From contig OV277868.1 of NCBI GenBank assembly GCA_922989275.2, positions 78,668,216 to 78,732,215 on the forward strand: a stretch of 64,000 bases of DNA, written 5' to 3'. The notes under the pieces are model-generated. The model made no database searches. It worked only from the letters and a program-made list of their open reading frames with translations, and had not been told where the DNA came from. Of the stretch, positions 1 through 64,000 are shown piece after piece (the first letter of the stretch is position 1; every line of letters begins with the position of its first letter). Position numbers and translations under genes: made by a program. This stretch comes from Gari tellinella. Its lineage: Eukaryota > Mollusca > Bivalvia > Cardiida > Psammobiidae.

Positions 1-59
1 TTATATGAGCCGTGTAAACATGTAGCAAAACCAAGTTGTGTAGCAGGACAGCATTCCTG

Positions 60-345
60 TTACAGCGCATATGGTGGAATTCCACGGCTGCCGTACAGTG
101 GCCGTACGGTCGCCGTGGGTTTTATCAGAAATTGCAGTCGCCGCAGAGGAGCCGTACGGTGGCCGTGCGGCGACCGCACGGCGGCCGTACGGCGGCCGCA
201 GGTTTTTGAACCCCAATAAATAGCCGCAGCAAATATGAGCGCAACACACGGCGGCCGTAGGAATTCTGCGGCGGCCGGGGAATTGCTTCTCGCCGTAGAA
301 ATGATATGCCGCGCGGCCGCCGTACGGCAGCCGCAGCAAATGTGA
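60..345. repeat. GC-rich CGGCCGTACGG repeat patch
   Basis: Short imperfect repeats of GGCCGTACGG and GCGGCCGC in both orientations make this patch very GC-rich in an AT-rich window. Pieces such as GCCGCAGCAAATATGAGCG recur near 220 and 330, which suggests an internally repeated or self-complementary mobile element cut by the window edge. A 152-codon minus-strand reading frame crosses it but looks like no known protein. Confidence 0.6.
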
Positions 346-479
346 GCGAGGTATAAATGACAGGGTAACCTTCAAATCGTCACGGACTAAAATGTGATAC
401 CATTTGCAGACAGTTTGAAGACAAGATAAAGAACAGTTCGGCGTCTCATATGGATCCAAACCGTTTGAGAGTCGGTGTA

Positions 480-996
480 TATGTCTTCAGATATTTAGAT
501 AACTCCACCAAGATTGCTGACACTATGTTGAACTGATGCAGGTAACAAAATCTGCATGCGACAAATAGCATATCGAATGCAAGGTTAATCCTTATCTTGC
601 CGATTACGACTTGACCGGTATTTACAAAAAGTTTTCAAAATAACGTAATTTGTTTTATTTCTTTAAGCTTCGACTTTGATTAAGTGGTTTTAATAGTTGA
701 TTTGACTTTCAGCTTGCTTTAAGAAACATTCTTTCTTAAACACTGAAAACAGTATTTGACGCTACAAAACAGGCTCAAAATTCTATTATCAGATCTGAAT
801 TTCTTCAATTAGGTTGTTATTATGTTAATATAATGTATTCGTGAATACTGTACCCCCAAACAACTAAGCCTGTGACGAATACACATGTATATTTATAAAT
901 CACGAGCATATTCGTTAACCCATGTCTGTCTGTCCGTTCATCCGTCTGTCCATAAATATGGTACATCCTCCCACAAGTTTAAGGCTAGAACAGAAA
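480..996. other. Upstream flank of OLD copy 1 (duplicated unit)
   Basis: No gene is seen. The stretch matches the flanks before copies 2 (about 12210-12780) and 3 (about 29050-29480), for example GCTGACACTATGTTGAACTG near 520 and GACGCTACAAAACAGGCTC near 760. It also holds a MITE E end near 590. The match shows that the duplicated unit begins well upstream of the coding region. Confidence 0.6.
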
Positions 997-1298
997 TACA
1001 GTGCTCCCATTCTGAAACGACATCCAAAGGACACAAACATGTGTGCGTTGTTCGGTGGGAGTCTTAATATGGAGGGAATTTGATTTGCAAACAGCTTGAA
1101 TCTAGATCATACGCCGCGAAACCCGGCGTTTGATCTGGATTCAAGCTGTTTGTCATTCGTCATTATATTTTTTCTACCAAAATGCCCATTAGTTAAATTT
1201 GAGAAACCCAGCAGACGACAATTTTAAGCAGAACAGCGACAAAAGTCGTTGTAAGAAGGGAGTCGTTGTTGGAGCCGTTGTAGGGAGGGATCATTGTA
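997..1298 (+). mobile_element. MITE family G copy
   Basis: The ends begin TACAGTGCTCCC and finish with a diverged mirror (GGGAGGGATCATTGTA). The centre is the hairpin AGCTTGAATCTAGATCATACG and its complement. The TA at each end is the expected target duplication. It lies upstream of OLD copy 1 and has no equivalent upstream of copies 2 and 3, so it arrived after duplication. Confidence 0.75.
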
Positions 1299-1394
1299 TA
1301 GCCAGATGGCACCATTGGGTGTTTAACATTATATTAATTATAGCAAACAAGCGTTTATGATGCATGTATTTTTTCTAAAAATGCAAACATGTAT

Positions 1395-1423
1395 ATGTAT
1401 TACTTCATTTCACTGTTTTGCAG
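1395..1423 (+). other. Putative 5'UTR 3' splice site, OLD copy 1
   Basis: The string TTTCACTGTTTTGCAG followed by AGTA is a good polypyrimidine tract plus AG. The same string lies about 205-235 bases before the start codon in copies 2 and 3, followed by AGTACCCG. Conservation across three copies suggests a 5'UTR intron whose acceptor is retained. The donor was not located. Confidence 0.4.
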
Positions 1424-1655
1424 AGTATATGATACCCATGCCATGTACAGTGATACACTACACCGGCCATGGTCCTAATTGATCAGTCAGCGATCCGGCT
1501 AGATTGAACTTACAGCCTGTTATTTATGCCGATAGACGTAAAAAAAAGGCGTTCATTTCCATACACACTTTATTTCGTTTACGTTTTTTTACGTAACTGT
1601 TTCATTACAAGACTAAATCTATAGTAGATTCCGTCACATTTAATTCATAGTCGTT

Positions 1656-4076
1656 ATGCTGCGGAATATTAGACTCAAGAACTTCGTGCATTTTATAGAC
1701 GAAACGATTGAAATCAATGACGTCAGTGGTCCTGTTATTTTCATGGGAGAAAACAATTCTGGAAAAAGTTGTGTTTTTGAAGCTATACGAAGATGTATGA
1801 GCACATCAAAGAATCTTGGAATGTCAAATCCACACGCGTCAGACAAACTCATGTTTGTAACTTGCCATTTTGATACAGGAGATAACAACAGTGATGTGTT
1901 TTCGTCAGTATTTCGAATACCTGACAACTCAGATGATGAACAATACAATGAGCATGTCATAAAGATTGTTTATGTAAAGGGAAAGGACGGTAAGTATAGT
2001 AATTTTGCCATTGACATGGTGAAAGAAAACAAAGATAACAAGATAGTTTTCGCATCACTGTCAGCCAAAGCGACATCTGAACTAAAACAAATATACGAGG
2101 ATCAGGAAAACAAACTTGGTTTTGATGATGCTTTCGTAGATAAATTGGAAGAAAACCACTCTGAGATTAAACAATTCATTTATTCGAAAAACGTTGCTCA
2201 CATCGAGACAGAATGCGAAAGAATTCTGCAGCGTGACATTGACAGAATGACTGTTATAACATTTCCCATGAAAGGTATTTCGCCATATCAATGGACGGAA
2301 AGCGAAAAATTGAAAGAATGCCAGACATCAGAGAACATCAAAACTGTAACAGGGAGGGCTGAAATATTACATTGGTATCTGACTAACATTGAAAATATCA
2401 CTGACAAAGAGAAAGAAAAGGAAGACACTTATTTCAATACATTAACGGACAGATGTAGCTACGAGTTCCAAATTAACAACGACAAGATAATTGCACATAA
2501 TGGCAATTTCAAACAAGGTAAGAAGAAAGCAATTTCTATTCTGAAAATACCGGAGGGTATATACGAGGCTAAGAATATTTCAATAATTTTATCGCTTGAC
2601 CGATTTAAAACTGTTTGCCTAGAGGATGCAGACAGGGGCATGCATATCCAGATGGTCGAACGATTTAGAGATCTGGTTCTTGCTGGAACAGAAGACAAAA
2701 TCATCATTCTTACAAGCCATCAGCCGAGTTTTATTTCGCCTTGCAGCATTCCTAAAACATATCATTTTCGTCGACACAAACAAGGGAGCGAACAGATATT
2801 CAAAGTTGTTGCTATGAGAAGTATATTACCACCTGGAGGCGACAAAGTTGTTCGAATGATTTCAAGCTACAATTTTGCTATGATATTACTTGCTAGAAAA
2901 GTTATATTTGTGGAAGGGGAGGATGATTTCTTATTTCTGACATGGTTAAAACAAATACTTCTTACACATGAAATTGCTGAAGATTGTGCAAAAACATGTG
3001 CTACTACCAAACATGAAATTATGAGCGCTCTTTGCCCTCTTCATATCGTTCAAATGACAGGAGAAGCCAACAAAACTAAACTTCGTACTGTTTTCAAAAC
3101 GCTTGGAATCATTCATATCTTCCTGCTCGATTATGACGCCCTTTATAACAATATACCAAAGGCAGATGGGAAATCTAAATACGCAATTCATAATTTTCTC
3201 AAAATGTTCGAACTTGCTAGTGATGACAACAATTGCAAACGTGTTCAAGAAGATGTGTCGACATTGCAAGAAGACGGATTCTTTGTGTGGAAGAAAACGG
3301 AAAGTAGCAGCGGAACCATAGATTCAGTCGTAGTAGAATTCTGTGAAGAGGAAGGACTGGAAGATTTCTTGAAAGAGAATAATGTGATTCTGCATAAGAA
3401 ACACGACAGTAGAACATCCTCTGCGGAATTTCACATCCCTGAATCAGACGCGAAAGGAACAAAGAAACAAAACAGTAGACCATCTTCTGCAGATCTTCCC
3501 TCGGCTGCCTCAACCGCGAAAGGGTCTACGAAACAATACAGTAGACGGTATTCTGCAGATCTTCCCTCGGTTACCTCAACCGTGAAAGGGACAAAGAAAC
3601 AATACAGTAGACGGTATTCTTCAGATCTTCCCTCGGTTACCTCAGACACAAAGGGAATAACGAAACAAAGTAGTAGACCATCTTCTGCAGATCTTCCCTC
3701 GGTTACCTCAGACACAAAGGGAATAACGAAACAAAGTAGTAGACCATCTTCTACAGATCTTCCCTCGGTTACCTCAGACACAAAGGGAATAACGAAACAA
3801 AGTAGTAGACCATCTTCTGCAGATCTTCCCTCGGTTACCTCAGACACGAAAGGAATAAAGAAACAAAGTAGTAGACCATCTTCTGCAGATCTTCCCTCGG
3901 TTACCTCAGACACGAAAGGAATAAAGAAACAAAGTAGTAGACCGGCTTCTTCAGATCTTCCCTCGGTTGTCTCAGACACAAAAGGAATAAAGAACCAAAC
4001 AGTAGACCATCTTCTGAAGATCTTCCCTCGGCTGCTTCAGACGCGAAAGAGACAAAGAAAAAGAAGACCAAAATAA
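1656..4076 (+). CDS. OLD-family ATPase-TOPRIM nuclease, copy 1 (3' frameshifted)
   Basis: The 806-residue frame begins MLRNIRLKNF, the usual start of RecF/SMC/OLD ATPase heads, and the same ATG is kept in all four copies. The P-loop GENNSGKS is at residues 31-38, the signature-like PEGIYEAKNISIIL near 299-312, the degenerate Walker B VCLED at 320-324 and the H-loop LTSHQP near 352-357. TOPRIM begins with VIFVEGEDDF (Glu 420), and DYD at 492-494 supplies the DxD pair. By family knowledge, OLD proteins are ATP-regulated DNA nucleases acting in phage defence or repair; that role is inferred here. Residues from about 590 are a Ser-rich array of 22-residue repeats (SSRPSSADLPSVTSDTKGI). The array ends in a one-base deletion, so the last 26 or so residues are off-frame and the C-terminus conserved in copies 2 and 3 is lost from this frame. 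No intron is seen. Probably a damaged or variant allele, or an assembly error. Confidence 0.85.
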   Translation: MLRNIRLKNFVHFIDETIEINDVSGPVIFMGENNSGKSCVFEAIRRCMSTSKNLGMSNPHASDKLMFVTCHFDTGDNNSDVFSSVFRIPDNSDDEQYNEHVIKIVYVKGKDGKYSNFAIDMVKENKDNKIVFASLSAKATSELKQIYEDQENKLGFDDAFVDKLEENHSEIKQFIYSKNVAHIETECERILQRDIDRMTVITFPMKGISPYQWTESEKLKECQTSENIKTVTGRAEILHWYLTNIENITDKEKEKEDTYFNTLTDRCSYEFQINNDKIIAHNGNFKQGKKKAISILKIPEGIYEAKNISIILSLDRFKTVCLEDADRGMHIQMVERFRDLVLAGTEDKIIILTSHQPSFISPCSIPKTYHFRRHKQGSEQIFKVVAMRSILPPGGDKVVRMISSYNFAMILLARKVIFVEGEDDFLFLTWLKQILLTHEIAEDCAKTCATTKHEIMSALCPLHIVQMTGEANKTKLRTVFKTLGIIHIFLLDYDALYNNIPKADGKSKYAIHNFLKMFELASDDNNCKRVQEDVSTLQEDGFFVWKKTESSSGTIDSVVVEFCEEEGLEDFLKENNVILHKKHDSRTSSAEFHIPESDAKGTKKQNSRPSSADLPSAASTAKGSTKQYSRRYSADLPSVTSTVKGTKKQYSRRYSSDLPSVTSDTKGITKQSSRPSSADLPSVTSDTKGITKQSSRPSSTDLPSVTSDTKGITKQSSRPSSADLPSVTSDTKGIKKQSSRPSSADLPSVTSDTKGIKKQSSRPASSDLPSVVSDTKGIKNQTVDHLLKIFPRLLQTRKRQRKRRPK
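3470..4035 (+). repeat. 66-bp in-frame coding minisatellite
   Basis: The marker GATCTTCCCTCGG occurs at 3492, 3558, 3624, 3690, 3756, 3822, 3888, 3954 and 4019. Spacing is exactly 66 bases except the last interval, which is 65. The units encode a 22-residue Ser/Pro/Lys-rich repeat. Copy 3 has only vestigial units and copy 2 has none, so the array expanded in copy 1 alone. Confidence 0.95.
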
Positions 4077-4229
4077 AACTGTTCAACATTAAGTCTTTGA
4101 CGACGCAAAACATAAAAGTCGTTGTTGAAACACTCCTCAAAGTGTCCCTACACAGCAAGAATACTAGCAACGAAATTTATCGTCTCGTGAAATTTCTAAT
4201 TAACCCTTTCCTCCATCGAAGCGACTTTT
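3995..4229 (+). pseudogene. Out-of-frame C-terminal end of OLD copy 1
   Basis: In the next frame the sequence after about 4000 encodes the C-terminus shared with copies 2 and 3, with motifs KTKIKLFN, SLTTQNIK and SKNTSNEIYRLVKFLI. It is separated from the main frame by the missing base in the last 66-bp unit. It does not end where copies 2 and 3 end: the stop codon is displaced into a MITE A inserted at TTAA, which adds NPFLHRSDF before TAG. Confidence 0.8.
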
Positions 4230-4440
4230 AGCGTACATGTATTTGATTTTTCCTCCGCTGAAGAAAATAGTTCCAGTTTATACACTCATGAACAATTACC
4301 ATTACAAATATTTTATATAGCCTAGCAGATTTGAGCTTAAAGCAGGCTGAAAGTAAAGCAGAATGTGCCTTTATGCACATTCTGCTTTACTTATAACCTC
4401 TTTTAAGTGGTCACTTGTCTTAAAAATGAGGTAAAGGGGT
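4197..4440 (-). mobile_element. MITE family A inserted at the stop codon of OLD copy 1
   Basis: TTAACCCTTTCC begins the element and GAGGTAAAGGGG ends it, with the core hairpin at about 4336-4407. Copies 2 and 3 have an uninterrupted AATTAAGTAATTGAG or AATTAAATAATTGAG here, so this is a filled site beside two empty paralogous sites. The right-hand TTAA has mutated. Confidence 0.85.
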
Positions 4441-4639
4441 ACGTAATTGAGAAAAGAATGAAGCAATCGAAAGAACGAAGAAATATGATGATAAATGGCG
4501 AAAGTACAAATACTTTTGAAAATAGAACTTTCTTAGCATTACTAAATTTATACAAAAATTGTTTTACCCTCATTATACCGATTATAGTTCTAGAATCAAT
4601 TTCACTAAGCGCGAGCTTCTCAAACTATCTCATGTTAAT

Positions 4640-4645
4640 AATAAA
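4640..4645 (+). terminator. Candidate polyadenylation signal, OLD copy 1
   Basis: AATAAA lies in a 3' flank (TTAATAATAAAA) that is conserved after copy 2. The equivalent position in copy 3 has lost it. Only the hexamer supports this. Confidence 0.3.
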
Positions 4646-4708
4646 AATGAGATATATAACTGCTTGGTATGGCCTGCACAAACCGCACAACACTGCAACA
4701 TCATCAAT

Positions 4709-4932
4709 CATTTAGTAATCCATATGCGCCTAGTGGATTATTTCATGTTTATGTATTGGATTAGTCCATTTGTGATCTTAGGGATGCCTGGTTTAAACTT
4801 TCATTTTCGTTTTGTTTGATATATAACTCATATCAGCAAACAATGTAGTCTCTAATCAGACAACGCATTATGCAGCGACTGATCAGAGTATACACTGTTC
4901 CGATGTTCTATATATTGGGTAGTGGGTACAAA
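4709..4932 (+). mobile_element. MITE family J copy, shared by OLD units 1-3
   Basis: It contains ATGCGCCTAGTGGATTA and the core AGTCTCTAATCAGACAACGC with its mirror. The same element sits at the same place after copies 2 and 3, so this insertion predates the duplications. Terminal TTAA is eroded. Confidence 0.7.
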
Positions 4933-5267
4933 TGGACACAACAAATACATGTACTCCAAATGAGGAAATTATACAAACATACCAAAACTAGACGGGACAT
5001 TGTTAAGTTTAAGGAAGAGGAAATACGACTATTGCTATTATATAGGCTCGCTAATTGATGCCATCCATATTTACGTAGCGATTTTACAAATGCCGTAGTT
5101 TCAGTTAGCAACATTGACGGATAAACATATATTTATGCGAAATGAAACATTTTACACATAAATAACGTGCGCCTTTCTAATTCCGATGTGCTAACGTACA
5201 GTTTTATTCAAACATAAAATAGAAGTGTGTATCTCATTGAAGTTTACTCAAGAGATGGAGAACTGTT

Positions 5268-5537
5268 ACCCCTGTCAATTTAATGTTTATTCATTGGGCC
5301 CTAGTGACGCATATATGCGTCTTTTACCAAGAGTGTATCTTTGAAGAGGACACCTGTCCTATGCTAACAGTGAAGTCCCTGATCTGAGGGCTCCTGCAGG
5401 AGCCCTCTGATCAGGGTCTTCACTGTTTGTCATTTTGTAAAATATAATAAGAAACAGCCCTAAATAGTCGAAAATGGACCAACTTTTATTGCAAACTGTA
5501 ATTGTCCATTGGAAGTTTTAGGGGATAATGAGTTAAA
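5268..5537 (+). mobile_element. MITE family I copy
   Basis: The core hairpin at about 5370-5430 joins GTCCCTGATCTGAGGGCTCC to its complement and is flanked by AACAGTGAA and TTCACTGTTTG. The right end reads GGGGATAATGAGTTAA. A second well-preserved copy is at 54853-55078. Confidence 0.65.
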
Positions 5538-5591
5538 CATGCTCGCAATTTGTCCTACAGTTTCGTTCTTCTAGTGTTAACTCTGTATGAT

Positions 5592-5690
5592 ACATTGCTC
5601 ACTCTCTACAACGACACCCATTGTGAGAAACAATTGAGTGCGTTGTTCGGAGGGAGTCGATATAGGGAGGGAAATTGGTTTACAGTTATG
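5592..5690 (+). mobile_element. MITE family G fragment
   Basis: It has CTCTCTACAACGACACCC and GTTCGGAGGGAGTCG typical of the left part of family G, then stops before the central hairpin. Confidence 0.6.
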
Positions 5691-6065
5691 ACAGTCGTTA
5701 TGACAGTTTCGACTGTATGTCTTATATATATATATATATTATCATTATAAAACTAATTAATGTTTATAATTCAATGCCAATAAAGCATGAATTATATCTA
5801 TGCATTATTAAAACATAAAGCATGAATTATATCTATGCATTATTAAAACTATGTTAGGAAAAACATAAATGGTCATTATATCTTGTAGAAAAGCATTTGT
5901 CTGTCAAGCAAGGGAATTACTTGTAAAGACCTATGATTTTAAGAACCCAATATGGATTTTACTAACCCCATATTTGTTATTGGGCCTTCACGTCACCTCT
6001 ATTGACTAATGGAATGACTAGAATTGAGTAGGCGGTAAGATTATAGGATTTCTGTATATGTTAAA
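5691..6065. other. AT-rich spacer, no gene seen
   Basis: It contains a TATATA run near 5727 and a direct duplication of ATAAAGCATGAATTATATC at 5778 and 5816. No coding signal or mobile-element end is recognised. Confidence 0.4.
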
Positions 6066-6312
6066 CAGGGGCCCGTTTCATAAAACTTCGTTCGACAAAA
6101 ACGGTTGTAAGTCAAAACTTTCAAATACATGTAATTTCTGATTTCTCTATCTAATCCCGTCTTGTTACATCTCTTTGGATTAGTCTTTTCAAGACCATTC
6201 CAAAGAGATGTCACAATAAAGGATTAGATGGAGAAATAAATAATAATTGAGACTTTTATAATCTGACTTACGATAACATTTGTCGTACGATGTTTTATGA
6301 AACAGGCCCCTG
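6066..6312. mobile_element. MITE family L copy
   Basis: The ends are near-perfect inverted repeats, CAGGGGCCCGTTTCATAAAA and TTTTATGAAACAGGCCCCTG. The interior is also largely palindromic around CATCTCTTTGGA. Diverged relatives lie at 7133-7340 and 34005-34199. Confidence 0.85.
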
Positions 6313-6404
6313 GACAAAGTTTTAGTTTAGCCTCAAAATGATCTTTAGTCAGCAGACATTCACTGATTGGTGATTTTGGTGTAATACATGTGTGCCAGAG
6401 AATA

Positions 6405-6545
6405 GATGCAAGACAGATGGCAGCTTGAAGCGGGCTGAAAGTATATCGGAATGCGCATTTAAACGCATTCTGTTTTGCTTTCAACCTGCTTCAGGTGGTC
6501 ACCTCTTTTCAATACTAGAAATATACCATGGCGTCAAGGCTTTAA
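6405..6545. mobile_element. MITE family A fragment
   Basis: A degenerate core hairpin at 6424-6494 (AGCGGGCTGAAAGT and GAATGCGCATTTAAACGC) is followed by the GGTCACCT segment typical of family A. The outer ends are lost. Confidence 0.6.
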
Positions 6546-6666
6546 CGTAGCATTGGTATGGTCCTTCTTATTGATACGAAATTTCACTGGTCTAGATCTT
6601 TACTATTTGTAATAACGTCGTTTTATTTGAGCTTTATCTGGCCTCTACCTATTGAATATTCTTATA

Positions 6667-7016
6667 TACAGCGCTCCCTCTCTACAACGACACCCAATGG
6701 GAGACACAGATTGTGTGCGTTGTTCGGAGGGAGTCGTTATAGGGAGGGAACTTATTTTACATTTGCAAACAGCTTGAATCCAGAGCAGACGCCGCGTCAC
6801 GCGGCGTCTGATCTGGATTCAAGCTGTTTGTCATTTGTCATTATGTTTTTTCTGTCAAAATGTAATTTATGTAAGAAAAACAGCAGACAACAATATTTAG
6901 TAGACGATGATGCATCAGTTCAAGCATAAAACATAATGTTCTTGGGAACAGTGGCGAATGTCGTTGTAAGGAGGGAGTCGTTGTTCGGAGGGACGTTGTA
7001 GAGAGGGAACGCTGTA
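6667..7016 (+). mobile_element. MITE family G, well-preserved copy
   Basis: It runs from TACAGCGCTCCCTCTC to GAGAGGGAACGCTGTA with TA at both ends. The centre is a nearly perfect hairpin of AGCTTGAATCCAGAGCAGAC and its complement around CGCCGCGTCACGCGGCG. At 350 bp it is the most complete copy and serves as the local reference for the family. Confidence 0.9.
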
Positions 7017-7132
7017 AATAACAAACCTTGAAATACGGAAATTCTCATAATGACACTAAAACAATGTATTTTATATTCAGACTAGAAGGTTTATTGTAAT
7101 CATGATAACGGAAATACAAATGTAAAACACAA

Positions 7133-7340
7133 CCCTGGGACCCGTCTTACGAAAATTCTTACAACAAATATTCCCGTAAGTCAGATTCTAAAATTCTCAA
7201 TTATTATTTATTTCTTCATCTAATCCTGTTTTGTGACATCTCTTTGGAATCGCCTTGAAAAGACGATTCCAAACAAAATATCACAAGACAGAACAGAATG
7301 GAGAAATTGGGAATAAGATGTATTTTAAAGTCTTGACTAT
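7133..7340. mobile_element. MITE family L, diverged copy
   Basis: It starts CCTGGGACCCGTCTTACG and has the internal palindrome TCTTTGGAATCGCC / GGCGATTCCAAA-like. A copy at 34005 has similar flanks (CATGATTACGGAAAT type), so this insertion is old and was copied with the block. Confidence 0.6.
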
Positions 7341-7469
7341 TTATCTTATCACCATTTTGACTAGTGTAATCATTTTGGAGCCATTTTGCTTATCAGATAA
7401 AAACAAACTCTGGAAAGTTCAAAAAAAGTTTCTCTTTCTCGAATCTATTGAATTACAGTTTATAGATTT

Positions 7470-7720
7470 TACAGTGGAGAATGTGTTATTCTTTCCCAAT
7501 AAACGCGTTTACGCTAAAACTATTATTTGCAGTGCAAACAGTTTGGAGCCAGATCAGACGCCGGGTAACGCGGCGTCTGATCAGGCTCCAAACTGTTTGC
7601 CACCAAGATAAACAAGACTTATCAGAATTGTCCAAAAGTTGTTCTTTTTCTACGTTTTAGTGATTTGCGTTTGCGTACGTTTGCGTTTAAACGGGAAAGA
7701 ATAACAGATTCTCCACTGTA
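7470..7720 (+). mobile_element. MITE family C copy
   Basis: It is bounded by TACAGTGGAGAATGTG and GATTCTCCACTGTA. The core is a perfect-type hairpin of TTTGGAGCCAGATCAGACG and its complement. Subterminal GTTTGCGTACGTTTGCG repeats are seen near the right end, and the terminal TA is the target duplication. Confidence 0.9.
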
Positions 7721-7739
7721 GGTTTGCGTTGTGTCTCAT

Positions 7740-7987
7740 TTAACTCGTTCACTGCCAATTTTACCGTCTGCTTCAACACTCTCATCTCCATTATAACGTC
7801 TGCATTGGTATCGTCGTCTGCAATGTTTTTTTCAAGTCAGACTTTAGGGCATTATCGACTGACGAAATATTGATACGAGTGTCAAACAGTAACGATCCTG
7901 ATCAGACGCCGTGTTACGCAGCGTCCGATCAGAATTTACACTATTTACAAAATCGCCTTTTGGCACCATTGGCAGTGAAATAGTTAA
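7740..7987. mobile_element. MITE family D copy
   Basis: It starts TTAACTCGTTCACTGCC and ends GGCAGTGAAATAGTTAA, which are inverted repeats on TTAA. The core is CGATCCTGATCAGACGCCG and a partly eroded mirror arm. Confidence 0.75.
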
Positions 7988-8014
7988 ACGGGAAAGAATA
8001 ACGTCTTACCCACA

Positions 8015-8530
8015 TGGGGGCCTCTGTGGCCTAGTGGTTATATTAACTGTGACTAAGCTCCTCAGCGCTACGGGTTCGAATCCCGGTGGGCACTTCCGGG
8101 TTTACATGTTGGGAAGCCCTCCAACTTGTTTGCGGTAGGTCGGTGTTCGGCGGGAGTCGTTATAGGGAGGGAAAGTGTTAAACGTTTGCAAACAGCTTGA
8201 CTCCAGATCAGACGCCGCGTAACACTGTGTCTGATCTGGATTCAAGCTGTTTGTCACTCGTCTTTACGTTTTTTCTGTCAAAATGTCCGTTACGTAATTT
8301 TGAGAAAAAGAGCAGGCGACAATTTTAAGCACGTGATATTGCAGCAGTTACAGCATTATACATAACTGTCATGTTAAGGGAATTATGGCAAGGGTCGTTG
8401 TGAGGAGGGAGTCGTTGTTGGAAGGGCCGTTGTAGAGAGGAAGCTCTGTAATTGTTTCAGGGGTCTTCCTCCACATGTAATTAGCTGGATGACCCCACCA
8501 TAATAGGTCGATACTAACCAAGTACTGGGC
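8015..8530 (+). mobile_element. tRNA-derived SINE, split by a MITE
   Basis: The head has Pol III box A-like TGGCCTAGTGGTTA and box B GGTTCGAATCC. It is followed by GGGAAGCCCTCCA and, after the interruption, GGGGTCTTCCTCCACATG and TAATTAGCTGG. The same modules occur at 23522 and in reverse at 37640. The layout resembles bivalve tRNA-SINEs of the Meta type; that identity is from memory and unproven. A MITE G at 8145-8450 lies inside it. Confidence 0.7.
8145..8450 (+). mobile_element. MITE family G inside the SINE
   Basis: It begins abruptly at GTTCGGCGGGAGTCG and ends AGAGAGGAAGCTCTGTA. The core is AGCTTGACTCCAGATCAGAC with its complement. The family G left end is missing, so insertion was followed by deletion across the junction. 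Confidence 0.75.
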
Positions 8531-8876
8531 TTTAAAACCTTCAAATACTTACTTACTAACTCTTATACAGGTATTGCCTAAATCTAATTCAACATTGTAT
8601 TTTTGTTTATACAGTAATGCGACAGTCGAGCATCGATACCTCCTACTCGTTTTACCCCTTCAGTGACATGACGTCATCAATTTTGAACAAAATTTAATTA
8701 ATGTCGTCTGATTTTATTTCTCAAACCTGAATCTTAATTATATTTACTCACAAAATATTGAAATGAGTGTCAAACAGTTTGGATTCTAATCAGACGCCGC
8801 GCCGCGTCAATAACTATTGCACTCGGGTAAGGAGGTAAATAAGGTAAACACTTTCAAGACTAAATCAATTGTGAGC

Positions 8877-9077
8877 TTTTCAATCCCTTCACCGCTACAT
8901 AACCGTCTGCTTCAATATTGATGTTGGCAAGATCGTGTCAAAGTTAGATTTAAGTCAAAAGACTTAAGATATTACGATAGAGTGGCAAACAGTCTAGATC
9001 CTGATCACACGACGTCTGGTCTGGATCAAAACTGTGTTTATTCGACTTGAGGCGACCTCGGCGTTGAAAGGGTTTAA
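8877..9077. mobile_element. MITE family D copy
   Basis: It starts CAATCCCTTCACCGC, with CGTCTGCTTCAATATTG next to it, and ends CGTTGAAAGGGTTTAAG. The core is shortened to GATCCTGATCACACGACG. Confidence 0.65.
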
Positions 9078-9610
9078 GCTTAAACATGATATAGCAACAT
9101 TTTAACATGCTAAACGAATAAGATTACCACAATAATCTTCCTGAAATCACCTCTAATCATCCCATCTGATCATTCAGAGGCGCTAGATGACCTATTTAGT
9201 GTCGCTTTGCCTTAAAACCAAACTCATAAACCCATCCATCTATTTTTGTAAATTATTACATATCACCGGGATACATGTATTGACACAAGCGACACTGAAA
9301 GTTGTAAGTGATAACATTTTAGCGGTCCAAAGTATGGTTAAGATTAGTTAAGCGTTTGTATACATGTACGTATGTTGATTTATCGACAACCCGCGTAAAT
9401 CCATGCAATATATGTTTAACCCTTGTACAGAGTTCGAATACAGATCAGATGTGTATCTCATATATTGCTTCGGTGTCTTTGGCCGAAGTGCTGGAAATGT
9501 ACATGTACTAGTCATTAAAATAAATTACTATCTACTACATGTAGTATGGCATTTATCGGAAGTTTAAGCAATGTATTTTACAGGTAATGATCAAATGTGT
9601 ACGATATAAG
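9078..9610. other. Spacer, no gene seen
   Basis: The stretch is AT-rich with scattered ACATGTA words. Neither a convincing coding frame nor an inverted-repeat end was recognised. Confidence 0.4.
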
Positions 9611-9611
9611 A

Positions 9612-9790
9612 TAAGTCGAACTTCGATATCTCAAACTCGCTTAATTCGAACTATCCGATTTCTCAACATATGAATTTTATTATTTCATGCTCGGTCAAGT
9701 CGAGCATACCCGTATTCTAAGCCACGTTTTAACTTTGAAATACAGGTAGGTTCGACCTAACCGAGTTCGAGATATAGAAGTTCAACTGTA
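9612..9790. mobile_element. MITE family H copy
   Basis: It has AGTCGAACTTCGATATCTC on the left and CGAGTTCGAGATATAGAAG then CAACTGTA on the right. The middle has AGCCACGTTTTAACTTTGAA, shared with the family H copy at 62376. Confidence 0.75.
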
Positions 9791-10111
9791 GCAGTAGAGG
9801 GGTCAAAACTGTCATGACTTTCACATTATACTGATAAGTGACGTACTTAGAACATACCTCGTTCTCAAGAAACACACATCATACCTGGATAGACCCACAC
9901 AAGAGGTTCAGCTACGTAATACGGCAAATTAGGCAACAGGTAAGTAGTACGTTGTACATTATTAATCCCTTTATACATGCCGATATAGAAAGGTGCAAAC
10001 GCATACATGTATGCACTATATAAAGATGAAATGTTCATTTCAAACAGCCTAGAGCCAGATCAGACACTGACAATTTCGTTTTCTATAATCACACTCAAAA
10101 CGGTTACCATA

Positions 10112-10264
10112 TACAGTCGAAACTCGATACTTCGAATTCGCATTAGTTCGAACATAGCCATATTTCAAAGTTAAAACGTGACTTAAACGAGTTATCTAAA
10201 TTCAAGTAATGGAATACTGGTGCAATCCATTTAAGCGAGTTCGAAGTATCAAGTTGCGACTGTA
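10112..10264. mobile_element. MITE family H copy
   Basis: TACAGTCGAAACTCGATAC and its mirror ending GCGACTGTA bound a 153-bp element with a TA target. The interior has TTTCAAAGTTAAAACGTG. Confidence 0.8.
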
Positions 10265-10270
10265 ATTAAA

Positions 10271-10614
10271 TACAGCGTTCCCTCTCTACAACGGCCCTAC
10301 CAACAACGGCTCCCTTCTTATAACGACGATTGCCGCTGTTCCCAAAACAATATACTTATGTCCAACCTTTTTACGACTGCAATATAGTCCATCTAAATTT
10401 GTCGTCCGCTGTTTTTCTCAAATTACATATGAGCAATTTTGACAGGAAAAACATAATTACGAGTGGCAAACAGCTTGAAGCCAACGCGGCGTCTGATCTG
10501 GAATCAAGCTGTTTGCAAATGTAAGCTAATTTACCTCCCTATAACGAATCCCTCCGAACAACGCACATATGTGTTGTCTCCCATTGGGTGTCGTTGTAGA
10601 GAGGGAACGTTGTA
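10271..10614 (-). mobile_element. MITE family G copy (reverse)
   Basis: TACAGCGTTCCCTCTC and GAGAGGGAACGTTGTA are the ends. The core is reduced: AGCTTGAAGCCAACGCGGCG meets the full right arm, so the left arm has lost its GATCAGAC segment. Confidence 0.85.
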
Positions 10615-10708
10615 ATAAGTAAATAATTTTGAAAGCGTTCGCACTTTCAACATTTTATTGCATGTCGTATCCTTTTACCCATTCGTGATCAAATTTATAG
10701 TGAGGTTT

Positions 10709-10871
10709 TTACCCATTCACCGCAATAATTTCGTCTGCTTCAATATTGCTGTCTGCAATATCGTTTCAAAGTTCGACTTAAGGCAGAACAGCTGACGTTA
10801 GGTGGCGTCTTGTCAGTATCAAAAATGTTTGCAAATGCACTTTATGACGTAATTGAAGTGAAAGGACTAAG
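10709..10871. mobile_element. MITE family D fragment
   Basis: It contains ACCCATTCACCGC, CGTCTGCTTCAATATTGCTG and the right-end GAAGTGAAAGGACTAAG. The central hairpin is lost. Confidence 0.5.
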
Positions 10872-11229
10872 TTTCGTTCAAACATGATAAAAACAATTCC
10901 TAGAATAATGACTGAAGCAAACTACATGTATATATCTCATGTATGTGTCTGTCCCTACTTACTTGAATATCTATAAAAACATATTCATTGCGTTTTGAAG
11001 TAGATTGCTTGTTTAACAAGTCTGATAAATATAAATCGTCGCCCGATCGGAACTAAACCCCAGTGTACTCTCAAAGTCACTTAAAACGAAGCATTTTAAT
11101 ATAGAGCATTGTACAGGGCAAATAATCTTGTCAAACCTCTATTAAAACGACGGCTGTATAAAGGATGGTGTCACGGTATCTCAATGCCTTTTAGATGAAA
11201 ACATGTACGTTGTCAGGTTCATGAACTAG

Positions 11230-11800
11230 ATTGTTCCATACCATAATTGCACCATTGCAATAGAGAGGTTTAACTGTATTGGGAAAAAACAAACATACTA
11301 TAGCCTTTTGTCCTATAAATCTATCCCAATAGTGCCGTGATCAATACGACAGTCGGCTCTCGATAACTGGACGTAAATAAGTTTGTAAAACAATTAAAAC
11401 ATTGTATAGCAATTTTATAGTTTTATCTCACCAAATAGATAGTTCGATTTCGAAGAAGTCGAGTTATTGGAATTCCTCTGTTGAAAAATAGATAGTTCGA
11501 GTGAAGAATATTCCGGTTATTTAGTGTCTACCGTACAAAATTGCAACGCATATAACTTAGTGTCCAAATGTGTTACATGTTGTGCAATCGATTTTGTACA
11601 GAACTAGACTTGGAGTTACTTTGTATAATTCAAGCTTTCAAACATTCTTGTTAAAGTTCGTTTAGTAAATGGAATACATATATAATCCTGAGCATTCTGC
11701 AGTCGACACGTTTAGCAGACGAGACTGTCTCATTCCTTGTGTTGTAAGGTAACATAATTTTTTACGCAAAATCATATGTTTTATCATGAATGTTTTTTTG
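11230..11800. other. Start of duplication block 2, eroded MITE H inside
   Basis: TTTGTATAATTCAAGCTTTC and AATGGAATACATAT here recur at about 28880-28950 in the same order, which marks the left side of the tandem segmental duplication. An eroded family H (CAGTCGGCTCTCGATAAC) is at about 11349-11500. No gene is seen. Confidence 0.65.
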
Positions 11801-12046
11801 TTAACCCTTTCACTCTCAATGACGTCATAAAGTGCATTTGCAAACATTGTTATCCTTATCAGATGCCGTGTCACGTTGCGTCTGAACAGGATCAAACCTG
11901 TTTGCCACTTAATTTGAAATAACGTCAGTTATATTGCCTTAACTCTTACTTTGACACGATATTGCATACAACAATATTGAAGCAGACGACAAAATGGCGG
12001 TGAAGGGGTATAAACCTAAAGATAAATTTGACCATGACAGGGTTAA
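11801..12046. mobile_element. MITE family D copy
   Basis: It starts TTAACCCTTTCACTCTC and ends ATGACAGGGTTAA. Internal landmarks are the core TTATCAGATGCCGTG with its mirror, CAATATTGAAGCAGACGAC and GGCGGTGAAGGGG. Confidence 0.8.
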
Positions 12047-12286
12047 AAGACAAGGTAACCTTCCACTCGCCACGGGCGAAAGTGTGACACCTTTTACAAA
12101 CAGTTTGGATCTAGACGATACAATAAACATCATGGCGTCTCTTCTGGATCCAAACTGTTTTAGATTATGCTGATATGTTGTCAATTATTTATATACTTCT
12201 ACCTACAGTGCTGACACTATGTTGAACTGATGCAGACGACATAATCTGCATGCGACAAATAACATATAGAATTCAAGGTTAACCCG

Positions 12287-12536
12287 TACAGTGGAGCATC
12301 TGTTATTCTTTCCCGTTTAAACGCAAACGTACGCAAACGCAAAGCACTAAAACGTAGAAAAGAACAACTTTTGGACAATTCTGATATTTCATGTTTATCT
12401 TGGTGGCAAATAGTTTTGAGCCTGATCAGACGCCGGGTTACCCGGCGTCTGATCTGGCTCCAAACTGTTTGTATTGGAAATAATAGTTTGAGCTTAAACG
12501 CGTTTATTGGGAAAGAATAACAGATTCTCCACTGTA
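12287..12536 (-). mobile_element. MITE family C copy upstream of OLD copy 2
   Basis: It is 250 bp with ends TACAGTGGAGCATCTG and GATTCTCCACTGTA. The core is a hairpin around GCCTGATCAGACGCCGGG. It interrupts the duplicated upstream flank that is continuous before copy 1, so it inserted after the split from copy 1. Confidence 0.9.
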
Positions 12537-13018
12537 TCATGTCGATTGCGATGGTAATTACAAACACTTTGGATTAGGAGTTTTCTTAATAACGTAAATT
12601 CTTCTTTTATTCTTTAAGTTAACATTTTTTATTTAGGGGCCTTAATAGTCGATTTGAATTTGATCTTGTTTTAAGAAATCATTCATCTAAATTTTTTAGG
12701 TTTTTATCATGTTTACAATGAATTAGTATTGAAATCTACGCCCCAAAACAACTAAGACTGCGATGAATATACATGTTTATTTATAAATCGGGAGCAAACT
12801 GTTTTACCACTGTCTGTCCGTCCATGGATCCGTCTGGCGACGATCCTCATATATTTTGCAGGTACATACTTTGTCCGACTTATTCCTCCTACATGTTTCT
12901 AAGATACAATAACAATACAGCCAAATGAGCATCGGGGAGGGGGTAAACGTTATATTATTTTAAAGAACATACGTCTTTATGATGCGAGTTAATAGTTGGT
13001 AAATGAAAATATGTTTAT

Positions 13019-13045
13019 GTGTTATTCCTTTTCACTGTTTTTCAG
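13019..13045 (+). other. Putative 5'UTR 3' splice site, OLD copy 2
   Basis: CCTTTTCACTGTTTTTCAG followed by AGTACCCG is the counterpart of the acceptors before copies 1 and 3. No donor was identified. Confidence 0.4.
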
Positions 13046-13249
13046 AGTACCCGGACCATGGTCTTAATTGATGAACCTGCGACCTTTTAAGAGAGAACTT
13101 ACAGCATGTTGTTTGTGCAGAAAAAATGCGGTTATTATCTCCATACACACTTTTGCTCGTTTATGGTTTAACGTAACTGTTTCATTACTGTATTGCGTAT
13201 TCTGTCGTTTGTATTGAAATATACCACACAAGTACCATCCATAGTCGAA

Positions 13250-15151
13250 ATGCTGCGGAGGATACGACTGAAGAATTTCGTGCATTTTGTAGATGAAACG
13301 ATTGAAATTAACGACGTCAGTGGTCCTGTGATTTTCATGGGAGAAAACAATTCTGGAAAAAGTTGTGTTTTTGAAGCTATTCGAAGATGTATGAGTACAT
13401 CAAAGAGTCTAGGTATGTCAAATCCACACGCGTCAGACAAAGTTATGTTTGTAACTTGCCAGTTTGATACCGGAGGTAACAACAATGACGTGTTTTCGTC
13501 AGTGGTTCGAATAGCTGACAACCCAGATGATGAACAATACAATGAACATGTAATACGGAGTGTGTATGTTCAGGGTGAATGTAGTGAGTTTGCCATTGAC
13601 ATTGTGAAGGAAAACAAAGATAACAAGATAGTTTTCGCATCACTGTCAGCAAAAGCCACAGCAGAACTTAAACAAATATACGAGTATCAGGCAGACAAAC
13701 TTGGTTTTGGGGATGATTTTATAGATAAATTGGGAGAATACCACTCTGAGATTAATCAATTCATTACTTCAGAAAAGGATGATCAAATCGAGACAGAATG
13801 CGAACGAATTCTGCAGCGTGACATTGACACAACGACTGTAGTAACATTTCCAATGAAAGGTATTTCGCCATATCAATGGACGGAAAGCGAAAAATTGAAA
13901 CAAAGTCAAACACCAGAAAACATTAAAACTGTAACAGGGAGGGCTGAAATATTGCATTGGTATCTGACTAACATTGATAGTATCACTGACAAAGAGAAGG
14001 AAAAGGAAGAAACTTATTTCAATACATTAACGGACAGATGCAACTATGAGTTCCAAATTAACAACGACAAGATAATTGCACATAATGGCAATTTCAAACA
14101 AGGTAAGAAGAAAGCAATATCTATTTTAAAAATACCGGAGGGTGTATACGAGGCTAAGAAGATTTCGATCATTTTATCGCTTGACCGATTTAAAACTGTT
14201 TGCATTGAGGATGCAGACAGAGGCATGCATACCCAGATGGTCGAACGATTTAGAGATCTGGTTCTTGCTGGAACAGAAGACAAAATTATCATTCTTACAA
14301 GCCATCAGCCGAGTTTTATTTCGCCTTGCAGCATTCCTCGAACATATCATTTTCGTCGACACAAACAAGGCACTGAGCAGATATTCAAAGTTGTTGCTAT
14401 GAGAAGCATACTACCATCTGGAGGTGACAAGGTAGTTCGAATGATTTCCAGCTATAATTTTGCTACAATATTTCTTGCTAGAAGAGTTATATTTGTGGAA
14501 GGGGAGGATGATTTCCTATTTCTGACATACCTAAAACAAATACTTCTCACACAAGACATTGCTGAAGATTGTGCAAAAACATGCGCTACTACCAAGCATG
14601 AAATTATGGGAGCTCTTTGCTCGCTTCATATCGTTCCAATGACAGGAGAAGCCAACAAAGCCAAACTCCGTGATGTTTGCGAAACGCTTGGAATCATTCA
14701 TATCTTCCTGCTTGATTATGACGCTCTTTATAACAATATACCAAAGGCAGGTGGGACATCTACATACGAAATTTATAACTTTCTCAAAATGTTCGAACTT
14801 GCTAGTGATGACAACAATTGCGAACGTGTTAAAGAAGATGTGTCGACATTGCAAGAAGACGGATTCTTTGTGTGGAAGAAAACAGAAAGTAGCAGCGGAA
14901 CCATAGATTCAGTCGTACTAACATTCTGTGATAATGAAGGGCTGGGAGATTTCTTGAAAGAGAATAATGTGAACCTGCATAGGAACACAACAGGAACAAA
15001 GAAAAAGAAGACCAAAATAAAACTGTTCAACAATAAGGACTTGACGACGCAAAACATAAGAAACGTGGTAGAAAAACTCCTCAAAGTGTCACTACACAGC
15101 AAGAATACTAGTAATGAAATTTGTCGTCTCGTGAAATTTATAATTAAGTAA
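13250..15151 (+). CDS. OLD-family ATPase-TOPRIM nuclease, copy 2 (intact)
   Basis: From the ATG of MLRRIRLKNF, the position shared by all copies, the protein is 633 residues; a longer frame from 13193 adds 19 unconserved residues. The P-loop GENNSGKS is at 31-38, the signature-like PEGVYEAKKISIIL, the VCIED Walker B and the LTSHQP H-loop follow, then TOPRIM VIFVEGEDDF (Glu about 417) and DYDALYNN (Asp about 489 and 491). Catalytic motifs are complete, so an active ATP-gated nuclease is plausible. The Ser-rich repeat tail of copy 1 is absent: FLKENNVNLH runs almost directly into the Lys-rich KKKKTKIKLFN and the conserved C-terminus. The frame has no intron, signal peptide or membrane segment. 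No GajB-like helicase lies nearby, so it resembles stand-alone (class 1) OLD proteins. Function is inferred from motifs only. Confidence 0.88.
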   Translation: MLRRIRLKNFVHFVDETIEINDVSGPVIFMGENNSGKSCVFEAIRRCMSTSKSLGMSNPHASDKVMFVTCQFDTGGNNNDVFSSVVRIADNPDDEQYNEHVIRSVYVQGECSEFAIDIVKENKDNKIVFASLSAKATAELKQIYEYQADKLGFGDDFIDKLGEYHSEINQFITSEKDDQIETECERILQRDIDTTTVVTFPMKGISPYQWTESEKLKQSQTPENIKTVTGRAEILHWYLTNIDSITDKEKEKEETYFNTLTDRCNYEFQINNDKIIAHNGNFKQGKKKAISILKIPEGVYEAKKISIILSLDRFKTVCIEDADRGMHTQMVERFRDLVLAGTEDKIIILTSHQPSFISPCSIPRTYHFRRHKQGTEQIFKVVAMRSILPSGGDKVVRMISSYNFATIFLARRVIFVEGEDDFLFLTYLKQILLTQDIAEDCAKTCATTKHEIMGALCSLHIVPMTGEANKAKLRDVCETLGIIHIFLLDYDALYNNIPKAGGTSTYEIYNFLKMFELASDDNNCERVKEDVSTLQEDGFFVWKKTESSSGTIDSVVLTFCDNEGLGDFLKENNVNLHRNTTGTKKKKTKIKLFNNKDLTTQNIRNVVEKLLKVSLHSKNTSNEICRLVKFIIK

Positions 15152-15345
15152 TTGAGAAAAGAATGTAGCCATCGAAAGAACGAAGAAATATGGTGATAAA
15201 TGGCGAAAGTACAAATGCTTGTAAAGATAAAAAAAAATTCGCTTTACTAAATTGATACAAAAATTGTTTTTACCCTCATTATACCGATTTTAGTTCTAGA
15301 ATCAATTTCACTAAGCGCGAGCTTCTCAAACTATCTCCTGTTAAT

Positions 15346-15351
15346 AATAAA
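15346..15351 (+). terminator. Candidate polyadenylation signal, OLD copy 2
   Basis: AATAAA lies about 195 bases after the stop codon, in a flank conserved with copy 1. Only the hexamer supports it. Confidence 0.3.
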
Positions 15352-15416
15352 ATGAGTTATATAACTGATTGGTATGGCTCGCACAAACCGCACAAAACTG
15401 CAACAGAATCAGTCAT

Positions 15417-15608
15417 TTAGTAATCAATATGCGCCTAGTAGATTATTTCATGCTATGTATTGGATTAGTCCATTTGTGATCTTTGGGATGTCTGGTCTAA
15501 ATTTTCATTTTGTTTGATATATAAACTCATATCAGCAAACAATTTAGTCTCTGATCAGACGCCGCATTATGCAGCGTCTTATCAGAGTATACACTGTTCC
15601 AATGGGCA
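15417..15608 (+). mobile_element. MITE family J copy, unit 2
   Basis: It is the counterpart of the element at 4709, with GCGCCTAGTAGATTA and the core CTCTGATCAGACGCCGCATT with its mirror CAGCGTCTTATCAGAG. Confidence 0.7.
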
Positions 15609-15734
15609 AAACAAATGCATGTACTCCAAATGAGGAAATTATATAAACATACCAAAACTAGGCGCGACATTGTTAAGTTTAAGGAAGTTCCATTAACAGT
15701 ACAATTATGTCTAAAACTTTCACTGCTTCAATAT

Positions 15735-15975
15735 CGTCTGCTTAAAAGTTTCATCTGCTGTATTTTCTTCAAATTACATATAAATGGACATTTTGATATA
15801 ATAAATATAATGACGAGGGACAAACTGTTTAAATCCAGTTCAAACGCGGCGTTATCCAATGGCCAGATCGTTGCTTTGAAGACATGTCCCCCCCCCCCCC
15901 ATCCCTTCACTGCAACGATTAAATTTAAATTTGGCAGACTGAAAGTAAAGCAGAATGCGCCCTAATCCTTTGACT
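15735..15975. mobile_element. Mixed MITE G and MITE A fragments
   Basis: CGTCTGCTTAAAAGTTTCATC through AATCCAGTTCAAACGCGGCG matches a family G interior, also present at 33690. A C-homopolymer run of about 14 follows at 15887, then the family A half-core GAAAGTAAAGCAGAATGCGCC. All are truncated. Confidence 0.55.
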
Positions 15976-15999
15976 GCTTGTTCCTACTTATCTGATATT

Positions 16000-17140
16000 T
16001 GCAATCAGTTCTAATAAAAATCACACGCTGGGGAATTCGGCGTCTGGTCCGGATCCAAACTGTTTGACACTAGCTTTTAGGTTTCTTGTTTTAGTAAGTA
16101 CATGTACCGGTACATTTAACCTGTGTATGTCGATGACGATGCCGCTTCACCAGTAGCGCGTTCAGTTACCGTATCGATTGCATCAAGAAACGTAACAATT
16201 TAACTAAAACGACCTGTTTGCACGATATCGATTGCGAACTGCACGAACAGGCTCAGAGGTAGTGAGCCAACGCTAACGAGAAAAAAAACAAAATAGAGAC
16301 CAAACAAGTTGGCTTCTTTAAAAAGAAGCCAGGGAAGCCGAGCAGTTTTAATGAAGTGACATGTATATATGGTAGGAAACAAAACTATGTAGGGTTTGGG
16401 AAAAGAATAATATAGGTGAAAGGTATACTTGAGATATTTGAGAAGATATTTTATGTAAAATGAACCTCTCTGTATATAGCGACCAGTAAATTTGCGTTAA
16501 CGTCAATTCTCGTATTCTCAGGGTTTCTCATAATCTCGTGCCTAACAAAATCAGATGAAATGGGCATTCCTGACATCCAGAAATATATCAAGTTTTTTCC
16601 TCCGATAAATTTCTGTTGGAAAATGTTGCATGGACCCATTAATCATCAATTGGATTTGAATTGTCTATTTTCCAAATTTCACATGTAAAACCTGCTGCAT
16701 ATTGTCATTTATTTAATACTTGTGCATAGTTCAAATCTCAATAAACATACAAAAAATGATGCCACAGATGCAGAAATTTTCGACATGATAGATTTAAAGT
16801 GACCCTTAAAAATACTTATCTGAACTGAAAGAGTTTACCCCCTCCTTAACAAAAGCCCTTGACAACCAATCAGAAGTTTAAACTAAACTAAGGTCCGCGA
16901 ATATGGGGAAACATTTGACTGGTTTAGATTATGCAGGGTGATGTATTCAAACATAGAAGTGACCTAGATAAGATTTTTTTATTTTAATGATGTTATACTT
17001 TTTTCAGAGTTTCTACTGACTTTTAAGCCACAATTTTATTGAAGAAAAATTCTTAATAACAATTTATGTGCTTTATTTTAAGGCTTAGCCCCGCGAGAAT
17101 AGGAGACACCAGTATAACTGCTGTTTTAGACAGTTCGTTG
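16000..17140. other. Spacer paralogous to 35640, no gene seen
   Basis: CTGATATTTGCAATCAGTT and CACACGCTGGGGAATTCGGC near 16000 recur near 35645, placing this stretch in the tandem duplication. Beyond about 16200 it is AT-rich, with only short minus-strand open frames that resemble nothing known. Confidence 0.45.
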
Positions 17141-17144
17141 TTTA

Positions 17145-17300
17145 ACAAAATGCTGCTTATAAGACAAGGTGAAAGTAACTAGAGAACTCCAGTAAAAGGT
17201 TTCAATTTTACTTTCACCTTGCTTGAATTAAGCTACCTACTGTCATTCATACAATCAATTAGCGTTAGTTTAGTAGTTGTAAGCGACGTGTACGGCCGCC
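17145..17300. mobile_element. MITE family F fragment
   Basis: AAGACAAGGTGAAAGTAAC and its partial mirror TTACTTTCACCTTGCTTG surround a shortened loop. CAATTAGCGTTAGTTTAGTAG matches the family F right arm. Confidence 0.55.
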
Positions 17301-18152
17301 ACACAAGCATTTAACATCTTATATAGTGAAGGCATGAGTTTTATTCCTTATCGAAGTGATAAGTTCCGGTACGGGTTTATTCCTTACCACAATATTTGAT
17401 TTTCGTAAAAATTGGTTGCTGCGTAAAATGTATGCAACCTAGTTTCAGGCATGCGCAGACAATGCATTTTTGACTGGTTGTACAATATTGCGCCAATTAT
17501 TTTCACCGTTTCGCAATAAGCAGAAGTTCCTCCCCAGAAAATGGCTACATTCAACCTAAACGCTGAGGAAGCCCCCTGAAGGGGGCTTTCAATGAGTTTG
17601 TAAGTACAGCGAACAGTCCCGAGTTAATTTCTCATCAATAACCCAACATTTTCCGATACTTAATGTATCAAACAAAGCTTACATATAAGCAGCTAAATCT
17701 TATTTTTATATACGGTAAAATTGATGCATTTCAGTTGATTTGTACACTTCCGATTTGTAAATAGTTCGTTCGTTCCCTTGAAAAGTAAATAAACTTGAGT
17801 TATTATTGAAGAGTATTGGAGACCGATAGATGTCGTACTATAAGGGTGGTTTGCATCGGTTAACGTTGCCGTTCTCCGATACAGTACTTGAACGCGCTAC
17901 AGACCAGTCCTGAATTACATGTTCATAAATGCACTGTAGTTGACGTGGAAAACGCACCCAAACGCAGGTACTGTGCTTTTTTTTAAATTTAACGGAAGAC
18001 TAGAGGAGCGTTGCGTTAGGCGATGTCGTAATGGACATATGTTTAGAAAAAAATGTGAATTAAAACCACCCAGTCTACCCAATGCAAGGTAAGAATAGAT
18101 AACTGGTAAGTTTGGTTATGTACGTTGTCATTAATGATCATGTTGCGAACAT
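17301..18152. other. Spacer paralogous to 35980-36190
   Basis: No gene is seen. AGACTAGAGGAGCGTTGCG and AATTAAAACCACCCAGTC near 17998-18080 recur near 36057-36130. A short hairpin AAGCCCCCTGAAGGGGGCTT sits at about 17568. Confidence 0.5.
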
Positions 18153-18371
18153 TTAACACCTTCACTGCCTTACACTAAGCACAAAAGTTTTTTGCAAACA
18201 GTTCAGATCCTGACCAGACGCCGTGTTACGCCGCGTCTGATCAGGATCCAAACTGTTTTACACTCATTTCAATATTGCTTAAGTCAAACTACCTAAAAGT
18301 TGAATTTGAGAAATAAAAGCAGACGGCAATTGTTTTTGAAATTGATGACGTCATGGCAGTTAATGGGTTAA
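18153..18371. mobile_element. MITE family D copy
   Basis: Bounded by TTAACACCTTCACTGCC and GGCAGTTAATGGGTTAA. The core is a near-perfect hairpin, CAGATCCTGACCAGACGCCG and its complement. Confidence 0.8.
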
Positions 18372-18882
18372 AGGTTGCTCTTTTAGCGACTTGAACAGTG
18401 AAACCCGGGTTATTCAACTGTGTATCCGAAAACCATTGGCACCCGAAACTATCGACCTGTTCTTATCAAATTCCTGTTTATTCACTGTAGAATAAGCACA
18501 GTTAATTCAAAGTCCGAAATGCGACTCCCACCCCCAATCAAAAGGGCATTGCTTATATTTTCAAATGCCATCTGCTTTGATTTTTTTGTATGAGATTTAT
18601 GTTAATTGACTAATGTAATAAGGTGGACACAAACTACAAATATCTAATATTTACATTCGCCCCATTAAATTCCATTTAAAAGGGACGTTTAATTTGTATA
18701 GACGCGATTGCTTGAGAAGGCTGGACTTGTGGATATCTTAAGCAGAGGAGGCGGGGCTTATGTATCTTCTTTTTACGAATCATTTGTTGCGTTACTTCAG
18801 TAATGCGGTTATGGCTGTTCCTGTCAGGGTACACATTATTCGTGTTAGCAAACTCTTATATGGATTGAACATACATTCATAC

Positions 18883-19065
18883 TACAGTAAGAATCTGTTA
18901 TTATTTCCCGTTTAAACGCAAACGAAACGCAAACGCAAGTACCAAAATGTAGAAAAGAAAATTTGTTGGACAATTCTGATAACTCATGTTTATATTGGTG
19001 ACAAACAGTTTGGAGCCAGATTAGACGCCGTGTTATCGGGAAAGAATAACAGATTCTCCACTGTA
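18883..19065 (-). mobile_element. MITE family C, internally deleted
   Basis: Ends TACAGTAAGAATCTG and GATTCTCCACTGTA are present, but it is 183 bp instead of 250. One core arm (TTTGGAGCCAGATTAGACG) runs straight into GGGAAAGAATAACAG, so the second arm and right flank are deleted. Confidence 0.85.
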
Positions 19066-19109
19066 ATAAAATATTCCTTTCATATAAGAATTTACAGCAA
19101 ATATAATGT

Positions 19110-19282
19110 AAATATAAGAAATGAACTGATTTGTTAGGCGTACATGTTTCAGCGAAATAAACGACGGATAATGAAATGATCGGCAAATTTACCATGAATC
19201 GCGAGCGCGAATCATGACAGTTGCCGCTCAATTTCTGTCGTTTATTTCACTTTAACGCCGAACGAATTCAGTTCATTTCTCA
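19110..19282. mobile_element. Imperfect long palindrome (unclassified MITE)
   Basis: AGAAATGAACTGATTTGTTAG and GCGAAATAAACGACGG on the left mirror TCTGTCGTTTATTTCAC and GAATTCAGTTCATTTCTC on the right, around GAATCGCGAGCGCGAATC. No second copy is recognised in the window. Confidence 0.6.
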
Positions 19283-19446
19283 ATTACAGCGGTTCGAATG
19301 GAAGGTAAAGGACGTACAATGTAGACGTTTGAACCCGGCGTCAGACCAGGCTCCAAACTGTTTGCTAATCAGATAGGACCACACTAAGATGTTTCAATCA
19401 CAGTGTCATTTTCTCGAATTTAAATTGCATTGCGTTTATGTTTTTT

Positions 19447-19567
19447 CTCATTTAAACGGGATATTCCCTATAATATATATTCATGACTGATTAAATTGGA
19501 ACTATTTTCTTCAGCGGAGGTATAAATCATATTCGCTAAAAGTCGCTTCTATGGGGTAAAGGGTTAA
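19447..19567. mobile_element. MITE family A, half copy
   Basis: It holds only the flank after the core: TTCTTCAGCGGAGG, GCTAAAAGTCGCTTCTATGG and GGTAAAGGGTTAA. Confidence 0.65.
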
Positions 19568-19635
19568 ACGTGATAGGATAACATCTCTACTGCAGGTATT
19601 ATTTCCTGTTGTGTTCTGAATCTACTTCAATAGAT

Positions 19636-19888
19636 TTAACCCTTTACCCAATAATCCGTTTATAACATTAAATACAGGTGATCACTTAAAGCAGGTTGAA
19701 AGTAAAGCAGAATGTGCCTTAAGGCACATTCTGCTTTACTTTCAGCCTACTTTAAACTACTATCAGCTAGGCTATATCAAGATATTTGTTATTGTAATTG
19801 TTCATGAGGTTATAAACTGGAACTATTTTCTTTAGCGGAGGAATAAATTAAACTCGCTAAAAGTCGCTTATATGGGGGAAAGGGTTAA
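19636..19888. mobile_element. MITE family A, complete copy with empty site
   Basis: TTAACCCTTTACCC and GGGGGAAAGGGTTAA bound it, and the core hairpin is at about 19683-19755. The paralogous position near 36718 reads CAATAGATTTAAACACG without an element, so the TTAA is the duplicated target. Confidence 0.92.
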
Positions 19889-19895
19889 ATATGTT

Positions 19896-20117
19896 TAACC
19901 ACTTCAGTACTAAATCAATCGTGAGCTTTTTCATCCCAGCTTCACCGCCATATTGTCGTCTGCTTCAATAATGTTGTCTGCAAGATCGTTTTAAAGTTAG
20001 ATCCTGACTAACGAGTGTCAATAGTTTGGATCCTTATCAAAAGCCACGTAACGCGGCGTCTGGTCTAGATCGAAACTGTGTTCAAAGTCGACTGGTAAGG
20101 CGTTGAAATGGTTTAAG
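19896..20117. mobile_element. MITE family D copy
   Basis: CAGCTTCACCGCCATATTG, GTCGTCTGCTTCAATAATG and the right end GGCGTTGAAATGGTTTAAG. It is paralogous to the copy at 36771 that is interrupted by the 5.9-kb element. Confidence 0.7.
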
Positions 20118-21152
20118 GTACTTCGCATATGCGCGTAGTTTCCATACGATTGTTATGAAACTTTTCATGAAGAATGATAATAGCCTAAGAAACAATGTGT
20201 GTAAATATAGGCAAAATTTATCGTGTGGTTTGTCTTAAAGGTCTTTTTTCTGACAAAAACCTAGAATTTTGATGATTTTATTTTTCTTAAAAATGAATAA
20301 AGCTAATGACTATAATTCTCACCCAATAAGTAGTCCACAACATTCATTACAAGAAAAGCTAAAAACATTTTGAATAAAGGTGTTCAGAAAGATGTTATCA
20401 GCTAATTAAATTTTGCAAAATGCTAAAAAGTTGAGTTGCAAAAAACTGACTCATTCAATGTATATTTGTTTTCATTTTATTCAAATATATGGATGATGAA
20501 CTAGTCAGTCTGAAAAAATTAGAAAATATTACAGTCAGGATTTGTTGTAATAACATATTTTCTTATTAAAATGTGGGATATTTGTTGTTGAGATACAGTT
20601 ACCTATCTTAGAATTAAAACTTTGTCATTAAAACACATTATTATTTATTCATGGACTTGCATACAAGGTTTATTATATTGTTTTAACATAATTATAATGG
20701 GCAATATCGATCTTGAAAAGGTTAGCGTATTGATAAGCTTCAATGTGTGGCTTTATAGTTCGATCAAATCGTTTACATGTATACCGATTTAATTGACTTG
20801 TAAGTCATTAAACTAAAACGTACAGGTAAGTGGACATATACTTGGACCGTAAACATCACTAGTTCTAATCAACGAAGACTAAACATAACATGTCTCTTGA
20901 TTACTGCGTTATGGATTGACAAGTCAATAAATGGGACACTAAAAAAATATTTGGATCGGATGGGTCTCGAACCTATGACCTTTTGATTGCTAGTCAACCA
21001 CTATACTAACTGCGCTATGAAGGATTATACTAATTCGTATCAACATTTCCTTTATATAAATTTTCTAGTATAAACACGTACGAAAACAGTCTGTGTCGTC
21101 AAGACGCATATCCGCTCGCCCGCAAGACCGACTTCCGGTAGCCAAAGGCCTT
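20118..21152. mobile_element. About 1-kb insertion absent from the paralogous block
   Basis: In the block at 42850 the flanking sequences are nearly adjacent; here about 1 kb intervenes. It starts GTACTTCGCATATGCGCG and ends CCGGTAGCCAAAGGCC. Its right part carries a degenerate tRNA-like sequence on the minus strand. No coding frame or clear terminal inverted repeat is seen, so its class is unknown. Confidence 0.5.
20953..21030 (-). pseudogene. Degenerate tRNA-like sequence
   Basis: On the minus strand, TAGCGCAGTTAGT resembles box A and GGTTCGAGACC box B. The arm TTGACTAGCAATCAA would place AGC (Ala) in the anticodon. The acceptor stem does not pair, so it is a tRNA relic or SINE head, not a working tRNA. 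Confidence 0.4.
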
Positions 21153-21267
21153 AAGCTGAAACTTGATAATTATAGCCACGTTTTAATTTGCGAAACGGAT
21201 TCGGTCAATTTATCGAAATTCCGCTGTTAACGAAAGGACAGGTATGACATAAGCGTGTTCGAGTTAT

Positions 21268-21496
21268 TGACCCTGTCAGTAGACAAGTGAGCATTTAAGG
21301 CAGACTAAAAGTAAAGCAGAATGCGCATTAATGCGCATTCTGCATTACTTTCAGAATGCTTTAAGCTACAATCTGCTAGAGTATAGAAACTATTTCTTAT
21401 GGTGCATATTCACGAGTGTATGAATTGGAATTATTTTCTTCAGTAGAGGAATAAATAAAATGCGCTAAAAGACGCTTCTATGGGGGAAAGGTTGAA
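21268..21496. mobile_element. MITE family A copy
   Basis: The core is AAAGTAAAGCAGAATGCGC meeting its complement through ATTAAT. The flank GACGCTTCTATGGGGGAAAGG is intact and the left end is eroded. Confidence 0.75.
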
Positions 21497-21975
21497 GTAA
21501 AATACCAAACAATAATAACTTGAGATATAAAAGCAGACTATAATTGTCTAAGGCTGATGACGTCATGGCAGTAAAGGAGTTAAAGAGTATCTTATCTATT
21601 CCACGCCTAGCATTTAACATTATTGAGCTATTTCATTGAATAAAATTAAATATATATATACTATATTCTGCACAATTTGAACAGAAGACACCTTTGTTGG
21701 ATTTTAAATGTAAAACTTAGTTTACTCCAATCATAGATTATGTGACAGCTCTTTTGTATAAATGATCAGGTAACCTTCAACAAGCCACGTTCGAATTTTT
21801 GATTACTTTTGCTAACAGTATGGATGAAGATGAGACGCTGAATAAATCGGCGACTCAGCTTGGTCCAAACTGTTTGAAACGCATTGCTTTTTTATCGAAT
21901 ATTTAGATACATATACCCATTTCATTGATGCAAATAGAACACTCTGCATACGACAAATCACATATCAAACACAAG

Positions 21976-22192
21976 GTTAATCCTTATCCGGCCGATCGCG
22001 ACTTGACTGGTATTTGCTAAAAGTTTTTATTCAGATCAGACGCCGCGTTATGCGGGGTCTGGTCTAGATCAAAACTGTTTTACAACCGTCTTTGACATTA
22101 TTCTATTTAAAAATACAAAAAGTTAATTTCTACTATTTTGTAAACGACAATTACACAGCAGGCGACATAACGACGGTATAATGGTTCACAAA
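21976..22192. mobile_element. MITE family E copy (empty site for a MITE F)
   Basis: TTAATCCTTATCCGGCCG starts it and GCAGGCGACATAACGACGG lies near the end. The core is TCAGATCAGACGCCGCG plus mirror. At GACTGGTATTTGC it is uninterrupted, whereas the paralogue at 43924 has a MITE F inserted at that TA. Confidence 0.75.
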
Positions 22193-22199
22193 TGGCCGT

Positions 22200-23515
22200 G
22201 ACCAGATCTGTAAGTAAATAGTGTTCTATTATCCAAAAAAATGATTGCTCGCCAGTTTATTATCTTTATTCTGTTTAACGTAGCGAGCGATCGCACACAC
22301 TTTGAATCAGTATCAAATACCGTGTAAATTCGCACGGTAAACTCCACATTTGAAATGTGACAGAAAACTCGATTTTATATTTTTGTTAAATTTCCTTAGT
22401 TTAAATCACATAGACGCTCTTCTGTAAGCTAAATATTTCGAAGTGAACAGAGATATTGTATTCGGTAACATGATTAAGACATCTTTTGTAACTTGACTCT
22501 GAAATATCTACATGTCTATTTCGCTCTGTAAAATACAATCTAGTTTAGTTATTGAGTAGTGCGCGTGTATGTGTGTCTTAAGATTTATATGTTTCATACT
22601 ATGGGGTAAGTGACAACGTACAGCCAAACCTTGTCTAGTTATATTCTATTTCGTTGGTTGTTTTAAACTTATACATCCGACATATTGTTAAGATAACATG
22701 CTCTGTTATGTTTAGAATAACCATTGCCACCAATGCTCTGATGGGCTATTGCCGATTTATCAACATTCAGATGACTAGGTGTACGACTATTAGTACGACA
22801 ATAGGTCAGCAAATGTATTTAAGCAAACCTTTTGATAAGTGGTCATAACGGTTAATTAGATTTTCAGCCTTCGTTACGAAAACACGTAGCCTAAACAGTG
22901 ATATAAGGCTATGGGACGCTACAAAAGAGGTTAAATGGTTTGGAAAAAAACAGCTCGATCAGTTGCTATCCATATTATTTCTACATCCAGAAAATAAGAA
23001 ATGTGAAAATATATATTTATGTTTCTAGTATTTGTTATCAGATGAAATGCTCAAGCAGTTTAAATATATAAAAAAACAAGAGTTATCTAACGTTACAAAC
23101 AGTATAAATTGTACAATATTGGTTATATTCTGAGCTTTACAATTCACAAATCTGACTGTTTTTTATTACTTTACTTTCTTTTGAGAAAATAGACGTGGGA
23201 TAAATAATGCAAAATCAAATTACCATGTATGTTTTATATTTGCAATAGATTCTACTTTTGTCCTTTGAATTGAATTTTTAAAAAAATAAAAAAAAATTCC
23301 TAACTTGACAAACACTTTACATTCGACCGTAAAGCCAAAGCTTGTACTGCAACATATAACGTTTTTTCATTTACTGTTAACAGTTCCTTAATGATTGATT
23401 CATTGATTTAGATTTTAATGTAACAATATTTTTCATTATTATTGAATTTACACAGTTCTGGAAATAAATGTTGCGATTAAGATAGTTATCAGAAGTTGTC
23501 ATCGACAGATTTGAG
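22200..23515. other. Duplicated spacer, then unique AT-rich DNA
   Basis: No gene is seen. Up to about 22970 it parallels 44300-45060 and 47080-47190, for example AACGTAGCGAGCGATCGCAC and GGGACGCTACAAAAGAGG. Beyond 22970 no repeat is recognised. Confidence 0.5.
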
Positions 23516-23521
23516 TTTCTA

Positions 23522-23790
23522 TGGATTATCAGTCATATAGTCACTGTGCCTTACATTACCAAGCTCCCCGCCGCTGTGAGTTCGAATCCCAGTCTGATCA
23601 TTTGGATTGTTCATGTGGGGAAGCCGTCCACCAGGCTTGTGGAAGGTCGGTGATTCTACGCAGTTGCCGATTTGTGCCTGACACAGTGCATAAAGGGCTT
23701 CTGGGGTCTTCCTCCACCTGTAATTAGCTGGACGTCGCTAAATGACTAAAATACTATTAAAAGCGACGAAAATCATGAATAAATAATAAT
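23522..23790 (+). mobile_element. tRNA-derived SINE
   Basis: Box B-like GAGTTCGAATCCCAG is followed by GGGGAAGCCGTCCACCAGG, GTCGGTGATTCTACGCAG, GGGGTCTTCCTCCACCTG and TAATTAGCTGG, then an A/T-rich tail. This is the fullest copy of the SINE in the window. A 68-codon frame across it is incidental. Confidence 0.75.
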
Positions 23791-26330
23791 ATTGACTCTC
23801 AGCGGATGACTGACCAAGAACAAACAATGAGCTGACACAGTTTTAATCTATGATAAGCCATGGTGTCTAGGATCTAATTCAGTCACATTGCCTGAACTTT
23901 TATTATTCTCAGTTACATCAGAGTAAGTTCATTTCTGACAGTAGCACCAGCAGCTTCGTTTATTTTACTTTCATTCTTAATGAGAAGTACCCTAAAAACT
24001 CTTAACTTTTACCATGCAAGCAGCGGATATGACTGCCACAGTGATTAGCCCTGCAGACAATTTGGATCCAGATGCGTTTCCTCAGGATCAAAACTATTTG
24101 ACACTTTGTTACTGTTATAAGAAGAATTTTATTTTTAGAACAGAAGCAATCGAAATTTGTTGCAGACGACAAAATGACCCAGCATGCAAAGGGTTCAGGA
24201 ATACGAATTTAGTGTATGTAAAATACACGTAGTTTTAAACGACTATACGTTCACATGTAATAAACCAATTATCCTATTTTCAAGAAGGTTTAGAGGACTT
24301 TAACCATTTGACCTTAGTCGGACGTGTGTTTGTCCTTTGCAAACAAGGTGACTGTGACGACTACAAAAATACGCGTCTGTGTTTCCAAATCTTATATCGA
24401 TTGTAAACATTTTGGAGACAGATTAGGCACCTGGCACCTGGATACCTCACCTGGTTCTAGACAACGTATATATAAAATTCTTTCAAACTGGAAACAAGAA
24501 AGTTTCCCAACTTAAGAGCATATGGTCTGTATCATTGTATTCTCATATCTGCAAGTCTGTATTGAAATGCAAGACAATAAAGCAAACGTTCGCCAAGATT
24601 CAATATATTGAGAAAATTGGTATTTGGGCATTCACTGCCTTACCGCAAGTGAAGTGATTATTTATAAACAAGGTGGGTCATACTAAACGTACGAATAATA
24701 GGGTTGTTGATACCTGACTTCCCATTTGTTTAATTAAACTGCATTACGATGCGGTATGCCTAATATGTGAAAAACTGCAGCCAAGTTCCGACAACCTGAA
24801 AATGTGCAAATTCTAATCCTTTTATTAACCATCTTATCGACATAGGCGGTGAACTTTCACTTTCCAAACAATGTGGAAGCGCGGCATCTAATTAGGATTC
24901 AATTCGGTTGGAACACGTATCAATATGTTTTCAGTAAAACAGATATATAATGATATTACGTACAGAAATGCAGACGACAAATGACATTGTAGCAGGCATA
25001 TTGGTTTCTGCAAATAAATAAAACCACCTATTATTGTTCGGTAAGACTATATAGTATGCTCTCCCAATTGAAAATTAGATAAATATGGGGAATAAACGAA
25101 ATATTTATGAGGTTTATCGAAGTATGAACTCCTTAACGTTGTTGGGTAAGTTTATCGTAAACTTACCACTAGCAGAAATACGTCGTTCGTTACTTATATT
25201 TATATTTTTACATTCGTCCTTGTCAACTTAAGAGGTATCTTTACCAGATTTAATTTCATGCACATGAATATATCATATACCGGCAAAATATGTTTGATAC
25301 ATGTCATTCTCGATGTAACAGTCATTCGGTCTCTGTATGAAAAGTAGTCCCAAATACATGTATTGAAATTTCCATTTCAAATCCAATCTTTTATACATTT
25401 ATCCTTTTCTCTCTGTTCTTAAAAAGACTTATAAGACATTAAAAATAAACAGTGCAACCTGAATATCTACCAAACCACATTTTAAAAACAATGGTGGGGC
25501 GTTGGGTTGTATTTAAAATACATAAACACATAGCAACGCGATAGCAACCATATTTGATCTCATTCAGCTGATCACTCTATATTCACGATACGAACATTGA
25601 ACACTATTGCGGATTCAATCGATAATTGATAGATCTACATGTACACAAGGGTTTCTTACTTCATGTAATGAGTTTCATGAATATCTCTTAACAGTATTCA
25701 AGCAAACTTTCTCTGACTGTAACATGAAGTGGCTCCTTGTCGGTGTGTTTTGAATTCCATGACCGTTAAATGTGAACCGTTATGTAGAGTGCCTCCTATG
25801 CAAAATATGTACGCAACATTCCGCAGCATAACGCTAGATATAGTACACAGTACGTTTGTACACACCGCTGTCCGATACATATTTTCTATATAGATATATA
25901 TACGTACGTTTACACCAAAGTTTCAATCGCCGAATTGTTTAAACTTGCTCTCTCTCTCTCTCTCTATCTAACATTCTTCCAATTCTATCGAAGTCCTACT
26001 TTCTTACAGAAAATGCTACAGAGGACTCTCATTTGTGCATTGAGAATTGATACAGAAGTTATAAAAACAAGTAAGAGATGTCATAATCATATATTGTTCA
26101 ATTCTTAAATGTTAACACACATTACTTGTATCGATTCAAATGAAGAATCTGAACGTAGGTCCTAAATCCTAACTGGGTCGTTAACTTTCCACCCTATTTA
26201 GCGTTTTGGAAAATCTTCTAACTGGATCGAACCAATTTCGATTTCAAAGTTTATCAAAAATTAAATTTCATATTTAAATACTTTACAGGGCAATGTAAAT
26301 ACTTAATGTTTAGACAACAAAACATGCCCC
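23791..26330. other. Unique AT-rich DNA, no gene recognised
   Basis: Only short frames (60-72 codons) occur, none resembling a known domain. A decayed MITE D core (GACAATTTGGATCCAGATGCG) is near 24056 and a CT run near 25949. This is the longest stretch between 20 and 47 kb without a recognisable element. Confidence 0.45.
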
Positions 26331-27779
26331 CCCCCCTACAACGGTCCACCAAACACCGATTCCCTCCCTACAAGAATACTTGCCACTGTTCCCCAAACAA
26401 GACAAACAATTATATCTCCGTAACCCTCATCCGGACCTTGCACAAACTTCCATTTTGAGACTTTGAGACCCAATTGTGCATTTTTGTTATTTTTCTTAGT
26501 CAATATAGGCATTTGTGACATAACTGATGCCGCATTATAAATTGATGTGTTTATGCTATATGGTAATGATAAAACTGAAACGTTGCTCTCACTGTTACCA
26601 TGGCAACCAGTTACCATAGTTACACAAAAAACTCAGTTTTTTCTGTAAAATCGAATTTAATGTAATAACTTGTGCAGAAAATGTACAGATGGGTAAATGT
26701 GGACATATTTATGACTAGATATACCTTTTGTTACATTAATAGTGTATCCTTTACTGATCTATGTGAATATTTAGAAGAAAATGACAAAAATATGGTTGGG
26801 ATCCAGTGGACCCCAAATAATATTTATGCATATTAACATGGGTTACTATACAACTTTTGACCAAGACTGACTTAAACCATATTAGTGGAACATATGTAAC
26901 CAAAACAGCTTCCCAGCTGATCAATATCGTCAATTTGTTAAGCTTTGTTTCTGCTTCCAATTGTTTTATGGCAATAGTTGTCCAATTTATTAGACCTGTC
27001 ACCATGCATGTCTTAGCTCCGTATAGGATTCATGACGCCTTAAATATCCACCGACCAGACCTCGTTGGCCAACGTTCAATAGGATCAATGTCAAAGGTCA
27101 AGGTCACCAATCTTGGCCCATGACTGCTATGGAAACTTCCAGAAAGGACCATGCAGAACCAAAAATAATACAGTACACTTATTTGAATATTGAAATCGTT
27201 TGCATAACTTGAGGTCAGATAGAATTGTATTCGTTCCATACAGTGTGAATCCCTTGGACTCGCGGTTCGCACTCCGGGGTTATAATATCCAAGGGAAATA
27301 ACTAAATCACAAGATCATGAAAGATATATTTATATGTGCAATTGAGGAACAGTATTTACGGGGTTATCTAGTATTCAATAAATGCCATTATTGTAATTGT
27401 AAACAACAAGAAACGGTTTTAAAATGGCCTGAAATACATTTTACTATCTTTTAGAATTCTGGGGTCTGGCTGGACCCCAGCCGTGTTTTCAAAAAAGAAT
27501 CTATGCGAATTGACCTATTTAGTACGTATGTCACTAAAAGCGTCAAAAGAAGACATAGGAACAATGTCTAAAAACGGCATTAGCGTCATTAGACTGAATA
27601 ATTTTTTCTAGCAAGAATAAAGCCGTTGGGGTCCAATGGACCACAAAGGTCCGGATGAGGGTTAAATAGTTCTATGTCGCTGTTTCTCAAACGTCCGTGT
27701 TGGACATTTTGATAGCAGAAACATCGTGACGAGTGCCAATCAGTTTGAACCAAGATCAGAAAATCAGACGCCGCGTTTC
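26331..27779 (-). mobile_element. MITE family G interrupted by MITE M
   Basis: CTACAACGGTCCACC and TTGCCACTGTTCCCCAAAC lie before the insertion, and GTCGCTGTTTCTCAAACG with ACGAGTGCCAATCAGTTTG lie after it at 27668. Joined, they give a family G interior. Confidence 0.65.
26420..27665. mobile_element. MITE/transposon family M (1.25 kb, TTAA)
   Basis: The termini TAACCCTCATCCGGACCTT and AAGGTCCGGATGAGGGTTAA are inverted repeats next to TTAA-like targets. Short subterminal palindromes such as GGGTCTGGCTGGACCCC are inside. There is no transposase frame, so it is non-autonomous. One copy in the window. Confidence 0.75.
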
Positions 27780-27856
27780 GCGGGTTTTCTGTTGATGTGA
27801 TTTACAGATGTAGCCGGGTTGAGTATATGATTCAATGGTGAGAGATTTATGTAAGC

Positions 27857-27931
27857 GGCCCGGTGGTTCAGTCGGTAGAATACTTGCCCTGTAAGCAAGG
27901 GGTCCCGGGTTCGAGCCCCGGTCTGGCTGCA
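27857..27931 (+). tRNA. tRNA-Thr(UGU)-like sequence in 5' LTR, probable pseudogene
   Basis: Box A TGGTTCAGTCGG and box B GGTTCGAGCC match Pol III promoter consensus. The anticodon arm CTTGC-CCTGTAA-GCAAG gives TGT, but U33 is replaced by C. The T arm pairs fully, the acceptor stem only partly, and ATTTTT follows as a possible Pol III terminator. Confidence 0.55.
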
Positions 27932-28131
27932 CATTTTTCTCACCATGTTACATTTGGCGCCCAACGTAAATAACCCGTAGGATAATATGTAACTCGTAGA
28001 GTGTACAGAAATAATAATAATAAGAAACCCGTGGAGTGTTCTTTAGTAAGAATTCGGGACGAATTCTTGTGTAGAGGGGGGTGTGTAGCCGGGTTTAGTA
28101 TATGATTCAATGGTGAGAGATTTATGTAAGC

Positions 28132-28206
28132 GGCCCGGTGGTTCAGTCGGTATAACACTTGCTCTGTAAGCAAGGGGTCCCGGGTTCGAGCCCCGGTCTG
28201 GCTGCA
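28132..28206 (+). tRNA. tRNA-Thr(UGU)-like sequence in 3' LTR, probable pseudogene
   Basis: It is the second copy of the tRNA-like module with loop TCTGTAA, the same boxes and the same TTTTT after it. It differs from the first copy at a few bases only. Confidence 0.55.
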
Positions 28207-28529
28207 TATTTTTCTCGTAAGATTCTTGGACATATGCATTTTCAAAACCTATTTGTGAAACGTATTAGATTTTTCCTCAAAAAAGATTATGATCCAACTA
28301 TATTGCTGCGCACTTCACGTTTGGTTATCGATCAATCTACAATTGATAACTATGCTTTCCTCTTTGGCTGTGCGACGACAAACAGGGCTTAGCACTACAT
28401 GATGATGTATCTCTAAAGCCGTCCTTAACCGGGAGAGTTATGTCGGATTTTCGTGCTTTGATTTTTCACTCCCTCTCTGTCGTACCCTGAACCCTTCCAT
28501 GCCTTACAGTTACTCGTTTCTTTTAAGTG

Positions 28530-29050
28530 ATCGTAATAGAGAGGTTTAACTGGAAAGGGAAATATAAGCTCATACCATATCTTTTTTATCTCTAAACCTA
28601 CTTCAATAGCACAATGATACAACAGTCGAGTCTCCATAACTCAATTCCTTTAGGTTAAGCCTTTTTTATAAAAATGGTATAAAAAAAGTTCTATCTTTTT
28701 CATACATTCGATTTCCACGGGCTGGATGTTCGGAATTCCACTGATGAGAAAAAGATAGTTCGATTTAAGCATGTCCGAGTTATTTAGACTCTATCATACA
28801 CGATTGTATCTATCCAACGCATAGAACGTCCTGTTCAAATTTGTGACAGTTTGTGCAAACAATTTCGTACACAAAGAACTTTTGAGTTACTTTGTATAAT
28901 TCAAGCTTTCACACATTCTGGTGAATTGTCGTTTAATAAATGGAATACATATCTATTCTAGAGTATTTTGCATTAGACACGTTTAGCAAGCGACACATTC
29001 CTAGTGTTGTAAGGTACAATTTTATTTTACACCAAATCATATACACTGCG
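28530..29050. other. Start of duplication block 3, eroded MITE H inside
   Basis: This stretch repeats 11220-11780 in order (GAGTTACTTTGTATAATTC, TAAATGGAATACATAT, GTTGTAAGGTA). An eroded family H lies at about 28621-28795. No gene is seen. Confidence 0.6.
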
Positions 29051-29620
29051 GTTTAGGAGTTTTCTTAATACTTTAAATTATTCTTCAATTCTCCAGCGAA
29101 CTCTTTGATAAAGTGGTTTTAAGTTTTTATAGTTGATTGATTTTAAGTTTGCTTTAAGAAATCAATTATCTTAAACACTGAAAACAAAGTATGCGACGCT
29201 ACAAAACAGGCTCAAAATTAAATGATTGTGTTTTACGGCACCGCGAAACATGAAATGGTCATATGGCGCAAATCAAAATTAAACTATAAAATCTGAATAT
29301 ATTCGATAACGGTTTTTTTTTGTTTTTTATTTTGTTTTTTATCATGTTTACATAATGAATTGTTGGATACTATACCCTAAACAACTAAACCTGTCACGAG
29401 TCTACATGTAATTTTATAAATGAGAGCATACTCCTTTATCTATGACTGTCTGTCCGTTCATCCGTCCGTCCATATAATGGTACATCATCCCACAAGTTTT
29501 AGATAACAGCATAAATACAACAAGATGGCGTCAAGAGGAGTTTAACATTGTATTAATGATAGCAAACACGCCTTTATGATGCACGTCAATGGTTACAACA
29601 ACTGAAAATATGTTTATTTG

Positions 29621-29644
29621 TGTTTCCTTTTCACTGTTTTACAG
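29621..29644 (+). other. Putative 5'UTR 3' splice site, OLD copy 3
   Basis: CCTTTTCACTGTTTTACAG followed by AGTACCCG, matching the sites before copies 1 and 2. Confidence 0.4.
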
Positions 29645-29859
29645 AGTACCCGAGCCGTGATCTTAATTGATGAGCTAGCGATCATGCTAGAGGAGACTTA
29701 CAGCCTGGTGTTTGTGCAGATATACGTTAAAAGCGGCTATTAGTTACACACCTTGTTTCTATTACGTTTGTTCGTAACTGTTTCATTACTGTACTAAATC
29801 AATAACGGATTTTGTCGTTTGTATTGAAATAGACCACACTAGATACATTCATCGTCGAA

Positions 29860-31914
29860 ATGCTGCGGAAAATTAGACTAAAGAACTTCGTGCATTTTTT
29901 AGACGAAACGATTGAAATCAATGACATAAGTGGTCCTGTGATTTTCATGGGGGAAAATAATTCTGGAAAGAGTTGTGTTTTTGAAGCTATTCGAAGATGC
30001 ATGAGCACATCAAAGAATCTTGGTATGTCAAATCCACACGAGGCAGACAAACTTATGTTTGTAACTTGTCAATTCAATACCGGAGGTAAAAACAATAATG
30101 TATTTTCGTCAGTGGTTCGAACAGCTGACAACCCGATTGGTGAACAATACAATGAACATGTTTTTAAGATTGTACATGTCAAGGGACAGGACAATGATTG
30201 TAGTGAGTTTGCTATTGACATTGTGAAAGAAAACAAAGATACCAAGAAAGTTTGCGCATCACTGTCACCCAAAGCGACATCTGAACTTAAACAAATCTAC
30301 GAGGATCAGAAATACAAACTTGGTTTTGATAATGCTTTCGTAAAAAAATTGGGAGAATACCACTCTGAGATTAAACAATTCATTAATTCAGAAAACGATG
30401 ATCAAATTGAGACAGAATGCGAAAGAATTCTTAAGCGTGAAGTTGACAGGACGACTGTTATAACATTTCAAATGAAAGGTATCTCGCCATATCAATGGAC
30501 AGAAAGCGAAAGGTTGAAACAAAGCCAGACATCAGAGAACATCAAAACTGTATCAGGGAGGGCTGAAATATTGAATTGGTATCTGACTAACATTGGAAAT
30601 ATCACTGACAAAGAGAAAGAAAATGAAAACTTTTATTTCAATACATTAACGGACAGATGCAGCTATGAGTTCCAAATTAACAACGACAAGATAATTGCAC
30701 ATAATGGCAATTTCAAACATTGGAAGAAGAAAGCAATTTCTATTCTGAAAATACCGGAGGGTATATACGAGGCTAAACAAATTTCGATAATTTTATCGCT
30801 TGACCGATTTAAAACCGTTTGCCTAGAGGATGCAGACAGAGGTATGCACACCCAGATGGTCGAACGATTTAGAGATCTGGTTCTTGCAGGAACAGAAGAC
30901 AAAATAATCATTCTAACAAGCCATCAGCCGAGTTTTCTTTCACCTTGCAGCCTTCCTCGAACATATCATTTTCGTCGACACAAACAAGGCACTGAGCAGA
31001 TATTCAAAGCTGTTGCTATGAAGAACATTCTACCATCTGGAGGTGACAAGGTAGTTCGAATGATTTCCAGCTATAATTTTGCTACAATATTTCTTGCTAG
31101 AAGAGTTATATTTGTGGAAGGGGAGGATGATTTCCTATTTCTGACATACCTAAAACAAATACTTCTCACACAAGACATTGCTGAAGATTGTGCAAAAACA
31201 TGTGATACTACCAAGCATGAAATTATGGGAGCTCTTTGCTCGCTTCATATCGTTCCAATGACAGGAGAAGCCAACAAAGCCAAACTCCGTGCTGTTTGCG
31301 AAACGCTTGGAATCATTAATCTCTTCCTGCTCGATTATGATGCCCTTTATAACAATATAAAGAAGGCAGATGGAAATTCTACGTACGCAATTTATGGTTT
31401 TCTCAAAATGTTCGAGCTTGATAGTGATGACGACAATTGCAAACGTGTCGAGCAAGATGTGTCCACATTGCAAGAAGATGGATTCTTTGTGTGGAAGGAA
31501 ACAGAAAGTAGCAGCGGAACCATAGATTCAGTCGTACTAACATTCTGTGAAGAAGAAGGACTGGAAGATTTCTTGAAAGCAAATAATGTGAAACTGCACA
31601 GGAAACGAGACAGCAGAATATCTTCTGCGAAACTTCACACGGCTGCCTCAGACGTGAAAGGAACACAGAAACAAGATAGTAGACCATCTTCTGTAGAGAC
31701 AATCGATAGTTTAGCATCTTCTGAAGAACTCTCCTCAGCTTCCTCAGACGCTAAAGCAAGAAAGAAAAAGAAGACCAAAATAAAACTGTTCAACAATAAG
31801 TCTTTGACGACGCAAAACATAAAAGACGTTGTTGAAAAACTCCTCAAAGTGTCACTACACAGCAAGAATACTAGTAACGAAATTTATCGTCTCGTGAAAT
31901 TTCTAATTAAATAA
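29860..31914 (+). CDS. OLD-family ATPase-TOPRIM nuclease, copy 3 (intact)
   Basis: A 684-residue intact frame. Domains in order: ATPase head with P-loop GENNSGKS (31-38); a long insert with QWTESERLK near 212-220; signature-like PEGIYEAKQISIIL (299-312); Walker B VCLED (320-324); H-loop His 355; TOPRIM VIFVEGEDDF with Glu 420; LLDYDALYNN with Asp 492 and 494. A Ser-rich linker (about 585-635) holds vestiges of the copy 1 repeat (QDSRPSSVE), then a Lys-rich stretch and the conserved C-terminus KSLTTQNIKDVVEKLL. All expected ATPase and metal-binding residues are present. It sits in the second block of a tandem segmental duplication, 16.6 kb from copy 2, and shares a 173-bp identical stretch with copy 2 across TOPRIM. 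Defence or repair function is inferred from the family. Confidence 0.9.
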   Translation: MLRKIRLKNFVHFLDETIEINDISGPVIFMGENNSGKSCVFEAIRRCMSTSKNLGMSNPHEADKLMFVTCQFNTGGKNNNVFSSVVRTADNPIGEQYNEHVFKIVHVKGQDNDCSEFAIDIVKENKDTKKVCASLSPKATSELKQIYEDQKYKLGFDNAFVKKLGEYHSEIKQFINSENDDQIETECERILKREVDRTTVITFQMKGISPYQWTESERLKQSQTSENIKTVSGRAEILNWYLTNIGNITDKEKENENFYFNTLTDRCSYEFQINNDKIIAHNGNFKHWKKKAISILKIPEGIYEAKQISIILSLDRFKTVCLEDADRGMHTQMVERFRDLVLAGTEDKIIILTSHQPSFLSPCSLPRTYHFRRHKQGTEQIFKAVAMKNILPSGGDKVVRMISSYNFATIFLARRVIFVEGEDDFLFLTYLKQILLTQDIAEDCAKTCDTTKHEIMGALCSLHIVPMTGEANKAKLRAVCETLGIINLFLLDYDALYNNIKKADGNSTYAIYGFLKMFELDSDDDNCKRVEQDVSTLQEDGFFVWKETESSSGTIDSVVLTFCEEEGLEDFLKANNVKLHRKRDSRISSAKLHTAASDVKGTQKQDSRPSSVETIDSLASSEELSSASSDAKARKKKKTKIKLFNNKSLTTQNIKDVVEKLLKVSLHSKNTSNEIYRLVKFLIK

Positions 31915-32055
31915 TTGAGACAAGAATGAAGCAATAGAAAGAACGAAGAAATATGAAGATAAATGACAAAAGTACAAGTGCTTTTAAAGATAGAAATTTC
32001 TTCGCTTTACTAAATTGATACAAAAATTGTTTTTACCCCCATTATACCGATTATA

Positions 32056-32621
32056 TAGAGGATAATTATTTTTTTTAGTATAAGATAGAAATTTAATCCA
32101 TTGAGTGAACATCAGACGTTATATTTTCACGAGTGGCGAAGCCACGAGTAAAAATATAACAGTCTGATGTTCACTCAATGGATTAAATTCGATCTTATAC
32201 TGAAACAATTCAATTATTCAATTTATTTATGCTTTTAAGCCACTTTTTAAACGAAATTGTTCGATAATTGTGAAAGCGAAAGTACATGATTTACCCCGTG
32301 TTGAGCCCCAAGTTTACATCGAACATATTAACGAAATAGTTTCCCGTACGATGACGTCACTGATTTATTGATTTGACGTCATCCGAATTACGTCGTTGCT
32401 CCCGATTTTGGATTCGTGTTCTTCCGTTGAGCGGTTCGCGACAAATCGGACTGCCGGAATTTAACGATAAGACACGATTGACTACGATTTTTTCGGGAGT
32501 CCTACGGGGAAAATTCATAATAAATGCGCGCGTGGCGAAGATCCCACTGCTTAAAGCAGTGGAATTATCAAGTGATAATCCACTGCTATTTCGTGGTAAT
32601 CCACCGAAAATCATAAATAAA
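32056..32621. mobile_element. 566-bp insertion with a foldback hairpin after OLD copy 3
   Basis: Copies 1 and 2 have an uninterrupted GATTATAGTTCTAG-type junction here. The insert contains a palindrome at 32075-32204 (TAATCCATTGAGTGAACATC and its complement around CGAGTGGCGAAGCCACGAG). No transposase is seen. AATAAA at its right edge could serve copy 3 as a polyadenylation signal. Confidence 0.7.
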
Positions 32622-32744
32622 GTTCTAGAATGTATTTGACTGAGCGTGAGCCTCTCAAACCATCTGTTAATTGTAAATGAGATATATAACTGCTTGGTAT
32701 GGCACGAACAAACCGCACAACACTGCAACAGCACCAATCACTTA

Positions 32745-32983
32745 TTAACCCATATGCGCCTAGTGGATTATGTCATGTTTATACATGTATATTGGATAAG
32801 TCCATTTCTGATCTTAGGGATACTTGGTCTAAAGTTTCATTCTCGATTTGTTTTATATAGAATATCATATCAGGAAACAATGTAGACTCTGATTAGACAC
32901 CGAATAATGCAGCGTCTGATCAGAGTCTATACTGTTTGCCTGTGTTCCATATATGGGATTCTGGTCATACATGTATGGGTTAA
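32745..32983 (+). mobile_element. MITE family J copy, unit 3
   Basis: It starts TTAACCCATATGCGCC and ends ATGTATGGGTTAA. The core is GACTCTGATTAGACACCG and its mirror. It is at the same place as the J elements after copies 1 and 2. Confidence 0.75.
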
Positions 32984-33350
32984 AACAAATTGCATGTAAC
33001 TTATATGATTATACTAGAAAATAAGCGTGGCATTGTTAAGTTTAAGGAAGAGGAAACACGACTATTGCTATTATATAGGCTCGCAGACTGATATCGTCTC
33101 ATTTAGCAACAGTGACGGCTAATTTATATGATAAATAACGTGTCCCTGTCTAATTCCAGGGCGTTCAAACATGCTATAGTAGTGTGTATCCCGTGTAGTA
33201 TGCACAAAAGGCGAAGCACTCTTATCCAAATTAATTTAATGTTAAACATGCTTACAATATGCCATATGACAGTTGCTTTATAGTGTAAACGCTGAATGAT
33301 ACATGCATTGCGGAGCAGACAAAAGTAGGTACTGCAAAACATGATACATG

Positions 33351-33600
33351 TACAGTGGAGAATCTGTTATTCTTTCCCAATAAACGCGTTTACGCTACAA
33401 CTATTATTTCCATTACAAACAGTTTGGAGCCAGATCAGACGCCGGGTAACCCGGCGTCTGATCTGGCTCCAAACTGTTTGCCACCAAGATAAACAAGAAT
33501 TATCAGAAATGTCCAAAAGTTGTTCTTTTCTACGTTTTAGTGCTTTGCGTTTGCGTACGTTTGCGTTTAAACGGGAAAGAATAACAGATTCTCCACTGTA
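33351..33600 (+). mobile_element. MITE family C copy
   Basis: 250 bp, ends TACAGTGGAGAATCTG and GATTCTCCACTGTA. The core hairpin TTTGGAGCCAGATCAGACG with its complement around GGGTAACCC is perfect by eye. Confidence 0.93.
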
Positions 33601-33880
33601 TACACAAGCGCCATCCCAACAACGACTCCCTCCTTACAACGACCCTTGCCGAAGTTCCACAAACGACTCCCTCCTTACAACTATCGTCTGCTTAAAAGTA
33701 TCATCTGCTGTATTTTTTTAAAATTACATATAAATGGACATTTTGATAGAATGAATATAATGACGAGTAACACACTGTTTGAATCCAGTTCAAACGCGGC
33801 GCTTTCCAATGGCCAGATCCTTGCTTTGAAAACATGTTTCCACTTAAAGCAGATTGAACGTAAAGCTGAATGCTTTAAGG
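33601..33880. mobile_element. MITE G and MITE A fragments
   Basis: AACGACTCCCTCCTTACAACG appears twice, then AATCCAGTTCAAACGCGGCG (family G interior). From 33841 ACTTAAAGCAGATTGAACG is a half-core of family A. The G part is paralogous to 15735. Confidence 0.55.
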
Positions 33881-34004
33881 TACACGTACTATCTACTTGA
33901 ATATTGAAAACCTGGTTTTGAAAAAGATTTGGACGGACCGTCTCAAAATTGTTATCTAAAACCACATGTCTTATCACTCATATCATCATGATTACGGAAA
34001 TACT

Positions 34005-34199
34005 CCCTGGGACCCATCTTACAAAACTTCGCACGACAAATATTAATAATCTATTTCTTTATCTAATCCTGCATTGAAATACGATTCCAAAGAAATGTCA
34101 CAAGCAGAATGGAATGGAGAAATCTGAAATTAGATGTCTTTTACAGTTTTGACTTACAACCGCTTTTATCGATAGACGTTTCGTAAACACCATCCCTGG
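34005..34199. mobile_element. MITE family L, diverged copy
   Basis: It runs from CCTGGGACCCATCTTACAA to CGTAAACACCATCCCTGG. CTAATCCTGCATTG marks the centre. Confidence 0.65.
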
Positions 34200-34452
34200 A
34201 TATATATGGTAATACGGACACCGTTTGTTTTAATGTTTCAATCTAAATGTACATTATCAGAAGCAGAAATGGATGGTACTTTTAAGATATCAAGCACGTG
34301 TGCTTTATTTGAATCAAATTAGCCTGATTCGCTAATTAAAGACATTATGAAAGCAGTCACGTTTAGCCAAGTAAACGATTATTATACGCCATGGATATAA
34401 CATAATTTTGTGTAATCAATGCGTATAATTTTCAAGATGTATGTTTTGTTAC

Positions 34453-34668
34453 TTTGCTTTAAACTCTTCCCGGGTACAATACTCATTAACAAACAGTTTG
34501 GATCCTGATCAGACGCCGCATAGTGCGGCGTCTGGTCAGGATTCTACCTGCTTGACACTTATTTCAATATTTCTTCTGTCCAAATACATAAATTTTAGAT
34601 TTGAGAAATAAAACCAGATGGCAATTTTTTAAGATTTACGGTGCCATAGCAGTGAAGGGAGGGGGTCA
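34453..34668. mobile_element. MITE family D copy
   Basis: The core TTGGATCCTGATCAGACGCC meets its mirror through GCATAGTGC. CCATAGCAGTGAAGGGAGG marks the right end. Confidence 0.75.
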
Positions 34669-34794
34669 AATTTAAATCCATAGTCAGGTGTATGACCATA
34701 TGACCATCTATTCATTATGATGCAAACGTAATAATTGTATGCATTGCATTAATTATATATTACAGCCTTTGAGAGTAATTAACCGTTATCTTAC

Positions 34795-35011
34795 TTAAGG
34801 CATTTACCCCATACCAATTACCCCATAAATGCTACATGTTACACCTTTGGTTTCTTCCTCCGCTAAAGAAAATAGTTCCACTTTAAACAGTCATGAATAT
34901 GTTATATAAAAGTATTTTTGCTATATTCTAGCAGATACTATCTTAAGGCAGACTGAGAGTAAAGCAGAATGTGCCTTAAGGCGCACCCTGCTTTACTTTC
35001 AACCTGTCGTC
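34795..35011. mobile_element. MITE family A copy
   Basis: CTTCCTCCGCTAAAGAAAAT flank and the core GAGAGTAAAGCAGAATGTGC with its mirror. The right end is lost; a family I core fragment (CCCTGGTCAGAGTGCTCC) follows at about 35056. Confidence 0.7.
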
Positions 35012-35288
35012 CAGTTTTGAATAAATTGCATATAATTATACATTTTAAACAGAAGGACCCTGGTCAGAGTGCTCCTGGACGGGCCCCCTTACCTGGGTCT
35101 AAACATTTTGCAAAGGAAAAGTGTAATCTTTACAGGTACACTGTTTGTAAATATCTCGCATATTCGTCTCTAGGGTTGAATACGTTTACGAAACTAGGTA
35201 AGAGTTAGCAAACAGATTTAGTTCAGACCCCAAATTATCCTACATCTGATTATGATCAAGATCATGTTCAAGCTTTCAGTTTAACAAC

Positions 35289-35534
35289 TTAACTCTTTCA
35301 CTCTCACTGACGCCAAAAAGCGCATTTGCAAACCATTCGGACCCTGTTGAGACTCCGCGTGACGCGGCGTCTGATGAGGATCCTAACTGATTGAAACTCG
35401 TAATGGTATGTTTTAAGTGATACTACATTAAATCTTACTTTGAAACGATCTTGCAAACAATACAAATGAAGCAGACGACGATGAAACTGTGGAGGGGTAA
35501 AACATCACGATTAATTTGGCAGCGAAAGAGTTAA
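35289..35534. mobile_element. MITE family D copy
   Basis: TTAACTCTTTCACTCTC and GCAGCGAAAGAGTTAA are the ends. GACTCCGCGTGACGCGGCG is the core loop. Confidence 0.8.
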
Positions 35535-35639
35535 GAAGCAGAACAACTACATAACTGCGAACAATTTTAAAGCGAACGCTAAATACTTCATCAGGAAAAT
35601 AATTTAACAATAATTAATCGTTTGCCTGGTTATCGCGAA

Positions 35640-36770
35640 TTATCTGATATTTGCAATCAGTTTTAATCAACGTCACACGCTGAGGAACTCGGCGTCTGGT
35701 CAGGATTCAAACTGTTTGGCATTAGCTTTTAAGTTTCTTGTTTTGTAAGCAAGGGTACCGGAACATTTCAACCTGTGTACATTTGTGTTTCTATGGCGAT
35801 GTCGCTACACCAGCGATGAGGTCAGTTGCCACTGTTTGCAGTTTAGGTTAGCAGTTTGTGCCCCGTGTGCAGCGTGCAGGGTACAGTAGAGAAAACGAAT
35901 TATATCCCAAAATACGCGTTTCAACGACGGCCAACGTTTCCTTTACTGAACTCATATCTGACCGGTGTTGAATTAAATGTACATACACGAACTGTAGTTG
36001 AACGTTGAAAAGGCACACAAAACGCAGGTACTGTGCTTTTTATAAATTTAAAGGAAGACTAGAGGAGCGTTGCGTTAGGCGATGTGATAATTGACAAATG
36101 ATCAGAAAATGTGAATTAAAACCAGTCAGACTACCCAATGCAAAGGTAAAATTAGATAACGGATAAGTTTGATTATTTACGCTGTTACACTAAAAAACAT
36201 CGCACTGTTCTTATCCAATTCCTGTATAATCACAGTAGAATAAGCACAGATAATAAAAGTCCTTAAGGCTAAAGCCTCTCTCAATCCGAAAGGCTTTGCT
36301 TACATCCGCAAGTGCCATCTTCTTTTTCTTAAAGTTGAAATAAATATAAATTGACCTGAGTAATAAGATGGACACAAACTGCAAATATATGTCACTGCTG
36401 TTCGAATGGCAAGTAATGAAAGTTTCAGCCCAGCGTCTGATCAGGCTCCAAACTGTTTGCTAATCAGATAGAAACACACTCTGAGATGTTTCAATTACAG
36501 TGTTATTTTCTCGAATATAAATTGCATTGCATTTGTATTTTGTTAAGAAATGAAAATCTCTCGAAAAATGGCGTTTATACGAAATAAACAAAATTTTTGT
36601 CAATGGAATTGAATTGGGCGATTGTAAATATTCTCATTTAAACGTGATAGAATGACATTAAATTAGAATAACATGTCTAATGCGCGTATTATTTACTTTT
36701 GTCTTCTGAATCTACTTCAATAGATTTAAACACGTCAAACCCTCCAAGGCTAACTCATTCGTGAGCTTTT
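35640..36770. other. Spacer paralogous to 16000-19450
   Basis: No gene is seen. Landmarks AGACTAGAGGAGCGTTGCG (36058) and AGGCTCCAAACTGTTTGC (36443) recur in order in block 2. It carries the empty TTAA site for the MITE A at 19636. Confidence 0.6.
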
Positions 36771-37639
36771 TAACCCATTCACTGCCTTACTGTCGTCTGC
36801 TTCAATATTGTTGTCTGGAAGATCGTTTCAAAGTTATATTTCAGATAGCCTGACTTCGATACGAGTTTCTGTGTAACGCGGCGTCTGGTATGGATCGAAA
36901 CTAAGCTTGTCATGACGACGTGTGTAGCGGCCCTATATGTAACTAGGCCCCAAATGTAACTACGCGGCCCTACTTGTAACAAAAAACGGCCCTATATGTA
37001 ACTCCGGCCCTATATGTAACTACGCGGCCCTAAATGTAACTAGGACCAATGACTGTAAGTACCAAATATTTAAGATGATATTTTTGTTGGTATAATCATC
37101 ATCACCACCATCAGTATAATCAACACCATCTTTATTTAAAGTCCTTGCGTCCACCTGTCCGTCAAAACTTTTGATATGTCACGATAAATCAAGTTCTTTA
37201 CATATTAAGTATGTACACTTGGTATCTTGAGTGAAACAAACTTAAAGCGTTGTGATTGAATCTGATCATTATGTCAACAGTTACTTGCCTAGATTTATAA
37301 AATAAAATGCAAAACTTAACCATGGTGATCCTAGTTACCTGATTTGTTCATAAATCGTCTTTATGTTTTGATAGAAAATACAGTTTGGTAATGGGTAAAC
37401 TCGGAATAGACCATAAAGAGTTATTGCCCCTAATTTGTTATAAAATGCTTTATTCTCATGTCTTTGGTAATATTTTAGGTTGATTAATATTGACAAGACG
37501 CGCTTTAGCTCGAATACTGAAGAAATTAATTATTAATTGATGATCAATTAATTAGCTCTGAACTTATATTGGCTGACAGATAAGTACACTCTAGCTCTAG
37601 AGACTTATTTGCTGACCGGTTTTTATTTGATTGGATTTG

Positions 37640-37850
37640 TTTTTTAATCATATCGTGACACCCAGCTAATTATAGGTGGAGGGAGACCCCAGACGCCATC
37701 TATAAACTGTTTCAGGCACAAATCGGCAACAGAGTAGAACCACCGACCTTCCGCAAACTACACCAAAGGCTTCCCAACATTAAAAATCCGAATGCCCAGA
37801 CTGGGATTCGAACTTATCTAACCGGTTTTGAGGATAATTGCTGTCTTCAC
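37640..37850 (-). mobile_element. tRNA-derived SINE (reverse)
   Basis: CAGCTAATTATAGGTGGAGG, GACCCCAGACGCC, AGGCTTCCCAACATT and GGGATTCGAA are the reverse of the modules in the SINEs at 8015 and 23522. Confidence 0.75.
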
Positions 37851-38289
37851 GTATGTTACGAAGACTCATGAACTATTTTTGTAAATACAGAACATATTAT
37901 ATAGGTGACCTGGACTCTGATTGACAGACGGATACTCCACAATATTATATTATCGAAACGGGAACGGTCTAGCTAATTTTAGCTTGATTGGTCCATCAAT
38001 CGGACACACACTTACCACCAGGATTTATTGTCAAAGGTGTTATATGTATAGATAGAGTTTTGTAACCACTAGAAACTGTACAGTTTACGTGAAATAAAAT
38101 ACTGTTCTCTTCTGTTATGTTCTGTATTATAGCGACTGAATTTGATATTTGCTGTGTTGACTTAAGTTAACAAGACAGATCAATACTGTTGGATGAGTAT
38201 GCACATACTTATCAGGTAATATAGGCCCTGGTCATCTTTAGAAGCTGTATGTATCAGCAATTTTTTTATATTTCTTAAATGACCTTATA

Positions 38290-38533
38290 TTAACCCATAA
38301 CCACATAAATATACTCGTTTACGCCTTAAATTTATTCCTCCACTTAAGGAAATCGTTCCACTTGATACAGTTATGAATATGAACTATAAGGCATATTTTC
38401 TACAGCGTAGAAGAAAGAAACTTAAAGCAGGCTGAAATAAAGCATAATTCACCTTAAGACGCATTCTGCTTTATTTCCAATCTGCTTTAAGTGATCACCT
38501 TCCTTAAAAACTAAAATTAGACTATGGGGTTAA
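38290..38533. mobile_element. MITE family A copy inside the large element
   Basis: TTAACCCATAACC and ATGGGGTTAA with a mutated core (GAAATAAAGCATAATTCACC and mirror). Confidence 0.75.
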
Positions 38534-38689
38534 AGGCAAATATGGATAAAACTGACTTCCTGTCAATGACTTGTATCCTGATTAGATACCGAATTACAAA
38601 GCTTCTCATCCCGCTCAAACCTGTTACATTCTGTAAATATATCCAGTGTTAGGGAGGTCCACGGGTTACCTAAAAGGTGTCAACTGCAT

Positions 38690-38703
38690 TCTCTCTTTAT
38701 CTA

Positions 38704-38734
<31 letters not shown>

Positions 38735-39475
38735 CTTTATCTATCTATCTGTCTCTCTCTATAATAATATATATCCTGTTCTTGTCTTCCTGTCTGTCTC
38801 TCTCTCTGTCTGTCTCTTTTTATGTCTCTGTCTCTATTTTTCTATCTCTGTTTATCTGTGTGTATCTTTCTCTCTCATGTCTCTATCTATCTGTCTGTAT
38901 GTGTGTCTGTGTATATGTCTCTCTCAGTCTCCATATATCTCTCTCTGGATCTCTCGCTCTCTACCTGTCAGTATCTCTGTCTGTCTCATTCTCTGTCTCG
39001 TTGTCTCTGTCTGTCTCTGACTGTCTATCTCTATGTCTGTCTACTGTCTGTCTTTGTTTCTGTGTCTCTGTCTGTTTTTCTCTCTGTCTTTCTGTATGTC
39101 TCTGTGTCTCCCAATGTTTATCTATGTCTCTATGTCTGGCTCTGTATTTCTGTATTGCTGTCTCTCTCCCTATACCCTCTCTCTCTCTCTTTATCTGTCT
39201 CTATATCTCTCCGTCGTTCTCTCTCATTCAGTGTTTGTTTTTTTTGGTTCTCTCTGTCTCTCTGTGTCCGTCTCTCTGTCTGTCTATATACCCGGTATAT
39301 GTCTCTCTTTCTCTGTTTTTTCTTACTGTCTCTCTCTCTCTGTTTCTACACCACTTTCCGTCTCTGAGTGTCTCTGTCTGTTTTTCTCTCTGTATATATC
39401 TCTATGTCTGTCTCTAACTGTCTGTCTGTCTCTCTTCCTGTCTCTGTATCCGTATCTCTGTCTCTGTCTCTGGTA
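38690..39475 (+). repeat. CTCTGT/TCTATC microsatellite
   Basis: Nearly 800 bases of CTCTGTCTGTCT-type repeat. It is open in three + frames as Ser/Leu/Cys/Tyr-rich strings, but those are translation of a simple repeat. Confidence 0.95.
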
Positions 39476-39559
39476 TGGGGACATGTACACAGGCATCCTT
39501 TATAATCTCAGAGAGAATGTCGTTTGCGGACGTGTCCCCACTTCTATACGGGAAACATA

Positions 39560-40540
39560 AGAGAACAGTATGCTGTTTTGATAACCCTTAACCGGATAAA
39601 CACATACATGTATTTTTAATTCCCTATGAAAAAAAAAATAATCCACCTTAAAAATCATGAATTCGCAACATAAATAGTTCCTTTATCTTCGCAGATTAAG
39701 GAGCGTTCTGCGGATGGAAACCGGACGAACGGACTGACAAACTTTAAATAGTATCTCTCTGCCTTTCGGGGAGGGGGGTACTAATAATCGCAGTCATCAT
39801 CATTGTTATTTTTGTTATGCAAATCAGCATCACAATCATAACTATTTTCACAATCATCAACATTATTTTCAGCATCGTAAGGTACTTAGGTTTAGATGCA
39901 AATAAAAGACACAAAACCTTAATGTCATTTGCATATTTTATTGCCGGAACTTACTTAAATTTGTCAAACACTATGCACTACTATCATCAGTCTCTATTTG
40001 GCCACTTGCTAGTCATACAAGGAGTGTTTCATAATAAATGCAACTTGATCAAAAACTTTAATAATTTAAGCGCCAAATGCATGTTTGACAAATCATTAGA
40101 AAGAGCAATTCATTGCATACACCATGGTATAATGCACGGTAACATAACATAACTAGATGAGTCGCCACACAAACTAACTGACCCCAAGTCAAGTGCACTG
40201 GACCATTTTGGTTTATTAATGAGGTAAATTATCGAACTAATATTGATACTATCATTCCTATATTGAAATAATTTTATGAAACTTTCGGTCAAATAAAATC
40301 AGATAACTATGCACATATTACGCAGTTTTAGAATATATAATTTTATAGAATGGCAAAAATATATCTAGTGTTTAACTCGTACTGAAAATATCATAAAAAT
40401 AACACTCCTGTTATGTTCAAGAGTGAAACACATTTTGTTAAATCAAATCAGGCTGTAATTGAAGCAATTCGGATCAAGAAAACTTTCATAATGTTTGAAA
40501 ATCCATGTCATTTTCTTTCAGTAGCAAAAGTAGACCTATC
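39560..40540. other. AT-rich interior of the large element
   Basis: No gene is recognised. Short frames of 100-120 codons lack any domain character; the second runs into the satellite. Confidence 0.5.
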
Positions 40541-40549
40541 ACAAATGGT

Positions 40550-42432
40550 GATTCATACAAAAAGTAGTGTCTTGTGTAAACTTAAGTGCCCCCTAACTTG
40601 GAATAAAATTACAAAGGACAACAACCAAGAAAATAGCTCTTATTATTTGGAAGTTATGTTCTTGACAAGCCTAAATTGGATAAAAAATATAACAACAAAG
40701 GGAAATAACTCCAAAAATACGGATGAAACAGTAGAGGTTCTTATGCACTGCACTCCTGGTAAATGAGATCTAACTGTATATGAAGTTATAAGTCAATAGC
40801 TCTTACACTTTGGAATTTATGCTCCGGACAAGCCTAAATTGGATAAAAATATAACAACAAAGGGAAATAACTCCAAACATACTGATGGCAGAGTAACGGT
40901 TTTTGCGCACTGCACTCCTAGTCAATGAGATCTATCTGTATATACATTGTGTAGTTTGAAGTCAATAGCTCTTATTTTTTCGAAGTTATGCTCCGGATAA
41001 GCCTAAATTGGGTAAGAATATATCAACAAAGGGTAAAAACTCCAAAAATACTGATGACAGAGTTATGGTTCTTGTGCGCACTCCTAGTCAATGAGATCTA
41101 TCTGTATATGAAGTTTGAAATCAATAGGTCTTATTAATTTGAAGTTATGCTCCGGACAAGCCTAAATTGGATAAAAATATAACAACAAAGGGCAATAATT
41201 CCAAAATACTGATGACAGAGTGAATGTTCTTGCGCAATGCACTCCTAGTCAATAAGATCTATCTGTTTACGAAGTTTAAATTCAATAGCTCTTTTACTTT
41301 TGAAGTTATGCTCCCGACAAGCCTAAATTGAATAAAAAATATAACAACAAAGGAAAATAACTCCAAAATTACTGATGACAGAGTTAATGTTCTTGCGCAT
41401 TGCACTCCTTGTCAATGAGATCTAACTATATATGAACAATGAAACCAATAGCTGCTATTCATTTGAAGTTATGCTCCGGATAAGCCTAAATTGGATAAAA
41501 ATATAACAACAAAGGACAATAACTCCAAAAATAGTGATGACAGAGTGAAGTTATTGCGCAATGCACTCCTAGTCAAAAAGATCTATCTGTATACGAAGTT
41601 TAAATTCAATAGCTCTTATACTTTGGAAGTTATGCTCCCGACAAGCATAAATTGAATAAAAATATAACAAAAAGGGAAATAACTCCAACAATACTGATGA
41701 CAGAGTTAATGTTCTTGCGCATTGCACTCCTTGTCAATGAGATCTAACTATATATGAACAATGAAATAAATAGCTCTGATTCATTTGAAGTTATGCTCCT
41801 GACAAGCTTAAATTGGGTAAAAATATAACAACAAAGGGCAGTAACTCCAAAAATACCGATGACAGTGTTATGGTTCTTGTGCACTGCACCCCTTAGCAAT
41901 ATGATCTATCCGTATATGAAGTTTGAAGTCAATAGCTCTTATACTTTGGAAGTTCTGCTCCGGACAAGCCTAACATGGGTAAAACTATAACAAAAAGGGA
42001 AATAACTCCAAAAATACTGATGATAGGGTAACGGTTCTTGCGCACTGCACTCTTGGTCAATGGGATCTATTTGTATATGAAATTTGAAGTCAATAGCGCT
42101 TATACTTTGGAAGTTATGCTCCGGACGAGCCTCAATTCGGTAAAACTACACGTATAACAACAAAGGAAAATGACTCCAAAATTACTGATGCCAGAGTTAT
42201 GGTGCTTATAAACTGCACTCCTAGCCACAAAGATCTATCTGTATATGAAGTATGAAGTCAATAGCTCTTATTATTTGGAATTTATGCTCCGGAAAAGCCT
42301 AAATTGGGTAAAATATAAAAACAAAGGGCAATTACTCCAAATGTACTGATGACAGAGTAACGGTTCTTGTGCACTGCACTCCTAGTCAATAAGATCTATC
42401 TGTATATGAAGTTTGGAGTCAATAGCTTACAT
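40550..42432 (+). repeat. Satellite array, unit about 162 bp, about 11 copies
   Basis: The landmark ATGCTCCGGA (with variants) falls at 40655, 40819, 40988, 41147, 41308, 41471, 41632, 41793, 41956, 42116 and 42284, so units are 159-169 bp. Other shared words are ATATAACAACAAAGG and AGTCAATGAGATCTATCTG. The array ends next to the right TIR. Confidence 0.93.
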
Positions 42433-43048
42433 ATACATATACTTAATAGTTAATATGTAAAGAAAATGAGTTATCGTGACATATCAAAAGTTTTGACGGA
42501 CAGACAGACGGACAGGTGGACGCAAGGACATTAAATAAAGAGGTGGTGTCGATTATGATGATGGTGGTGATGATGATAATACTGACAAAAATATCATCTT
42601 AAATATTTGGTACTTGCAGTCATTGGTCCTAGTTACATTTAGGGCCGCTTAGTTACATATAGGGCCGGAGTTACATATAGGGCCGTTTTTTGTTACAAGT
42701 AGGGCCACTTTTTTTTCGACGTCATTTCGACGTTTAGTTACATTTAGGGCCGTTTAGTTACAAGTAGGGCCGCGTAGTTACATTTGGGGCCTAGTTACAT
42801 ATAGGGCCGCTACAGACGTGTAAGGCGGTTTCGACGTTGAAAGGGTTTACATTAAAACATGAAATAGCCATGTTTTAATTTACGAAACGAATTCGGTCGA
42901 TTTCCACGAGGTCGTTTTATCTAAATTCCGCTGTTGAAAAATGGACAGGTACATGTACGACATAAGCTTGTTCGGGTTACTGACCTTGCACTGCTTAACT
43001 CGGTGTCTGATCAGTATCCAAACTGTCTGACATTCAATTTTGTATTTC

Positions 43049-43163
43049 TTAACCCATTACCCAATAATCTATTTCTAGTTTTGAAGGCAGGTGACCATTT
43101 AAAGCCAGCTGAAAGTAAAGCAGAATGCGCCTTAAGGCGAGTTCGAGATATCAAAGTTCGACT
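43049..43163. mobile_element. MITE A fragment joined to a MITE H end
   Basis: TTAACCCATTACCC to GCAGAATGCGCCTTAAGGCG is one half of family A. It breaks at the hairpin tip and continues as GAGTTCGAGATATC and TTCGACTGTA, the right end of family H. Confidence 0.7.
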
Positions 43164-43351
43164 GTAGTTGAAATACCAAACAATTAAATTGAGATATAAA
43201 AGCAGACGTTTATTGTCTTAAACTGGTGACGTCATGGCAGTGAAGGAGTTAAAGAGTTTCTTATATATTCAACGCTTAGAACACCCTGATACATGTAAGT
43301 TGGCACCCGTCTGCACCTCAGCCTTTAAACGTTTGGTGATGTATAAATAAC

Positions 43352-43561
43352 TACAGTAAAACCTCTCTAATACGACCACTTAAATGTGTTAATTATTAGG
43401 TGTTATATGACAGGTGACTGCTTAAAGCAAGGTGACAGTTAAACAGAAAGCTCCTTTATGAGCTTTCTGTTTTACTGTTACCTTGTTTTAAGCTGTCACC
43501 TGTCTATTATACAATCAATTAGCATTGGTTTTAGCGGTCGCAATAGCGAGGTTTTACTGTA
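43352..43561. mobile_element. MITE family F copy
   Basis: TACAGTAAAACCTCTC and GAGGTTTTACTGTA are the ends, and the core is ACAGAAAGCTCCTTTATGAGC with mirror. TA target. Confidence 0.9.
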
Positions 43562-43896
43562 TATGGAACAAATTTATACAATAAAGTATGCTGCAGACGA
43601 CAAGTTGAACAGACGAAACCGCCGTAAAACTCAGTTTACTCCGAGCATAGATTATGTGACAGCTCTTTTGTATAAAATGATCAGGAAACCTTTAACACGC
43701 AACGTTCGAAATTTTGATAACTTTTGCTAACAGTTTGGATGAAGATTAGATGGTGAATAACACGGCGACTCATCTGGGTCCAAACTGTTTGAAACTCATT
43801 GATATTTAATCAAATATTTAGATAACTATACATCTTCCATTGATGCAGATAGAACACTCTGCATACGCCAAAAATCATAGTGAACATAAGGTTAAT

Positions 43897-44298
43897 CCTT
43901 ACTCTACCGATAGCGACTTGAATGGTACAGTAAAACCTCGCTATTACGACCACTAAAACGAATGCTAATTGATTGAATACAAGGCAGGTGACAGCTTAAA
44001 GCAAGGTGACAGTAAAACAGAAAGCTCCTGTAGGAGCTTTCTGTTTTACTGTCACCTTGCTTTAAGCAGTCACCTGTCGTAAAACCGTAAAAAATTAACA
44101 TAATTTAGTGGTCGTAATAGAGAGGTTTTACTGTATTTGCAAACAGTTCAGATCCAGATCAGACGCCGCGTTCTGGATCCAAACAGTTTGACAACCGTCT
44201 TTAAGTATCTTCTATTAAAACTTACTAACAAAATAAATTCACTAATTTTGCAGACGACAATTACAAAGCAGACGATCTTATGACAGAATAAGGGTAAA
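43897..44298. mobile_element. MITE family E interrupted by MITE F
   Basis: TTAATCCTTACTCTACCG on the left, then after the insertion GATCCAGATCAGACGCCGCG and CAGACGATCTTATGACAG. The intact paralogue is at 21976. Confidence 0.75.
43926..44135. mobile_element. MITE family F inside a MITE E
   Basis: It runs from TACAGTAAAACCTCGC to AGAGAGGTTTTACTGTA. The core hairpin is AGCAAGGTGACAGTAAAACA and its complement around CTCCTGTAGGAG. The uninterrupted site GACTGGTATTTGC at 22006 shows TA duplication. Confidence 0.93.
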
Positions 44299-44619
44299 CA
44301 AATGACCGTGACCAGATCTTTAAGTCTCTATTGTTCTATGATCCAAAAATGATTACTCGCCAGTTACATGTAAGTATCTTTATTCTGTGTGAACGTAGCG
44401 AGCGATCGCACACACTTTGGATCAGTATCAAATACCGTGTAAATTCGCACGGGAAACTCCACATTTGAAATATGACAGAAAACTCTATTTTATATTTGTG
44501 TTAAAGTTTCTTATATTAAACCACATAGATGCTATTCTGTAAGCTTAAGTGTTTCGAAGTGTACAGAGATACTGTATTTGGTAACACGGTTAAAACGATT
44601 TTGTAACTTGACTCTGATA

Positions 44620-44827
44620 TACAGTAAAACATCTATATTACGGCCACTAAAATGGAGGCTAATAAGTTGAATAAAAGTCAGGTGACTGCTTAAAACAAGA
44701 CGACTTTAAACAGAAAGCTCCTATAGGAGCTTTCTGTTTTACTTTCATCTTCCTTTGAGCAGTCAACTGCCTGATACACCTGATAATTAATACAATTTAG
44801 TGGTCATAATAAAGAGGTTCTACTGTA
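44620..44827. mobile_element. MITE family F copy
   Basis: TACAGTAAAACATCTA and AAGAGGTTCTACTGTA. The empty paralogue at about 22508 reads CTGAAATATCTACATG, so this also inserted at TA after the duplication. Confidence 0.9.
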
Positions 44828-44935
44828 TCTACATGTCTACTTCGCTCTGTAAAATACAACCTAGTTTAGTTTATTGAGTAGCGAGCGTGTATGTGTGTCT
44901 TAAGATTTATATGTTTTATATTATGGGGTAAGTGC

Positions 44936-44936
<1 letters not shown>

Positions 44937-44963
<27 letters not shown>
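44937..44963 (+). repeat. (AAT)n microsatellite
   Basis: About nine ATA/AAT units at a place where the paralogue near 22605 has none. Confidence 0.9.
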
Positions 44964-44966
<3 letters not shown>

Positions 44967-45097
44967 TAAATAATAAAAAAAAACTTTATAACAAATACAA
45001 ACAACGTAGGGTCAAAAGTTTTCTAATCATCTTCTATTTTATTTGTAGTTTTAAATTTATACATGCCATTTAGCGTTTAGATAATGGTTATGTTCTA

Positions 45098-45315
45098 TTA
45101 ACCCTTATCCTGCTGATCGCGACTTCAATGGCTTTTTCAAACAGTTTGGATCCAGATCAGACGCCGCATAACGCGGCGTCTGATCTGAACCCACACTGTT
45201 TGGCACTCGTCTTTAGGTTTCTTGAATCAAAAATTGTATAAATCTAAATTCAACCAATTTTGCAGACGACAATTTCAAATAAGACGACTTTTCAGCAGGA
45301 TAAGGATTAGGTTAA
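45098..45315. mobile_element. MITE family E copy
   Basis: TTAACCCTTATCCTGC at the left and GCAGGATAAGGATTAGG at the right. The core is TTTGGATCCAGATCAGACGC with mirror. Confidence 0.85.
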
Positions 45316-45368
45316 GAATAACCCTTGCCATCAATGTTATGATGACCTATTTCCGATTAATCCATTCC

Positions 45369-45622
45369 CAGGGCTGCCACTTCTCCAGATTTTTCCTAAA
45401 TCTTCGGATATTTCGTACTACATGGTAGCTTAAAGCAGGCTGAAAGTAAAGCAGAATGCGCCTTAAGGCGCATTCGGCTTTACTTCCCACCTGCTTTAAG
45501 TAGTCAAGTGTAAAAAAAACTTGAAACAGACGATGGGGTAAAGGTACTATTCGGAAATTCGCACATGAAAATGCAAATTTGGAAATCTTAGGATTTTTCA
45601 TTTTTAACTTATGGCAGCCCTG
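45369..45622. mobile_element. MITE family B copy
   Basis: CAGGGCTGCCACTTCTCC and TTATGGCAGCCCTG form its ends and CCTAAATCTTCGGAT recurs inverted inside. The centre is the family A hairpin (GCAGAATGCGCCTTAAGGCG), although the ends are unrelated to A. Confidence 0.88.
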
Positions 45623-46580
45623 AATTCCTCATTGAAACGTTTTTTCATGATTCTACCTCGTCATGATAAACAGCCTCAGAAAGAGTAACTATGCTAAAGA
45701 AATTAATATCGGGCCTTTTTATGACCGCCTCCTCCCTACGTTGTTAAAAATACAACCCAAACTACCAAACAACCCAACTCGCAACCGGATGGTGTACTTG
45801 TCAAAATAAAATAAAATACTCAAATAAAAGCAAATTTGTGGCATTATTTGGCTTCTGACATTAAAAAATATGATCAGTCCAAATAAAGTCTCAAGAATCG
45901 ACACCGAATCTTAGTTGTTTTAGATATTTTCCATCGTTTTTCTATAGCGTTAGCTAACGGTATAGTTGTTATTGTTGCTTCTCTACACGGGCTCAGACAT
46001 AAACCCAAGCCGAATAAAGTATTATCGATCGCTACCAGTGAAGTACGTTAATTCGCTACCATATATAAAGAGAGCGCTGGTAGCAGAGGTGGTAAAGGCA
46101 TTACCTCATTTGACATATTTTAACAAATTACTATTTTTAATGCTAAATCCGGTTGCGAGCCTCTTTAAATTCCTAAAAATATAATCACATAAGGCTTATA
46201 AATGGTGAATTAAGCCTAAAATCATTGTAAACAAAATGTTAAATTAGAAAAAAAAATATACGGTGTTTTTTTTCAAGGGGGGCAACTCGTACACAACTTA
46301 AGATATCTACATGTATATACAGTTATTACTAAATAAAAACCCATTAACCAGTAAAGTAATTTGGGGAGGTTTGGAGAGGTTTGGGGTCGTTAGACTGGCC
46401 GGTGGCAAAGTCATCTTAGTCAGTCTAGAAAGGCTTTTTCATACTCATAATCATTAATCAATGAGTTTTGCAAACCAAAACACTCTTCACTGGTTATTTG
46501 CACAGACATTCATCTGATTTTGCATACTTTTAACCTGACTAAGTGTAAGCACCGAAACTAGGTCAGGAAGTATATATAAG
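45623..46580. other. Spacer, no gene seen
   Basis: AT-rich sequence with short incidental frames. No element end is recognised. Confidence 0.4.
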
Positions 46581-47067
46581 TGTAACGTGTACCGGGCCGA
46601 CGGTAAAGCCTGTCGGTTACCCATTCAGGTACTAACCGCACAGGACGTTGCTTAACTTCGCAACCGAGACAAACGCTTAGACAATCTGGCTATTAAAAAG
46701 CCGGCTTCCACAGTCAGACTGTAGAAGTGTTTATATACCGTCCATTTCCGTCACATTTCTCCCCCTTTTCTCTTGACTTCGCCCCGAGGTCACCCTGCTC
46801 ACATGGCAGTCCTAAGGGCAGAGACAATGCGACATGGATCCGGGGATGATGGTGATGTCATCCCATATCCCACCGCCACCGCTGCCACCAAATTTGTAAC
46901 GTGTACCGGGCCGACGGTAAAGCCTGTCGGTCACCCATCCAGGTACTAACCGCATAGGACGTTGCTTAACTTCGCAACCGAGACAAACGCTTAGACAATC
47001 TGGCTATAAAAGCCGGCTTCCACAGTCAGAATGTAGAAGTGTTTATATACCGTCCATTTCCGTCACA
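46581..47067 (-). mobile_element. Miniature LTR element (TRIM), reverse orientation
   Basis: Two direct repeats of about 174 bp (46581-46755 and 46895-47067) begin TGTAACGTGTACC and end TTCCGTCACA. On the minus strand, the 5' LTR end is followed by TGGTGGCAGCGG, a primer-binding-type site ending at a tRNA CCA, and the 3' LTR is preceded by AAAAGGGGGAGAAA, a polypurine tract. The LTR has TATATAAAC as a possible TATA box. The internal part is about 139 bp and non-coding. No clean target duplication is seen. Confidence 0.85.
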
Positions 47068-47224
47068 ATAGCAAATCCTTTGATTAAGTGATCATAAGGG
47101 TTAATTTGATTATCATCCCGCATTAAGAAATATCCTCGTCTAACCACTGAAATAAGGATATGGGACGTTACAAAAGAGGCTAAAGATTTTGGAATAAAAG
47201 CTCTGAATATCAATGTTCTGTCTC

Positions 47225-47938
47225 TTTTGCAGAAGATAATACTATAGATCTGGTGAAAGAAAACTCTCTGTTATTCATTTCCGATTTCGAAATAACTGTA
47301 GTAATCTTAATCAAGACCTCTTTCAAAATTATCTTAGAGATCGAGAAATTAGCGAATGTGGTTTTGAAACAGAATATGCCGAGCATTATTGGTTCCAATG
47401 TCATCTCCATGCAAACGCAAGGCATAGACTCTTCCGATCAATCCACAATTTCCATCCTCTAAACATCCATTTACTTCTTTCAGGCTCAATCAATCTCTGT
47501 GACGACGAGAATCGACATATCTTTTCTTCTGTCCAGACGTACATTAAGGATACAAACAGATGTATGCCCTCTTAATTAAGTTGGCGTTGCAAAACCCTTA
47601 CCAACAAGACAGAACTAACATCTATCCCCATTTCTGTTTTTTTCTTTTTCCTTTTATTTCTAAGATATATGAAAACTGATTATTCATTTGTCTATTTCTG
47701 GAACCTTTCATAACATTGTTTCATTGTTTATCTTTTTCATTGCTTTTTTATCATATTTATTGACCTTCAACAAAGTATACAAAATAGTCAGGTAATAATT
47801 GTAGATAAGCAGACGTCATATGATGTAAACGTATTAGAAAGGGACTACCATGAGCTCATTTGAATTGTTATATCAACTTTTGTACAAATATTGGGCAATA
47901 AAATATGTTTAAACTAACTTTAACTTTTTGCAGAAGAT
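47225..47938 (+). mobile_element. 5'-truncated LINE with 13-bp target duplication
   Basis: The direct repeat TTTTGCAGAAGAT is at 47225-47237 and 47926-47938. Between them lie a reverse-transcriptase C-terminal frame, a T-rich 3' region and AATAAAATATGTTT at the 3' end. This is the expected form of a target-primed LINE insertion lacking its 5' part. Confidence 0.8.
47240..47575 (+). pseudogene. LINE reverse-transcriptase C-terminal remnant
   Basis: The 111-residue frame contains ERKLSVIHFRFRNNCSNLN, SECGFETEYAEHYWFQCHL and HPLNIHLLLSG. The spacing Cys-Gly-x-Glu ... His-Tyr ... Cys is the zinc-binding tail common in non-LTR retrotransposons of invertebrates. The rest of the polyprotein is missing. 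Family knowledge supports the call; the clade is not assigned. Confidence 0.75.
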
Positions 47939-48219
47939 GCTTCAGGAAAAGACGTCATATGAAGGATGTCGTTCACCAATTCGTCTGACATGTTAGGAAC
48001 AACTGAAATGCCACAATGTCAAATAATGCTTGAGGCATGGATACGACTATTTAATTTGTTCAAACAATTACTCTATCGTTCGTCTATTGAAATAATGTTT
48101 CATTCGTCCGAAACAATACCCACTGGTTCATTCGTCGATAAATCATCGGCTTCATTATTGGTAAGTTTTGGGTAACATTTATTTCCCTGTTCGCTTCATC
48201 CATTTATCACCGATTCAAA

Positions 48220-50223
48220 ATGTTGAGAAGTGTGAGACTCAAGAACTTCGTACATTTTAAGAATGAAACAATTGAAATTGAAACAGATAGTCGTGCTGTA
48301 TTTTTCATGGGAGAAAACAATTCCGGCAAGAGTTGTGTGTTTGAAGCTATTCGAAGATGTATGAGCACATCAAAGAGTCTTAGTATGTCAAATCCACACG
48401 AGGCAGACAAAGATATGTTCGTGACATGCCATTTTTCGAACGAGAACAAGCAGGTGTATTCATCAGTTATTCGACCAGCTGACAGCCCAAACCGTAAGCC
48501 GTGTGATGAGCACGTGGTGAAAATTGTGTATGTTAATTTTGAAGATCGCTCTAACAGTTGTTTTGCCATGGACATTGTGAAGGAAACAAAAACTCGCCTA
48601 ATTGTCAATCAAGCATTATCAGAAACATTAACATCTGAGCTAGAAGAGCAATACAAACACAGCCCAATTGATGACTTCGTACAAACAGTTTTACAGAATA
48701 CAAACGTCTGGGGTGAGATACAACAATTCGTCAAACCTGAAAGCAATGCCGCAGCATATCGCCAAGAAACAAAATGCGAGACGTATCTAAAGAAGCATGT
48801 TGATGAAACAACTGTGATAACGTTTCCAATGAGAAGTATTTCCCCTTATCAATGGACAGAAAGTCATAGATTACAACATCAACAGACACCGGACAACATA
48901 AAAGATGTATCAGAAAGGGCCGAAATATTGTCTTGGTATCTAAAAACCGAATCGGATGTCACTGACAAGGAGAAAGAAAGGGAAAAGCGGTATTTCGAAA
49001 CATTAACAAATATGTGCAGCTTTGAGTTTCAGATTGATGAAGAAAACAATATCATAGCGCTGAACGGTAATTTCAAAGATGGTGTAAAGAAGGCAATATA
49101 TATTCTGAAAGTTCCGGAGGGTATCTACGAGGCAAAGAAAATTTCTATAATATTAGCGCTTGAACGATTTAAAACCATCTGTTTCGAAGACCCAGACAGA
49201 GGAATGCACACACAAATGGTAGAACGGTTTAGAGATTTGGTTCTGCATGGAATTGGTGACAAAACCATCGTCGTTACAAGTCACCAGCCAACTTTCCTCT
49301 CACCATGGACTATTCCTCATACGTTCCATTTTCGCAGACACAAACAAAGGGATGAGCAGACGTTTAAAGTTGTAGCTCTGAGAAGCATTAGTACGGATGG
49401 GCCACCCGGAGGCGAGAAGATGGCTCGAATTATCTCAAGCAGAGATTTACCAACAATCTTCCTGGCTAGGCAGCTTTTATTTGGGGAAGGGGACGATGAT
49501 TTCTTGTTTATGAAAGCACTGCAACAAATTTTGCTCACAAGTGACATTGCGGAAAAATGCTCGGAACAATGTAATACCACAGTAGAAAAGCTTAGAAGTG
49601 CCATTTGTCCTCTTCATATTGTTCCCATGACAGGAGAAGCCAACAAATTGAAATTTCGTTACATTTGTAAGAAGCTTGGGATAAGTCATCTCTTCATGAT
49701 CGACAATGATGCCCTCTATAACAATATAAAACGACCAACACGTCAATCACACACATCCGAATACAAAATATATCCGTTTCTCTGTGAATACGAAATTCCT
49801 AAACTTGATGATAAGGAATTTTGCCAAGCGGTTGAAGACGACGTTTCAGCGTTGGAAGAGAGTGGGTTCTTTGTGTGGAAGAAATCGGAACAATGTTCCG
49901 GGAAAATAGATTCAGTCGTTATACAGTTCTGTGCAACGGAAGGACTGATAGAATTCATGAGAAAAAACAATGTTAATCCATTTAAGAAAACAAAAGATTC
50001 AGACATACCTAAAAATGACAATGAAATAGCTGCCTACATAGCTAAACAGATGGTGAAAAAGAAAAACATCTTTACCGATCATGACTTGAGCAGTCAGAAC
50101 ATCACAGACGCCGTGACAAAACTTGTTGAACAATCACTAGTCAGCAAAAATACTGATAACGAGATTTTACGATTTCTAAAATTTCTCAGTAAAGCCTGCG
50201 ATGGACAAAACAGTGGACCATGA
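48220..50223 (+). CDS. OLD-family ATPase-TOPRIM nuclease, copy 4 (divergent)
   Basis: A 667-residue intact frame opening MLRSVRLKNF. P-loop GENNSGKS is at 31-38, the signature-like PEGIYEAKKISIIL at 299-312, Walker B ICFED at 320-324, H-loop His 355, TOPRIM LLFGEGDDDF with Glu 423, and MIDNDALYNN with Asp 495 and 497. Compared with copies 1-3 the TOPRIM strand has Gly before the Glu (FGEGD for FVEGE). The middle region and C-terminus differ widely (IAAYIAKQMVKKKNIF), and there is no Ser-rich repeat. The 5' flank is not the one shared by copies 1-3. It is the oldest-branching copy here, 18.4 kb from copy 3. No intron is seen in the coding region. Confidence 0.88.
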   Translation: MLRSVRLKNFVHFKNETIEIETDSRAVFFMGENNSGKSCVFEAIRRCMSTSKSLSMSNPHEADKDMFVTCHFSNENKQVYSSVIRPADSPNRKPCDEHVVKIVYVNFEDRSNSCFAMDIVKETKTRLIVNQALSETLTSELEEQYKHSPIDDFVQTVLQNTNVWGEIQQFVKPESNAAAYRQETKCETYLKKHVDETTVITFPMRSISPYQWTESHRLQHQQTPDNIKDVSERAEILSWYLKTESDVTDKEKEREKRYFETLTNMCSFEFQIDEENNIIALNGNFKDGVKKAIYILKVPEGIYEAKKISIILALERFKTICFEDPDRGMHTQMVERFRDLVLHGIGDKTIVVTSHQPTFLSPWTIPHTFHFRRHKQRDEQTFKVVALRSISTDGPPGGEKMARIISSRDLPTIFLARQLLFGEGDDDFLFMKALQQILLTSDIAEKCSEQCNTTVEKLRSAICPLHIVPMTGEANKLKFRYICKKLGISHLFMIDNDALYNNIKRPTRQSHTSEYKIYPFLCEYEIPKLDDKEFCQAVEDDVSALEESGFFVWKKSEQCSGKIDSVVIQFCATEGLIEFMRKNNVNPFKKTKDSDIPKNDNEIAAYIAKQMVKKKNIFTDHDLSSQNITDAVTKLVEQSLVSKNTDNEILRFLKFLSKACDGQNSGP

Positions 50224-50618
50224 GATTCCTGTGAACACTTCATAGAATACTATGACTGGGAAAAACAGTATATCAAAAACCATTCATATTGTGTACATGT
50301 ATTACCAAGCTCCAATGTTATAAAGAGATTTAGTCGAGTATTCGATCGTTCTAAAACATTGGAAAGCTAAAAATGACCAATCATATTCTTGAAAACGATG
50401 TGAGACACACATTAAACTCTTTATAACCTTGTGTTTTAATATTGCAAAACATTGTTGTCTGGTTTGACAATATAAAATATTGCGTGTTAAAATCTTTAGT
50501 TTGCAACTGTATACCCATTTTATACGCACCAAGTTCTGTTTGAAGATATATTGATACGAGTGTCAAATAGTTTGAACCATGAAAAGACCTGAATGTCTAA
50601 TTTAGATCCAAACAAGTA

Positions 50619-50765
50619 CTGGATGTTTAAGGCAGGTTACTGCTGAAAGCAAGGTGACAGTAATCAGAAAGCTCGTATTGGGGCTGTTATCTTGCTTTAA
50701 GCTGTCACTGATATTTTATACCATGAATTAGCCTGCTTTTAGTAGTTCTTATTTTGGTACTGCTG
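50619..50765. mobile_element. MITE family F, degraded
   Basis: GCAAGGTGACAGTAATCAG and ATCTTGCTTTAAGCTGTCAC remain of the hairpin, and the ends are eroded. Confidence 0.6.
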
Positions 50766-50924
50766 GTGACAATTTTGACTATCATTGATTATACATGTTA
50801 CGTCCCTCTATAATATGTACGGTGTGCTATACTAGGTGCAAGTTTAACATGCATCGTCTCTTTATCTTTAATATAGAGAGATTGTGCGTTTATTGAATGT
50901 CACTTAAAAGTCTGACCGTACATT

Positions 50925-51362
50925 TACAGTAAACTCTGTCTATTATAATCACTAAAAAGAAGGCTAACCAACTCTGTTCAACACAGATGACAGCATAAAG
51001 CAAGGTGACAGTATAACAGACAGCACTTTCTGTGTTACCTTAATTGAAACAGTCACCAGCCTTAACCCTTTACCCAATAGAAGCGCCTTTTAGCGGATAT
51101 GATTTATTCATCCGCTGAAGAAAATAGTTCCAATTTAATCAGTAATGAATATGTATTATAGGGAATATTTTCTATAGTATAGCACATGATAGCTTAAAGC
51201 AGGCTGAAAGTAAAGCAGAATGCGCCCTAAGGCGCATCCTGCTTTACTTTCAACCTGCTTTAAGTAGTCATCTATATTAAGTACTACAAATAGGCTATCA
51301 GGTAAAGGGTTAAACACCTAAAATTGACAACGTTTAGTGGTCGTATTAAAGGTTTTACTGTA
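50925..51362. mobile_element. MITE family F interrupted by MITE A
   Basis: TACAGTAAACTCTGTC and AAAGGTTTTACTGTA are the F ends. The right arm is split after CAGTCACCAGCC by the A element at 51062. Confidence 0.85.
51062..51313. mobile_element. MITE family A nested in MITE F
   Basis: A complete 252-bp copy from TTAACCCTTTACCC to AGGTAAAGGGTTAA, with TTAA at both ends and the core hairpin around GCGCCCTAAGGCGC. Confidence 0.92.
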
Positions 51363-51782
51363 CATCAATCTCAATTATGCAACAACACAAAATATGTTAG
51401 CCGTGACCTCATTCCTTAAGCAATTCTCGTCCCCTGACTACGAAATCCAGTTGGAGCCAACACGTTTTCTGTTTTACAATTTTGGTAGAACACCCAAATA
51501 GATGCGTGATTGAAAGGTTGAACAAATTGTTGGCCAAAACACGATTCCGTACCAGACATACTCGAACACAAGCTTTGTACCTCTAACTGATGTAGTGAAG
51601 AAAACATACCTTTAATCAAACTTACGCCATGACAAAGATCACACCTTAAGGAGCCCTCTGATCTAAGTTTACACTGTTTGCATACGACAAGTGTACTCCT
51701 GACAGATACACTGTTTGTAAATACGTCACTAGGATTGACTGTGTATATAAGTAGTAATATTTTCTTAATCTGTTTCTACAGA

Positions 51783-51978
51783 TACAGTCGAAATTTGATA
51801 CTTCGAACCTGCGCTAGCTCGAATATACCCTCATTTCAAAGTTAAAACGTGGCATAACCACGTAATAACTTTGGAATACGGATATGTTCGAATAAATTGA
51901 GATCAAGTTATCGAATTAAACTTATAAAATACTTGTAATTTCGATTTAATCAAGCTCGAAGTATCGACTTCGACTGTA
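51783..51978. mobile_element. MITE family H copy
   Basis: TACAGTCGAAATTTGATAC and TATCGACTTCGACTGTA are the ends. AAGTTAAAACGTGGC is in the middle. Confidence 0.85.
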
Positions 51979-52009
51979 TAATTTTAACATTTACATAAAA
52001 TATTTACAT

Positions 52010-52052
52010 GTGCTTTTGTTGTTATTATTGTTGTTGTTATTGTTGTTGTTGT
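52010..52052 (+). repeat. (GTT)n microsatellite
   Basis: Runs of GTTGTT and ATT. A longer GTT run is at 52510-52580. Confidence 0.85.
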
Positions 52053-52153
52053 ATTTCTTTAATCATATACGAGTCACAGTATAATACCGTTTACATTCTG
52101 TGATATGAAAACTGGTTTTGTGATAGTATACTTTTTACAAATTTGCTTATATA

Positions 52154-52345
52154 TTGGATCAATACATTTTTTATACATCAGGTACAAGGTTTAAATATTC
52201 ACTTTCGTTTTATATTGAATTCCATCAGCAAATAGTGTAGATTCAAAAATAGGCGTTTAATCAAACTAATGAGTTTCAGTTTCAGTAGATTTTGATCTGA
52301 GTCTACACTGTTTGTATATGTCCCTTTTATAGGACGTTAGGCACA
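52154..52345 (+). mobile_element. MITE family J, degraded
   Basis: ATATTGGATCAATACATTT, CATCAGCAAATAGTGTAG and GAGTCTACACTGTTTG remain. Most of the core is replaced by unrelated bases. Confidence 0.55.
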
Positions 52346-52495
52346 CACTGGCTTCAGCTTAAAGCCAGGTGACAGTAAAACAGACAGCTCCTTTAGGAGC
52401 TTTCTGTTTTACTGCCACATTGCTTTAAGCTGTAACCTGTCAGGAGCACAGTATAAATAACAGTACTGTGGTCGTAATACAGAGGTTTTACTGTA
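52345..52495. mobile_element. MITE family F, 5' part eroded
   Basis: The core ACAGACAGCTCCTTTAGGAGC with mirror and the right end AGAGGTTTTACTGTA are intact. The left end is lost. Confidence 0.75.
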
Positions 52496-52509
52496 CTTAA
52501 CATTTACAT

Positions 52510-52580
52510 AGGAAGTGTTGTTATTGTAGTTGTTGTTATTGTTGTTGTTGTTGTTGTTGTTGTTGTTATTATTTTTGTTG
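52510..52580 (+). repeat. (GTT)n microsatellite
   Basis: About 60 bases of TTG/TTGTTA repeat. Confidence 0.9.
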
Positions 52581-52661
52581 TTTTTAAATCATTTATGAAT
52601 TACAGTATTACTTACAGTTTCCATTCTGTGATATTACAATCAGTTTTGTGATAGTGTTTAT

Positions 52662-52884
52662 TTAACCCATTTATACCCAGTGGATTATTCCATGTTAATA
52701 AATTGGATTTGTCCATATTGTATCAAAGGGATGCCTGGTCAAAATTTTCACTTTGTTTTATATTGAAATTCCTATCAGCAAACAGTGTAGCCTCTGATCA
52801 GACGCCGCATAATGCGGCGTCTGATCAGAGACTACACCGTTTGCCTATGTCCCATATATGTGATCGCAGTCACAAATGGGTTAA
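52662..52884 (+). mobile_element. MITE family J, complete copy
   Basis: TTAACCCATTTATACCC and GTCACAAATGGGTTAA bound it. The core is an almost perfect hairpin, TCTGATCAGACGCCGCATAA and its complement. Confidence 0.9.
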
Positions 52885-53105
52885 CCCATTTGCTCCCAGA
52901 GGATTCGTCTATGCTTATATATTGGATCAGTCAATTTTGTATCTAAAGGGGTACAATATACAAGGTCTAAATTTTCATTTTTTTGGTTTATATCGAAATC
53001 CCTATCAGCAAACAGTTTAGACTCTGATCATTATGCGACGTGTGATCAGAGTCTACACTGTTTGCCTATGTCGTATATATTGGATCTTTGGCACAACTGG
53101 GTATA
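52881..53105 (+). mobile_element. MITE family J, second adjacent copy
   Basis: It begins at the same TTAA that ends the previous copy (TTAACCCATTTGCTCCC) and ends GGCACAACTGGGTATAA. The core has lost about 20 bases on one side. Confidence 0.85.
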
Positions 53106-53694
53106 ACGTCATCATTACTATTTCATGATTACCTAAAACCCTGTTGTCATAAACTGAAGGCCCCGAGGTTATACAATTTAAAATGAACTATGTGCTTAAA
53201 ACTCAGAATTTTACTCAGCTCATAACACTTCAGCAAGCATTTTGTTTATAACTAATATTTTCATATCATAATTCTCCTGTAAATGTTATATCTAAATTAG
53301 GTTACTTAAATCAGTTCGAGCATGTTTTGTAAACATTAGAGCATGTAATCAACATTGAGTTTTGAGTACAGAGTTCGTTTAAAGTTTATAACCTCGGGCC
53401 CTGGACTCAGATAAAAGGGAGTAAACTGAACGATGTTCTCACTCATTGCAGTTGGTGTTTGGTGGTACTACTCATTTAAATCGCCCGAAGAGATTATTCT
53501 GATGAATAGTGACACCATACGGTTTAATACAGAAATAATGATTTTAGATTTTGAACTACTCCTATTATCTGGAGCTCTGATAAAGCCTATATGCCATGCC
53601 GCCAATGTGCCAAGGACCAACGTTGAAAAATAAGAAATTGTTCTTTTTGTGTTATCCTTGATAATGCTGTGCTCCGTCTCTATGACAACTTTGT
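53106..53694. other. Spacer, no gene recognised
   Basis: An imperfect inverted pair, AGGCCCCGAGGTTATA (53158) and TATAACCTCGGGCCC (53387), brackets about 230 bp and may be a MITE. A 66-codon + frame at 53433 resembles nothing known. Confidence 0.4.
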
Positions 53695-53771
53695 TTTGGG
53701 AAAAGCGACAAGCGTTGTTGTAAGGAGGGACTCGTTGTTCGGAGAGTCGTTGTAGGAAGTGGGTACTGTAG
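53695..53771 (+). mobile_element. MITE family G right-end fragment
   Basis: GTTGTAAGGAGGGACTCG, GTTGTTCGGAGAGTCG and GTAGGAAGTGGGTACTGTA. Confidence 0.65.
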
Positions 53772-54009
53772 AAAGCATGTTATCGTTTTCCTGAACATCA
53801 TTATAACCTATTTATGTCTTTTTATTATGTTGTGATCTAATATATTTTAAAAACATTGTGTTTTCTGTTTGCAGAAATAAACGAATCAAAAATCGATATT
53901 TTATCTTGGTGACCAGCCAACTATTCCCCACCCTGTCCCCACCTAATGAACTGGTTGATTTCGCCAGAAATGGCCAGTTAGCGCTTTTTACTTATTCCAA
54001 ATCTGAATA

Positions 54010-54119
54010 TAAGCTGTTTGCAAATGTAACCCAATATCCCTCCCTATAACGACTCCCTCCGAACATTGCACACAATATTTGTCTCCCATTGGATGTCGTT
54101 GTAGAGAGGGGGCGCTGTA
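54010..54119 (-). mobile_element. MITE family G left-end fragment (reverse)
   Basis: TCCCTATAACGACTCCC, GTCTCCCATTGGATGTCG and GAGAGGGGGCGCTGTA. The hairpin is missing. Confidence 0.7.
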
Positions 54120-54399
54120 GTTGTATATATTTCGGGACAATATTTAGGATTTTCAATGTACTATAAATAGGTTCTACGCCTTATCATTTTAGACGTATTT
54201 GATCTAACGAAGATGTTAATATAGAAGAGGATTCTGTTTTGGAAGGTACAGGGTTTCGAATCCAAAAAACATCCCAACTTATTTAATTTTATCGTAAACA
54301 ACTTTTAAATCTAAGTGCCCGAACTTCTAAAATTAATTTATAAAAGCAGACGTTAGTTTTTCAAGCAGACGACAATAACTCTCTGTCTGTGGCTCGCAG

Positions 54400-54580
54400 G
54401 CGTTTTGGCGAACACATTAAATCCTTATCAGACGCCGAGTTATGCGGCGTCTGATCAATATCTTAACTCTTGAAACTAATTTCGAAAGGTCGTCAGACAA
54501 ACTGCCTTAAATCTAACTTGGAAATAATATTGCGGACAATACCATTGAAGCAGACGACCGACGGCAATGTAGAGGTTAAC
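54400..54580. mobile_element. MITE family D copy
   Basis: CCTTATCAGACGCCGAG and its mirror, then TGCCTTAAATCTAACTTGG and AAGCAGACGACCGACGGC. Confidence 0.7.
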
Positions 54581-54600
54581 TCTTTGAACCCTAGTCACCC

Positions 54601-54852
54601 TTAACCCTTTACCTGATAACCTTTTTCTAGTATTGTAGATAGGTGACCACTTAAATCAGGTTGAAAGTAAAGCAGAATGTGCCTTAAGGCACATTCTGCT
54701 TTACTTTCAGCCTGCTTTAAGCTCAAATCTGTTAGGCTATATAAAATATTTGTAATGGTAATTATTCATGAGTGTATAAACTGGAACTATTTTCTTCAGC
54801 GAAGGAATAAATAAAATACGTTAAAAGTCGCTTCTATGGGGGAAAGGGATAA
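54601..54852. mobile_element. MITE family A, complete copy
   Basis: 252 bp, TTAACCCTTTACCTG to GGGGAAAGGGATAA, with a perfect-type hairpin around GTGCCTTAAGGCAC. Confidence 0.92.
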
Positions 54853-55078
54853 ATGCGTCATATGCAAACAGCGTACATGTGAGGAGGACACTTTTCTATG
54901 CAAACAGTGTAGACTCTGATCAGAGGGCTCCTTTAAGAGCCCTCTAATCAGGGTCAACACTGTTTGTCATTTTGCTACCTATTGTAAAAATCAACCCTAA
55001 AATGTCACAAATAGACTAGACTAGACTAAATTGAAAATCAGAGTAGTCCATTTGAGGTTTCAGGGAGGAAAGGGTTAA
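54853..55078. mobile_element. MITE family I copy
   Basis: The core ACTCTGATCAGAGGGCTCC with mirror AGCCCTCTAATCAGGGTC, flanked by CAAACAGTGTAG and AACACTGTTTGTC. It ends AGGGAGGAAAGGGTTAA, directly after the MITE A. Confidence 0.75.
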
Positions 55079-55119
55079 ACAAAACCTCACGCTACATTTG
55101 GCAATGACAATATTAAAAG

Positions 55120-55430
55120 GCAGTATTATGGTACACTAAATATGACACTATAATTCTATTGAAAATATTAAACGGGGGAAATTTACGCCTTAGCGTACGT
55201 TCGTGCTAACAGCGTTGCACATGGTATAATTATGTTTGTATTAGGGTGAGGTTTAACATAATAATGTATGTCTATACTGTTATACTTTGTTTCGTTATTA
55301 TAGCTAAAGCGAGTTCAATTATACCAGTATTGCCTTACAATTTCTGGGTAGACTCGTCTGACATAGTTAAAACATTATTCTTGCTCGTCTAACCCATTTA
55401 TACGGGGATATTACAATGACGTCTCTCGGT
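55120..55430. repeat. Direct duplicate of 56270-56590
   Basis: GGCAGTATTATGGTACACTAA, ACTCGTCTGACATAGTTAAA and ACCCATTTATACGGGGATATT recur in order near 56271, 56516 and 56557. This is a local tandem duplication of non-coding DNA, spacing about 1.15 kb, with different MITEs inserted in each copy. Confidence 0.75.
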
Positions 55431-55486
55431 ATACGTTGTACTAGCTAAATATACTGCAGTATTTTTTCCATTCAGCAATGTATTTC

Positions 55487-55739
55487 CAGGGCTGCCATTT
55501 CTCCGGATGTTTCCTAAATCTTCGGATTTTTTTCTAGTTCCTGGTAGCTTAAAGCAGATTGACAGTAAAGCAGAACGCGCCTTAAGGCGCATTCTGCATT
55601 ACTGTTAACCTGCTTTAAGCAACCATGTGTCAACAAAACTAGAAACAGGCGATGAGGAAAAGGTACGATTCGTAAAATCGCACTTGAAAATGCAACTTTG
55701 GAAATCTTAGGATTTTTAAGTCAACGTATGGCAGCCCTG
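55487..55739. mobile_element. MITE family B copy
   Basis: CAGGGCTGCCATTTCTCC and GTATGGCAGCCCTG at the ends, and the family A-type core with GAACGCGCCTTAAGGCGC. Confidence 0.88.
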
Positions 55740-56052
55740 TAATTCCAATGATAAAGCAAACAGTGCAGACCATGAGACGCCGCGTAACGCAGTGTCTGAT
55801 TAAGGTCTGCACTGTTTGTCAATGTCCACCTTAGTAGACACTAGGGGTGCAATAACATGTAGAAAATGACAGCTCTTAGAAAGTTCTCACTATTTATTTT
55901 TATCTGAGTGGCGATTGGTGACCTGGCGTTTGATCTGGTTCCAAACGTTTTGCAATACATATATACTGTTTTAGCACAAAACGCGTATATTTTCGGGAAA
56001 ATAGCGCCTTCTACACTTAATACATGAATGGATAGTGGCGAGGTAAAGCGCT

Positions 56053-56269
56053 TTGGCAAACACTTTAGATCCTAATCGGACGCCGAGTTAAGCAGCGTCT
56101 GATCAGGGTCTAAACTGTTTGACTCTTATTTCAAAAGGTCGTCAGACATACTGCCTTAAATCTAACTTTGAAACAATATTGCAGACAACATTATTGGAGT
56201 AGACGACAGACGACGGTGTCGAGGTAAAATATCGACATTCATGGTAAAATTGGCAAAGAAGGATTTAAG
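56053..56269. mobile_element. MITE family D copy
   Basis: TTAGATCCTAATCGGACGCC and mirror, then GCAGACAACATTATTGGAG and CAAAGAAGGATTTAAG. Confidence 0.7.
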
Positions 56270-56595
56270 GCAGTATTATGGTACACTAAATATGACACTA
56301 TAATGATATTGAATAATTATATTAAACGGGGAACATTTACGCCTTAACGTACGTTCGTGCTGATTTAATTTTAAATAGGTTTGCACATTGTATAATTATG
56401 CTTGTATCATGGTTAGGTTTAACATAATAAAGTGTGTCTATATTGCTATACTTTGTTTCGTTATTATAGCTAAAATGAGTTCAATTTATATACAAGTCTT
56501 ACTATCACAGGGTAGACTCGTCTGACATAGTTAAAACATTATTCTTGCTCGTCTAACCCATTTATACGGGGATATTGCAATGACGTCTCTTTGTA

Positions 56596-56845
56596 TACAG
56601 TGGATAATCTGTTATTCTTTCCCGTTTAAACGCAAACGTACGCAAACGCAAAACACTAAAACGTAGAAAAGTACAACTTTTGGACAATTCTGATAATTCA
56701 TGTTTATCTTGGTGGCAAACAGTTTGGAGCCAGATCAGACGCCGGGTTACCCGGCGTCTGATCTGGCTCCGAACAGTTTGCACTGCAAATAATAGATTTA
56801 GCGTAAACGCGCTTATTGGGAAAGAATAACAGATTCTCCACTGTA
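56596..56845 (-). mobile_element. MITE family C copy
   Basis: TACAGTGGATAATCTG and GATTCTCCACTGTA, 250 bp, core around GACGCCGGGTTACCCGGCG. Confidence 0.92.
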
Positions 56846-58119
56846 TGTATACATTGTACTAGCTGAAAATTTTCATTGCATACACTCAGAGGATCTTCTA
56901 ACCGATCACTTTTCAAACTCAAATTTATCGAAATAGGAAATGACACACTAACGTAATCAATTTTGTTTCAAATACAAATGTTGAATGTGCATTGAATCGA
57001 ATTATTAAATTTTGAGTCTCTCTGTACATGTACGTTTCGTCACACCTCCAAATTTGACGATTTAAGTATTTTGCACGTGCGAAGCGTGTATGGGGACATT
57101 GATAAACATGGCTTTTGATTATTTGTTGGTCATCAATCGTCCTAACAGAAAATTATTTAACATGTCGAAAATGCGGATTGTACTAATCACAAGAGCACTC
57201 GACATGTTGGGTTCAGAGCCAGCGTGAAATACCACGTTAAAGTCATGGACATTTTACGTCCTGGGTGCTCTAAAATTGTTTACATTAAACATCAATATGT
57301 TATTTCACCAACTGAAACGCATTTCAACATGTTTTTCGCTAATATCTGCTTGTTGTGAGGAAATTTTGTCTGACCGGAAGTGTAGAGATATGTCATTAGC
57401 GCCTACAGATGAAAAACTCGCTATACGGAATCTTTCATTTTGGTCACCACACACTCGCTCGTATGCCACTTGTTTTGAAATAACATCAGTCATACTGCCT
57501 TAAATCTTACCTTGAAATGATATTGCAGACAGCAATATTGAACCAGACGACAATACTATTAAGTCGGAGAAGGGTCAAAATCATCACAATCAATTTGATC
57601 ATGAAAGGGTTAAGCCCCAGAAGCACTCCAATGTAGAAAGGTCCCTGTGGCTGAACATAGGTAATGGTTTAATTAATTGTATATCGCCATATTTTAACTT
57701 GCAATTCGTGAGTTCGAGTTACCAATGTTAGAATATGCAATGCAGAATTCTTTATTCTTTCATAAATACACGCGATTATACTAAAATGTTATAAAATGTA
57801 ACACTTTGGAGCCTGAATGAAACCGGGTAACCTGGCATTAAATAGGCTTAAACTGTTTTCTATTCAGATTAAAGCTAACAATTCATGAACATTGTTATTT
57901 TCTCCATTATGTTATAGTCCGTATACGCCTAGGTATGTTTAAACCGGAAGAAATATCAATTCAAGATCAAATCGTTGAAATTTCTGTTTTTTATATTAGA
58001 GAGTCGAACTCGTAACCCAGCGGGAATGAAACAATTAAAAACAGTTTATGTTGTATACCCTTTAGATACTGGGCTTTTTCTGAAATGGCTCATTATCGGA
58101 ACGTTGAACGAGACACACT
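56846..58119. other. Spacer with one MITE D fragment
   Basis: At 57472-57613 TGCCTTAAATCTTACCTTG, GCAGACAGCAATATTG and CATGAAAGGGTTAAG are the right half of a family D. No gene is seen in the rest. Confidence 0.5.
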
Positions 58120-58350
58120 TTAACACTTTCATTGTCAAAGTTATCGTGAGCTTCTTACCCCCTCACTACCATCTTTCCTCTGATTCAATATTCTTGTTTT
58201 CACTATTGTTTCAAAGTTAGATTGAAGAAATTATGTCTGACGAAATATCAAAACGACTGTCAAACTGTTTGGATACGTTACGCGGCGTCTGATCAGGATC
58301 AAAACTGTTTGCCAATATATTTGTTGCATCATTGACAGTGACATGGTTAA
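58120..58350. mobile_element. MITE family D copy
   Basis: TTAACACTTTCATTGTC and GACAGTGACATGGTTAA. The left core arm has lost GATCAGACGCC. Confidence 0.75.
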
Positions 58351-58514
58351 TCAGGTCTTAAACGTCACGCATATTTTGAAAAAAATACCAGGAAATACTT
58401 GAATTTCCCTTGCATTACATCGCGTACCTCTAAAAACTTTAACATACAATTCCAGTTTCGATATACGTCTAGTATAATTATGACTATTTAGAGACGTATT
58501 TTCAGTATAGTACA

Positions 58515-58774
58515 TACAGTGGAGAATCTGTTATTCTTTCCCAATAAACGCGTTTACGCTAAAACTATTATTTCTATTGCAAACAGTTTGGAGCCAGATC
58601 AGACGCCGGGTAACCCGGCGTCTGATCAGGCTCCAAACTGTTTGCCACCAAGATAAACATGAATTATCAGAATTGTCAAAAAGTGATACTTTTCTACGTT
58701 GTAGTGTTTTGCGTTTGCCTACGTTTGCGTACGTTTGCGTTTAAACGGGAAAGAATAACAGATTCTCCACTGTA
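58515..58774 (+). mobile_element. MITE family C copy
   Basis: TACAGTGGAGAATCTG and GATTCTCCACTGTA. At 260 bp it is longer than its relatives by one extra GTTTGCGTACGTTT-type subterminal unit. Confidence 0.92.
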
Positions 58775-59032
58775 CCCTGATTAAAAAGGTCCTATAGATG
58801 CCCTTCTGAGCTTGGTCTACACTGTTTGCATACGATTATTGTACATTTCACAAGGACATTGCTTTTGTAAATGACGGATAAAGTCTTCTCAAGAGTTAAT
58901 GGGTAAAAGTCACATATTTCTTTTATTCTATTAATGTATAGGCAAACATTTAAAAAAAAATGTGTGAAAGTTTGCCATTGAACTGAACCCATATAGACGG
59001 GTTATTCGGCAGAAGCCATTTGATATATGGTC

Positions 59033-59282
59033 TACAGTGGAGAATCTGTTATTCTTTCCCAATAAACGCGTTTACGCTAAAACTATTATTTGCAGTGCAA
59101 ACAGTTTGGAGCCAGATCAGACGCCGGGTAACCCGGCGTCTGATCAGGCTCCGAACTGTTTGCCACCAAGATAAACAAGAATTATCAGAAATGTCCAAAA
59201 GTTGTTCTTTTCTAGGTTTTAGTGCTTTGCGTTTGCGTACGTTTGCGTTTAAACGGGAAAGAATAACAGATTCTCCACTGTA
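59033..59282 (+). mobile_element. MITE family C copy beside the sulfotransferase stop
   Basis: 250 bp, the usual ends and core. It lies 16 bases beyond the stop codon of the minus-strand sulfotransferase, so any 3'UTR must begin inside it or cross it. Confidence 0.92.
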
Positions 59283-59298
59283 TATATATCCAGTGATA

Positions 59299-59414
59299 TT
59301 AACTTTGTGCATATGTCAACTGTATTTTGCTGTCCTTCATTTCTTGTTCCCAATATTTGTCGAATTGTTCATTCTGTGCCACAGTGAACCAGTTCATCCA
59401 ATCTCCGACTTGTC
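59299..59414 (-). CDS. Sulfotransferase terminal exon
   Basis: The acceptor is CTTCAATTTCAG before GACAAGTCGG. With the G carried from the previous exon it reads GQVGDWMNWFTVAQNEQFDK and ends in YAQS then TAA. This is the RKGxxGDW-FTVAQNE end of SULTs. Confidence 0.9.
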
Positions 59415-62400
59415 CTGAAATTGAAGAAATACAGTCCAGCCTCGATATCTCTAACTCGCTTTACCCTTGCACTCTCAATGACGTCATAAATGACGTCATA
59501 AAGCGCATTTGCAAACAGTGTTGATCTTTATCAGACGCAGCGTAACGCGGCGTCTGATCAGGATCAAAACTGTTTGCCACTTGTTTTGAAATAGTGTCAG
59601 TTATACTTCATTAAATCTTACATTGAAACGATATTGCAGACAACAATATTGAAACAGACAACAATATGGCGGTGAAGGGATAAAAACCTCACGATAAATT
59701 TGATCATGAAAGGGTAGATACTGATATTTGTTACCATATAGTAAAACCCTCTAGTACGACCAAAAACTTTGTTAAACTATTACATCGCTCCCTCTCTACA
59801 ACGACGGCCACTGGGAAACAATAGTTGTGTGCGAATTTCGGAGGGAGTCGTTATAGGGAGGACATTGGTTTACAATTGCAAAAAGCTTGAATCCAGATCA
59901 GACGCCGCGTTACGCGGCGTCTGATCTGGATTCAAGCTGTTTGCAAATGTTGCCAATCCCCCTATAACGACTCCCTTCGAACCACTCACACAATGTTTAT
60001 CTCCCATTGGATGTCGTTGTAGAGAGGGGGCGCTGTATTAGCTGTCACTTATTTACATACAGTAAATTATCATTCTCTTTTGGGATGTCGTTAACTAGAT
60101 ATTTCACTTTACTTTTTATCTACCTTTTCTTAAAAAGTGAAAACCGTCTTTGCTAAATTCTTCAAGTAGTGCTTTCGGTATGATTCCTCTTTTCGCCATG
60201 GCGTCAAATCCGCATTTTTCCACTACACTCTGACAAAGGTCTTCGTCGGCGTCTACTCCGAGAAAATTGGCAAGTTTCTTTACCTCTGTCAGTCCATTCT
60301 AAAATTGGCAAGTCAATCTAGTATTAAGCTTCAACTAAATTAAGTGGACCAGAGACATTTCATGGTAAAATACTGCTTAATACCCGACAAAAACAATTCA
60401 ACAAGCTTCTTAGGAAACTAAGAATGCGACAAACATCGCATATTAAATCAAATTCTGATATATCTGAAACTTATTGACATATTTCACTGTCTATGTCAAA
60501 CATGTAAGCTAAACCTGATGTGAGTTATTTAATTTAATTTGATTGAAGGTCATTAACAGGAAACTCAAATTATTATTAACTCAAGTTTAGTAACTTTTGG
60601 ATCACGTTGACAGATTTCATTTTGTTTCTCAAAATAATACAAGCTATAATGTGTACGAATTTTTATACCGGTAAATGCCAAATCACAAACGTCCAAGATA
60701 CTATGTGGAGAATAAAAAAACAACAATTTTCTAAATCTGATAACTCTTGAACTCATTTACAAGTTCGGTTATCGAAGTTATAATGCGAAAAGAAAACAAA
60801 TAATAAAACGACTGACACATTTAAGAACATTATCGGCTTATTATAGGGCATCCGTATCTCGATACAAAACACTTATGATGAAACGCAGGAAAAATACGGA
60901 ATCCGAACTGGATTTTACAGTGGCTAAGATGAAAATGTTTGCTTCAGGACATTTCCTTGCACACCTATTACAGTGTATTCCTATGTAATACAGTGAACCC
61001 CAAATAAACCGGACATCTGTGGGGAAAAAAAAGTCCGGTTTAACCCTTTCCCCCATAGAAGCGCCTTTTAGCGAATTTCATTTATTCCTCCGTTGAAGAA
61101 AATAATTCCAATTTAATCTGTCATGAATATATATGATGGGGAATATTTTCTATATTCTAGCACATGGAAGCTTAAAGCAGGCTGAAAGTAAAGCAGAATG
61201 CGCCTTAAGGCGCATTCTGCTTTACTTTTAACCTGCTTTAATTAGCCACCTATCTTTAATACTATAAATAGGCTATCAGGTAAAGGTTTAAAGGGGTTTC
61301 CAGTTCAGAGGGGTTTTAACTCATAACACAATACATGTAGCTTGTTTCTAGTGTTGAATATAGCTGACCACTTAAAGCAGGTTAAAAGTAAACCTGCTTT
61401 AAGCTATCATCTACTAGAATACAGAAATTAGTTCTGATTATACATATTCTTGAATGTATTGTCTTACGTGTAGGAATAAATTAAAGGCGTATTTATGGTG
61501 AAATGGGGTAAAAAGAAAAAAGGGGGATTGAAACGAAACGGGACTAAATGTTTTTACCGGTTTAGAGAGAATTCCGGTATTAACCCTTTACCTGTTAGCC
61601 TGTTTCTAGTTTTGAAGACATGTGGCCACTTAAAGCAGGTTGAAAGTAAAGCAGAATGTGCCTTAAGGCACATTCTGCTTTACTTTCAGCCTGCTTGAAG
61701 CTAAAATCTGCTATGTAATATAAAATATTTGTAATGGTAATTGTTCATGAGGGTATAAACTGGAACTATTTTCCTCAGCGGAGGAATAAATTAAATACGC
61801 TAAAAGTCGCTTCTATGGGGGAAAGGGTTAAGAGGTTCCGGTTTGGAGGGGTTCCGCTGTATAGTGATACAACTACTCGCCAGTTTTAGGTCTTCGTAAT
61901 GAAGAAGGTGGAGTGGAAATCCTACACCATCAGCTATGGCTTTCTCAAACTCCTTAAGGTAGTCCGTGTACATACCATACTCCACTGTGAAAAACAAAAA
62001 ATGCATGGTAATGTAGAACGATGGAAATACTCCGATTTATATATAGTGTCGGTAGAGATATACACCAATATAGGAACATCAACATATCATTGGTCATTAA
62101 CAAGGAACAAAGATTATAAAGCGTTAGCGTTGAGTCTGAGGTCGTTCTAAAGCATTTGATATATCAGATTAAGCTTTTGCTCAAATCCGATCAATCAAAT
62201 GCTTTAGAACGACCACAGACGCGGTTCAAACGCGTTATTACCCTTCGCCTTTATATGCAACACATACTTTCTATCGAAAGGTGTTTCGTTTTGTTAATTA
62301 CATTATTTCTGACGTGATCTTTTCTGATATTTCAAATGAGAAACATTCCAGTTTCCTGTCAAGTCTATGTCATTTACAGTCGAACTTCGATATCTCGAAC

Positions 62401-64000
62401 TCGCTTGACTCGAACTAACCGGTATTTCGACACATGAATTACATTATTTCATGTTCGGTTCAGTTAAGAAATGAATTGCGTACTTCCGGCATTCATGAGC
62501 TGATGGCACTTCCATGCTTTTACTAGCAAAGTGCGTGAAGCCCGAAGGGCTTCTCGCTTAACTTTGCTAGTAAAAGCATGGAAGTGCCATCAGCTCATGA
62601 ATAACGGAAGTACGCAATTTATTTCTTATATTTATATTCCAGTGTGAGCTGAGAAATGAACCAGAAATGTACATAACCGTTCTAATAGACACTTTGCCCG
62701 TTGCTATGCTTGCTAATATTAGGGAGATCTCATATTATAATTACTGGATAAATTTAGACTTTTAACCGGTAAACTTTCTCGTTATGTTTAAAACCCCTTT
62801 TGAGACATTTAAAAGCACACGAATTTACGAAATATTTGTATTATAAGCATCTTAAATTTAGTTCGCATTTTTCAAAACCGATTTACTCACACGCCATACT
62901 TGATTACTCCGCGTTAACCACGCCTACCATACGGACTTCTCTGTATCGATTTGAAAGTGATCAGTATAGCTCCGCCCTAAACCAGGCGGCTAGAACTGGA
63001 TTTTAAGTGAGCATTCATTGAAATATGCAAGTCTCTTTTTAGATTAGTGTTATATAAGGACAATGCGGGGCGAATGTAAATATTCGAAAATATCCGTAGT
63101 TCAAAGTTAAAACGTGGCTAAGCCACGTTTTTACTTTGAACTACGGGTATGTTTGACATAACCGAGTTCGAGATATCGACGTTCGCCTGTATAACTATTT
63201 ATGGTTGAGAATTACATGTAATTTCAAAGCGACAAACAGTAAAGACCCTGGTCAGAGCGTTCCTGTAGGAACCCACTGATCTGAATCTACATTGCTGGAA
63301 TAAAGCAAATGTACTCTACTCAGGAACACTGCTTATAAATGACAAGACTATTCGTCATAAGGTTCGAATATGTTAATATGTAAGAAATAACTACAATGAA
63401 ACAAAACAAATACATGTGACTATGGTGTGATATGGTTTTACACTTATTACCAAACCCTGATTGTGGACATTATTAGACATCAAATGATGTACCCTTGATC
63501 TTGAACTATACCTAAAATATATGTTTCATCTACTGTGTGAGCACTAATTGATATGAGGTTATATACCAATAGTTAAAGAAATCCGATAATAATTATACAC
63601 GTAAATGTGCAGAAAATTCGTTCGTACTCATCCCCTTCCGACCCCTATAAATAGACTGGAGTTGTAGAAATATAAATCCATATAAGATGATATCTGGGAA
63701 CGATCTCAGATTGATCACAAATGCTATAAAACCTTGGGTCTTGAAGACACTATGACTTATGTGTCTTCGCGCCATTTAATGATGTAATTTTTTCTAACGT
63801 TTTCATACTTACTTTCTCCCTTAAGGTAAAGCTGGAACCAGTCCTTCCATTCTCCATTGTAACCATAAATGCGAAGTCCTCTGACATGGTTATAGTAGCT
63901 AACTAACGTGTCTTTAGGATTGCGCACTATCAAAACAGTTCGTAACTTCTTCTCCTTCAGGTCTTTAGGTAAATGCCTATTAGGACAAACGGTCAAGAAC
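59299..64000 (-). CDS. Cytosolic sulfotransferase (SULT-like), last four exons, 5' end outside window
   Basis: Four exons on the minus strand join in phase: 63813-64000 (edge), 61881-61984, 60124-60298 and 59299-59414 (TAA at 59299). The encoded parts are in canonical SULT order: HLPKDL, the PAPS 3'-phosphate segment LIVRNPKDTLVSYY (Arg and Ser), GEWKDWFQLYLKGE, HYEDLKL, VKKLANFLGVDAD, and RKGQVGDWMNWFTVAQNE. Known SULTs transfer sulfate from PAPS to small hydroxyl or amine acceptors in the cytosol; the acceptor cannot be guessed. The P-loop-like TYPKSGTTW region should lie beyond the right edge. Oddities: the usual Lys after GDW is Met, which also alters the KxxxTVxxxE dimer motif; the second intron appears to be GC-AG; introns are packed with MITEs. 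It is the only clear host-type gene in the window. Confidence 0.9.
59460..59716. mobile_element. MITE family D in sulfotransferase intron
   Basis: TTTACCCTTGCACTCTC with a doubled AATGACGTCATAA, core TTATCAGACGCAGCG and mirror, then CATGAAAGGGTAG. Confidence 0.8.
59781..60037. mobile_element. MITE family G in sulfotransferase intron
   Basis: TACATCGCTCCCTCTC and GAGAGGGGGCGCTGTA. The core is a perfect-looking hairpin of AGCTTGAATCCAGATCAGAC and its complement. It is a 257-bp symmetrical form in which both flanks are left-end type. Confidence 0.9.
60124..60298 (-). CDS. Sulfotransferase penultimate exon
   Basis: It encodes NGLTEVKKLANFLGVDADE through GIIPKALLEEF and FHFLRK plus one base. Acceptor CCAATTTTAG, donor AAAAG/GTAGAT. 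If unspliced it would stop after FLRKGR, but the phase-matched next exon favours splicing. Confidence 0.88.
60299..60988. other. Sulfotransferase intron, AT-rich part
   Basis: No element or gene is recognised before the MITE K boundary. Confidence 0.5.
61040..61291. mobile_element. MITE family A, complete, nested in K
   Basis: TTAACCCTTTCCCCC to CAGGTAAAGGTTTAA, core around GCGCCTTAAGGCGC. Confidence 0.9.
61330..61507. mobile_element. MITE family A, core-deleted, nested in K
   Basis: AGCAGGTTAAAAGTAAACCTGC shows the hairpin tip deleted so that the two arms meet directly. The flanks are recognisable but diverged. Confidence 0.7.
61580..61831. mobile_element. MITE family A, complete, nested in K
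   Basis: TTAACCCTTTACCTG to GGGGGAAAGGGTTAA, core around GTGCCTTAAGGCAC, in the orientation opposite to the copy at 61040. Confidence 0.9.
61881..61984 (-). CDS. Sulfotransferase exon with HYEDLKL
   Basis: Acceptor TTGTTTTTCACAG. Joined with the preceding A it reads MEYGMYTDYLKEFEKA through GFPLHLLHYEDLKL. The in-phase end is at CTG followed by GCGAGT, a GC donor. The GT five bases on (GTAGTT) would break the frame of the next exon. Confidence 0.85.
62376..63191. mobile_element. MITE family H interrupted in sulfotransferase intron
   Basis: TACAGTCGAACTTCGATATC at the left and GTTCGAGATATCGACGTTCG then CCTGTA at the right. The right part has its own palindrome GTTAAAACGTGGC/GCCACGTTTTTAC. 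The middle (62467-63080) is foreign. Confidence 0.8.
62467..62628. mobile_element. 162-bp near-perfect palindrome nested in MITE H
   Basis: AAGAAATGAATTGCGTACTTC mirrors GAAGTACGCAATTTATTTCTT, and CTTTTACTAGCAAAGT mirrors ACTTTGCTAGTAAAAG around GAAGCCCGAAGGGCTTC. It is a foldback element; no second copy is seen in the window. Confidence 0.85.
63192..63812. other. Sulfotransferase intron, family I fragment
   Basis: ACCCTGGTCAGAGCGTTCC with its mirror near 63250 is a decayed family I core. No coding signal is seen otherwise. Confidence 0.5.
63813..64000 (-). CDS. Sulfotransferase exon with PAPS-binding RNPKD (cut by window edge)
   Basis: It encodes CPNRHLPKDLKEKKLRTVL, IVRNPKDTLVSYYNHVRGL and EWKDWFQLYLKGE. 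The donor is GAAA/GTAAGTATG, a strong consensus. The exon continues beyond base 64000. Confidence 0.9.

Follow-up and report, generated by a model that had tools for sequence, protein, structure and literature searches.

The bivalve Gari tellinella carries a family of genes whose proteins have the ABC ATPase-TOPRIM architecture of OLD nucleases, with four copies in the 64,000-nucleotide stretch of DNA analyzed here (hereafter the window, G000:C13:78668216-78732215) and at least ten more elsewhere in the genome. OLD nucleases are known mainly from bacteria, and several of them act against phages. On balance, we favor the reading that the family is an animal OLD branch, anciently acquired and amplified in bivalves, whose members would work as stand-alone, ATPase-controlled nucleases restricting foreign DNA.

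Four OLD-type genes in the window

The features of the window to which we refer are the following:

1656..4076, + strand: copy 1 (W1), OLD-type ATPase-TOPRIM frame, 806 aa; TOPRIM Glu 2913-2915, DxD 3129-3137; tail carrying repeats and a frame shift
3444..4060, + strand: 66-bp tandem repeat in copy 1, Ser-rich 22-aa unit, 9.4 copies by TRF
13250..15151, + strand: copy 2 (W2), 633 aa; P-loop 13340-13363, Walker B to D-loop 14195-14230, TOPRIM Glu 14498-14500, DxD 14714-14722
14417..15148, + strand: C-terminal TOPRIM and helical domain of copy 2, folded alone with AlphaFold2
29860..31914, + strand: copy 3 (W3), 684 aa; TOPRIM Glu 31117-31119, DxD 31333-31341
48220..50223, + strand: copy 4 (W4), 667 aa, an older paralogue; TOPRIM Glu 49486-49488, DxD (DND) 49702-49710

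As originally noted, all four + strand frames are present at these coordinates. They share the same motifs in the same order: a P-loop (GENNSGKS), an EG-xx-EA segment at the position expected for the ABC signature, a Walker B-like [ILF]ED, a D-loop His, an H-loop (TSH), a TOPRIM EG with an Asp at +4, and a DxD. The longest stop-to-stop frame that arose in 60 simulated 64-kb sequences (first-order Markov) measured 198 aa (median 136), so frames of 633-806 aa are not expected by chance. The four copies are single-exon, and every open family frame in the genome (14 frames, considering the coding part only) spans the entire coding region without introns. Amino acid identity is 76-86% among copies 1-3 and 55-60% between these and copy 4; copies 1-3 are close duplicates and copy 4 is older.

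Copy 1 is open, yet its tail is frame-shifted: its Ser-rich repeats have a 22-aa unit (SRPSSADLPSVTSDTKG...), and the family-type C-terminus lies beyond the repeats in a different frame (3941-4231). The relative P0007 also has Ser-rich repeats, but N-terminal to the TOPRIM domain, plus a hydrophobic C-terminal segment.

Regarding the rest of the window, there are 76 frames of at least 85 aa in total, many of them overlapping the four genes. Ten long frames outside the four genes were searched against Pfam and none had a domain, a search that exons of multi-exon genes could escape. Rfam detected two tRNAs in the window and nothing else; both are tRNA-Thr(TGT), 275 bp apart (27857-28205) and above the Rfam cut-off, and are either genes or tRNA-derived repeats. 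A palindromic MITE-like unit of 84 bp (CAAACAG...GATCAGACGCC...GGCGTCTGATC...CTGTTTG) is present in 25 copies in the 64 kb (1069-59943), a second palindromic family of 93 bp in 12 copies, and a satellite-like array (161-bp unit, ~11 copies, 81% matches) occupies 40632-42427.

Domain profiles and predicted structure

The OLD-type ATPase-TOPRIM architecture is supported by profile searches, in which both domains scored above the Pfam cut-offs in 4/4 window copies: AAA_21 with 28.8-32.8 bits (cut-off 27) and OLD-like_TOPRIM (PF20469) with 24.1-25.3 bits (cut-off 23.2). AAA_21 was matched in all 21 aligned members of the family and PF20469 in 20 of them at E 0.01, the exception being the truncated P0002; the match of P0006 to the TOPRIM model was weak (16.9 bits, below cut-off). 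The family profile can be aligned to TsOLD across the Walker B, H-loop and TOPRIM regions, and overall identity to prokaryote-type OLDs is 13-17%. PADLOC gave Old as the top model for each window copy, with many GajA models ranking behind. NCBIfam produced no match for copy 3 and weak ones for the three other copies (RecF or PtuA), all well short of the cut-off, and a PDB sequence search with a single copy as query found nothing significant (best E 0.12).

AlphaFold2 models of full-length copy 2 (pLDDT 79.1, pTM 0.78) and of its C-terminal TOPRIM and helical domain alone (pLDDT 82.8, pTM 0.81) contain an ABC ATPase and a TOPRIM domain, and the Foldseek list is headed by OLD nucleases. The TOPRIM fold, on which the earlier assignment hinged, is thus present in the predicted structure of copy 2. 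In this model, a helical stretch (~134-261) divides the ATPase; in the isolated-domain model, helical segments lie C-terminal to the TOPRIM core, and the domain is a closer match to Class 2 domains. Aligned to OLD and GajA chains, the full-length model reaches modest TM-scores of 0.34-0.42 and has a large rmsd; the modeled domain arrangement either differs from that of these chains or is badly predicted. The VIA Foldseek search with the full-length model returned no OLD or GajA chain among the 50 matches listed, and Rad50, SMC and PtuA/retron ATPase heads instead, which is no evidence against OLD. Since ATPase heads filled this list, the TOPRIM part was folded separately; no Foldseek match of the isolated TOPRIM model counted at E <= 0.001 (best 1.0e-3).

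Partner genes and OLD classes

In the available text of PMC10568477, OLD proteins are classed by their partner: none (Class 1), a GajB helicase (Class 2) or a retron (Class 3). PARIS, whose two domains are encoded by different genes, is assigned to Class 4 in the available text of PMC12796447. We searched for a GajB-like helicase with PF00580 (UvrD-helicase), a search that was positive in 13 of 14 control genomes, and obtained matches on contigs C59 and C17 only, with none on C1, C12 or C13, where the family lies. The lack of a nearby helicase partner noted at the outset therefore holds, also considering that the 10 further frames searched in the window gave no Pfam domain. The C59 match (G000:C59:10900-11676) is strong (E 5.8e-76) and spans an uninterrupted UvrD-helicase domain; this contig is possibly a bacterial contaminant.

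Because no GajB-like helicase was found on the family contigs, the family is predicted from sequence to be a stand-alone OLD-type nuclease and not Gabija. The GajA likeness that had been proposed stands insofar as fold and sequence do resemble GajA, but stand-alone OLD is resembled about equally and the GajB partner was not found, so the GajA label is wrong.

With Class 1 OLDs (P2 Old; Thermus scotoductus OLD, PDB 6p74), the bivalve family shares the stand-alone gene, an ABC ATPase followed by a TOPRIM domain in one chain, the positions of the Walker B Glu and the D-loop His, and a degenerate ABC signature. With Class 2 OLDs and Gabija GajA (PDB 8sm3; TOPRIM domains of Xcc OLD and Bp OLD, 6njw and 6nk8), it shares the domain order, a modeled TOPRIM plus helical C-terminal domain, and the active-site Glu and DxD, differing from them in the absence of a GajB-like helicase on its contigs. 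The family would hence be Class 1-like by context, while the modeled TOPRIM shape leans towards Class 2. The Retron-Eco8 OLD effector (Class 3) and PARIS AriA/AriB (Class 4) also have the ATPase and TOPRIM folds; unlike in PARIS, both domains are in one frame in the bivalve family.

Copy number and genomic setting

Spread over three large contigs, the family includes at least 14 open frames, together with a decayed copy and two fragments:

Open frames: four in the window, one at C13:78.46 Mb, one at C13:34.97 Mb, five on C1 and three on C12
Decayed copy: C13:78.31 Mb
Fragments: C1:90.997 Mb and C13:78.553 Mb

Four different family queries recovered the same 14 open frames and decayed copy, and the counts are lower bounds. 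When run on the whole genome, PF20469 gave 4 of the 14 members above cut-off and no other matches, being a weaker finder than the family queries. The amplification that had been proposed is evident from these numbers and from the flanks shared by copies 1-3 (see below). The description as a tandem family of four is right for the window and falls short beyond it, since the family is also dispersed over C1, C12 and C13.

Bacterial contamination, which would have undermined the assignment to an animal-type genome, was ruled out: the window is located at 78.67-78.73 Mb on a contig of 80.2 Mb, within an animal-size assembly of 1.6 Gb and 80 contigs, and GC3 of the four copies (0.35-0.38) is near the background GC (0.364). 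No foreign base composition is evident in them. We also set aside pseudogenes for 13 of the 14 open frames, in which the whole domain order is open, and for the closest pairs also by dN/dS. Assembly haplotigs were rejected as well, with the closest pairs at dS 0.17-0.50, judged too far apart for alleles.

Relatives, donors and phylogeny

Protein searches yielded seven close relatives, two of which are named, both uncharacterized bivalve proteins:

Ruditapes philippinarum LOC132729032
Saccostrea echinata LOC133192606

Of the five others, three are on large contigs and two on short ones; P0001 and P0003, for both of which the longest contig is 2,378,544, seem to be neighbors in another genome. 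P0008-P0009 and P0010-P0015 look by sequence like prokaryote-type OLDs and cover 7-29% of the query (P0010-P0015 with E 1e-9 to 7e-6). In prokaryote genomes, none of 65 pattern matches was confirmed, and the phage and plasmid collections held no close relative.

OLD proteins are often named 'ATP-dependent endonuclease'. Terrestrivirus A0A3G4ZNS6 (E 4.8e-14), which bears this name, and Catovirus A0A1V0SA06 (E 5.8e-15) came out on top of a Foldseek search against viral models, and giant-virus OLD-like enzymes may deserve attention. Despite this lead, a viral donor was rejected after three viral-contig scans without a close relative: the first found none, the second one phage Rad50-like protein (by eye), and the third seven loci with ordinary phage or bacterial OLDs (by eye). 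In animals, an HGT-derived 'ATP-dependent endonuclease' is listed for Anthozoa with a dinoflagellate source (PMC4878875 Table 1, as far as its available text goes). This animal gene with an OLD-style name may be an OLD relative; it differs in its dinoflagellate source and is likened to our family by name only.

In a midpoint-rooted tree, the 21 animal-type sequences form a single clade (100/100) apart from 7 prokaryote-type OLDs, which are those returned by our searches and were typed from sequence. The planned comparison of prokaryotic and metazoan sequences thus separates the two. Ten of the 14 genome copies fall in one clade (97/95), while the C12 trio and C13_34966 are placed among the branches of the relatives; C13_34966 is itself a long branch, and long branches converge at the prokaryote side of this tree. 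From their position, duplication would predate the split of these lineages and would then have continued locally. The tree fits one old acquisition; from these sequences we infer a horizontal origin of the animal OLD family, with a putative direction and donor.

Selection and duplication

Selection on the family is purifying. In the 11 of 91 pairs of the 14 frames with dS < 1.6, dN/dS was 0.22-0.42 (the frame-shifted tail of copy 1 was counted here and left out of the part-by-part pN/pS), and four independent pairs gave a synonymous excess with p = 1e-67. No part of the protein stood out for diversifying selection by pooled pN/pS. A faster-evolving helical insert, considered as the mark of an arms race, was discarded (0.36 vs 0.21-0.50 elsewhere, Fisher p = 0.14). 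The host-parasite conflict role put forward originally is therefore not borne out by the selection data.

This constraint fits equally well with the same enzyme in a housekeeping task, such as DNA repair, recombination or cell-cycle control, a reading that we regard as the main alternative, though an improbable one. Its precedent is the archaeal OLD ATPase Cran1, an OLD protein of a cellular genome with a helical insertion in its TOPRIM domain, which is essential for cell-cycle progression (available text of PMC12796447). Cran1 differs from the bivalve genes in being an essential archaeal cell-cycle gene, and is likened to them by description, not by sequence. Unlike a single-copy essential gene, the family has many copies, among them a decayed one and one without two of the expected active-site residues, as well as two fragments. 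This turnover of multiple copies with decayed and degenerate members favors a conflict role over repair or cell-cycle control, and is not decisive.

Copies 1 and 2 have ~460 bp of downstream flank in common (89%), and copies 2 and 3 share ~280 bp upstream and several downstream blocks; the weaker of these blocks may be dispersed repeats. As copies share flanks, the arrangement fits segmental tandem duplication in MITE-rich DNA. Such blocks around copies 1-3 count against another explanation, that a mobile element, or an old endogenous virus, carries the genes as cargo or accessory genes and spreads intronless copies. One could argue for it from the intronless copies on three large contigs, the MITE-dense surroundings and the retroelement-polymerase-like frames (by eye) near some paralogues (L017, L011 and L013). 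With no Pfam domain among 10 further long frames searched in the window and no close relative in the phage, plasmid or viral collections, we consider it quite unlikely. Two of the retroelement-polymerase-like frames (L011:5758-6999 and L013:247-1257, by eye), near C1 and C12 paralogues, are long and almost identical, which suggests recent copies.

Active-site residues

Residue conservation was read from a 21-row alignment (A3) with a mean column identity of 25%. Its rows differ in their starts: L017 begins 16 residues before the Met and L009 one before, L015 has an N-terminal extension, and L012 and L014 are without the first Met. All 21 members conserve the P-loop (G-x-N-x-[ST]-G-K), the H-loop His, the E-A within the signature-like segment, and the TOPRIM Glu with an acid four residues later. 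The DxD is found in 20/20 full-length members and is aligned also in P0002, whose frame is cut short and has no TOPRIM match; the D-loop His is present in 20 of 21. A late Asp/Glu, the candidate metal-B acid, is aligned in 18 of the 20 members with data, and no residue in the alignment of family members could be assigned as the counterpart of the catalytic Lys/Arg. For comparison, the available text of PMC7049728 reports that ATPase activity of TsOLD requires the Walker A Lys, Walker B Glu, D-loop His and H-loop His, and that killing by P2 OLD requires TOPRIM acids (E398/E402/D453/D455) and a Lys.

Three copies depart from this pattern. C13_78463 (L017, C13:78.46 Mb) retains both the TOPRIM Glu and the DxD, but its D-loop His is missing and a Gln occupies the position of the late acid, so that it is possibly a regulatory or inactive copy; C13_34966 has a Lys in place of the late acid, and in C1_90993 a Glu replaces the TOPRIM Gly. 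These substitutions are what could be said for the family being catalytically dead descendants that kept the ATPase for DNA binding or signaling and lost the nuclease, which we find very improbable given that the TOPRIM acids and the DxD persist at such low overall identity.

Proposed function

According to our preferred reading, the acquisition of an OLD gene would be ancient, the likeliest source being a prokaryote or a prokaryote-derived intermediate, and the gene would have been amplified in bivalves through local and dispersed duplication. The N-terminal SMC/Rad50-like ABC ATPase would sense the nucleotide or DNA state, with its helical insert probably serving for dimerization, and would control the C-terminal TOPRIM nuclease, by which DNA would be nicked or degraded. 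By analogy with known OLD enzymes, we infer ATP-regulated, two-metal DNA cleavage. The repertoire of diverged paralogues could then provide cell-autonomous restriction of foreign DNA (DNA viruses, mobile elements). This defense role is the most likely function, and the least certain part of the proposal.

Among the literature matches listed, from a search with subscription journals mostly outside its scope, we found no report of bivalve OLD or TOPRIM nucleases. The available text of PMC11249213 makes no mention of Gabija, TOPRIM, GajA or OLD nuclease, that of PMC13142454 none of Gabija, TOPRIM or OLD, and that of PMC13342648 none of endonuclease, TOPRIM or OLD. OLD nucleases are described from bacteria, phages and archaea, and within the stand-alone class anti-phage action is established for one example, P2 Old (available text of PMC10568477).

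A constrained, multi-copy animal family that keeps the core TOPRIM residues would add the OLD module to those common to prokaryotic defense and animals, and provides a natural system for asking whether an OLD enzyme on its own suffices for antiviral action. More tentatively, a prokaryote-derived OLD may have been domesticated and diversified in bivalves into a cell-autonomous DNA-restriction repertoire without a helicase, retron or split partner. If true, this domesticated repertoire would be an animal arm of OLD/Gabija-type immunity.
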